A DNA stretch of 64,000 nt from Phytoseiulus persimilis (lineage: Eukaryota > Arthropoda > Arachnida > Mesostigmata > Phytoseiidae), in the NCBI GenBank assembly GCA_037576195.1, contig CM075102.1, forward strand, positions 28,206,745-28,270,744, given 5' to 3'. Position numbers and translations under genes: made by a program. Numbering within the stretch: the first letter of the stretch is position 1; every line of letters starts with the position of its first letter. Positions 1 to 64,000 of this stretch are shown in pieces. The notes under the pieces were generated by a model, which was not told where the DNA came from, did not search any database, and was given only the letters and a program-made list of their open reading frames with translations.

Positions 1-60
1 GAACAAAACAGGCGGTGATTCGGAGCTCGCTCCGGGTTCGATCCCCAGCAACAACCACGG
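1..60 (+). repeat. tRNA-like / SINE-like B-box remnant at window edge
   Basis: Bases 33-46 contain GGGTTCGATCCCC, close to the pol III B-box consensus GGTTCGANTCC. The 5' part, where an A box would lie, is outside the window. T-arm pairing is imperfect and there is no obvious CCA-side acceptor stem, so a tRNA-derived SINE or tRNA pseudogene is likelier than a working tRNA. Low confidence because only the tail is visible. Confidence 0.25.
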
Positions 61-1364
61 CACGGACACCACAAGATTCAGTCATATCTCTTCGTCGCCT
101 GGTTCTTTTTTTCCATCATTCTCGTGCACCGATCACAAGGCACCTGTGAGGCACCCTTCGTCAAGCGAGCACCGTTCACGTCACCGTCTGCCACAGAACA
201 CTCCGTCCTCTGCAATTTTCGCGTGCTCCGACATGGGGATCTGTGTTTTGAGCGTTCCACGATCTTTGTGGAGGACATCACGGGCTGACACTCTCCGAAA
301 ACGCCATGAAAACGCCACTTGGTGTGAGCGACGGGACACCCTATCGATGTCGGCCGATTTCGAAGGAAGATGCTCGATTTTCGGACAAGCTCCACCATTT
401 GCTGTATTTTTCCGATCGTCCGGGTCACCGAGGTGGACCACCGGTAAATATTACGCTCTATTCAGGGTCGAGTGCGCTGATTTCCTCGGATTTTCGCAGG
501 CATTGTTTCTTACCATCTTGCACGTCCACGAGCCGAAACGAAAAAGAACAGGAAGCAGACAGCGCGCGGAGAGATAAACAAGAACGCCAAACAACGAGTT
601 TCGTGCGCCGGCTTCCCTCGGAATGGGTTGTTCTCGACAACCTTACAGGCACGATGATTCGTTAAGATCCAAGCTCCTTGTCGGATCAAGCCTGGTGACG
701 AGGGAGATAGCGTCCTGGAGCAAATGGCTCTGCATTCAGGATCTCGATGACCGCGTTCGATGAGGCTGGCCGGTTTGTCGTCTGCTGGACCGCGACAAAC
801 GCGAATGTGTACATGATGGATGCATTTTCAGGAAGGAGTCGACTCGGAAAATCGCTCACCTGATTTGCATATCCTCAGGCGTTCGACAGTATTTCTCATG
901 CACGCTCACTCACAAGGAGCTAGTCTCGACAGAGTCCAAACGGAATTCCATCCACTGGACGCTAGGGAGTCGGACGCTGTTTCCCAATTGTCCACATCTG
1001 AGCTCGGAATCCGAGGTGTCGGCATTTTCGTCCATGGCCTATGCGCCTACGCGCGGAGCGTTGAATCGCTGTGAAATTCCTGGCGAAACGAATGCTCATG
1101 GAGCTGCAGTCCTTACGATCCAATCCTGAGCCCCCCATCAAGTGAAATCCACTTTCGTCTGCGCCGCATCCACCGTTTTTTTTTGACCGGGGGGAATGGG
1201 ATCATCCCGCTGCAGATCAGATCCCTCCCACGGGCTCGAGATAGATATGGCTCCGAGCCCGAATGCGGAGCTCCCGGAAAACCCGGAGCCAGTTCCTAGC
1301 TGACGCGCTCGGAATTCGGATTTCCCCAAGACTCCCTGCAGGCCCAACTAACGACGTGTGTTCG
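61..1364. other. No gene recognised
   Basis: Only short overlapping open frames on both strands, none with a recognisable domain, signal peptide or splice-linked continuation. Nothing supportable is seen here. Confidence 0.5.
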
Positions 1365-1836
1365 GTAACCGCTAGGCATGAATTTCCGAGACTCGGCACT
1401 CGGAAAATAATTTCCGACTCGGAAATCAATACTTGACTCGGCACTCGGAAAATAAATTTCGACTCGGAAATCAATATTTGACTCGGAAACGGAGATCCAT
1501 CATCAACCGGACGTTTAAAAACCTACCGGAACCATCCAAGAAATAGTTCCGACTTGGGCATGAGAGACGGAGCACTACAGGAGGATAAAAACCTGTGGTC
1601 CGCCATTGGCTCCGTGGAGACGCTTTTCACTTATTCGATTGTATGAGTGGGATCATATGCTCCTAATGATGCTCCGTTTCTCATGCCCAAGTCGGAAACT
1701 ATTCCTTGGATGATTTAGGTGGGTTGGAAACGTCCGTTGATGATCGATCTCCGTTTCCCGAGTCAAATATTAATTTCCGAGTCGGAAATTATTTGCCGAG
1801 TTCCGAGTCTCGGAAATTCATGTCCAGTAACCGCTA
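1365..1836. mobile_element. Non-autonomous DNA element (MITE) with long inverted repeats and 10-bp target duplication, copy 1
   Basis: The element body is 1,375-1,826. It is flanked by identical 10-mers GTAACCGCTA at 1,365-1,374 and 1,827-1,836, read as a target-site duplication. The ends are inverted: the left begins GGCATGAATTTCCGAGACTC and the right, reverse-complemented, reads TGGACATGAATTTCCGAG. The arms continue inward for about 150-200 bp, including TTGGGCATGAGAGACGGAGC near 1,555 and its complement near 1,670. The left arm carries an internal duplication of a GACTCGGAAAT-like unit. No coding frame is present. A 9-10 bp duplication with long inverted repeats is typical of Mutator-like (MULE) elements; the superfamily call is inference. 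Confidence 0.75.
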
Positions 1837-3273
1837 ACTGGACTGCTGGAAGCGAGAATTCATTGACTCCGCATTGATGTTCCGCAGCCAACGAGTCGTC
1901 GACTAACAGTCCCAAGGAGCGCTGCGCCGCCTATCTTGCCCAGTGCAGGGAAACTATGTACAATGGCGCCTTCGTACCACAATAGTTTTCAACGTCTAGT
2001 GCGGAATTATTCTGCGATGGTGAGTGCTTTGGACTCTCAATGCGATGTGTCGTTTACGTTATGTGCTGCATGGCCTCGAGAGCAAGGAACTGAGGTACTT
2101 CAGAGCACGACAATCTTGGAATCCTCAACGATTTTTTCGCTCCTACCTCAGATCCCAGAAGGAACTCATCGAAACTGCTGGACCAAGCTTCGATCAGAGG
2201 GTGATTCTTCAAGAGGCTCCATTGGAACGCTTCCCTGGTCTTTTGCCTCGCAGCGAAACAAGTTTTGAACTCGGGATGACTTGGATATGAGGCAGCTGCA
2301 TGGAACTCTGCGAAGGACGGTGAAGAGCTCGGATCTTCGGAAGTGTTCTCGGAGCTGATTCTCGAGAAGCTCCAAATCCCCGCTCATCCGAATGTCAATT
2401 ACCCAAGTGGATTCAGGAACCTGGCTCCAGATCTCCGAGGTTGATGTACTGCTTCCTCGACTCTGGTCCGCATGATTCGCCCCGCTTCATATCGCAGTTG
2501 GCGCCACCCTTTTACGGAAGCTTCTTCGGCTCTGAGGGAGCATCTGAGTACGTTTGGGTCGTTCTCGGATGCGAGTTACCCGCGTACCGATAGGAGAGCC
2601 TTCCGTGTTTTCCGCCTCCGAAATTCCCCGGTACCCTCGAATTCGGTTGTTCAAGCATTAACACGATGGCCACAGAGTCGATTTTTGCACGATGACGATT
2701 GGCGGTCTTCGAGCGCGGTCCGATGACTCGTGATGCAGCTTGGGCATGGTTTTAGTAATCATTTGGCATATCCTCCATCTCGGGCGCTCCGGATCAGGTG
2801 CGCACCCTCCAGGGTGATCCACCTAGACCGAGACCTGTCACTTCCCCTGACTTAGGGAGTCACAGCAAAATGACAACAAAACGCAGGTTCATGACATATT
2901 ACGGGTGGAATCTCCCATCCGCGAAGAAGATCTTTATTAGAAATCACCGCCGTTATTCGCTACCTAAGCTCTGAGTCGAGGTCGAAATCTTTCACAGGTT
3001 TCTTTCACGACATGCTCCGGGAGCCTTCGGAACGCCTGCTTGTCTGCAAGGGTGGGGGAATCGATGCAGCTTGCTTCGCTACTAAGGTAACCCTTTCCAG
3101 CTCTAATACCCCAAGCATATTCTAGTCGAATGAGGCATATCACGACGCAATAAATCAAAAATAACTTATAGCATCACACTCTCTCTTAATCGCCCGCGGA
3201 TGATGGGCGACCCTTCCCCGACCGAACCGTCTCAGAAGCGGAGCCCCCAGGGCAGAATCCGGAGTCTCCCAAC
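1837..3273. other. No gene recognised
   Basis: Open frames of up to about 110 codons occur on both strands but resemble no family and lack plausible splice context. A TTTATT at about 2,932-2,937 is an AATAAA on the minus strand and could be the poly(A) signal of the small minus-strand gene at 3,274-3,453. Confidence 0.4.
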
Positions 3274-3453
3274 CTAACGCTGGTTCCGTCTAGGGAAGTG
3301 GGCCGGCCGCCTTGGGGAGGACTTGTTGAACCAGCCCCTAGATCTACGATGAGGATCATCGCCGAATCGTTGACTGATCACCGTGATCGGTGCCTGTACA
3401 ATAATCGCCGAAGCGATTCCCATCAACAAGCACAGGATGATGATCGTTTTCAT
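3274..3453 (-). CDS. Putative small secreted basic peptide (59 aa)
   Basis: The start chosen is the Met at 3,453, because it begins a clean signal peptide: MKTIIILCLLMGIASA, then a mature part of about 43 residues. The mature peptide is rich in Arg, Pro and His, ends PRRNQR and has no cysteine. Just upstream on the minus strand is CCGTTTATTTGCAG, a good splice acceptor directly before the start, so an upstream 5' UTR exon is likely. The same frame is open to an earlier Met at 3,492, but that would bury the signal sequence. A cationic secreted peptide (hormone, antimicrobial or salivary) is possible; no family is recognised. It could be a chance ORF. Confidence 0.4.
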   Translation of the reverse strand: MKTIIILCLLMGIASAIIVQAPITVISQRFGDDPHRRSRGWFNKSSPRRPAHFPRRNQR

Positions 3454-6400
3454 TCTTTCTGCAAATAAACGGAGGGGATGACTGTTCATCATGTTTCTCA
3501 GTGGCAGTCCGCGATATGGTGTGATTCGATGAAATAGAACGAGCTACTCGGAGACCAGAAGCACCTCACTGTCATGCAAAGTCACAGATTTCCGATACAG
3601 CGAGGCCATCATTGAAATCCCTAGGACCATCGGCAAAGAATAATGACGTTACACGGGGACTCTCCATGATTCATGGCGAAGCTTCCTCGAGATCGTCCCA
3701 GTAATCTCAGACACCTCACGACCCTCGGCCTTGTATACGGCAGACTCTCGCGGCGGGTACGGCAAGGCTTGCGATGATTTCACAGGAAATATCTCACGTC
3801 CTGCAAATTGAATACGCTACATCTGACAGTGACGACGAATCAAAAGTTGCTCACTTCCGGATGCTCTTTGAAGTTGGTCGAGCTCACCAGTGCAGTCTGG
3901 CAGTCGGGCACTCTGAGGATTCTCGGGATGACGGTAGCTTCTTGAGTGTGCTAGAGCCTTGTGGCTGCGTAAGGACGAAGTCATCTCTTAAGTAAGGTTC
4001 GCTTGGCGGTGAGATTTCAAGTCCGCCTTCCACAGGATCCGCACTCCGCTGGTAGATGCAAAGCCTAATGGCTGCTGCGCCGTAGATCTCGAAGCTGCGC
4101 GTGGCTTGATGACTTCAATATCATCGTTCACTCCTCGTCAATTTCGCGGAACGCGCCATTCAATCGCATTTCAATCATTCCATCTCGATTCTTGAAATCC
4201 TCAACACATCAAAAATCGCGCCGCTGAGGGGTAGACGAAGTAACGCTGCACAACAAAAAGCAGCGGCAAGAGCATCGCGGCCGCGGTTGATTGGGACGCG
4301 GCCAACGTCCTTCCTTGTGTTCGAATTGAAGTTCAACGCTCGATTGCCGAATTATTGGCTTCTTGTCATTTTTGAATCAGGGCACAAAATCCGGTCTGCG
4401 GTCGGGAAAAATTCGAACCTCTCATTTGGATGGAAATGAAAACAAAACCCGCGAAAGGAACTGAGAAATCGATTCCAACTCGAGTACTGGGAGTTGTACC
4501 GAGGACAGATCATCGTCTTCGGAAAGATGAGAGCCTCGGATATCGAGAGAGTATAGGACCGATCCGGAGACATAGAAGCTCATGAGTCATGAGTTTGGAG
4601 ACTCCAGAGAAAGCTGATCTTTTCTGCGAATGACTCGGCAGATGCATCAGCCTATACCTGGAAGCATGGGTGAAAGGCGGGGAGAAGTTGTCAGTCTGAG
4701 GAATGATGCCCACAGTCTGACTCGGAGGAAGTTTGGCATTGGGAGACTAGGACTGGCAGCCTCCTTCGATGTTGAGAAACAGCAAATGCTTCGAGAAAAG
4801 CGGCTAGGGGGCCCGCCACAACTCGCACAAGTTGGTTTTGGCTGGACTCCGATCGACCTGGCTTAGGATGTCATGCACCCTCGGAAGATTTGACTCGGAA
4901 CCTAGTTCACTCGTTCCACCCGAAAGCTCCGGGATCACAGGCATCAAAGTCGGGTTGTTCGAGTGAACACCTCTAGAAAGTCAGGTCTTCATCCGGCTCG
5001 TACGACAACGAGCCGAAGAGGACTGCTCCGTTCTGCATGGCTGGCGATGCAACCGATGAAAGGAAACAGCTACGCGAATTATCGTGCTTTGGTTCGGACT
5101 GCGCTGACAACTCGACTACCTTATCGGCCGAGAGTGTAACCATCAGACCTCAGTCTTGACGACGGCCATTTATATCGTCTGCGACGGAATTCCTCAGCTC
5201 CCTCACTCGCTCCGTGTGGGTTGAGAACCCACGAACATCCAGAAGATGCGAGCCCTTCTGACATTTGAACATTGAAAGCTGCCCTGGTAGTACGCCATCT
5301 ACCGACGTGCGGTCGGAGACGCGTTCCGGAACTTTGCTCCGAAATTACGTTCTTCCTTTCACCACAGAAATATGAATGGGAACAGTCAACGTTTTTTTGC
5401 GGATCGTGTGGTTGTCGCAGTTTGTGCTCTCATCTGATGAATTAAAGATACCGTTCCTCGAAATCATCAAGCTCGACGATCGCTTCAGATCGCCATGAAC
5501 TGTTTTCACAAACTGTCCGATTTTTTCATTTGGGGGCAAACACGGACTTTGGCTGAAAACGTTTCACTCATGGCGGGTGATGCTTCGAGCATACTCAGAT
5601 ATCATAGGACAGTGGTGCTCCGGACGCGAGAGATTGGAAGGTTCGTGTTTCCCGAGCTTTCTCTCGGTCAGCACTCGAAAACAGTACCCACGAGTCGCAT
5701 CATTTTTATCCCTCAAAGGTTCAAGAATGTCTAGCTGAATATCGTCAGCCCACTCTGAATATGCCCGGGATTCTCTTTGATTGTTGGGGCTGGAGCCCTA
5801 CATCTCACCCTGACGAACGTGTTCTGAAGCTCTCTAAACTTCAATCGCCCGCCTAGCAATCTACTGGATTCGGCTTCTGGAGTGTCTGAGACTGGGGAAC
5901 TAGTAGACCCGGGCCCGAAACGTCGACGGAGTCCATCAGAAGCCGATAACTAGGGATAGCTGGTAGCGTGACGCGAAATTTACCATTGACCCGTACCTGA
6001 AAGAGACACACCGAGATGAACAAATAAGCTGTTGGATACCATCCATTGTTCGCGATATGCGTTTTAGTTCGATCTTGCTCCCAAATGGTGACAATCGAGG
6101 TTCTGTCAGGGAGTGCGAAGAGCTCTCGTCGGCGGGAGGTCTACTACTAACTAATCGATGCAGAAAACGGTAGAAATAAACGAACGTTGGAATAATCGGA
6201 GCTGCACTGTGAATCAAGTTGAAATGATCGGGGTTCAGAATCCGACTGATTGAGATAATCGAGATTGTTCTGCATGTGGCGGCTCGCTCTCGCTTGCTCA
6301 ACGAATGTGGGAGGAAGGAAGATAAAAACGTTTCCTGAGAATGCCTTCCGGTTTGATGTGCTTTCGTTCCGTGAGGACGAGGCCATCCGGCGAATGTTCG

Positions 6401-8189
6401 GAACGCGTGAGGCGAAGATCCAAGAGAAACATCTCATGCAGAATTCACCTCAAAATGCAGGGCCCCAATCGGACGGAGGAGAATGGAAACCCGTAGGGGA
6501 TTGTCCGTGTCAACTTTCGGGACTCATGTTAGGTTGCTGCAGTGGGCGGTCATTACAGATATTTATTTAGGAGACAAACTGACTTATTCGGTCTTATGAG
6601 TGGACATAATTCCACGGAGAAGTCTCACAGTCTCTCCTAATCAGCGAGGGACTCGACGACTTCCAGGAAACTTATTGGGTCGTAGTTCATAGACTGTGCA
6701 GAATGGGCTCGCAGATTCTCCCGCGCAAGCCCGCTCTCCACGGGGGAGATGGGGGTCCGGGCCCGGAGGATCCGAACAAGTCCAAAATCAGCGCAAGCAA
6801 GCCAGAAGCGCCGAGACTCCACGAATGTGCTTCAGGAATGAATGATCACCAGGCTATACATACGAATATTCCAGATCAACGGAATGAACGAACACCGAAT
6901 CAGGGCTGAGACCGGAGTTTCCAACGTCCGATGTCGGTGTCGCTGCTAATCGACGTTCTCCTTGGCGAACTCCTTCCCCATGACGCTTGATTTCTCGAAC
7001 TCCTGCGTTGATGACGAGAGTGATGAGAACTTTCATGGATTACAATTTGGTTTTTGTCAGGAGTTTATCGACCAAAGACGAAACCGGACCAGGTTGGGCA
7101 GGGGTGACCCGGCTCTGTGGACCTCGGAAGGAACCGGAATACATCGTAGGCATTCCTCAATCTGACTGAGAACCAAAATGTCAAACACAGCATTCGATCA
7201 GCCAGAAATATTTGCGTATGCCGGGCAAAAAGCCCGCGACGTTCGGGTAGAGATCATGATCGTGGAGTGGATTCGTAACACCTACATGATATGGAGCATG
7301 TTAACATAGAGAAGTAAGGAGTTCCGATAGAATGAATCTCTGGCCTACGTAAGCGTCGAATCCTTCGCGCCAAGCTGTCCGCGCAAAATCGTCCGTGCCG
7401 GATGTCCTGCGCCAAAATATCAAGCCCGGTCAGCAACAAGGCTCGTAGATTGGTATGTTCTCGAATTACTACGGGACACTTCTGTGCTAGAATGAGAAGC
7501 AGTTGCAACGAGCCTGGCCCAAGTTGAGTTGCAGGGCGGGTCGTGATAATATTCCAACGAATATCCTCCCTCTTATAATTGACAATTGGCCATCACAACA
7601 AAGATTGGCCGTACCTTACTCTCGGGTCAAACTTCGGTCTCCAGAGCTTCGACATGGCTGGAGAGAAACAGAAAGATCGACGTCAAGTGATTCAGTTTCC
7701 GATGCCGCAGCTGGGAGGAGAGCTCGCTGTTGCTGAGACGACGCACCGGAGCAGCCACCATAGTACAATTTCCAACATGCCGAGCGAAATTTCGGGAGTT
7801 GCTCGAACCCCCACGATACATCGTCTTCTTCGCGAATCTCGCTCCTTGATTACCCAACCAGCGGTACAGCAACATTTCGGATAGCATCGATTGACATTCG
7901 TGCCTATCAACCGATATATCCCAGCATTGCCAGAGGAGCTAGTAAGCGAACGAACTAGTCAACGTGACGTTTAGCGCGAGCTGAAATCTGGCTGAAGTAT
8001 AAGGCATCCGATGCGCGGTCATTCAGGTCAAACCTCCACAGTCGGGCGAGACAGAATCGGATGGACGGAAAACTATCCCGGGGCCTGATTCGAATTTGAA
8101 ATAGCTGCGTTTCGATGGATATGATTTGGAAGACATTAGAGGGGCAGAGTGAGAATCCTGCAGATTGGAGATTTCTCACTACCATCATC
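3454..8189. other. Long stretch without a recognisable gene
   Basis: Many short frames on both strands, none convincing. Around 6,570-6,625 the string CTTATTCGGTCTTATGAGTG resembles the internal CTTATTCGATTGTATGAGTG of the MITE at 1,375-1,826, so a related fragment may lie here. No rRNA, tRNA or domain-bearing frame is seen. Confidence 0.4.
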
Positions 8190-8864
8190 ACTCTTGGCTG
8201 GGCATGAATTTCCGAGTCTCGGAAGTCGGAGAATGATTTTTTTACTCGGAAACGGAGATCCACCATTGCCGGACGTTTCCAACCCACTGAAATCATCCAT
8301 GAAATGGAGCATTTATAGGAGGATTACTCACGACGCTTTGACTTGACATCTCAACAGTTGAAAGTTAGGAGCGATGGGTGGTCTCACGCATGCACTGTGG
8401 GCTCTGAATGATGGTTCTGACGGATATTCGCACATTGTGTGACATGGCTGACATCCAGCTCATGAGCTCGCCTCGAGATTCGACGATTGTCGGGATGTGC
8501 GCGCTCGGGAAGCTCCATATCTCCCGCACGACGCGATCACCTATCACAGCAGAGTTTGATCTCCGCAATTTCCTTTTTATGGGTTCTCACGAGCTTAGTA
8601 TTCGAGTAAGAGTAGGCGACGATGAGGCGTTATTGTTAAGAGGGGCAAGAGAATATGCAGTGAGGAGTCACAGAATCAGATCATCACATTCTCCTATAAA
8701 TGCTACGTCTCTCATGCCCAAGTCGGAAATTATTTTTCGAATGATTCCGGTGGGTTGGAAACGTCCTTTAATGGTGGATCTCCGTTTCCGAATCAAGTAT
8801 TAATTTCCGAGTCGGGACTCAATTTCCGAGTTCCGAATCTCGGAAACTCATGCCTACTCTTCGC
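8190..8864. mobile_element. MITE of the same family, copy 2
   Basis: The element body is about 8,199-8,855. The left end GGGCATGAATTTCCGAGTCT and the right end, which reverse-complements to GGCATGAGTTTCCGAGATTC, are inverted repeats. The internal arms share AACGGAGATCCACCATT and its complement. It is related end to end with the 1,375-1,826 copy, including the CTCATGCCCAAGTCGGAAA block. The flanks ACTCTTGGC (8,190-8,198) and ACTCTTCGC (8,856-8,864) are a 9-bp duplication with one mismatch, which suggests an older insertion. The central part (about 8,340-8,690) differs from copy 1, so the two belong to different subfamilies. No transposase is encoded. Confidence 0.7.
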
Positions 8865-9663
8865 GCACCAATTATTTGCGTAAGGGTCTAGCCGGTTCGG
8901 TGCCCCGTCGTCGGATTTTCCTAGAAACAGCAGGATCGTGTTCCCTATGTGAAAGAACGTATTCCTGAAGGTCCCAGCTTCTTCCGTTACCTAGATCCAG
9001 ATCTATTGACATTAATTAGAAATAGTTCTTCCAAATCCGCATGGTCAAGAGCAAACTTAAAATCGTTCCATCCATTTTTTTTGGAAAGCTCTTCTCGATC
9101 CGGTGGACGGATCGCATGATTTCATAGGCAATGAAAATCGAGGGTTTCCTCAATTAAGATAGTTGATACCCTCCCCGTCGCCGGCCAAGAATCGGCGAAG
9201 ATCAGAACATAGCCCCGAGTACCCTCTTCCTACTCAAGAAGTTTCATCCAAATCAAGCCTGATGATCAAGCCTGAAGAAATGAGCCTCAGAGTATCGCTC
9301 CGAGAAGGTAACAGACCAGACCCCTTCACGTCCGAGTCCGGAAATTCGACCCCAAAGCGCTTGAAACGTTAGAAAGACTACAAAAAGTGTTTACTTTCCT
9401 CTGACAATGAGTCAACCTGGTTTTGAGGGAAACGAAAAGGTGACACCTACACACCCGAGAACTCTTCCGCTTGACGGGTCGGGATCTGATGTCGAGCCGC
9501 ACAATATCCAGCATCTCTCTCGCGTAGCTAATGGAAATATTCTCCTCTTCATCCATTATTTAGGCCAGATAAGACATGGTCAGCTTGATCTGGTATGGGC
9601 CTGATGTGAATGGCGTCAACTGCCCCGAAGAAAGTGTCGGGAAGTCCGTGAGATCGGAAGCCC
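8865..9663. other. No gene recognised
   Basis: A 76-codon minus-strand frame (9,326-9,556) begins MDEEENISISYAREMLDIV and looks slightly protein-like, but it matches nothing I know and has no clear partner exons. Confidence 0.35.
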
Positions 9664-10309
9664 TCACGGCTCGTAGTAAAGTCGCTCGCCTGAGCCATCT
9701 TCCCTCTTCAACCATTCGACAGGGTCGTTCGCCTCGTTCATGTGCAGCTGCATATAGTTCAAGATCTCAGAGGAAAGGAAAGTGAGTTCCGCGGATTGAT
9801 GACGGTAATTATTTTCTAGATATCCAACGATTCGGCAGAGGGTGTGGACTTTTGGAAGCATCTTGTTGTCGACAGCGTTGTGTGGGACTTTGTACCGTTG
9901 AGCGATTCGGCCTTGTACTGCTTCAACAAGCCACCGGATTTTCGTCACCAAACGGGAGGTGTTGGCTTCGTTGTGCGGAAACTGCTTCCTACTCCCTTTC
10001 ATGGCTGGTGTGAGAACCTGGAGTCCGACTCTGCATGAAGTCCACGGAGTCTCTGAATCAACGGTCGACGACCAGAGCGTCACCCGGTCTCAGGAGGGAC
10101 AAGAGAGCGGGGTTCCTCAAGAAAGCCCCAACGATCGTCGCATCGTTTGCCGATCCCCATTGAGACCCACAGAAATCGACGATGTAACCGCTCTTTGTAC
10201 AAACGGTTTCCAGAAGGGAATTTTTTCTGCCCTGACCATGAACGCCGCTGGTATTCGTTGTTCGTGCTTTCCTGACGTCTCCAGTACGTACCGTCGAGCA
10301 CGAGCGCCA
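9664..10309 (-). pseudogene. Decayed DDE transposase (HARBI1/ISL2EU-like, DDE_Tnp_4 type), cut off at the N
   Basis: On the minus strand the fragment reads VLDGTYWRRQESTNNEYQRR (first catalytic Asp), then TVCTKSGYIVDFCGSQWGSA, then GDALVVDR (second Asp), then LTPAMKGSRKQFPHNEANTS with SRLVTKIRWLVEAVQGRI (third acidic residue, Glu) and a tail of about 90 residues ending at a stop at 9,664. This order is the DDE_Tnp_4 layout of PIF/Harbinger and ISL2EU DNA transposons. The coding sequence is broken: the frame changes between the first and second blocks (about 10,230), a stop directly follows VVDR (about 10,058), and another frame change follows. The N-terminal part would lie above 10,309 but is absent; beyond the N is unrelated Gly-rich gene sequence. 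Confidence 0.8.
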
Positions 10310-10310
10310 N
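10310..10310. other. Single N: assembly junction at the start of duplicate copy 1
   Basis: One undetermined base separates the transposase fragment from the Gly-rich gene exon. Identity with the block at 52,806 begins at 10,313, two bases after the N. The exon to its right is cut mid-way, lacking its first 9 coding bases and its splice acceptor, both of which are present at 52,797. The N therefore marks an artificial join rather than one unread base. Confidence 0.8.
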
Positions 10311-11574
10311 CTTCTCATGGAACCTCCGGACATGCCTACAATCAGGGAGGCTCAGCCCAGAAAGCGTTCGGTTCGAAAGAAACTTTTGGAACCAAGGAAT
10401 CGTTCGGGTACTCCAATGAAGATTCTCACTCCCAAGGCGCCGGACAAGAGAGTCACGGCTCGCAATACAGTCAAGGAGGTGGATCATCAGGTTACAAAGA
10501 GGCTGCTCATGGCGGCGGTTATGGGGGATCAATTTACGGAGGTTCGAGCTACGGCGGCGGTGGAGGTTCGTTTTCCACGATTTCCCCGCCATCATATCAA
10601 ACACCGAACAAAAGCAACTTCGTCCGCGCTGAAGCTGTCTGTGGAGGCCAATGACGGAGATTGTAAGATGACCCTTTGTCTCCCCAGGTGGAGGAGGATA
10701 CGGAGGAGGGAGCTACGCTGCTGGAGGAGGATACGGAGGAGGGAGCTACGCTGCTGGAGGAGGATACGGAGGAGGGAGCTACGCTGGCGGAGGAGGATAC
10801 GGAGGAGGGAGCTACGCTGGCGGAGGAGGATACGGAGGAGGAAGTTATGCTAGCGGGGGAGGATACGGAGCAGGAAGCCACGGCGGAGCTGGGGCTGGGA
10901 AAGTGTACAAGGTCATTGCTGTGATCCCCATCGCTGGTCAAGGGGGAGGTCATTATTCCGGCGGTGATGGTGGAGGTCATTATTCCGGCGGTGGTGGTGG
11001 AGGTCATTACTCAGGCGGTGGTGGTGGAGGTCATTATTCCGGCGGTGGTGGTGGAGGTCATTATTCCGGCGGTGGTGGTGGAGGTCATTACTCAGGCGGT
11101 GGTGGTGGTGGAGGACATTACTCAGGCGGTGGGGGCGGACATCTTGCCGGAGGACATTCGCAGTGAGTAGAGCACATCTTTGTTGAACAGTTTCACAATC
11201 CTTCAAGGAAAGCGGGTGGGGGTCCACGTCACGGAGGATACTTACATTGATTGATCGATTTCCACTGAGACGATCACCGTGGAGAATTAAAAATGATGAG
11301 TTTTGAGCTCTTTGATTTGACGTCACAACGTTCCAGGGCTGGATACTTGGAAGGGCAGCACTCGGCGGGAGCTTCGGCTGGGGCAGGCTCCTATGCTTAC
11401 GACCAAGGATCTTCTGCAACGAAGAGCTTCGGCTCGAAGGAATCCTACGGAACCAAAGAATCGTATGGTTCTGAAAGCAGTTCGGCTCAAGCTCAGGGAG
11501 CGGGGCATCAAAGCCACGGGGCCCAGGGGAGTTCCGGTTCCTTCGCAACTAGTGGCAAGGAAATAGTCTTCTGA
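10311..11574 (+). CDS. Gly-rich secreted protein gene D, 3' exons only (copy 1, truncated by the N)
   Basis: Exons are 10,311-10,565 (5' end missing), 10,688-11,162 and 11,337-11,574, matching gene D at 52,797-54,067. The first carries AFGSKETFGTKESFG. The second carries GGGYGGGSYA repeats, a KVYKVIAVIPIAG insert and GGHYSGG repeats. The last ends with SFGSKESYGTKESYG, AGHQSHGAQG and SGKEIVF before a TGA at 11,572-11,574. Donors and acceptors are GT-AG, with phases 1 and 2 as in the full copy. The signal-peptide and pro-region exons are absent, so this is a truncated assembly copy rather than an independent gene. Confidence 0.8.
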
Positions 11575-11594
11575 CAGAACTAGCATCTCTCAGC

Positions 11595-11600
11595 AATAAA
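11595..11600 (+). terminator. Poly(A) signal of gene D, copy 1
   Basis: AATAAA 21 bases after the stop codon, in the context CAGCAATAAAGGG. The same signal occurs at 54,088-54,093 in copy 2. Confidence 0.7.
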
Positions 11601-14600
11601 GGGTAGAACCTCGAGGCGAATCGGTGTCGAGTTCCATCTTAATTTCGACTTCGGAGTCCGAGCTATTGGAACGGTCTCAGGACCTGGTTCCACACGCCAG
11701 CGGATGATCCCCCCCGCTCAGTTTTGTTGACTCAATTTACCGTGTTCGGGAGCACTGTGGGTGATGCAAGGCTCGCCCTAAACTAGTGGATCAGATTTGC
11801 TCGAAGAAGATGTGACCAGCCTCCAGAGAATCGCCAGAGAGACGCTAAATAGGAGCGTACCAAGCGTTTCCGGGGGTGTGGATGCCGTTCTTCCACCGTT
11901 GCGGCGGTGAATACTACGGGTCATGAATACTGGCGTGGGCTTCCGGGAAACGGACGGAGATCTCGAAACACGGGCAGACTGCTGATCCATGGATTGAGAC
12001 CAGTGGAGCCTGATTGCGGGGTTTCGGCTGTGGAGACAGACCCCCTCCCCCACCTGTCTGATCTGCTTTCGCTTGATTGAGTGTCCGCTATCCGCGGAAA
12101 CGACGCGCTGATGATCCAGATAGCATTCACTATGCTTGCAAGCAATCCATCTGGATCATTCGGTACGTTCGAACGCTACTCTAGCTCTTCCCAGGAGCTC
12201 AGAATCTGCTCGTGGCTCGACCGATGTGTTGACAGTTTTCGATGAAAATGCAACTATCTCGAAAACCACGGAAGATAGCGGTTTCCGGTTTGTCGCATCC
12301 GGACCAGGAGCTCTTGTTACATCGAAATTAAAAAAAAGCGAGTCGTGTCTCGAGCTTTTGAGGTTCAGAGTTTGCCATCCGAGCTGACCAGATTCTGAGA
12401 CGGAGAAGATTTCCCTCCAGGTAACTGCCTGTTTGATAATCGTCACGTGTCTGTGAATTTTCAAGGGCCACTTCATCCCTGGAATTATTTTCTCAGTGAA
12501 TTCGGCGAGCTTCAGCCAGAGCTCATGGAGTCGATTACGTCGGTCATGGAGTTGGTCGATAATTCATGTTGGAATGCACGCAAAAACGTCTTTCAAAATG
12601 TGGGAAAGTCGAGCGCGTCGTTTTTTTCGGCCGTCACTTGAACTCCAGGCAGAAAATAGGCGACTGGGGCCGTTTCCGACCAATAGAGCGAAATGGTCAC
12701 CCCCCCCCCCCCTAACTGATGAGACGGGACCGGAATCTTTGATACTTGACTCCTCCAACCAAGCGTTCAGTCTACTCCGCCAACCGACAACTATCCGCTT
12801 CTCTCGGCTCCATATTTCCACCTGATGTCCGTTTCTTCAGTGGAATTCGAAGAGCAACCTTTCCATTCCTCATCGAGCCTCACGAATGTGCTCTTTCTGA
12901 ACGGTGAAATGTGTTTTCCAAGAGGGAGCTGGATTGGGAGGTCAATGGATCCCAGAATGTCGTATTTCGCGTAGTCTTAGATGAGGCTTTTTTCCGCTGG
13001 ATGCATCCTGCTCCAGAGTTATGAAATTCGAGGCGGACAGCTCCAAGATTTCCGGACACCTTTCTCCATGCGGACCGAAGCTCTTCGCAAGATTTCGAAT
13101 CCGCGAACACAAGACAGAACCGCGGTGATTCTGCACATGTTCATCGCTCATCTTTACCCATAAGAGCATGAGTGTAACATGTGTGTATGACAGAATCTCA
13201 AAAGCCCGAGAGAGCTGAGAAACTTCCCCGAGGAGGAAATGGCCGTCGACGGAACCGTTCACAGCAGAATATCTGCCCAGCTCCTTCGAGGCGCACTATC
13301 AGGTACGAGGGAGTGAGAGCCTCTTTCTCTCTTTATTCCAGCGATTTTCTCAACCATACGATCAGATCATTCTCGCTCGGACAGAACGAGTTTGCCCTTG
13401 GATCTCCCAGCTAATGAACGAGCATTTTCAATGGTCCACAGGACGACATTGAGACGTAACGTGGGGCATCCCCAGGGGGAAAACACGGTTGGTTATCTCT
13501 TCTGGTGTTGATTATACCGCGAAGCCTGGAGAAACACGAGTAAGAGTCCAGACTTCGACGAATAGACTCAAGGATACGTCGGCTATGATTTTGGGGCGAA
13601 TGAATTTTATACCAGTATGCTCGGAGAGGCGACAACTGAAACCAATCAATCGGTTACTTTACTCTGCCATCATCGGTCAAGCGCCGACTTCCGCAGGGGG
13701 ATGAGAGGTGATCGATCTCTTATCGAATCGCGGAGCTGCTTGGGGCTGTTCTGATCAGTGTATGCTCAGGCCTATCCAACCCAGCGTATCCTGATTTGCT
13801 CGATTTTTTTCCGATTTCCGCTTCTCCCTCCTCTCCGCGGCTTCACTTGAGTTCGAAGAATGTGTCTCTTTGAAGTATCAAGACAGTCTGTGTTGAAGAA
13901 GTATTGTGTCGACTCCGGCCGTAATCGATGGAGTTTGGGATCGTGATGAGGGGAAGATGTCCATGAAGCGGAACAATGTTGACTCCCAGGGTGCTTTGTG
14001 ATGTAGCCAGAGTGCTCAACGTGGTTCAGCATCGTCTGCTGGTACGACGAACCCATCTTCTGATAAGAACAATACTCCAGAAAATCCCAGTGCAGTATCC
14101 CGGCAAAGAAACTCCTGAGTTTCTCGATAGAGCGTTGGGCCTGGAGTCAGAGCTATCGTGATAGCTGTCATTCCTCCGCCGATTTGATTCCTCTGAAGCG
14201 ATCAAATAGAGTTCTACTTCTCTCAAGGAAACCAGAACTCTCGATACCTCTCTCGTCAAGAATCTCATTCATTTTCTGGATTATCATGTAGGAAACAGGG
14301 GCCTTCCTCCCAATCGTTATCGAGGACAACAGAAACCTCCTCCCCTCTTATGAGATGATCCAGAGACGGCTTCGCAGATGAACTTGACAAGAACGATATC
14401 GACTCTCTAATAATTCACTCCGGATCAAGCCAGGCTCTCAATTTTATCTGCCACGTAGCGTGGGACACGCAAAATTTCCATCTGTCATATTACGGTGACC
14501 TCCGTCTCCAGCTCGGAAAGACATGCTTGACAGAGTACAGGTACCGCGTTCCACAAACATCCATGAGACCGGACAGAGAAAACCGGGATGTCCACCGCCC

Positions 14601-16202
14601 GAGGCGACGGTGAAAGAACTGATTTCGTTCTTCACAGAAATCGTCTGTGAGTGCTACGAGACGAGTGGAATTGTCTGAAAACCGAACCGGGCTGCTGGGG
14701 AATTCTCGTTATTCTGCCGAAATCTGGCTGAGATAAGCTACGAAGACTGACCAGATTGTTTTGGGTTGCGGGAATTCCCAGGACGCTCTCTCTCTAATGT
14801 AGAATTACAAGCATCGAGTCAGGACAACGTGCTCTGCTCAATGCACGTAGTCTCTTTGGAATGGGCTCGCGACTGAGCGATGATGATGAATTTATTTCCT
14901 GAGGTGAAGTTCGAGAAGGAAGGCAAGAGAGTCCCGCTCAACCCGGATCATAACGTTTTCCGCATCATGAACTCGAGGAAATGGAATTCACAACACACTG
15001 AGATATGCATCGACCTCGAGTGAGCGATCGCCCTTCACCGTGAGGTGGATGTCGCTGGAGGAGAAATGGGTGGTCCTAGCGGGGACCAATCAATGTTCCC
15101 AGGGGCTCACAATGGAGCATTCGACAATTTATCGAAAGAACTCGGCCATCCTTCTTCTCGGGAGAAAGTGGAGGCCGTAATCGGTCCCGGCCGCGGCAGC
15201 CGATTCCCGACGCCTGTGTAAGCAACCACTATGCCACGAAAACCAGTAGCCATCACACGTGACTTGCGCTTGCAGCGATTGTCCGTGAGGTTCTTTAAAT
15301 TATCTCATTCCACGACAAGGATTTACACACTTCGAAGACGGTGGCATCGACCGCTGGAGGAGCAATCAAAGCCATTCCTCAAAAGTTCGGTCATTGGAAA
15401 ATTTCGTTAACTTTGTTTCTCCCGGGCAGAAAAAGCCACGCAGTTCTGAGAGCCGTTCATCAGTAGGGTATGAGTCATTTCTGGAAAATTAAAGGTTCGC
15501 GAAGCGGAGCGAGAGACTACGCTTCAGGAATTCACAGTTTTTTGCCCATGTTCTCGTTAATTCAGAACGCTGAACCGATATGGCTATAGACATGCCGGTA
15601 ACAGAAAAAAAAAAAACACTTCAGTGTAGAGCTCTCCCTCAGCAGTATTCATCGGTTGAAGAGCTTGACCACAGGCTCAATTCGGGAAAATCACGATATT
15701 ATTTGAAGAAACCGTCCTGGATCGCCAGCGCTCGCGTAACACATCAAATGTGCTTCTCCAGAACAAAAAGCGTTTTCGGCTAGAGTTCAGGCGCACATTT
15801 CGTCCCCTCACCTTTTCCATGGAATATCTTACGTTCCCCGAGTTGATTTGCTTTCCCAATTGGTTGATGAAATAAAAATCTCGCGTGAGTGAATCGGAGG
15901 AGGTGAGCCAGCCAAGCGGCCAGACCGGCAATGAATGACAAGGGGAGACCGGCAGGCATGTGACAAAGCAGCTTTCAATGCTGAATCTCTTTTTTGACCG
16001 TTTTCTAGGAGCACGTGGGGAGCATTGGCGCGCGGTCTTTTCCGGCATGGTGTCGCTCGCAAACAATGCGTCTCACGATGACGCTGTTTGACCGCTCATG
16101 GAAGCCGTTCTTGAAATTGTCGGAAAACTAGCCAGGCGAGAAGCCGCCTCCGGGGAAGTACGAACGTTTTCGCCTTCTCTGCCGAAAATCGTCGCCGCCG
16201 TC
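11601..16202. other. Intergenic DNA inside duplicate copy 1
   Basis: About 4.6 kb between genes D and E. It contains a poly-C run near 12,700 and a poly-A run near 15,605, the only places where the two copies differ. Frames of 60-130 codons occur on both strands but have no domain, signal peptide or convincing splicing. No gene is called. Confidence 0.5.
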
Positions 16203-16208
16203 TATATT
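16203..16208 (+). promoter_or_regulatory. TATA-like element of gene E, copy 1
   Basis: TATATT lies 43 bases before the start codon at 16,251, leaving a 5' UTR of about 15-20 bases if transcription starts about 30 bases downstream. Genes A and C show the same TATA, short leader, micro-exon layout. Confidence 0.5.
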
Positions 16209-16250
16209 CTGGGTGTTCTCGACCGGGCACCGATCATTTTCCACAGAGAC

Positions 16251-18602
16251 ATGAGAGCGGTAGGTGCCCTGGTTGTACCACGCATCAGTGTAGCGCCGAG
16301 ACCTGTGGAAGCACAAAATTTTAGAGTTGGTGACCGACCAGTGAATCATCTGTGATGTTTGGTCTCCAGGTACTGTTGCTATCCATTTGTGGCGTAATTG
16401 TGTGGGGAGCTCCCACGACAGTTGCTCCGGTGGAAGATGTTTCGAGCACGATCGAGCCGGAAAAATCTTCAGAACTGCGCTCTGCAACTTTCAACTCAAA
16501 CGTTACTGTGGCCGCGAACGCCACGGACGTAGACGAGAAGATCTTCCCGTTCAACAATCAAGTATTCGGCCTCCCCTTCGTGAGTACATAAGAATGCGTA
16601 GAGAAGATTCAAACCAGACAGTGAGTCCTGCGACTCCATTCCTTGAATTCCAAGGCTGCGGTCTCAGATCATCACTCTTGACTCCGATCTACATCTTCCA
16701 GCCGGGATTCCAGAGTGCCCAGAGTCCTTTCGGTAATGGGTACGGTCTGAACCCATCATTCTCACCATTCCAAGGAAATATTTACGGTAAAGCCATCTCC
16801 ACTCGATTCCTCTTCAACGCGGACTCGCCTCCGCCACGGACTGAAGACTTCGTTCTTTGTTTGTAGGGCAGTATCCACACAGCCAGAACGTCTTCCCGCA
16901 AGGACTGTACTCACCTCAGGGTCAGAACCCTTTCTACGATCAAGGACCCGTACAGCCTGCTCAAGTTTTAGGCCAACCGGGTCAATTACCTGGGAATCAA
17001 GGGTTCCAACAAGTTCCGCTCCAGCTCCAGGGTCCTATTCCACAAGCGCCTCAAGGCTCGTTCCCGCAGGGCCAGCCACCACAAGGACCTTTCCAACAAG
17101 GACAATTCCCTCCGAACCGTTTTCCTCAGCAACAATTCCCCCAGAATCGATTCCCCCAAGGACAACCAGTGTCTCCCGGGAGCGGCAATAATGATAACAG
17201 TGAGCGACCATCTGCTCCGAATCCGGCGAGCGCGAATGGGAGTGGTGATCCTGAAGCCAACGAACAGCCTCAATCCGAAAACCCAAGCGGGGCTAGCGGT
17301 CAAAAAGAGCAGCAAGATGGGTCGCCGCCCCGATCTGAGAACCCTGGCGGAGAAGCAAGTAGGCCGAACCCCAGCGAGGGTGCGGGCCAGCTCCCAGGTC
17401 AGTTCCCAGCTGGATACCAGGACTTCCCGCAAACTCTGACTGGATCTCCGGAACGTTTCCGAAACGGAGGCCCGGCCTTTAATCAGAACTTTTTCTCACC
17501 GTCGTATCAGTTCTTGCCGAACGGACAATTCCTGCCCCAAGGGTTCGGCGGCCAGCTTTTAACACCCGGGGTATTTGCAGGGCAAGGCAATGGCCCTACG
17601 CAGTTGAATCCAAACCAACCTCAAAACCCCCAGGGACAAGGTCAGCTGTTCCAAAGCTCCCAGGGAGGGCCCCCACAAAACTTCCAGAGCCCCCAAGGCT
17701 TCTTTCCCCAGGGCGGATTTCCACCCGGGTTCCAAGGCGGCTACCCGCAGGTTCCTCAGGGTGTGTTCACGCAAGGCCCTCAAGGAGCGTTCGTACCGAG
17801 CCCGCAGGGGGCGATCCCCCAGGGAGCCGCACCGGGCCAGGGACCCTTCCAGACCGTCAACCCACAAAACTTCCCACCTCCAAACCCCGGACCGAATCCT
17901 CAGAATAGTGAAGAATCAGGACAGGGGGGCGCGAACCCAGCTGATTCCCCAAACAGTCCCGACGCCCAAGACGGCCCGAGCACTCAGTCACGCGGCGTTC
18001 CTCAAGGAGACGTTACCGTAGCCGGTAAGAACTAGGAGCGCTTGTGAATCGCATGCTGTAACGCCAGTTGCCGGAGAGGGGACCAAAAATATTCAGCGTA
18101 GTGTTACGACAGGTGGAATAGTCTCCGATGCTCCTGTCAGGCCGTTCGAAAATTTCGAAGTGAAGCGGCCCATTGCTCTCCCCGTGAAAATCAATCCTGT
18201 CACCTCAATGAAAATAATTCCACCACCAGGACCAAACCAGCAAAGTCCCTTGCCGGTCGATCAGGCTCCGCAACCCAGTCAGGGGTGAGTGAATGAACTG
18301 GGCCAACCTTCGGAGGAAGTTCGTTCACTCGAACAAGCCTTTCTCCTACGACTTTCTCCAGCACTCTTCCTTCTGCTCACTGCTCCGCGAAAGCACCTAC
18401 ACCGCTTCGACCAGTGAGGTCGTCTTCCGATGTTTGCGAGTCGCTCTCGCAGATCTTAGTCGCGTGCGTTTCTTCCAGGAGTGAGTTGCGATCACCGCCT
18501 GGTGATATGTATAACGAGGTGTCTGCCGTCGAAGCACCAGCAAAACAGACCGAGAGAACATCGAATACTGATAGACCCGCGACTCGGAGACCTGACCCCT
18601 GA
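16251..18602 (+). CDS. Secreted Pro/Gln/Gly-rich protein, gene E (copy 1), six exons, about 600 aa
   Basis: Exons are 16,251-16,259, 16,370-16,579, 16,702-16,786, 16,867-18,024, 18,068-18,284 and 18,479-18,602. Every junction is GT-AG and the phases agree throughout. Exon 1 encodes only MRA; exon 2 continues VLLLSICGVIVWGAPTTV, giving a clean signal peptide. A pro-region follows with sequons (NVT, NAT) and a boundary DVDEKIFPF. The large exon is about 385 codons of Pro, Gln, Gly, Asn and Phe in FPQGQ, GPFQQGQFP and QNPQGQG motifs, interrupted by an acidic, Ser-rich patch. The tail is less repetitive (FENFEVKRPIALPVKI) and ends ATRRPDP. No cysteine-rich or enzymatic domain is seen. The simple stop after exon 4 (18,035) and the stop after exon 5 are alternative ends, but the donor sites and phases favour the longer form. 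Function is unknown; an extracellular matrix, silk or cement role is inference. Confidence 0.75.
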
Positions 18603-18839
18603 GGCCGAATCTGACCCCAGAATACTTTGTTGCGGAGAAAATGCCAATTGTCAGACTGTACTTGCCCCGATAGGAGCCGGCCAAGCCAGATGATGGATTA
18701 TTGTAGTGGAACAGGGTGTTCGGTGCCGAAATCTGACAGTGATCTGCATGGTGATATAACATAGCACAACCCGGAAGGTTCTTTATGCCGAGAACAATCT
18801 ACTCCTGTTGTTTCTTCGACGATTCGGGGGCGCTACGAG

Positions 18840-18845
18840 AATAAA
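18840..18845 (+). terminator. Possible poly(A) signal of gene E
   Basis: AATAAA in AGAATAAATTTCG, about 240 bases after the stop of gene E. It lies just beyond the end of the duplicated block (18,820), so copy 2 lacks it. This fits copy 2 being cut by the N at 61,312. Confidence 0.4.
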
Positions 18846-20115
18846 TTTCGATCGAATCGGCAAGTCATCCCGGTACGAGCCCTTGTTCTCACTTGATGAT
18901 ACTTGGAATTTCTTCCCAAATAGATGTAGGAGCAGCGTGCGCAACGTTTCGAAACTAGGTGATGGAGCCGGTGGTTCTGGCCGAGGGAAAGGCCAAAGGC
19001 CGCTACGACGCCAGTAAGCTCTGAGTTGAGCATGAGAAGAGAACGCCCCAGATTTTCACTCCTTTCGGAATAATGGGAGGTAATGGGTTTACCGGAGAGA
19101 CCAATAGTCATGACGAGACATGGAAAAATCTTCCATCGTTCGTATAGGAATCATCGCCGGCAACGAACGTTCAAGATAGGAGCGTCGCAGACAGGTAACA
19201 TTGAACATGAGTTGAGAGGGAGCTTTGAGCCGGGTCTCCCATCTGAAACCTCCTGGAATTCGCTCATTTCCCTCAGGACCCGACTGCCGCTATTGCTTGA
19301 TTTTCCGGCATCCGGTCCTGCAGAATAGCCAGAGTATACACGGAGGAGACTTGTGTTCATTTTCATGAACTTCGGCATGTCGTGATGGATTTGCATCGTT
19401 CCCTCTCCAGGGTCACGAAGGAGAGGAATGGGGGAGAAAGAGAAGGGAGATGACTCTTGAATATCTTGTGCACTGAGAACTCAGCTCCGATGAGCAATTT
19501 TATTCTCTGCAGAAGCCTTTATATCCTAAGAATTGGGTGCACATCGATTCCACTCATTAGACCATCGTATATGTGTCACCAATCGATTTTGTCCGGTCAC
19601 TGACATTCATCACATGCTACGTTCTGGTTCGATCCTGTCTGAGTCGGACGAGCAAATCGATTGCGGCATTTCCCGTGGGAACGAGGAGCTCCGGCTCGTG
19701 TATTCTCCTCCGACTGACACTGAAGTGGGTTACACAGCTCCACGAGGATTGATTTCCTGAATCTCTGCTGCTTCAGGCTGTGGCACCTCTCAGGACCCAC
19801 GTCGACTGCGATGGCAGCGGAGTTCGACCACCAGACGGAAAAAAAGCACATACAAACGCCGACACGAGGCTGAGATAGTCCTCAGTTCTCTCCAGAGACG
19901 ACAACCGTCGATACCCTCTATGGTCACGTGCAGCTTCTAGCGGAAAGGGGGCATGCACTGCTGAAATCCCTGACACAAAGGGCTCCACAGGATATTTTCA
20001 ATTATGAGTATTGAGGCCTCCTTCACACATGTGCCTTAGCCGGGATCGTCACCTCAACGTTTCGCACACACTGACCACACGGGAGAAGGCCCTTTCGATC
20101 CCATCAATGGTGAGC
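18846..20115. other. No gene recognised between gene E and NASP
   Basis: About 1.3 kb with short frames on both strands only. No domain, signal peptide or RNA gene is seen. Confidence 0.45.
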
Positions 20116-20121
20116 TTTATT
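20116..20121 (-). terminator. Possible NASP poly(A) signal (minus strand)
   Basis: TTTATT on the plus strand reads AATAAA on the minus strand, about 175 bases downstream of the NASP stop codon. Confidence 0.45.
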
Positions 20122-20294
20122 CTTTGAAGCGACAGCATATTTACAATTCCAGATGAGGGAGCCGAGTCCGTGAAGAAAGTTTCACGAACGAGGTTTCGGC
20201 ATGAGAATAATAGGTTCATTTCCTCCCGTTTCCGAAAACACACCAGCAAGGACACGGGAGGGTTACAAATGTGGAGGAGTACCCGAGCCGAAGT

Positions 20295-22815
20295 CTAAGC
20301 ATCTTTTTGTTTCTTCTCCGGTTGAATCGATGATTCGCCGCCATCGAGTGGTCTCTTCCGCTTGATCATGTTCGATCCAAGCACGTTCACCTTCGTTTCC
20401 TTAAAATGGGGAATGGCCGATCCGATTGTTGTCGCTGGATCCAATTTATAATATGAGATTTTGCTCAGGCACTGCAAGTTTACCTTTTTCACGGGACTCG
20501 TCTCTGGAGTGCGATCGAGCATTTGACTGATGATCTGTTCCTTGGGTCCATCAGCCCTCTCCGTTTGCATTTCTTTCGCATCTTCCAGTTTCGACACGAT
20601 CTCCGGCAGGAAGCCCTCAATGTCCTCAACTTCTCGCTGTGCACACCAGACAGGGTCGTCGACTATGCTTCCCACGAATTCAGTCTGTTTCTTGCCTTCT
20701 TCGATTTTGTTTTTTAAGTTGTCGAGTCTCCGATTGAGAATCTGCGAAAGGCGGGGAATACTTATGAAACGGACGCTCGAGCTCCGGAATACACGTGAGC
20801 GGCGGTATTTATAGGGCGTTCATGAGTCCCCGAGGTCAGAATCTCGATGCAACTGCCCAGACCTGAAGAGAATCGGCGAAATAAGCGGCGCTCTTCTCGT
20901 ACTCGGCTTGATAGGAGTGGGACAAGCCCAAATGGTAATTGGTCTCAGCCGCTGCTCGGGAATCGTCCGGAAGCATCTCTTGTTGAATCCGCAAGCAGGC
21001 TTCGAAGTCATCGATCGCTTGCTGGTAGTTATCGGACTCCAGGCCAACCTCACCCAGGGTTTGCAGACAGTCCGCGGCTTTCAGATATAATTCGGGGCTG
21101 CTTTCTGCGTCCCTGTGGAGGAGAACAGCAGAGCTCGGGAAGAGACCTCAGAACAAGCAACTCTGCAGAAGATAGTTAGCCTCGGACCACCTGAGGGGCT
21201 CTCCGTACAACATGTAACTGCCTGATAGAACCTGGTCTGATTGTAATGGATCGCAGACGGGGTGGATGAAGAGTTCACGCAGTGCACTCCGTGCGCGTTA
21301 GACTGTTACAATCGGAGTCGATGATACTGACCGCTTGAAGATATTTTTCGCGAGATCAAGAACTTCGAAAGCGATCTGCAAGTCGCTGGACGCATCTTCT
21401 TCGGCGTTGGAGGGGACCGTTTGATCCTCTTCTTCGGTATGCGGCCCAGCGTCATCCAGCTTGGGATCCTGCAGAGCAGGCTCAGGTTTCTCGAGATCTT
21501 CTTCATCTTTCGGAGATGATTCACCTGCATCATTCTCCTCAGACTGCTCATCTTGTTCTTCTTCTGCAGCTTCTCCGTCCTGTTGGAGAAAGTTCGAGCT
21601 CACGGGATGCCGGGGGTGGATGGAAAGTGGGATGCGATTGCCTAGCAATGGAATCTGGACGAACCTTCTTAGCATCGCCAGCGCCGGCTGCGTCATCCTC
21701 TTGTTCCTCTTCTTCTTCTTCACTGGAATCCTCTCCCTCCTGTTCTTCAGCGACGTCGATCGCATTCAACGCCCCAGTATGTTTCCTATGCAATTCCAAC
21801 AGCGCCTTACCTGGAGTCGATCACAGCGTTTCGAAAAAAGTCAGGACATGCTCAAGGATACTCAAATTTTACCAGAGGATTTTCCTTCTAATCAGGTTCG
21901 AGAGAATCTCTCGCGTAGATTCCACGGTATACGACATTGGTCGGTTGAATTACTCACCATATTGTAGGAGGGCTTCCCCACACTCCGAGGCATTGTCTCC
22001 ATATTTGGCTGATAACAGCTGACAAGCTTTCTCGAAGGATTCAACAGCGGAGAAGTAATCTTGGACGAGCATGTGACGTTTTCCTTGTATCAAATGCATT
22101 GTAGCTTCCACGGCAGGATCCTCATCCCTAATGACGATTCCCCCCGTTTAATACAACAATTCTGTTAAGAGCCCAACTGGGCTCGGGTTGTCTCTGTGAT
22201 GGCGGATCGTGATGCCTGACGTTCTGGGAGAAAATCGAGGTTCGGTACTCACTCCTTGACCGACTCCTCCTTGTCATCGGCTTTGGGAGGTTCCGCTTCT
22301 GCCTTCCTAGAAATTTGAATCCAGGTTCAGAGTATCGCTGTAAAAATCTTACCAAGGGGTGATTCGAAGGAGGAGCGAGCCATGCGATCGCTGCGATGCT
22401 TCATCTGAGGAACACATGAATGGCATCGCTCTGACGTGACGTGATTCGCTCGATTCCCTCGAGCTCGTTGATTCTGACTGTAACTCTTCCCGAAGAATCA
22501 GAAGAGCGATTGCTGAATACAGCCATATTCCCACATGTTTTCCTCACGACCCCTGAGGATCACTTCGCCTCAAGACCGAGTCGGCTTCAGGACATAACTG
22601 GACGGAGTCGATCTGATTCTAAAGAAACCCCGCGGCGCTGTGGAACGAACGCCGTACAAAAACCAGCTACTTCAAAACGAGTTACATACTCAGCGGCAGG
22701 TGCTTTCTGGTTAGCACTCTGTTGGATCTTCTCGTCATTGACCTCCTGGACACCGTTGCTCTCCGCGGCCGTCATGTTCTCCACGACAACCTGACTCGCG
22801 GCCTTCGGATCAATT
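20295..22815 (-). CDS. NASP: NASP family histone H3-H4 chaperone (SHNi-TPR protein)
   Basis: NASP/Sim3/Hif1 proteins bind histone H3 or H3-H4 through TPR repeats and maintain the soluble nuclear histone pool. Minus-strand exons, 5' to 3', are 22,690-22,815, 22,253-22,306, 21,958-22,127, 21,665-21,810, 21,332-21,579, 20,863-21,112 and 20,295-20,741. All junctions are GT-AG with matching phases; together they give 480 codons including the stop. In order, they encode an acidic N-terminal region; TPR1 (YGDNASECGEALLQYGKALL); a long Glu/Asp-rich insert typical of NASP; the SHNi-TPR entry (LQIAFEVLDLAKNIFKR); TPR helices (LGEVGLESDNYQQAIDDFEA, AETNYHLGLSHSYQAEYEKS); a coiled coil (EIVSKLEDAKE); and a basic tail (KRKRPLDGG, PEKKQKDA) that looks like a nuclear localisation signal. 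The first exon, with the start codon, is not resolved; it should lie at about 22,816-23,050. Transcription diverges from UTP15. Confidence 0.92.
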
Positions 22816-23351
22816 CTGCAAGGCACGAGGCTATTCGAATACAGAAGCGAAGCTGCTTCCGAAGCTGTTTGGCGCTCAAATCGTTCGCTTGTTAAACAGG
22901 TAGCCCCCTGACAGCAACCGAGCTCTTCGTCCCATATAGGACCTGTTTCTGTCCGCTGTGTCCTTGGTGTTTAACCGACGGACGAGTAGCCGGCTACAGA
23001 AGAAGGGAATTGCCTCCACGACGTCCATGGATACTTTTTCCGAACTGTCGGAGCTTGAGTTACGCGCTGTTGAGGTGGACTCCGTTTCCGAGGAACTTGG
23101 AAACGAAGTCAGCGGATGGAGACCTCATTCTGCTGTGAGCGACTCCCGATGTAAATATCGCTTTCCACTTAAATCACGGAAACACGCCGTTCTTTCCCGC
23201 GTGTAGTTCTCTGATACACACGAAAACGGTCTTTGTCAGTTTCAATTTTGCGCTGCTGCTCCGAGAACAGTGAATATTCCACTGAGGCAGGGTTTCTCGG
23301 AGGGAATTGTCAGCGAGCCTCCGTTGGACTGGGGAAACCTGACGAGGCAAG
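22816..23351. promoter_or_regulatory. Shared divergent promoter region, NASP / UTP15
   Basis: Only about 0.5 kb separates the first resolved NASP exon (minus) from the UTP15 start codon (plus), and the missing NASP first exon must also fit here. Head-to-head placement of two growth-linked nuclear genes, with no obvious TATA box, suggests a bidirectional housekeeping promoter. The sequence shows the layout; co-regulation is inference. Confidence 0.45.
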
Positions 23352-25316
23352 ATGACTGCTTTCAAACCAGTGCAGGCTGAAGCTCTCCCGAAAAAATCAA
23401 CATTTCTCAGTCAGGAAGAGCTCAACTGGAAGAAGTACGCTCTGCCTGTCACAGTGAAAGACTCAGCCTTAATCCAGCATATTGACATAGCAAGCGAAGA
23501 GCCGTTCCAGTTCGCTATTTCGTCCTCAAACCGCGTGCAAATCTACAACCCTGCGAGTCGCGACGTTACGTGCCGTCTGACGAAATTCAAGGTAGGGGTT
23601 CTTAGTTGATGCGGAGGACGATGTCATTCTCATGTAGGAATTTCATAACCTTCAAAACAACTTCAATTCCTCATACGACATCTTTCTAGTTGAACGCTTT
23701 TGGAGCAACGTTCCGCGGCGACAACAAACTCATCGCAGCTGGCAGTGACGAAGGCACGGTGCGACTCTTTGATATCAAGACAAAAGCTCTTCTGCGACAG
23801 TTCGTGGGCCACACTCGTCCAACAAGGCGGATCACCTTCGTTGACAGCGGGAAGCAGATTGTCAGCTTCTCGGATGATGCAACGGTGGCCTTATGGGACA
23901 TACCCCAACAAACTAAGGTAGAGTGAGCTAGAGGAGGCCCAATCATCGAGTTTGATGTGGGGTCGTCTGATTCGAGAGTCGGATTTACCTTCTCAAGAGT
24001 ATCTCAGCTCCGATTCTTCCCCACAGGTACTATCCGTTGAACATCATAGAGACTACGTTCGGTGCGGTCGCGCGGTCCCGGGAACGCCGAACGTGATTCT
24101 CAGCGGTAGTTACGATCATACGGCGGCCCTTGTGGATCTTCGGAACGGGCAGCCCGGTCTCGTCGTGGATCATGGGGCGCCGATCGAAGCTGTTGAAGTC
24201 TTACCATCAGGCAGTATATTCCTCACAGCTGGTGCGAACCTCATCAAAGTGTGGGACTCGGCTTCTGGCAGAAAACTCATGCAATTGTGCCAGCATCACA
24301 AAACCGTCACTTCCCTCTGTGAGTTCCTAATCTCGTACAATCAGTGTCGTGATGTGACTGGGAAGCTGGAAAGACTGGAATTTGCTTGAGGAACGAAGCT
24401 GTGAATGAATCCGAAGGCTCTTGATCAGAAGTTTGACTTGAACTTCTTCGCAGGTGTGTCGGCTTGCGGCGGCAAATTGCTTAGTGGCTCCTTAGATCGT
24501 CATGTCAAAGTTTACGATGTGATCAACTATCGAGTGGTTCACTCAGTCAGCTATCCTTCCCCGATCCTCTGCATGGCGATGTCAAAGGACTCATCAGTGT
24601 TCGTCGTTGGCTCGGAAACAGGACTGGTAACGATTCATCGTAAGAAAGAACCGAAAGTTGCGGAAGAAGAGCCGGAGAAGAGCATCAGACAGGCGGTATT
24701 CATACCCGAAGCTGATGACATTGTTTTGGACACTGCACATTTTGCAAACTCATCGAAATTACAAAATCAACTGAAACGATTCGAGTTCACGTCCGCTTTG
24801 CAAACGTCCTTCAGTCAAGCATCGAGATTCAAGAAACCCGAAGTTTTCATCGCAACCTGTGATGAAGTTGCGCGCAGACGAATGCTCGAGAATGCTCTGA
24901 GTAAGCTTAGTGAAAAATATCAAAATGCCATCCTAGACTTCATCTGTAAATACGTCACGCTGCCTAGATACGAGAGCGTAAGTCACTTATTCCTCCCTGA
25001 AATCCGTGAAGCATCTCGAGAAGTCAAGCGCATTCAATCCTCTCCTGATTTTCATCGGCGAATTTTCTAAGAACAATGAGCGATCTATTCATTACAGGCG
25101 TTGCTAGACTTGACTGAGATCTTGACCAGAGTTTTACGCAAACGTCGCGAATGGGATGACGTTCTCTGGTTGAAGCTGGAAGAGTTACAACAGCAAGTGA
25201 GCAAATTGCATTCTGCACAAAATGATTGCAAGAGACTCGTCGCGATGATTGAAACGATCAACACGAGAAACCGAGAGTCCACAAGCCACGAACCTTTGTT
25301 TCTGGACCCTATTTGA
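23352..25316 (+). CDS. UTP15: U3 snoRNP-associated protein 15 (t-UTP, WD40), 500 aa
   Basis: UTP15 is a t-UTP/UTP-A component of the small-subunit processome, needed in the nucleolus for rDNA transcription and pre-18S rRNA processing. Exons are 23,352-23,591, 23,690-23,917, 24,027-24,318, 24,454-24,977 and 25,098-25,316; all junctions are GT-AG and in phase. The N-terminus MTAFKPVQAEALPKKSTFLS and the WNNYK-like NWKKYALPV match UTP15. WD40 repeats follow, with AAGSDEGTVRLFDIK, FVGHTRPTRR, VALWDIP, HHRDYVRCG, SGSYDHTAALVDLR, IKVWDSASGRK, HHKTVTSLC and LSGSLDRHVKVYD. The C-terminal part (DLTEILTRVLRKRREWDDVL) is the helical UTP15 C-terminal domain. Length is close to the human protein (518 aa). 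It runs head to head with NASP. Confidence 0.95.
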
Positions 25317-25380
25317 GGTGACGGACACTCAACGTTGGCGAGTTGGGGTACTGTGAGTCTCAGATGGAGAATAACGAAAT

Positions 25381-25386
25381 AATAAA
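25381..25386 (+). terminator. UTP15 poly(A) signal
   Basis: AATAAA about 65 bases after the UTP15 stop, in AATAATAAAGGAAATG. Confidence 0.65.
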
Positions 25387-25389
25387 GGA

Positions 25390-30756
<5,367 letters not shown>

Positions 30757-31420
30757 GCGCCTCGCCTCCTCGTACAGGACTACACTGTTTACTCGACCCT
30801 TAGAGTGACTCCGGCCGTTTTTTTCTTTCACGAAATCCACCAGGCATATCGTCACGCTACCTGAGCCGACCAGTGAAGAGTTGAGCGACGGCTTATGCTT
30901 TTCCTACTTTGGACCGGTGGATTTCCTCCGTCGAGGACACTGTGACCGAGTCCGGGTTCTCTTTGTAAAATGTGTAATTATTGAGTTAACATTGATGCGG
31001 TGCACTTGAGGTAGGAAACAGACGCAGGATTACAAGCCGAGACTGTTATTGGCCTATCGACGTTCCAGTAAAGCTGTGGAGAGATTCACCTGAACTTCGG
31101 ATATCGATCCTGGATTATAAATCGAGCCGTTTCGCTGTTCCGTTTCCATAGCTTTCTTAGATTAGGCTCAATTGCAACGAAGTCTGCCCAAAGTCGCAAT
31201 GTATTGATTGACTATGATATGTATGCGGACTCCTGTTCACTGTTGCGCTCTTCTGGACTAATATATTCTACGTGCATATACAACACGATTGTATTGAGCG
31301 ATTTCTAGATTAGAGACTGATCGGGCGCGCTTCGTTTTATCCATGCCTCTCTTTCATCTGATCGGACTTCTATTGAACGAACAAGAAAAATCATCTTTAG
31401 ATTTTCCTCCCTCACATCAA

Positions 31421-31426
31421 AATAAA
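31421..31426 (+). terminator. Possible RAB14 poly(A) signal
   Basis: AATAAA about 665 bases after the RAB14 stop, giving a long A/T-richer 3' UTR. It is the first canonical plus-strand signal I found after the gene. Confidence 0.45.
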
Positions 31427-32243
31427 GGCAAATGCCCGTTTTGACTTTCAAGTTATGACAATGCGTTTTCCCATGACACCGGTATTACTTGATTCGAAGA
31501 AGAAGTCGTGAGTATAGTCAGAGCCGAAGACATTATTTGAATCTTCGCACCGTATCATTTTCTTCGATCGATATCGATCGGCTCGTTAAGTTTGGGAGGG
31601 ATAGGCTTGGTGGTGTTCAGAAGCCCAAAGAGTTTTATTCAAGTCTTTCAGGTCTCTTTTCTCAGGAATCCTCGCAGTGATCCATTTCCTCCAGCTGGAG
31701 AATAAATAGCGGAGCCGGTGAAGCCGATTGAACTCGGATCTACCACCACTTCATCGTTCACCGCGACCCCGGCCGTTTTGTAACACATTCTAGATCGCGT
31801 TCCTCTTTCTGACACGCCACGCTGGTTCTCCGTTCGAGGATATACCTTCAGGCTATAATGCACGGCAAACTTTGTACAGTTCACTCTTCGCTCCGATTGC
31901 TCGTCTCTGTATCCTCAAAAACAGTGGTAAGTGAACAAGTTTTCGGGTTCTCCAGGCTCAGACCGGAGTTCCTCGATCGAGTTTCGAGAGTGAGCGGAAA
32001 ACGACGGTAGGGAGAAAAGGGCTCTCCTCGCATTGTGTCCTGATCTAGTGTTGATGCTCACGAGAATCATCGTGTTCTAGGAAAATTCGAGCACGCGAGT
32101 CTCGAATGTCCTCGAGATTTGCGCCCAAAATATTCACACGCCACGGTGGGAAAACCCGCGGAACAACAGCTAAAACCAGTTATTGAACACTTCGAGAAAT
32201 GAAAGAAGGTCCCCGCCCCAAATGAGAGACAACCAAGGCTATG

Positions 32244-33618
32244 TTATTTGAGATCTCCATTGCATGCGCTCTCGTTCCGTCTCTGGTCGGTCACTTCCGT
32301 TTCCAATTGTCGCAGCATGGCTTGGAGCTTCTTCTTGATTTTCTTCTGATCATCGGCGGTGCACTCGACAACCTGGATTTGAACGTAATCGTAGGTTAGA
32401 AGAATCGAGAATTGCAGAATCGAACTTAATGCTCGTAATCGGAGTTGGGAAAGCTACGAAACGTACCTTGCTCTGGAACTTTTCATCGATTGGTCCGGTC
32501 GGGTCACTCAAGCATGAGTTCAGGTATCGCTCACACTCATGTTTACACTGCTCCGTCTGGAATCTTGTGAGGAGCTTGTCCAAAATTTCGTTGACCGCAG
32601 CGAGCGCAAACGTCTGCTGTTGCGTGCGGGGAGTCAAAACGGTGACATCAACAGTGGTGACGCGGCTCAAGAGCCGTGACCGAATCACCATCAAACTCTT
32701 CCTGTTCTGCTCCTGGGAGCTGGAAGGGAGAACGGGAGAAATGAAAAAACTCAGATTATCCTCGAATGCTCTGGGGGTGATTTGATGCTTGGGAATCAAC
32801 TCAAGGTGATGTGGATGCAGGAATACCCGGGAAGGGAATCCTAGTCAACGCGCTCAGTTGAAAAAACATCCGAGCTGAAGGAGAATAACTAGTAGCACCG
32901 GAGCGCGGAATATTGTTGCCAAACGTTGACCAGATGTTCGCGAACTATTTTTGATCCTGCAACCCACCACCCATTTCGGCTTCTAGAACGCGGTGGAACC
33001 GCTTTTAGTGGGTCAGCCGCAGTGGAAGACCTCTATGGGAAAGTTAAATCATTCCACTCCTACGCTTTTGCTCCTCTGTATCAGAGCAAAGCCATCACGG
33101 GAGTCGCTCTTGACAAGAGGGATTCTCTCATGATCCGCAAGAGAAATTCACGCGGAGTGTATAAGGCACGTAGTATCTTCTGATAAGACCGTTCCGCCCA
33201 TAATTCGCGCTGTGAAAATGAAATCTGCCGAAGAGCCGATCGCGAACCAACCTAATAACTGGAGAGTCTCTGCTCCTTGACTGAGTCGTTTAGCGCAATG
33301 AAAATTCATGGGCTTCGAGGAGCGAACACGCATGTTAGGGCCTGACACTGGATTTATCATCGGATCATTTTATGGAGCCCACTTGCTTACAGATAAGAGC
33401 GGAAGATGCACGAGGATTCATTCAAAGATTCCCGCGAGAAGTCTCAGTCCGCGGAATACGACGTCAAAACTCACCGATTGCAATTCCGGTGAATCACCGA
33501 ACCGTCGGAGGATTTCCACCAGTGAATCTTTCTCTATTTCCAGAGACTGAACGGCCTGTCGCAATAGCTCAACTCGCTTTTCGATTGCATCCAAACACTC
33601 CAGAAGTCTGCACGACAT
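32244..33618 (-). CDS. BAG2: BAG family molecular chaperone regulator 2
   Basis: BAG2 is an Hsp70 nucleotide-exchange factor and inhibits the CHIP ubiquitin ligase. Minus-strand exons are 33,475-33,618, 32,467-32,712 and 32,244-32,372; introns are GT-AG and phase 0, giving 172 aa. Exon 1 holds the N-terminal coiled coil (RLLECLDAIEKRVELLRQAV, LEIEKDSLVEILRRF). The middle exon matches the BAG2 core (RVTTVDVTVLTPRTQQQTFA, VNEILDKLLTRF) and ends with GPIDEKFQSK, equivalent to human GPVDQKFQS. The last exon continues VVECTADDQKKIKKKLQAML, the conserved BAG2 C-terminal helix. The start could instead be an in-frame Met at 33,690, adding 24 residues. The gene is slightly shorter than human BAG2 (211 aa) and tail to tail with RAB14. 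Confidence 0.9.
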
Positions 33619-33699
33619 TACGAATTGGCACGGCACCTGACGTCGGTACCGCGTATGCTCAAACACTTCAACGCCGCAAGCCGGCCGCACTGTCAGGAG

Positions 33700-36100
33700 A
33701 CCTCAACAAATCTCCGCTACACAAACAACACTTTCGAGTCCGAAATGCAAGCTAAGATGCCATTGTTGGCACACGGGACGCAATTCGGCGAGGGAAGATG
33801 TGTTGGCGGCTTGGTCAACCCTGGAGCGGGAATTTTCGGCACGCGGATCAGTCGGTGTCTCCTGCCGAGAATCTGCGAAAATATGGAGAGCTTTATCTGA
33901 AATAGTTCTCCATCTAAATATTGTCGATTAAGATTCAGTTATTCAGCCCCAGAACAAAGCGCTAAATTTCAGACACTCTGAGCAGACTGCGTGGAGTCTG
34001 CGGATCTGAATCAAGTGAGCCCTGTTCGCCGCGGAGTCCTCGCCGATTTCTCGCAAATATAGAATCCGACGTCGAGGCGATCCTTCCTCCAGTAGAGGAT
34101 GTCATGTAACCTCACAATCTTCTATGCGGTTAAACACTCGGATAAGCTTCTCTGCAAAACTCGCGAATGGACTCCCTTTGAAGATTTGAAACTCCGCGCC
34201 AAAAATCAGTGAGGGACACAGAGGGTGGCATGGGTCCTGTTTCAGGTAGGAGTGAAGACCAGACGGAGGCAGACCCCAACAAAAACGAGAGCACCTCGCA
34301 GGTGCCGCTGTGCGCTGGGTATCCCAGATTTTGATGCTCGCAGCGGGCCCTCTCTTCCATGCCTCAAGAAAATACTGACGTGATACCTCTCGCTCTGTGC
34401 TACTCCCAGATTGATAACCACATGCGTAACGCTCCGATAGCGTAGCTGCTCTCTTTTTGAGGAAAAAAACAAATCTCATCGAGTCCGTAGGTTGCTTCCG
34501 GTATCCACCCGTTGGGCGATCTCTACTTGAGAATTCGAGATTCTTCATCATATTTGAGAAGCTTCAGATGCTTGTTCTGGATGCTGTGTGCAATTTCGTT
34601 GCGACTTGAGCTCGGAGATGATAATTCGATATCATTCAGAGGTGTTTTGATGCCAATTATCCTTTCTTCATTCGCTCAATTCTCGGTGGCAGATGGTCCG
34701 ATTCTGGATTTTTTTTGAGACCGATAGCTTGAAGGATGACGCATCTTCCTCCTGCTTTCCCAATCGTTCGTGCTGGAAGGAGGAACTGTATGAGCTCGAT
34801 TGTCGGGCGAAAAAAAAGTGCTCGGATAGACCCGGCAACTCCCAAACCGAGTGGTTTGGACTAATCCAAAGACTTCTTGCCATCGTAAAATTTTCTTGGA
34901 TACGGCTCTCCTGAGGGTATGTGGGGAATTGAACCGAGAACGAGATTTCGTGAACATATCAGCAATTTTGTTAGGCCGATGCGATCGGTCACCCTTTCTC
35001 TACCTGTGGGTTGATCCTCGCCTTTTCTCCAGCGAATCCGTAGAATCTTTGCCGCATCAGTTGAAAGCTACAAGAACTCGATCGGTTGATTTGAGACGTC
35101 TCTCGGACAGTGTTTTGAAAAAGACGGGAGGAAAACATTTTCCGAGGCTCTCTAGGAAAAGGAGGGATTGACGCAGAAAGAGAGGAGAGAATGCGTCATC
35201 CTTCTTTATGAGCAAAAGGAGGAGGATTCGAGAATTCTCGACTCACGTTCAACACCGTGCACAGCTAGAAGAATCGATGCTCGGTCTTCATGAGTACTGA
35301 TGTAGCCGACGATCGTCCTGGAGGAGGGATGTTGCAGACGCTGGGTGGCCGATTTCCTTGCCAGAGACCCGTTCAACAACATGTCGCATGTTCCATGCCG
35401 ATCCGATCAATGGCTTTGGTGTTCATCAAAGGCCGAAAATCCTCGATACACCTTTACATGAGGCCAATAACCGTACACGAGGAGGAAGGTGGTCGGTAGC
35501 ATTGTGCATCCACCGTGATCAGCTTGATAAACTCATATTCTCCAAGTCCCCTGAGTAAATAAGCATCGTACCGAGGAGGAGGAGTGAGACTCAATCCCGT
35601 CCGATCAGATCTGCGTGGATCCATTCCTTCCACCATGAGTTATTCCCTTGTGTGATCTCGCGCAATGCCACTAATTTAAGTCGTGCGAATGATTTCACAG
35701 GTTCAGCATATACTTTAGGTTGAGCTGCAGACGATGCATTGGGATAGAGGTTTCAAAATAATCCTCCAGCTCTTGCGGACTAGTAAGGCAAAACGTGGCT
35801 CTTTGGATGAGGTATCGAGTAGTTCTGAGACCGCACCCGCATACTCTGTCACAACCAGCTCCAGAGTGACGTAGCGGGACACGCCGCTTGCTCTTCTCAG
35901 AGATTCTATTGCAGAATTCAGGTCCACCTTTTCTGCATTGCTCAGCAGAGAGTAGCCATTCGGATAAGAATTTGGATATTAGGAAACCCGGAAACACGTG
36001 GTTGTGTTGAGCATGCTACACCGGGATGCGCGAGGCGGAACCTAATCCGAAACTGGATGAATACTCATAGAAGAGTTTCGAGGAGTCTCTTCCGTGTGAT
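33700..36100. other. No gene recognised; possible decayed retroelement sequence
   Basis: Minus-strand frames here (such as 34,102-34,551) have vague retroelement character and lie downstream of the BEL/Pao gag remnant on the same strand, but I cannot identify pol domains. No host gene is seen. Confidence 0.3.
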
Positions 36101-37800
36101 CTGCCGCCGCCTACGACCCTGGCCGACATCGGATAAGCTTTCGATACTTGAACTTTGGCCGCAACATCTTGCGTGACTCCTCGTCTGGTATTCAACCGTG
36201 CCCGTAGAGATAGCAAGAAAGTTCAGGATGCTTCGGTTAGAAGTTCTCCGCCACGAGCGAAGCGCTACTAGACTGTCGAGAAAGTTGGTTTTCCCAGTTG
36301 TCAATGGAGTTCTAGCTGTTTGAGATGAACGGGTATCTTTCCTGCTCTCAATGAAGCTCGATTTAATCTGCTCAATGTTTTGTCAAGCTCGTTCGTGGAA
36401 GGGGAGGGACAGTCCATTACTGATCGATTTTTCCCCATTTTCAAGACTGACTGACTATGGCATGCCTCCTTGCCTTCCAGTAGAAATCATCATCGCTAGC
36501 ACCCGTGGTCGGAGTCGTCTGCTAACGAAGAATACCCATCTTGGCCTTAAGTCATATTCCGCGAGCCGCTCCTCCTGTTCAGCTCTACGTCTGCTCGATA
36601 TAGTTAGCCCTCCGTAAAATGAGGGGCGGTGTTCTTCCGTACCTCGATTCCTGAATATTGGATGTNGACGTACAAACCCTAGCCTTACCCATTCCACCAC
36701 TCTGAGTAGGACTTGAGAGCGTTCTGAAAACTGACGGTGAAATCTTACTCACTTGAAACAGTTCAGCCTCCAGAGAGTACAACAATTCTTTCACACACTC
36801 TCTCTCCCTCATCCTGCCAGGCTGCCACGCCATCGAATCTTTGCTCACGATAATACGGTGCATTCATACAATGCATTCATAGCTATTCCAGTGGGATACG
36901 GAAACAGACCTTCATGACTGTATCCAAGTGCGACGAGAGATTGAATGTTCTGGGCTACGTCCGTAACAAACTTCACGAAGTCTCCGCCATAGCTGAGATT
37001 CCTTCTGTTGCACACCTCGACCCCATTGTCAACCAACCAGTCGGCCCTCTGCCACAGCGTTGTTGTCTCTACTCAGCTCCAAACCTGCGATGCCATCGGT
37101 CACGTCCATCCCGATGGTCTCATTCCACTGAATGGAATTTATCGAATGGATCGATGTCCATGGAACTAAAAATTGTTGGAATGCTCGCTCCTCAAGCCAT
37201 ACAGCGGCGCGCGTGCCCCCGCGACGGTTCTCTCGGATGCTTCACGTGCTGGTACTTCTCGTACTCGCGTGCACGCCTTCGTCTTCATCTGTCTTGCCAC
37301 GGCCGATTCCCGTAGACGCAGGACAATCGTCGCAGCTCAACTTCAGCTCCTCTTTTGCTAGCCATATCGAGAGACGAAGCACCGCAATGCCGGCTTCAGT
37401 CCGATTGACTTTTGAAGATGACTGAGCACCGCGTGTGGCATGCCGGCGTGCGTGGATTCTTCTCTTCAACCCTGACACCTCTGTTACCAAGTCAGCCGAG
37501 GTTCGCTGAGGAGAGACACAGTTCGAATGCTCCGCAGTGACGTTCGCTTCACGAAGGCTCATTCATTTCGAACGATGCTCTCGGCTCTCCATACTCTGAC
37601 CGGAATAATACTCTAGTAGCGTTTCTGGAACGCCGGGAACTCTCAGCTCCAAGAGGAGCGACATAGCTTGCCGAAACTCTGCGGTCTACGAAGAGACCCT
37701 GGAAGATTCCGCAACAGATATCGATGCGGCTGTCACGACTAGCCGGATTCAGGAGTTGCTGTTTCATCTTCCGAGTGTCGCTCGCCGGGCATGAGCGTTG
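36100..37800 (-). mobile_element. BEL/Pao LTR retrotransposon fossil, gag region
   Basis: Minus-strand translations resemble the BEL/Pao gag domain DUF1759: a part with DGIAGLELSRDNNAVAEG, like the family's AIAGL..T..NY segment, then VAQNIQSLVALG, like its short helix I-R-A-L-E-A-L-G, then ECVKELLYSLEAELF, like its W-x-L-x-x-L-L-x-x-L-x-x-E-L-E-A end. The copy is clearly broken and old, with several disruptions, and no LTRs were recognised. Pol parts may continue toward lower coordinates but are not identified. Confidence 0.5.
36666..36666. other. Single N inside the retroelement remnant
   Basis: One undetermined base. Unlike the Ns at 10,310 and 61,312, no duplicated block starts or ends here. 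Whether it is a contig join or one ambiguous base cannot be told from sequence, but it matters for interpreting the 8.5 kb duplicate. Confidence 0.5.
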
Positions 37801-38180
37801 AAGAAGTTCTTCATGTCCTTCGGGGGCGGAGCAATATCAGAACGAGTTGGTCATACCTGCTTTAATATTTCGCTCAGATGGCAGATTCCAGAAAGTATGG
37901 GACTATGACCGCGGGGCGCGGGGAGTCGAACCGGAGCCAATACCGAAGCTCAGAGCGGAGACCGACGGAACCTCCCGATACCACCGAGTGTAACTTTCTC
38001 AGCCTAACTTCAATTTGTTCGAGTGAAATCCAGCTCGGCATTTATTTTTCCCAAACATCCAGCGCCCTCAAGAGCTAAGAAGCAAAATTCGGCTACCCGG
38101 GCTGACTGACGACAGTTCCAGTTTTCAATCAATCGTCGCGATTCGTGCCTTCTGCAAGGACGAATGCTCTTGCAGGGATC

Positions 38181-38234
38181 CAGTATATAATCTGTATTCT
38201 ATCTGTATCTATATCTGCATCTATAATCTGTATT
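38181..38234. repeat. Short AT-rich simple repeat (CTGTAT/CTATAT type)
   Basis: About 54 bases of imperfect repeats of ATCTGTAT and CTATAATCTG, unlike the balanced composition around them. Looks like ordinary microsatellite-type sequence. Confidence 0.6.
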
Positions 38235-41200
38235 CGGGGTGACGGTTAATACTGAGAATCATCCCCCAGAATTGAGAATCTTTGAGTTCTCATCTAAGGT
38301 ATTCGGGGAACTGACTCACGGAAACTCGTGGGGGTTCTTTCAGAGAAATATCCATGTGACTAGCATATGATTGTCCGGAGTCGATGGTGCTGCCTTCAGT
38401 TTCTTAATTATTTCGCGGAACTGCTTCTTCTGAACAATCAGTCGATGACGAGACATCAATCAATCAGCAGCAACCATCTCATTCGTTTGAGCCGTCGTTG
38501 TTGTTTCAAGAGAGGTCCTCGCTCGTCGCAAGGGCCAGATCGGACATCCGAGCTGGGTCTGGCTCGATCTCCGTCTGAGGAATGTCCGGACGCGTAGGGC
38601 CGGAGCATGTGTTCGGCGGCAGGATTATTTTGTAGCGCGAGCCTCAAGAGACGGTGTGGGCTTTTCTCCAGCGGGATTCTTCCGCTCATCCCAGTTGAGA
38701 TTCAGAAAACAGAATCGTAGATCTTCCCTCGGCAGAATAGGAAGCAGTGAGTCTCAGCGTCAGAATCGTTTTGCGGAAGTCGTCGGATTCATCCTCCGCC
38801 TCCATCGCCACCAAGATCTCCAGGAAGAACGGGCGATCGCGTTCATCTCCGACTTTATTCGCGGTGAACTTCTGATGAAACCGAACTCGAGTTCTTATGG
38901 TTGACACCACTTGAGGATCCTGACCAGGGGTCGTAAATACTCGGTTCACGGGTCAGGCCTCGAAGACCCGGACGCATGGACTCCAAAAAGTATGGTTGCA
39001 TCGATCCAGGGATCGATTCTCTGAGTCTGTAGTCGGGTATCGGAAATCCAGTCTACGATATCCGGGTCCGACCGGGGTTCTCCTGTCTGATTCGAAACTA
39101 TCGCTCGTCGTGTTCCGCGTTCTGTCTCGAACGCGTGGTCGTACTCCAACTTGTTGAGCGTACCGATTAACGGCGGGAGTACGGCCATTTTGGACTCGAT
39201 GGGCTCGAGTCATCGCAGTTAACGTTCTGGAAATCTTCGTCCGTCTCGAAGTTCCGGATTCCATCCCGCTTCTTTTCTACTCTGGCATCGGCCGCATCAT
39301 GCTTAGACCCTGAAGCTCGAGATCTCCGGCACAGAATCGAAGGTCGTTCTCCCTGATCCGAGTCAAAGGTTCGTTGTCTGAGGAACGTAAACGCCGCAGT
39401 AACATTTGCGATTCCCGTGAATCTTTATTCCGTCTCCCGCCCAGGCTCCCCGGGACTCTATTATGCTTCACATCAAAACCTGAAGTCTTTGAACTCATCG
39501 ATCGTACCCGGATTATTCGCGCCAAGGAAAAATTCGTGTAACAGGGTTGATGTAATCGAGAGTTGAGATGATCAAGGGTGCGCCGTGGATCATGCACCGT
39601 GGGAACTGGATCGAAGATTCTGCTTCCGTGCAGCCTTCTGAAGAAAACTCGAAAACCATGGGTGCATCAACGACAACGATCGAGAGCGGCGTGCATGCTG
39701 TTCCCACGCTGCATGGAAACCGCGCGCACCCTTCGGCTTCACGAATCGGGAAGGGACCGTCCTTCGTTTTCAATCGCAGGAATCCACCGTCGGTAGGAGA
39801 GGAGCGGGAAATTCTCCGGTGAAGCTAGTTTCTGTCAAAATGAAAAGTCGACAGCAATCCATGGTGAGGAGAATCTCGGTTCCATATGTCCAGACTCAGA
39901 TTGAAGGGACCCGTGAACGACTAACTTTGTACTCTGGGGCCTCAGCATTCAGTATGAGAGAGCTCGATCGGCATCTGTATCAGCTCCAATCGAAGCTCAT
40001 GCGACGACGACAAGGCCATGTGTTTCCCAACCATACCACGGAAAGTTCGTTCATGAGATGGTTCAGACCTGGATAATCGTCTTAATACCCAATCACATCT
40101 CCTTCTCTGGAGCCATGTCTAGAGCACCTGAGGGAGTCGTACGAATCGACCATAAACTCAAGCGAAGGGAATCCTTTTGGAAGAAGCGCTTGAAACTGAG
40201 CGACCAAATCATTGCACAGCGTCGGGCATCGTCGAGTCCATTTCATTTGAACGTTTTAAAGTGCACGGAATCTTCGACACCCCACGCTCCCACATAATCC
40301 AACTCTAGATCCCCATGGTTGAGCAGGGGTGACTTCCACGAGTTCCGAACAACAGAAACAGTCCCACACGATGTCGTGTTGTCCTCTGTTCATGTGTAGA
40401 ATATCAGGAGGTTTGACCAAGCCTTCCACTGGATTCAGATCCGCAAGACTCGCGCTCATGTGATCGTAAAATTTGATTGGGAAATCGTCGTACGGCAGAG
40501 GTGCCGAGTGGGGCCCAATTGAATTGTCATAGCGGGGCCAAATCATCTTCAGAGCTTGCTTCACCGAACCCTGTTCTATAAAATAAACCGACGTGGAGTT
40601 CCGAGTAGGGAGACAATCTTCGGTTCTCCGTCGGTCATATCGCAATTTGTATAGAGCAGAATCCTGTTATCCTGTGATCTTTGACCACAAAGCTCCGCGG
40701 ATCCGTTCCGCAGAAATCTTGAGTTCTGTGGATTTTCGGAGGCCCGGGTTTGACGCGTGCTCCGTCGCTGAACCACAAAAGCGAAAGCTGTGCTGTGACC
40801 TTGGAGCGATTGCTCGCGCTATCGTCGGACTACGTTTCGCAATCAATATAAAGAAATGTTTCCGATTAGGCGGTGGCATTCCTTGCGGGCGGTGGCAACT
40901 CCAATAGTCTCCGAGGTATTTTCGGTCGTTCCTTGTTCCTCCCGCATTCTCACCGTATTCGCCGGCGGGAGTCAGCGCGGAGAAGCACGAAACGGCATGA
41001 TTCTGAATTCCCATTGGTCAGTAGGTATCCCCATTTTCGAACGTCATCATGAGTGGATCCAAGGAGCTCTGCATCGAATACTATGCTCCCGCTGATCAGA
41101 TTGCGAGCAGGTCGACCCCTGCTTTACGCGAAGTCAACTTGGGCTGACCATCCTCCTCGGAATCTGGATGGTTGAGGGGGGTCATATATCGCCGCATTGG

Positions 41201-44200
41201 CTCCGTTTCCGATTCAAATTGTGGCTGGGCTCACCTGAAAATACGTTTCCTGATCAGTGGCTCACGCTATCTGTAGCCCAGAGTCGAGATATCGCAGACA
41301 TCGACTCGATTCACAACGTCTTTATATTGAGCATGACCATGAACAAGCATGGGTGGGAGGACGGATAAATCAGTAAATAATGTCCCATCGCCAAGAGAAT
41401 CGAGAAGTTCTGCAAGCAAACGCTACCTTTCAGTTACTTATAGAACATAGTGAATTGGAGTGAGAAGATTGACCGGTGGGAGTCAAATGCTCAAGAAAGG
41501 TGACTGTGAGCTCGTTCATCGAGGTTCCATACATCTCGTCAACCATCGTTCCTCTTACGCGGAGGATAATCTAACAACCCTTCCAAGAGGAAGGGGTGTT
41601 TCGGCGTCGATGGTTGTATCGAGGTATTTCGAATTACGGCGTTGTTTTCCAGTAAAGCGGAGTCGGAGAGTGAAAATTAGCCGCTTTCGTCGTCGACTTT
41701 CCTAGTCTCACAGACTAGTAAAGCCTACAACAAGCCGGATCACTCTTCTCACTGTAGTTAAGCAGGCCTCGCCAATGAGAGAGTCAGTACGTTTTGACTC
41801 GGTGATGTTTGACTATCAGCTCAATTTACCGCAATCATCTCGAGAGATCGGTCGCATGGTGCCTTGAGGAATGGGACTTGCGAGAGGTTTTTTGGTGAGT
41901 GGAGTTGCAGTGAAAACACCTGGATGTAGGACGCTGTCTGGACTAGATTTCAATCCATGTTCCCTCAGCCCCTCTAATTACAGAAAGGACGATGCTTTCA
42001 GGCTCTTGTTATGCTGTCTCTCGTCGTGCTGTCTCTCAGAAACTCCACGCGTATCACGCTAGGTCAGTTTTGGAATCGAGATCTGGAGGGAAATTTCTCT
42101 GGTTGGAAAAATTTGAGGTTCAGGGTTAAGATCTTTGCGCGGATGGCTTTCAGATTCTGGCTCACCACTTTTCGGGGTGACCACTCCGATGTCCTATGAG
42201 AATTACTTGGCCGTTATCAGGAACAAGGGACTTCACTATGATTGATCCGTATAAAAAAATCTGCTTGACTTCAAGAAAGGACAGTTGAATAATACTCATA
42301 ACAATAGATTTCTGATCAGATTCGTGCGGAGGAACTCGAATAAATGATCGTGATATTCGACGCAGAGAATTTTCGATGTGCTTCATTCAGAGGGCCCCCT
42401 ATTCCCGAACGTTCAAGCATTCTAAAGGAGATGTGCTATCGGACTTCCGCTCTTCCAAGATACGAGAAGCATACTACCCAAATCGGTCGAATCATCATTC
42501 GGTGAGCAGGGGGAGAAATCGGCGCGGTTTTCCCCTCCAGAGAAGTCTTCCACGAGACAAATATGAGAGCTGCGTTCAGGCCTCACCGAAAGACGAAAAT
42601 TTTCGTGCTCAGCTGCTCCACCTGATCAACCTGAGAGATATTTCAGGGGTGTTAAAGTTCAGTACATAGTAAAACCGAGATAGACGGCTTCCCATGGAGA
42701 TGGTTCTCAAATGAGGACTTTCGGCGTCTCTTTGGGGTGCGTAAGCCCTCTTTGTCCGACGCAATGTTCCTCGAAATTTGGCGAATGCCGGTTCTTCGCC
42801 TTTGGCGAAAAGAAAGGATCTCTCGTATCTCTGAACTCGTATCGGATCGATCCCCGCTGCCATGGCTGGGATTTTGACCTCGAGGGCTCTCGGTTTGAGA
42901 AACAACCCTTTGTCCCGAGAGTGAGCTTCGGGTAGTTTTCGCCTTAGACGTAAAACTTTCACAGCTAGAGCTCGGTGTGGGGCCTCGAATATGCACTCAT
43001 TGCCGGCAATCATTGAAGCCTAGAAAATAAGGCATTATTCATGAATGACTCCATCAATACATTTTTATATGGGTGGGGGATCGACTAATGATGTCTCGCC
43101 GATAGCATCTGGAAAATGAATGCCGAAACCTCGAAGCTCTACTAACACCACATCAAGATTGGGGAAAAACAGAAGTCGTCGAACACTTCCGACATTGGCA
43201 CCCCAGGAATAACGCAGCCGTGGCCAGCCAGAGAGCTGTCCAGTGCCCAGTGTCCAGGGCCGAAGTATACGATAAGACCGGGGTGAAATGATCTTCAAAG
43301 TAGGATTAAAACGATGGGAGGTATCTTTTGGCCTCATTCGACACCCCTCGGCACTCTTGGCACCCCAGGGTGCCGCGGCAAACAGCTTGACGAGCCCTGG
43401 TTTGAAAAAACCACAACCAACTTTTGGTTGCTCCGTTAATGGTACAGTTATCCTCCCTTGACGCTTTCCCCGCGGCAAGCACGGGGGAACTCTGCGTCGA
43501 TGCCCCTGTGGGTTGCTCAGTGACATCACGGGTTGGTCAGAGGGTTTCAAAAAGAGGAGGGCCCACCATCGGAGTAGGGAGAGATGAGAAGAGAGACTCA
43601 GGCAGCTCTCCACTTTAGCAAGTTCTTGGCGACTGCTGATGACTCACTCGACTGAGAAAGATGCCAGTTCTGAGTACCAGCACCACTGGGAAGGAAGCAA
43701 TGAGCTCTCGCGGGAGAAGTGCTTGTTGTCTGGAGAATCGTTGATTATCCAAAACTCGAGTCTCCATGTGATTGAGAGCAATTGGGAATTCCGAAACACC
43801 CGTGCTCAGGGGTCACTCCGAAAACCTCGGGAGATTATCGATTGTTCTCGGACTGCGTCCCTATGAGGGTGACGATCTTCTGCTACTCGATTCTTTGATA
43901 GATATCGGAGCGCCAAGCAGAATTCTCCGGATCCGGAAGAAAATCCCCTACCAGGCCAGTCTTCATTCCAGGATGAGATACTTTTCTCAGCCTCAGTGCG
44001 ACGGTTGCTGTGGTTTTCCCCAAAGGTAAAGCACGAAGGTCAGATGTTTCTTTCCGCGTACGTTTGTTAAATTCTGTGCATATCTGGTTGAGAAACCAGG
44101 GTTGATCTGGGAATTTCTCGTATGCAGCGATTCATCACAGAATAAACGCCGCGGCGCTTTGCTCCCGCCGAGCCTTCAAGCGGCGACCAGAAGTATCCAC

Positions 44201-44630
44201 AGTACTCGAAAACAATTTGATTCGACTTTGATTGGGAGGCTGCGACTCCTGGAGCAATTCTGCGAACATCACTCTATGTCAGCATCTGCTATATCGGGCA
44301 GTCCATGCAAAATAAGCTCCTCGTTGAGAAGAGGGAACGGCCGAAGACCAGAGAAACGATCAGTGGAAATTCACGATTTCTGAAACCACAGAAAACGACC
44401 GAAAGCCTGGAATCGGATGGTTGGGTTCATGGCTATCGGCTGGGCGGTCTCTTCAAGAGAGTACTTGCTTTCCAAGTTTTCTTCACCTTATTGCTGTGTT
44501 CGCCAGCAGCGCGGTTGAAATGATTTTCGGAAAGGCGTGCGTCTTCAGGAACTCACCAGACTCTGGGAAGCTCCCGACCATTGGATTTCACCGCGAGTCA
44601 GAGTGCGTCGTGCTTGGCAGAGGAGGGACA

Positions 44631-44668
44631 TCTGTGGAGGGATTCCGGGATCGGAATCCCTCCACAGA
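44631..44668. repeat. Perfect 17-bp inverted repeat with 4-base loop
   Basis: TCTGTGGAGGGATTCCG (44,631-44,647), loop GGAT, then the exact complement CGGAATCCCTCCACAGA (44,652-44,668). It is followed by a partial echo of GGATTCCGG at 44,672-44,684. It lies about 280 bases upstream of the TATA box of gene A. It could be a foldback element end, a structured transcript or a protein site. Confidence 0.7.
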
Positions 44669-44951
44669 TTGGCTCCGGAATCCCGGGGACATTATTCCGA
44701 CTCGAGAAATAAGGTCTAGCCCGGGTTCGCTCTCGGAGGTTCGAGACTGGATTCGAGTGGCGGAGCACTCGGATTCGGAAATGCCGGACTCCCAGGAATC
44801 GTACCCGTGTAGTCACATTTCCTGTTTGATAGATGTTTTCGCGAATAGTCACTCAACTCTCTGACGTTTCGGAGAGAAGTCTTCAGTCCTTTTGGTATTT
44901 CCTTAAAGTGGCCGACGAACGTCGATTCGGAAAGGGAAGCAATGCTGGCAC

Positions 44952-44960
44952 TATATAAAG
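44952..44960 (+). promoter_or_regulatory. TATA box of gene A
   Basis: TATATAAAG is a consensus TATA box 48 bases before the ATG at 45,000. Initiation about 30 bases downstream (near TCACCG) would leave a very short leader. Confidence 0.7.
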
Positions 44961-44999
44961 ATGTTTGACGCGCATCACCGACACCACTGAAGGCACGAA

Positions 45000-46382
45000 A
45001 TGAAAACGCCGCTCGTGGTAAGGAATTTTTGCTGTTGTTTCCAAGTCGGTTCCAGTGAGGATTTCTCAGTGCAAGCTCGAGTCCCAGGCTTGGCAACCAT
45101 CCCTGTGTGCTCTGGATACAACTAAGAAAGTGGAGACACTCTGGCTGAACGGCATGAAATGAGGGCAGCGAGCGATGTTGTCAAGGAGCGTTCTCGAGTG
45201 GCTCGTGTTGATGTATATCGATCCCAAGCGACAGAGTGGTCTCTTCCGAGGCTGACCTTGAGCGAGATCTTGTCACGGGGTAGAAACGAAGCCATCTATC
45301 TCGCGATATCGTATCGGGAGTGGGTCAATCTTGTTTATTTTCGCGCTTGCTTATCATGATGCTTGGAATGTTTCATCAGCTCGACTTGCTTCTCCTGGCG
45401 CTCTGCTGGACCTCATCGTCTTCGGAGGATAAGATCGTCGCTCCCGAGATCGCCGTCGGTGAGGAAACAGTTAATGGAACAGACATCGAGTCAATTGAGG
45501 GTGGGAACGGAACAGCGAACGGTACAGAAGAGCGCGGAATCTTGCGCGGATTGCTCAAAGGGCTGGGAGGAGGCCATGGGTATGTTTCGAAGAGTACGTT
45601 AAGGCTAGCGTATGAAGCGGATATCATGAACTAGAGGAATTTCCTGACGGATGATATCTTAAGGTACCACGGGGGAGGTGGAGCGATCAGTCTGAATCTA
45701 GGGATTTCTGCCACCGGGTACAAGGAGGCTGGGTGAGTCAGGCGGCTTAAGCCTCTCATGGTTCGTGCATTCTTCTGAAGAAACAAGAGGTTAATCTTCA
45801 CGATTTCCTGCAGATACGGCCACGGCGGATACGGTGGCCATGGTGGACACAGAGGCCATGGCGGATATGGAGGCCATGGTAAGCGACATACGTGGTCGGA
45901 AGACTCTCCTTGACTCTCAAGGACGTCTAGTCATAGTTTACGTAGCTCGCTCCCCCGAGAACTCCACTGGAATCCAGTGTTAGCCGTCCGGAATCAATGC
46001 CCTACGTTTGTTCATTTAAGGCGGAGGATACGGTGGCGGTTACGGGAAAGGATACGGAGGCCATGGCGGCGGCTACGGCGGAGGCTATGGTGGCGGCTAC
46101 GGCGGAGGCTATGGTGGCGGCTACGGCGGAGGTTACGGGGGTGGACACAGCTCCGGCGGCTACTCTCAAGGCAACTATGGTGGAGGCGGCGGATACCAAC
46201 ATTCTGGAGGGCAGAACTATCAGAAACAATTCGGAACGAGGGAGACCTATGGTACGAGAGAAACCTACGGGTCGATATCCGGCTCGTCTCACAATCAAGG
46301 CTCGGGGCATAATGCCTATGGAGGAAATTACGAACAGGGCGGCTATAGTCAAGGAGGTTATAAAGGTGGGCACGGATGGTGA
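45000..46382 (+). CDS. Secreted Gly/Tyr-rich protein, gene A (five exons, 237 aa)
   Basis: Exons are 45,000-45,017, 45,380-45,579, 45,664-45,732, 45,814-45,878 and 46,021-46,382; all junctions are GT-AG with matching phases. The micro-exon gives MKTPLV and exon 2 continues LDLLLLALCWTSSSS, which together make a textbook signal peptide. I prefer this start to the in-frame Met codons just before exon 2 because of the TATA box and because paralogues share the layout. A pro-region with sequons (NGT three times) ends in EERGILRGLLKG. Exon 3 (69 nt) encodes GGGGAISLNLGISATGYKEA, shared with gene B. The mature part is Gly/Tyr/His repeats (GGYGGHGG, then GGGYGGGYGG), followed by FGTRETYGTRETYG and SHNQGSGHNAYGG. 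Function unknown; a structural or adhesive secretion is inference. Confidence 0.8.
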
Positions 46383-46441
46383 TGTTCTGTGTGGGCATGT
46401 AAACATTGTACACTTGAAGAAGATAGCGGAACGAACATCTC

Positions 46442-46447
46442 AATAAA
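46442..46447 (+). terminator. Poly(A) signal of gene A
   Basis: AATAAA 60 bases after the stop of gene A, in CTCAATAAAAAAGAC. Confidence 0.7.
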
Positions 46448-46671
46448 AAAGACTGTCCGGCGGAACGATACGTTTTGATTCGAATGTAGTCGAATGGGGT
46501 TAGATCAAAGCTCAACCTTCACTCGATTTGTTGATAGCGACTCCATTCAATTTCCATTTCGTTGGGGATTCCAGACCTAGACTCGCGAAGATCTCGGGAT
46601 ATCCAATCATGGGTCGAGTTTAAGGTCTTGTCGAGTTGAAGAACGGAGAGGGGATCGATGGGGGAGAGTGT

Positions 46672-46680
46672 GGAATAAAA
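46672..46680 (+). promoter_or_regulatory. Possible TATA-like element of gene B
   Basis: GGAATAAAA lies about 40 bases before the ATG of gene B, at the spacing seen for the TATA boxes of genes A and C. The match is weaker. Confidence 0.35.
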
Positions 46681-46715
46681 CTTTCTTCGTTGGGCCTTTC
46701 TGCCTGGATGCCAAG

Positions 46716-47612
46716 ATGAGGGCGTTTCGGGTAGGTTAAGCGATTGGAAACATAATCGATGTTCGCCTTTTTCATCGAACCGTATTCTGAATTTCCGATT
46801 GCTTCCCGAAATCCTTCAAGGTTTGTTTTGTTGCTCTGGCGCTCGTTTGTTGCGAGGTGAAGCCTCAGGAGAGAGCATCCGTGAACCAAGGGGACGTGAC
46901 AGCGGCTGACAGTGCATCAACACCCAATCATGGATCTCAAGACACAGAACACGGAACTGGAGAGAGAGGTATACTGCTGGATTTGCTTCGAAGAGGCTCT
47001 GGGTGAGTATGGATTTCGAATCTGAATCTTTCATTCAAACTTGAGGCAAAACTTCGCCAAAATGCTGCCTCCGTATACCGCGACTTCGAGCGCAACCACT
47101 GCAGCGAGGCATCATTTTCGCAGATACAAAGCAGCGGGAGGCGGCATAAATTTCAATTTAGGTGTATCAGCTGGAGCCTACAAGGAAGCCGGGTGAGCTG
47201 GAAGTCAGTGTTGTCTCGTTTCGGTGGACAATAGTATGGCAGTTCTCACAGTTAATGAAATTTTCGCCGCTCTCTATTTCCAGGCATGACGCGAACCACG
47301 GTAAGAACGAGAAAGTTCAGAGCTTCGTCTCACAACATTCTCCGACTTCGAGCACGGCATTCTGGTAGTCTTACGTGTTCAGGTTTTTTGAAATCAGGCG
47401 GATATGGCGATGGTGGGGGCTATGGTGGAGGATGCGGAGGCGACCACGGCAGAGGTTATGGTGGAGGCTATGGAGAAGGTCACGGCGGGGGTTTCCGTGG
47501 TGGATATGGAGGGGGTTATGGCGGAGGACACGCCGAAAGTTATGGTGGAGATCACGGCAAGTATTTTCCAACTTTTCGTATTGATCACTCGTGCCTTTTT
47601 GCCGCGTCTTGA
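46716..47612 (+). CDS. Secreted Gly-rich protein, gene B (five exons, about 165 aa), paralogue of A
   Basis: Exons are 46,716-46,730, 46,821-47,002, 47,124-47,192, 47,284-47,300 and 47,398-47,612. The first encodes MRAFR and joins in phase to VCFVALALVCCEVKPQE, a clean signal peptide. The pro-region ends HGTGERGILLDLLRRGS, matching gene A at the E-R-G-I-L boundary. Exon 3 is again 69 nt in the same phases and encodes AAGGGINFNLGVSAGAYKEA. Exon 4 is a 17-nt micro-exon. The last exon carries Gly/Tyr/His repeats (GGYGEGHGGGFRGGYGGGYG). Two endings are possible: read-through to the TGA at 47,610-47,612 (ending HSCLFAAS), or use of a GC donor (CACG/GCAAGT at 47,556) joining an acceptor at 47,641 and ending GNQG at 47,655. 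Gene B lacks the F-G-x-K-E module. Function unknown. Confidence 0.7.
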
Positions 47613-47752
47613 ATTCCCGTGGTGAATGACGGAGATTTCAGGTAATCAAGGTTGACGCTGCGCTACAGACTCGATTCGAGGGAATGTCGATAGCCCGACT
47701 GGAGCCGATAAGTTACAAAGAGAAAAAGGTCATGAATATTGAAATGTCTTGA

Positions 47753-47758
47753 AATAAA
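47753..47758 (+). terminator. Poly(A) signal of gene B
   Basis: AATAAA about 100-140 bases after either possible stop of gene B, in TTGAAATAAAGTCG. Confidence 0.65.
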
Positions 47759-49445
47759 GTCGATTCCTCTGATGACACTGTCTTTTCACTGTGCGGGCTC
47801 GGGCTCATAATACTGGCGCCAGGCTCGCTCGGGCTTATTTTCTCCGCTATCCACTCCGATCTCTCGAAAGAAACCAGTGGCGTCAGAAGATGCACCGATA
47901 TGCTGCGGTCCGAAGCGTCTAAAGTGCATGTGGCGATGCACGACTGGCCAAGACGGCACCGATCATCCCACCGAGTCTGAGGAAAGAGAGTTCGTGGAAC
48001 CGTGTACTCAACAGATCGCTGTCAGTAGATTCGGTCTGGGACTACTCGACGTTTCTTGCTCGAGGAAGTCTTCACAATTTCTCAGTTTCGACCCCGGCAT
48101 TCTTATCTGGAGTTTCTGCTCAGATGCGGAATCCAAACCGAATGTTCTCCGGCCTAGAAGCCTTGTGCGAGGAACTTATACTCGACCCGGAAGCTACCCG
48201 GATTCAGGCTGAACTTTGAAGGATCCATTTCCGTCCGGAAAAACACTGTGCGCGAAGGTCAGGAAACCCGTGTAACTGATAAGCCTTACACCGCCAACTT
48301 CCTCAGCTGTTCGGGACGTCCGGTATCGGGCCCAGGAGCGTAACCTTTCAGATTATGCTTCCCCCGACGTTCACTCGGGGTCGATTACGCGAGATTTTCG
48401 ACGACGCGAGATTTTACGCTTACGGTTGGAGTAAGCGCATCGGACGAGCGCCAATATCCTGCCCCCTCCGATTCCAGCTGTGAGCGGGTCAGAAACACGA
48501 CCAATCGTGGAGCCGCCAGAATCTCAGTTCGTGGAGCAGCGGGCAGTTCCAGAAGATGTCCAAGAAGAACGTATCCCGATTCCATGGAAAGTATCGTTCC
48601 TGTACCGCGTTGCCAAGCCTCTACTGCCTTCTCATCGAAGGTGGCACTGACCGCATCGGGTGGATGCATTTTCAGAGCGTCCGCGAGGAGTTCCCTCCAG
48701 ACGTTGTCCTACGACGAAAGTCAGACAGAGTTGGGCGCTACAATCGAACGATGGGGAAGGCATATCTTTCATTCGGCTGGCATCGATGAAGTCACAGCAG
48801 TGGAGGCGTTCTGCCGAGTCGGGGAATCCCTCATCATTGTCCTAACGAGAGTTTTCTGGACCGTGGCATTTTCAAGTCAAATAAATGAAACGAATCTCCA
48901 ACTGAATGATAATTATCGTCACCACGAACGAAAGATAGGTGAGAACACTACAAATATCGAGCCAAAAGCTATCTCTTTTTGTATTTTCCGAAACCTCTCC
49001 ATGAATCACCACCCGATTCGCTGCGTATCTGGGGTTCTCCAGAAAACAGAAGCTCAGGGTCAAGAGAGGCGTGCGAATTTTCTGCGGTCGTTTCCGAATA
49101 TGGCGTAAGGGATTGCCCCGAAGTCCGATCATCGAACCAGAAAGATGCGCGGGAATGGGAGCGGAAATCGAACATCCCACCTAAAGTGGAAAAATTGATG
49201 CAATGTCAGTGATGTTTTCCGAACTGTGACAGCAATCTTTCGCAGGTCGGGTTGCATCCCAGGATTCTCGGCATCAATCGTCACCGAGAGTCAGACTGTC
49301 GACCATGCAGTGTCATGTTTCTGTGTTGTCCACTCGACGAGCAGGAGAAGATGCTGCGTTCCGTATTCGAAACTCCTCCTTTCCAACGAGGCTGAGGGAG
49401 GTTCCAACTTTTCGGCAGTCCGGCAGCAGCCTGCGTGGACATTGG
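47759..49445. other. No gene recognised between genes B and C
   Basis: About 1.7 kb. A 94-codon minus-strand frame (48,385-48,669) and a 174-codon plus frame (48,584-49,108) overlap each other and match no family. Neither has supporting splice or signal features. Confidence 0.4.
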
Positions 49446-49453
49446 TGACGTCA
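49446..49453 (+). promoter_or_regulatory. CRE-like palindrome upstream of gene C
   Basis: TGACGTCA, a perfect CRE palindrome, lies 47 bases before the TATA-like box of gene C, with a half site (ACGTCA) shortly after. This is a typical distance for a proximal CREB/ATF-type site. The match is to a short consensus, so function is inference. Confidence 0.4.
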
Positions 49454-49499
49454 AGAAACGTCAAGATGGCGAGGGTTTCTCAACCAAAAAGCAGAAGGG

Positions 49500-49505
49500 T
49501 ATAAG
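49500..49505 (+). promoter_or_regulatory. TATA-like box of gene C
   Basis: TATAAG in GGGTATAAGAAGAG, 42 bases before the ATG at 49,542, matching the compact promoter layout of genes A and E. Confidence 0.55.
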
Positions 49506-49541
49506 AAGAGAGAATGTTTTGAGACCGGCACAACAGTCAAA

Positions 49542-51283
49542 ATGAACAAGGTAGGAAACGAGCGAATGTTTTGAAAACGGCTGCGCTAGCAACTCGAACT
49601 TTGGATATCATGAACTTCCATTCCTGAATGATAAATTTAGAAAGTTAAATCATGGTTCTCGGTGTGCTACAGATCGTGCTTCTCGCCCTGGTCGCTTCGG
49701 CTGCGCTTGCTGCTCCGATTGAAGAGAGCAGCGAGTCAACGACCACGGAGCTTCCCAAAGACAAAGATGGCAACAAAACCGATGTAGAGCAGCGAGGAAT
49801 ATTCCCGGGAGGCTTCGGAGGAGGATTCGGCGGAGGTTTCCCCACCTACGATCAATTCGCTTCTCAGCATTTCAACCAAGGCCAACAGGCTGTAAGTGCA
49901 CTCGAATTATTCTGGTTCCGACTCTCAACGAGAACGGACAAGTTCCTAAAGCGAACACCGTCCATTAGTCTGCAGGTCAGCAGGGTCAGGGTGCTTACAA
50001 ATACGACCACGGAGCAACGGGTGCCAAAGAGTTCGGAAACAAAGAATCATTCGGCAACAAGGAAAGCTTCGGTTTCTCGAACTCCAACTCTTACAACCAG
50101 GGATCAGGCTTCAATAACCAGGCCGGTGGATTCAAGCAAGGCCAGCAGGCCGGAGCCTACCAAGTCGGTCAGCAAGGTTACGGCGGAGGCTACGGTTTGG
50201 GCGGCGCCGCCGCGCATTCAGGCGGATACGGATACGGCGGCTACGGTGGTGCAGGTGTGCCGATCGGAGGCGGCTACGGTGGTGCCTACGGTAACTCCGG
50301 CTTCAACCAAGGCGGTCATGCCGCCGGTCAATTCGCCGGCCAAGGCGCCTACAACTACAACCAGGGCCATTCATCCAACACTGGTTTCGGAAACAAGGAA
50401 TCTTGGGGTAATAAGGAAGCTTTCGGCAAAGAAGCTTCTGCCTCTCACGCCGTCGGAGCCGGGCAGCAGAGTCACGCGTCTGGATTCAACAACGCCAACC
50501 ATGCCTCGGGAAGCACTGTTGCTAGCAACTCAGCCGGTGTTGCCCCTGTCACCGGAATTATCGGTGGGGGCGTGGGTCCCGTCGTTCCTCCAGTTGGTGG
50601 AGCTGTTGTGCCCATTGGTGGAGTCGGTGGGCCCATTGGAGGAGTCGGTGGGCCCATTGGAGGAGTCGGTGGGCCTGTTGGTGGAGTCCTGCCTCCGGTC
50701 GGAGGAGGTGTTGTCGCTCCCGTAGGTGGTATCGGCGCTGTAGGCGGCGGTATCGGCGCTGCCGGCGCTGGAGCGTCCTACGTTGAAGGTGGATCTATCA
50801 GTGGCGGAGCCGTCGGCGGGGGCGTTGCACCGATTGGGGGTGTGGTAGGTGGAGGCGTCCCAATCGCTCCTGTCGTCGCTGGAGGAGTCGCTCCCGTCGG
50901 ACTCGTTGGTGGATCATCCTATAAAGAAGGGTAATTCATCTCGAATTTCAATGACAATGTGAACCATGAGTGCAAACAGAGATATCCGAGATATCGACTG
51001 ATGGAATCAACTCCTAAAGGGGTCTGATTGTCTTTCCAGATTCGCTCAAGGACAACAGGCCTCAGGAGCTGCTCAGGGAGAATCAGCCTACGGATACAAC
51101 CAGGGAGGGTCAGCCACCAAGACTTTCGGCAACAAAGAATCCTTCGGAACAAAAGAATCTTTTGGATCCGAGAGTAACGCAGGACACGCTGTAGGAAGCG
51201 GCGCACAATCATCCGCGTCTCAAGGATCGCAGTTATCGTTCGCTCAAGGGGAGAAACAGGGATCCGTCGGTGTTGTCGGTTAG
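49542..51283 (+). CDS. Secreted Gly-rich protein, gene C (four exons, about 473 aa), three copies of the F-G-x-K-E module
   Basis: Exons are 49,542-49,550, 49,673-49,891, 49,981-50,930 and 51,040-51,283; phases agree. The micro-exon gives MNK, followed by IVLLALVASAALAAPIEES, a strong signal peptide. The pro-region with sequon NKT ends DVEQRGIFPGGFGGG. Exon 3 uses the acceptor at 49,980, because only that frame continues the family sequence (QGQGAYKYDHGATGAKEFGN); the nearby upstream AG shifts frame. The module occurs as FGNKESFGNKESFG, FGNKESWGNKEAFGKE with AVGAGQQSHASG, and FGNKESFGTKESFGSES with AVGSGAQSSASQG. Between them is a GGYGYGGYGG region and a hydrophobic Gly/Val/Pro region with VGGPIGG repeats. 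It has no cysteine. Function unknown. Confidence 0.85.
50605..50690 (+). repeat. 21-bp coding tandem repeat (VGGPIGG) in gene C
   Basis: Units of GGAGTCGGTGGGCCCATTG repeat about four times, encoding VGGPIGG, with a degenerate last unit VGGPVGG. The period is a multiple of 3, so unit number can change without a frameshift. Confidence 0.8.
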
Positions 51284-51404
51284 AGCGTCAGTCGCTCCTT
51301 TAGTCTGTGATCAAACAGTTGTACATACGAGCCAGTAACGACAGGTGTGAATTTGCGATTTCATGGAACCGGTCTGTGAATGAGCGTTAGGATTATGCAT
51401 GTCC

Positions 51405-51410
51405 AATAAA
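51405..51410 (+). terminator. Poly(A) signal of gene C
   Basis: AATAAA about 120 bases after the stop of gene C, in GTCCAATAAAGCGG. Confidence 0.7.
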
Positions 51411-52091
51411 GCGGAGAGTTCATAACTTGAAGTTCGTTCGTCTCCCGCTCCGTCCACTCGGGATGTTCCACTAATTTACCGTCCTGAGCGACTCCCCGCG
51501 GATCCATTCTACGTTTGGTCTGAGGAGCTCTGTGGTGAGCAGTATGAGGGAGCTTCATATGTCGTTGGGTGGAGCCCTGTCCGTCTCGGTCACGAAGAAG
51601 TCAAAAAGGGATGCGAGGAAGTACCCGTACTTCGAGGGAGGTTTTGGTTGTGAAAGATACCTTTACCAACGTCGGGAATGTACAGGAGCTTGCTACGCCG
51701 CAGCAGGTCCAAGAAACAGATTGAACATCCGTCGATGACTCGAACTCGTACTGTGCGTACTTCAGAGAAGTTCTCGTGCGCGTTTAAGGAAGCGGGAGCT
51801 GGACTCATGTTCTGCATCATCTTTCCCCACGAATTACGGTATCCCCACAGCAGATATATGAATCGCTTTCCGATGGATCCACTCACTCGACTTCTATTGC
51901 TTTGTTTGAATCTTGATGATTTTATCAGCGAGATCTGGTCGCTGGTCAAGCTTCTGTAGAACAACCACTACCTCAAGAAAACAGACCTTGAGGTGGAATG
52001 ATAATCTTGCCAGGGAAGAGTACGATTCCGGAGAGAACATTGCTCGAGGAGTTAACGAGAAACTCATTGACCTTTGACAAAAGAAGAAAGC
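51411..52091. other. No gene recognised between genes C and D
   Basis: About 0.7 kb with short frames on both strands only. It should contain the promoter of gene D, but no clear TATA box is visible. Confidence 0.45.
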
Positions 52092-54067
52092 GCCATGAGA
52101 AGGGTTGGTGTCGAAGTGACCTGATCTCTTGGAAACGTTTGCTGTGACAGGGGGAATATTCTCCCAGTTTCGGAGTCGACTCAATGAGTGATGGAAGAAA
52201 ATTCTCGTTCTAATTTATTCCAGTGGCGTCTTTATCATTCGTTGCTGGTGAGTATCGTGGTCGCGAGCTCTCTAGGACAGGAGAGCACGACTACTCCAGC
52301 TATTACTCTCGACCAAGATGCGGTGACCGTTAACAGCACGGCTTCACTGCCAGCCTCCCTTGCAACAAACTCAACTATCGGAGACGGAAATTCCACCGCA
52401 CTCGAAGAGAGGCACATTTTCCCGGGTTCCCACGGTGGCTATGGGGGTTATGGAGGCTATGGCGGCGGAGCAGGAGGTTATCAGTCCGGTGGATACAATC
52501 AAGGAGGATATTCGGTTAGTATTTCACAGTTCAGCAAGCAGTAAGGTTCTGGTTTGATTTCGCTCTGGATCGATGTGCGCGGACGTCTTTGGTGGGAACG
52601 TTCCATAATGAATATTAGAAGTGCGCCGCGAGCTCCCGAATCAGATATGAATGTCTATGACGGCTCGCAACGCTCACAATTAAACTAAATCGATGAGAAT
52701 GTGAAGGTGCTGCCGGTCGAGCTTTCGATCCTCCAAGGATCGCTTGCGCGAACGCATCGTGTGGACCTGTCCGTGACATTTGTGATTGACCGACAGAGTG
52801 GAGCCTCTCATGGAACCTCCGGACATGCCTACAATCAGGGAGGCTCAGCCCAGAAAGCGTTCGGTTCGAAAGAAACTTTTGGAACCAAGGAATCGTTCGG
52901 GTACTCCAATGAAGATTCTCACTCCCAAGGCGCCGGACAAGAGAGTCACGGCTCGCAATACAGTCAAGGAGGTGGATCATCAGGTTACAAAGAGGCTGCT
53001 CATGGCGGCGGTTATGGGGGATCAATTTACGGAGGTTCGAGCTACGGCGGCGGTGGAGGTTCGTTTTCCACGATTTCCCCGCCATCATATCAAACACCGA
53101 ACAAAAGCAACTTCGTCCGCGCTGAAGCTGTCTGTGGAGGCCAATGACGGAGATTGTAAGATGACCCTTTGTCTCCCCAGGTGGAGGAGGATACGGAGGA
53201 GGGAGCTACGCTGCTGGAGGAGGATACGGAGGAGGGAGCTACGCTGCTGGAGGAGGATACGGAGGAGGGAGCTACGCTGGCGGAGGAGGATACGGAGGAG
53301 GGAGCTACGCTGGCGGAGGAGGATACGGAGGAGGAAGTTATGCTAGCGGGGGAGGATACGGAGCAGGAAGCCACGGCGGAGCTGGGGCTGGGAAAGTGTA
53401 CAAGGTCATTGCTGTGATCCCCATCGCTGGTCAAGGGGGAGGTCATTATTCCGGCGGTGATGGTGGAGGTCATTATTCCGGCGGTGGTGGTGGAGGTCAT
53501 TACTCAGGCGGTGGTGGTGGAGGTCATTATTCCGGCGGTGGTGGTGGAGGTCATTATTCCGGCGGTGGTGGTGGAGGTCATTACTCAGGCGGTGGTGGTG
53601 GTGGAGGACATTACTCAGGCGGTGGGGGCGGACATCTTGCCGGAGGACATTCGCAGTGAGTAGAGCACATCTTTGTTGAACAGTTTCACAATCCTTCAAG
53701 GAAAGCGGGTGGGGGTCCACGTCACGGAGGATACTTACATTGATTGATCGATTTCCACTGAGACGATCACCGTGGAGAATTAAAAATGATGAGTTTTGAG
53801 CTCTTTGATTTGACGTCACAACGTTCCAGGGCTGGATACTTGGAAGGGCAGCACTCGGCGGGAGCTTCGGCTGGGGCAGGCTCCTATGCTTACGACCAAG
53901 GATCTTCTGCAACGAAGAGCTTCGGCTCGAAGGAATCCTACGGAACCAAAGAATCGTATGGTTCTGAAAGCAGTTCGGCTCAAGCTCAGGGAGCGGGGCA
54001 TCAAAGCCACGGGGCCCAGGGGAGTTCCGGTTCCTTCGCAACTAGTGGCAAGGAAATAGTCTTCTGA
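52092..54067 (+). CDS. Secreted Gly-rich protein, gene D (full copy, about 424 aa)
   Basis: Well-supported exons are 52,224-52,514, 52,797-53,058, 53,181-53,655 and 53,830-54,067, in phase throughout. The first exon is uncertain: ATGAGAAGG at 52,092-52,100 followed by a weak GTTGGT donor would give MRR plus WRLYHSLLVSIVVASSLGQ, a plausible signal peptide; otherwise translation starts at 52,188. The pro-region has sequons (NST twice) and ends ALEERHIFPGSHGG. Then come GGYGGYGG, module 1 (AFGSKETFGTKESFG, QGAGQESHGSQ), GGGYGGGSYA repeats, a hydrophobic KVYKVIAVIPIAG, GGHYSGG repeats, and module 2 (SFGSKESYGTKESYG, QGAGHQSHGAQ), ending SGKEIVF. Exon 2 and the upstream DNA exist only here, so this is the complete copy. 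Function unknown. Confidence 0.8.
53181..53640 (+). repeat. Two coding tandem-repeat arrays in gene D exon 4
   Basis: The first array (53,181-53,365) repeats a 33-bp unit encoding GGGGYGGGSYA about 5-6 times. The second (about 53,436-53,640) repeats a 27-33 bp unit encoding GGGGGGHYSG about seven times. Their period is a multiple of 3. Between them sits a short non-repetitive hydrophobic segment. The same arrays occur at 10,688-11,147. Confidence 0.85.
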
Positions 54068-54087
54068 CAGAACTAGCATCTCTCAGC

Positions 54088-54093
54088 AATAAA
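54088..54093 (+). terminator. Poly(A) signal of gene D, copy 2
   Basis: AATAAA 21 bases after the gene D stop; identical to copy 1. Confidence 0.7.
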
Positions 54094-57000
54094 GGGTAGA
54101 ACCTCGAGGCGAATCGGTGTCGAGTTCCATCTTAATTTCGACTTCGGAGTCCGAGCTATTGGAACGGTCTCAGGACCTGGTTCCACACGCCAGCGGATGA
54201 TCCCCCCCGCTCAGTTTTGTTGACTCAATTTACCGTGTTCGGGAGCACTGTGGGTGATGCAAGGCTCGCCCTAAACTAGTGGATCAGATTTGCTCGAAGA
54301 AGATGTGACCAGCCTCCAGAGAATCGCCAGAGAGACGCTAAATAGGAGCGTACCAAGCGTTTCCGGGGGTGTGGATGCCGTTCTTCCACCGTTGCGGCGG
54401 TGAATACTACGGGTCATGAATACTGGCGTGGGCTTCCGGGAAACGGACGGAGATCTCGAAACACGGGCAGACTGCTGATCCATGGATTGAGACCAGTGGA
54501 GCCTGATTGCGGGGTTTCGGCTGTGGAGACAGACCCCCTCCCCCACCTGTCTGATCTGCTTTCGCTTGATTGAGTGTCCGCTATCCGCGGAAACGACGCG
54601 CTGATGATCCAGATAGCATTCACTATGCTTGCAAGCAATCCATCTGGATCATTCGGTACGTTCGAACGCTACTCTAGCTCTTCCCAGGAGCTCAGAATCT
54701 GCTCGTGGCTCGACCGATGTGTTGACAGTTTTCGATGAAAATGCAACTATCTCGAAAACCACGGAAGATAGCGGTTTCCGGTTTGTCGCATCCGGACCAG
54801 GAGCTCTTGTTACATCGAAATTAAAAAAAAGCGAGTCGTGTCTCGAGCTTTTGAGGTTCAGAGTTTGCCATCCGAGCTGACCAGATTCTGAGACGGAGAA
54901 GATTTCCCTCCAGGTAACTGCCTGTTTGATAATCGTCACGTGTCTGTGAATTTTCAAGGGCCACTTCATCCCTGGAATTATTTTCTCAGTGAATTCGGCG
55001 AGCTTCAGCCAGAGCTCATGGAGTCGATTACGTCGGTCATGGAGTTGGTCGATAATTCATGTTGGAATGCACGCAAAAACGTCTTTCAAAATGTGGGAAA
55101 GTCGAGCGCGTCGTTTTTTTCGGCCGTCACTTGAACTCCAGGCAGAAAATAGGCGACTGGGGCCGTTTCCGACCAATAGAGCGAAATGGTCACCCCCCCC
55201 CCCCTAACTGATGAGACGGGACCGGAATCTTTGATACTTGACTCCTCCAACCAAGCGTTCAGTCTACTCCGCCAACCGACAACTATCCGCTTCTCTCGGC
55301 TCCATATTTCCACCTGATGTCCGTTTCTTCAGTGGAATTCGAAGAGCAACCTTTCCATTCCTCATCGAGCCTCACGAATGTGCTCTTTCTGAACGGTGAA
55401 ATGTGTTTTCCAAGAGGGAGCTGGATTGGGAGGTCAATGGATCCCAGAATGTCGTATTTCGCGTAGTCTTAGATGAGGCTTTTTTCCGCTGGATGCATCC
55501 TGCTCCAGAGTTATGAAATTCGAGGCGGACAGCTCCAAGATTTCCGGACACCTTTCTCCATGCGGACCGAAGCTCTTCGCAAGATTTCGAATCCGCGAAC
55601 ACAAGACAGAACCGCGGTGATTCTGCACATGTTCATCGCTCATCTTTACCCATAAGAGCATGAGTGTAACATGTGTGTATGACAGAATCTCAAAAGCCCG
55701 AGAGAGCTGAGAAACTTCCCCGAGGAGGAAATGGCCGTCGACGGAACCGTTCACAGCAGAATATCTGCCCAGCTCCTTCGAGGCGCACTATCAGGTACGA
55801 GGGAGTGAGAGCCTCTTTCTCTCTTTATTCCAGCGATTTTCTCAACCATACGATCAGATCATTCTCGCTCGGACAGAACGAGTTTGCCCTTGGATCTCCC
55901 AGCTAATGAACGAGCATTTTCAATGGTCCACAGGACGACATTGAGACGTAACGTGGGGCATCCCCAGGGGGAAAACACGGTTGGTTATCTCTTCTGGTGT
56001 TGATTATACCGCGAAGCCTGGAGAAACACGAGTAAGAGTCCAGACTTCGACGAATAGACTCAAGGATACGTCGGCTATGATTTTGGGGCGAATGAATTTT
56101 ATACCAGTATGCTCGGAGAGGCGACAACTGAAACCAATCAATCGGTTACTTTACTCTGCCATCATCGGTCAAGCGCCGACTTCCGCAGGGGGATGAGAGG
56201 TGATCGATCTCTTATCGAATCGCGGAGCTGCTTGGGGCTGTTCTGATCAGTGTATGCTCAGGCCTATCCAACCCAGCGTATCCTGATTTGCTCGATTTTT
56301 TTCCGATTTCCGCTTCTCCCTCCTCTCCGCGGCTTCACTTGAGTTCGAAGAATGTGTCTCTTTGAAGTATCAAGACAGTCTGTGTTGAAGAAGTATTGTG
56401 TCGACTCCGGCCGTAATCGATGGAGTTTGGGATCGTGATGAGGGGAAGATGTCCATGAAGCGGAACAATGTTGACTCCCAGGGTGCTTTGTGATGTAGCC
56501 AGAGTGCTCAACGTGGTTCAGCATCGTCTGCTGGTACGACGAACCCATCTTCTGATAAGAACAATACTCCAGAAAATCCCAGTGCAGTATCCCGGCAAAG
56601 AAACTCCTGAGTTTCTCGATAGAGCGTTGGGCCTGGAGTCAGAGCTATCGTGATAGCTGTCATTCCTCCGCCGATTTGATTCCTCTGAAGCGATCAAATA
56701 GAGTTCTACTTCTCTCAAGGAAACCAGAACTCTCGATACCTCTCTCGTCAAGAATCTCATTCATTTTCTGGATTATCATGTAGGAAACAGGGGCCTTCCT
56801 CCCAATCGTTATCGAGGACAACAGAAACCTCCTCCCCTCTTATGAGATGATCCAGAGACGGCTTCGCAGATGAACTTGACAAGAACGATATCGACTCTCT
56901 AATAATTCACTCCGGATCAAGCCAGGCTCTCAATTTTATCTGCCACGTAGCGTGGGACACGCAAAATTTCCATCTGTCATATTACGGTGACCTCCGTCTC

Positions 57001-58693
57001 CAGCTCGGAAAGACATGCTTGACAGAGTACAGGTACCGCGTTCCACAAACATCCATGAGACCGGACAGAGAAAACCGGGATGTCCACCGCCCGAGGCGAC
57101 GGTGAAAGAACTGATTTCGTTCTTCACAGAAATCGTCTGTGAGTGCTACGAGACGAGTGGAATTGTCTGAAAACCGAACCGGGCTGCTGGGGAATTCTCG
57201 TTATTCTGCCGAAATCTGGCTGAGATAAGCTACGAAGACTGACCAGATTGTTTTGGGTTGCGGGAATTCCCAGGACGCTCTCTCTCTAATGTAGAATTAC
57301 AAGCATCGAGTCAGGACAACGTGCTCTGCTCAATGCACGTAGTCTCTTTGGAATGGGCTCGCGACTGAGCGATGATGATGAATTTATTTCCTGAGGTGAA
57401 GTTCGAGAAGGAAGGCAAGAGAGTCCCGCTCAACCCGGATCATAACGTTTTCCGCATCATGAACTCGAGGAAATGGAATTCACAACACACTGAGATATGC
57501 ATCGACCTCGAGTGAGCGATCGCCCTTCACCGTGAGGTGGATGTCGCTGGAGGAGAAATGGGTGGTCCTAGCGGGGACCAATCAATGTTCCCAGGGGCTC
57601 ACAATGGAGCATTCGACAATTTATCGAAAGAACTCGGCCATCCTTCTTCTCGGGAGAAAGTGGAGGCCGTAATCGGTCCCGGCCGCGGCAGCCGATTCCC
57701 GACGCCTGTGTAAGCAACCACTATGCCACGAAAACCAGTAGCCATCACACGTGACTTGCGCTTGCAGCGATTGTCCGTGAGGTTCTTTAAATTATCTCAT
57801 TCCACGACAAGGATTTACACACTTCGAAGACGGTGGCATCGACCGCTGGAGGAGCAATCAAAGCCATTCCTCAAAAGTTCGGTCATTGGAAAATTTCGTT
57901 AACTTTGTTTCTCCCGGGCAGAAAAAGCCACGCAGTTCTGAGAGCCGTTCATCAGTAGGGTATGAGTCATTTCTGGAAAATTAAAGGTTCGCGAAGCGGA
58001 GCGAGAGACTACGCTTCAGGAATTCACAGTTTTTTGCCCATGTTCTCGTTAATTCAGAACGCTGAACCGATATGGCTATAGACATGCCGGTAACAGAAAA
58101 AAAAAAACACTTCAGTGTAGAGCTCTCCCTCAGCAGTATTCATCGGTTGAAGAGCTTGACCACAGGCTCAATTCGGGAAAATCACGATATTATTTGAAGA
58201 AACCGTCCTGGATCGCCAGCGCTCGCGTAACACATCAAATGTGCTTCTCCAGAACAAAAAGCGTTTTCGGCTAGAGTTCAGGCGCACATTTCGTCCCCTC
58301 ACCTTTTCCATGGAATATCTTACGTTCCCCGAGTTGATTTGCTTTCCCAATTGGTTGATGAAATAAAAATCTCGCGTGAGTGAATCGGAGGAGGTGAGCC
58401 AGCCAAGCGGCCAGACCGGCAATGAATGACAAGGGGAGACCGGCAGGCATGTGACAAAGCAGCTTTCAATGCTGAATCTCTTTTTTGACCGTTTTCTAGG
58501 AGCACGTGGGGAGCATTGGCGCGCGGTCTTTTCCGGCATGGTGTCGCTCGCAAACAATGCGTCTCACGATGACGCTGTTTGACCGCTCATGGAAGCCGTT
58601 CTTGAAATTGTCGGAAAACTAGCCAGGCGAGAAGCCGCCTCCGGGGAAGTACGAACGTTTTCGCCTTCTCTGCCGAAAATCGTCGCCGCCGTC
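54094..58693. other. Intergenic DNA inside duplicate copy 2
   Basis: Same 4.6 kb as 11,601-16,202, without recognisable genes. The poly-C run near 55,195 and the poly-A run near 58,098 are each one base shorter than in copy 1. Confidence 0.5.
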
Positions 58694-58699
58694 TATATT
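58694..58699 (+). promoter_or_regulatory. TATA-like element of gene E, copy 2
   Basis: TATATT 43 bases before the ATG at 58,742, identical to copy 1. Confidence 0.5.
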
Positions 58700-58741
58700 C
58701 TGGGTGTTCTCGACCGGGCACCGATCATTTTCCACAGAGAC

Positions 58742-61093
58742 ATGAGAGCGGTAGGTGCCCTGGTTGTACCACGCATCAGTGTAGCGCCGAGACCTGTGGA
58801 AGCACAAAATTTTAGAGTTGGTGACCGACCAGTGAATCATCTGTGATGTTTGGTCTCCAGGTACTGTTGCTATCCATTTGTGGCGTAATTGTGTGGGGAG
58901 CTCCCACGACAGTTGCTCCGGTGGAAGATGTTTCGAGCACGATCGAGCCGGAAAAATCTTCAGAACTGCGCTCTGCAACTTTCAACTCAAACGTTACTGT
59001 GGCCGCGAACGCCACGGACGTAGACGAGAAGATCTTCCCGTTCAACAATCAAGTATTCGGCCTCCCCTTCGTGAGTACATAAGAATGCGTAGAGAAGATT
59101 CAAACCAGACAGTGAGTCCTGCGACTCCATTCCTTGAATTCCAAGGCTGCGGTCTCAGATCATCACTCTTGACTCCGATCTACATCTTCCAGCCGGGATT
59201 CCAGAGTGCCCAGAGTCCTTTCGGTAATGGGTACGGTCTGAACCCATCATTCTCACCATTCCAAGGAAATATTTACGGTAAAGCCATCTCCACTCGATTC
59301 CTCTTCAACGCGGACTCGCCTCCGCCACGGACTGAAGACTTCGTTCTTTGTTTGTAGGGCAGTATCCACACAGCCAGAACGTCTTCCCGCAAGGACTGTA
59401 CTCACCTCAGGGTCAGAACCCTTTCTACGATCAAGGACCCGTACAGCCTGCTCAAGTTTTAGGCCAACCGGGTCAATTACCTGGGAATCAAGGGTTCCAA
59501 CAAGTTCCGCTCCAGCTCCAGGGTCCTATTCCACAAGCGCCTCAAGGCTCGTTCCCGCAGGGCCAGCCACCACAAGGACCTTTCCAACAAGGACAATTCC
59601 CTCCGAACCGTTTTCCTCAGCAACAATTCCCCCAGAATCGATTCCCCCAAGGACAACCAGTGTCTCCCGGGAGCGGCAATAATGATAACAGTGAGCGACC
59701 ATCTGCTCCGAATCCGGCGAGCGCGAATGGGAGTGGTGATCCTGAAGCCAACGAACAGCCTCAATCCGAAAACCCAAGCGGGGCTAGCGGTCAAAAAGAG
59801 CAGCAAGATGGGTCGCCGCCCCGATCTGAGAACCCTGGCGGAGAAGCAAGTAGGCCGAACCCCAGCGAGGGTGCGGGCCAGCTCCCAGGTCAGTTCCCAG
59901 CTGGATACCAGGACTTCCCGCAAACTCTGACTGGATCTCCGGAACGTTTCCGAAACGGAGGCCCGGCCTTTAATCAGAACTTTTTCTCACCGTCGTATCA
60001 GTTCTTGCCGAACGGACAATTCCTGCCCCAAGGGTTCGGCGGCCAGCTTTTAACACCCGGGGTATTTGCAGGGCAAGGCAATGGCCCTACGCAGTTGAAT
60101 CCAAACCAACCTCAAAACCCCCAGGGACAAGGTCAGCTGTTCCAAAGCTCCCAGGGAGGGCCCCCACAAAACTTCCAGAGCCCCCAAGGCTTCTTTCCCC
60201 AGGGCGGATTTCCACCCGGGTTCCAAGGCGGCTACCCGCAGGTTCCTCAGGGTGTGTTCACGCAAGGCCCTCAAGGAGCGTTCGTACCGAGCCCGCAGGG
60301 GGCGATCCCCCAGGGAGCCGCACCGGGCCAGGGACCCTTCCAGACCGTCAACCCACAAAACTTCCCACCTCCAAACCCCGGACCGAATCCTCAGAATAGT
60401 GAAGAATCAGGACAGGGGGGCGCGAACCCAGCTGATTCCCCAAACAGTCCCGACGCCCAAGACGGCCCGAGCACTCAGTCACGCGGCGTTCCTCAAGGAG
60501 ACGTTACCGTAGCCGGTAAGAACTAGGAGCGCTTGTGAATCGCATGCTGTAACGCCAGTTGCCGGAGAGGGGACCAAAAATATTCAGCGTAGTGTTACGA
60601 CAGGTGGAATAGTCTCCGATGCTCCTGTCAGGCCGTTCGAAAATTTCGAAGTGAAGCGGCCCATTGCTCTCCCCGTGAAAATCAATCCTGTCACCTCAAT
60701 GAAAATAATTCCACCACCAGGACCAAACCAGCAAAGTCCCTTGCCGGTCGATCAGGCTCCGCAACCCAGTCAGGGGTGAGTGAATGAACTGGGCCAACCT
60801 TCGGAGGAAGTTCGTTCACTCGAACAAGCCTTTCTCCTACGACTTTCTCCAGCACTCTTCCTTCTGCTCACTGCTCCGCGAAAGCACCTACACCGCTTCG
60901 ACCAGTGAGGTCGTCTTCCGATGTTTGCGAGTCGCTCTCGCAGATCTTAGTCGCGTGCGTTTCTTCCAGGAGTGAGTTGCGATCACCGCCTGGTGATATG
61001 TATAACGAGGTGTCTGCCGTCGAAGCACCAGCAAAACAGACCGAGAGAACATCGAATACTGATAGACCCGCGACTCGGAGACCTGACCCCTGA
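58742..61093 (+). CDS. Secreted Pro/Gln/Gly-rich protein, gene E (copy 2)
   Basis: Exons are 58,742-58,750, 58,861-59,070, 59,193-59,277, 59,358-60,515, 60,559-60,775 and 60,970-61,093. The coding sequence is the same as the copy at 16,251-18,602, with MRA micro-exon, signal peptide, pro-region ending DVDEKIFPF, PQG-rich body and basic/proline tail. The 3' flank is cut at 61,311, before the AATAAA seen at 18,840 in copy 1. It probably represents the same gene, counted twice. Confidence 0.75.
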
Positions 61094-61311
61094 GGCCGAA
61101 TCTGACCCCAGAATACTTTGTTGCGGAGAAAATGCCAATTGTCAGACTGTACTTGCCCCGATAGGAGCCGGCCAAGCCAGATGATGGATTATTGTAGTGG
61201 AACAGGGTGTTCGGTGCCGAAATCTGACAGTGATCTGCATGGTGATATAACATAGCACAACCCGGAAGGTTCTTTATGCCGAGAACAATCTACTCCTGTT
61301 GTTTCTTCGAC

Positions 61312-61312
61312 N
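61312..61312. other. Single N: assembly junction at the end of duplicate copy 2
   Basis: Identity with copy 1 runs to the last base before this N (61,311 matches 18,820); the next base is unrelated. Together with the N at 10,310 this brackets a terminally redundant segment. Confidence 0.85.
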
Positions 61313-63418
61313 CATCGTTCCGTCGCCGTAGTTCCGGGTTTTTAGCAGCGGCTGCGCCAGCATACATAGTTTCCACAAGCGGGCGGGAGTACGGCGACGG
61401 CGAAGACGTCAATAAGCGTGTGACGAGCTCCTCTGTGTACCGAAGCTCCGACTCCGAAGCCCTCTGTGCTCCCGACGTGCTGTGGCTGTGATCGGCAGCC
61501 CACGTTTCTGAGTCAGCTCGGATTGACGTCCACCGCACGAGAGGCGATCTGAGTGACTGGCGACAACGACAACGTTGTTGATTGTCCGTGCGTCGGGCTG
61601 TCGGACCGCTGCCGCTTATACGCAACGTGCAGCAGAACCTCCCTTGAACTTTGGTAAGTGGGAACCCATAGTCACGTCTCGTGAAGCCGGTCCGGAGCCA
61701 TTGCCGGCTCATTCCATGATTTTGCCAGAAGCTCGGTCCAGGGGAAATGTCGAGCATCATCCGATTACCAATTGCACAGTGGCACCGTTACGGCGCCGGC
61801 GATCGTGTCGATGCTATGAACTACTCGAGGCCTGGTCCCCGTTCAAGTATCAAACCTTTGACCGACGCATCAGCTGCCGATCTTCTACCTGAGTAGCCTG
61901 ATTCGTGAAAAAAGTAGCGATCTCGTTCTACAGAGCGAATACGCCCGGAAGGGGCTAACTTTCAAATGGACCTCCTGGACACTCGGGTCGCGAATCAAGA
62001 AAAGTTGAACTTAATTGATAGTCTCGGTCGCCTCAGAAACATTGTCACGCAGGGTTCAGAGAGGTGTGTGGCATTCCACGAGCTATGTGGTTGTGACTAC
62101 CGCTCGTTCCGCGGCTGTTGTTGTGGTTATTGTTGTGCAAGGGCTCCCTAGCTCGTAGGCAACCAGACAGGCTGACTCGCCGGCTGGTCGGCTCACTCAC
62201 TCAGTTGGGCGGTGGTAATACTGCTGTTGCGGCTCCTCCTTCTACTTCTTCGCATTGCTGCGGCGGAATCGTTGCGAGAGTTGGCCATACTTGAGTGGCG
62301 GGTGTCCGCTGCCGCCATTCATTCAGTGGTGTTCTATTGTTGTTACCTGTTGACATCTCTCATTTTGTTACTGGTTTTGACGCTCCTGCTGCTCGTGTTG
62401 GGAATCGGTAGCTTTCGTCTTCAGCGATGGCGCTTCAGTGTTGCTGGAGTCTCGTCAGTGACTCATGTTTGTGCCGATGGGCCAGACGCGTGAGGAATTC
62501 CGTCTGCTGTTGTCAGTGAGTTTCCCGCAACGAAATACCTTAGGTTGTCCTTTTCGTTTGCTCAGCTTATTTTCTTGATTTTGTTCACACAGTGTTGTTG
62601 TCCGGAACACTACAAGAGCATTCACACTCCTAAATGCTCACAAGTCGCTGAACCTGGGCTGATTCGTAATCATTTCAAGGCTTGGTCCACATAACTGCAT
62701 CTGCTCACTCATCTGAAACATCATCGAAACCGTTCGCTTGTCAGTGTTGCTTTGAAAAGCAGCTTGTTGTCTACCTGCGCGGAGTAGGAGCTTGGTTCAA
62801 GCAATGATCTTCTGGAGGGCATCGTAAAGAGGAGAACATTTGTTCCGAAGGAGAATTCCATCGAACAAGTTTTCGGGCTGCTCGCATAAGTTCGTTGGTT
62901 AACGGGAGCGGAGCACTTCCCGTCGAAGCAGACGTTGGATTTTTGCTGCACATTTCCGTACGAAAGTTGATTGAAACTCGGAAGTTTTCTCTCCCTCGTC
63001 GAAAGTTTCTCGTCTCCAAAACTTCCACAAGAACCCTTCAATGACGGATTTTTCAATTTTTTCTCTTCGCCATCACTGGGTTCCGTAGCCGTCTTGAATA
63101 AAAAAATGAGCGAAAATACCCGAAAATCGCTTCCCCGGCTCCAATCCTCAGGTGTAGGCCTTCAAATGGGGTGTTTCTTCAGCTGGCTTACAACGGTGAA
63201 GCTGCGCAAGCGTCGGCGAGGTTGCCGAGCACGCTCGTCGATGTGAGGGTTGTCAAAGCTTTCAAATGATGATACAATGGAGCTTCGCGGACGTTATGAC
63301 TCGTTTGCTTCCTTACTCATCTGCCCACTTTCCACTGGGACGACTCACAAAAGCCGACCTTTTCAGAAATGCGCGCTTGGCTTCCCGTTAGTGACTTTGT
63401 GACCTTTTAGGATAGTAC
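61313..63418. other. Unassigned sequence with GTT-rich low complexity
   Basis: About 62,080-62,400 is rich in GTT, TGC and CTG triplets and yields a leucine-rich frame (62,212-62,493) that looks like low complexity rather than a gene. No domain or splice structure is seen. It could be a 5' UTR or promoter of a gene beyond the window. Confidence 0.35.
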
Positions 63419-63530
63419 GGAATGGCTTCGCTGTCATCGAACGAATGCTTTGGAATTCTCTTCCGAACCCTCTTGTAGCAATCAGTGTATTGAAAGGATT
63501 AGAGAGCTCTCTAAGGTGTCCGATAACATT
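63419..63530 (+). mobile_element. Possible non-LTR (LINE) reverse transcriptase C-terminal remnant
   Basis: The frame reads RNGFAVIERMLWNSLPNPLV, close to the R-x-F-x-V-x-x-x-x-x-W-N-S-L-P signature at the end of many Jockey/CR1-type pol proteins. No upstream RT motifs were recognised, so this would be a short 3' remnant. The similarity is short and could be chance. Confidence 0.3.
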
Positions 63531-64000
63531 GGCATCAATTGCAAAGCCTGGCTGGCCGGCTACCCGCGTCAACGAAAGTTCATCGTATGAGAAACCAGAG
63601 CAAAGGCTAAGTTCACGAAAGCTCATTGAGGAAAGAAGACTCGTCTGTTTTCAATAGAGAGTAGGACACGGCCAAGACATAGTCTGCTCTGTTTTGCACG
63701 TCTCCTACGCCGTACCGCTCCGCATCCCCGAAATCGTTCCACTGAACCCGGACGCAGAGCTTTTCTCCACAAACTTGGTGAAGTTGTGGTGCACCCCAAT
63801 GATGCAGATCGTATTGAAAGTAGAGCTCTCTCCCGTTTCCGACCAGGTCGGATCCGGTCGAGGTGGAGCCCTGACCATCCTTAGCTGATAAGATCTGAGG
63901 GGATCATTCGAAAAGCTTCAAATCCGAGCAGTTCTGATCGTCGTCAGGAGAACGAGCGGCAGTCCAGCGATCCCGACTCCAGTTCCTCTCGTGGCGAACA
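63531..64000. other. No gene recognised
   Basis: Short frames on both strands only. Confidence 0.4.

Follow-up and report, generated by a model that had tools for sequence, protein, structure and literature searches.

An 8.5 kb direct repeat that very probably reflects overlapping contig ends laid apart in a scaffold

Two kinds of assembly artefact described in the literature come close to the locus reported here. The scaffolder LINKS marks an overlap between contigs with a single 'n' (PMC4524009), and false duplications that lack heterozygous k-mers, called 'homotype', are classed as assembly errors (PMC9516828). Our locus resembles the LINKS joins (PMC4524009) in that single Ns stand between the pieces and overlapping contigs appear to have been left unmerged. 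However, the overlapping ends were not placed together here, and the scaffolder used for this assembly may be another program. With the homotype false duplications (PMC9516828) it shares near-identical sequence occurring twice in one scaffold, with copies that meet gap characters and show no allelic differences; it departs from them in that the copies start 42.5 kb apart, which would follow from a wrong contig order or orientation. A literature search on single-N joins by SSPACE led to one paper, on a tree genome, and the text consulted there gave no description of such joins.

The window, the whole stretch of DNA analysed, is 64,000 bases long with 51% G+C, and contains exactly three characters other than A, C, G and T, all of them single Ns (at 10,310, 36,666 and 61,312). 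We read these as contig joins, in which case the window would be a piece of scaffold made of at least four contigs linked by single Ns. Contig 1 would then occupy 1-10,309, either extending beyond the window on the left or starting at the window edge, and contig 2 would run from 10,311 to 36,665, beginning with the 8.5 kb block described below and carrying a truncated gene D, gene E, UTP15, Rab14 and a BAG2-like gene. Contig 3 (36,667-61,311) would hold the glycine-rich genes A to D and end with the same block, and contig 4 would begin at 61,313 and reach 64,000, its right end either lying outside the window or coinciding with the window edge. The N at 36,666 is presumably a join like the other two, the alternative being that it is one ambiguous base.

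A BLAST comparison of the 64,000-base window with itself revealed one long direct repeat, pairing 10,313-18,820 with 52,806-61,311 in an alignment of 8,508 columns with no mismatches and two gaps. Both gaps are differences in homopolymer length, C13 against C12 at 12,700/55,193 and A12 against A11 at 15,605/58,097, with the extra base in copy 1 each time. These two tracts are also the sole homopolymers of at least 10 bases in the window, as listed from A/T runs of at least 9 and C/G runs of at least 8, and the indels look like what sequencing or consensus slippage would give. Walking base by base to the left carries the match back to 10,311/52,804, the first base after the N, and adds two bases, one matching and one substituted (T/C at 10,312/52,805). 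The copies thus differ by a single substitution, two bases downstream of the N at 10,310. We therefore take copy 1 of the block to span 10,311-18,820, running unbroken into 18,821, and copy 2 to span 52,804-61,311, its last base adjoining the N at 61,312. A preliminary description of this DNA had proposed direct copies with two homopolymer-length differences, the second ending at the base before an N, and the self-comparison agrees on all of these points. Its statement that copy 1 starts two bases after an N holds for the BLAST alignment, but the copy may start at the contig edge (10,311) itself.

The identity of the copies is difficult to reconcile with any appreciable age. From 10,313 onwards, 8,506 bases align without a substitution, which places a 95% upper bound of 3.5e-4 per site on their divergence, and two sequences 0.1% apart would show no differences over that length with a probability of 2e-4. 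Apart from the two homopolymer indels and the one substitution near the N, there is no divergence between the copies, and hence none beyond sequencing error. The tandem arrays inside the block are also equal in length: an array with a 33-base unit (10,689-10,882 and 53,182-53,375) has a copy number of 5.9 in both copies, and one with a 27-base unit (10,945-11,139 and 53,438-53,632) has 7.1 in both. Near-identity together with equal arrays fits either a single stretch of DNA that entered the assembly twice or a duplication so recent that no changes have accumulated.

The block edges coincide with the Ns, within two bases for the left edge of copy 1 and exactly for the right edge of copy 2. By a rough, post hoc calculation, one boundary would lie within two bases of one of the three Ns by chance with p of about 2e-4, and both boundaries with a probability of about 5e-8.

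Two genes crossing the block edges indicate which flank is original at each copy. Gene D, on the plus strand, has its first exon (ATG to a GT donor placed by eye) at 52,191-52,514, present only upstream of copy 2. Its second exon and repetitive last exon cover 52,797-53,656, with splice sites again placed by eye and the second exon starting at about 52,797, after ...GACCGACAG. Copy 1 holds a truncated equivalent of this 3' part (10,311-11,163), starting 7 bases inside exon 2, so the first exon and the splice acceptor are retained only at copy 2. Because copy 1 begins within the exon in this way, it is copy 2 that keeps the original left flank. Gene E, also on the plus strand, has its main open frame at 16,845-18,032 in copy 1 and 59,336-60,523 in copy 2. 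The first polyadenylation signal past it, an AATAAA on the plus strand at 18,840-18,845, lies 20 bases beyond the block and occurs only at copy 1; a plus-strand search of 60,001-62,500, which brackets the end of copy 2, found neither AATAAA nor ATTAAA. On this side it is therefore probably copy 1 that keeps the original flank, a weaker argument than that from gene D, since the last exon of gene E is itself a prediction. Each copy thus carries on where the other stops, copy 2 into the 5' exon of gene D and copy 1 past 18,820 to the AATAAA. This is as the preliminary description had it, both in gene D being cut mid-exon in copy 1 with its 5' exon at copy 2 and in the 3' flank of gene E being found at copy 1 alone.

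With one foreign flank per copy, both at an N, the arrangement is the pattern of two contigs overlapping end to end. Judging from the sequence itself, we consider the 8.5 kb duplicate an assembly error, in which overlapping contig ends were laid apart, rather than a biological duplication, with a probability of roughly 0.9. Among the readings put forward earlier, that of overlapping ends of misordered contigs is the best supported, by the N-touching edges on opposite copies, the complementary flanks and the internal differences confined to homopolymers. Contigs 2 and 3 would be neighbours in the genome whose common 8.5 kb the assembler presumably failed to merge. The scaffolder may have rejected an overlap of this size as too large, so that nothing prevented the contigs from being chained wrongly, and would have put the overlapping block at the far ends of the contig 2-3 pair instead of superimposing the two copies. 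The real sequence would then start in contig 3, pass once through the block and continue in contig 2 (52,803 - block - 18,821), a restored continuous stretch of about 42.5 kb.

The same junction and the same near-identical copies are predicted by a tandem array or a circle with a 42.5 kb unit, in which 36,665 runs into 36,667, the N at 36,666 could be one ambiguous base instead of a join, and one contig overlaps itself. We regard this as improbable, as the unit carries ordinary nuclear genes (Rab14 and UTP15) and the Ns at all three places look alike. A simple tandem duplication, also raised in the preliminary description, is disfavoured if its unit starts at 10,311: only the duplication junction would then carry an intact gene D, and both 10,310 and 61,312 would have to be erroneous joins of the assembly all the same. 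A circle or array broken at another point would yield the junction 52,803 - block - 18,821 as well. That the 42.5 kb unit, with its cluster of glycine-rich secreted proteins, UTP15 and Rab14, forms a recent near-identical tandem array or circle appears highly improbable to us.

A real and very recent dispersed direct duplication of 8.5 kb would take the given sequence at face value, with its two copies in different flanks. The derived copy should then hold both new breakpoints, yet each copy has one, the N-touching edges lying on opposite copies, and no substitution separates the copies besides the second base after the N; we find this explanation scarcely credible. There is also a special case of overlapping contig ends, in which contigs 2 and 3 would represent two haplotypes sharing a homozygous 8.5 kb, making the overlap allelic. 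This seems unlikely for a block without allelic substitutions, and it would remain an assembly artefact in need of the same correction.

Given overlapping contig ends, two layouts would bring the block ends together. Our first choice is that contigs 2 and 3 were swapped, so that the true order would be 1-3-2-4. Either that or the order is right and contigs 2 and 3 were each inverted in place (1-rc2-rc3-4), which likewise joins the block ends and goes beyond the readings considered in the preliminary description. Under a swap, a scaffolder that estimates gaps should have set one of about 16 kb, not an overlap, at the join between contigs 1 and 2. The single N at 10,310 in place of such a gap speaks to some extent against the swap; it would fit better with inversion in place, or with a program that makes no gap estimates.

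We searched for the replacement joins that either layout would entail. No pair of different contigs, whatever their orientation, shared a short overlap of 6-399 bases with up to 8% mismatch allowed; on their outer sides, contigs 1 and 4 were taken to end with the window. When stretches of 2.7-3 kb next to 10,309, 36,665, 36,667 and 61,313 were compared with the window by BLAST, edges of different contigs showed no similarity beyond a single 25-base match (33,994/40,451). With no overlaps and no edge similarity, the replacement joins 1-3 and 2-4 (or 1-rc2 and rc3-4) are without positive support. Twenty selected stop-free frames in 33,421-39,209, a region that includes the N at 36,666, had no Pfam match above the curated cut-off, and hence no gene could be traced across this N. 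The frames scanned in contig 4 and on either side of that N (right edge of contig 2, left edge of contig 3) likewise had no Pfam match above cut-off. Their sub-threshold matches were to EGF1_RECK (E = 0.013, also the best such match in 33,421-39,209), TMEM89 (0.038) and DUF898 (0.59). A solved-structure search with the minus-strand frame 35,718-35,978, near the end of contig 2, returned no match.

The right edge of contig 1 cuts a degenerate DDE transposase with a frame change, on the minus strand at 9,667-10,307. Matches to DDE_Tnp_4 occur in 9,667-10,089 and 10,083-10,307 (E = 1e-4 and 0.041, both below the curated cut-off), and a third frame of the region has no Pfam match. Read on the minus strand, the contig ends 11 bases before the start of the DDE_Tnp_4 match; whichever contig truly follows contig 1 on the right should carry the rest of the transposase, its 5' part. 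No transposase match turned up in the selected stop-free frames scanned in contig 4, close to the right edge of contig 2 or close to the left edge of contig 3. For the starts of contigs 3 and 4 these were five minus-strand frames, then 3 + 1 + 3 more, a subset of all frames; since the frames were selected and the gene is degenerate, missing the 5' part means little. In a search of viral contigs with one transposase piece, six stretches fitted the pattern, and 0/6 encoded a relative.

Left uncorrected, the scaffold shows gene E falsely as duplicated, adds a spurious truncated gene D and gives the genes around UTP15 and Rab14 in the wrong order or orientation. If the contig ends do overlap as we propose, the significance of the repeat is the correction of the assembly only: it is real in the file but would not be a real biological feature.

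Among the other genes of the window, UTP15 (24.4-25.1 kb) and Rab14 (30.0-30.8 kb), both on contig 2, show that the DNA belongs to a nuclear eukaryotic genome. From the Rab14 and glycine-rich sequences we judge the source to be an animal, probably an arthropod. A minus-strand gene at 32.4-33.7 kb is one that we take to resemble BAG2. Its two frames had no match in Pfam, and for one frame the best solved-structure match was a chain named only 'E8' (E = 1e-5, best stretch 22 residues). Gene E, whose exons other than the main frame were placed by eye, encodes within 16,345-18,600 a long protein rich in proline, glutamine and glycine, and its main frame at 16,845-18,032 has no Pfam match. Genes A to D form a cluster of at least four glycine-rich, probably secreted proteins at 45,284-53,656, recognised by eye. 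At least three of them have a common signal-like N-terminus with an R ahead of a GIFPGG-like start; recurrent repeats in the cluster include FGNKESFG and FGTRETYG. The gene A frame at 45,284-45,631 and the gene D frame at 52,188-52,541 gave no Pfam match. Scans of the window for tRNAs and for Rfam families (at gathering scores) found nothing. The window also holds two fold-back elements of one family, at 1,371-1,827 and 8,197-8,856, with inverted arms 77-94% alike and the elements up to 84% alike; these are probably small non-autonomous transposons.
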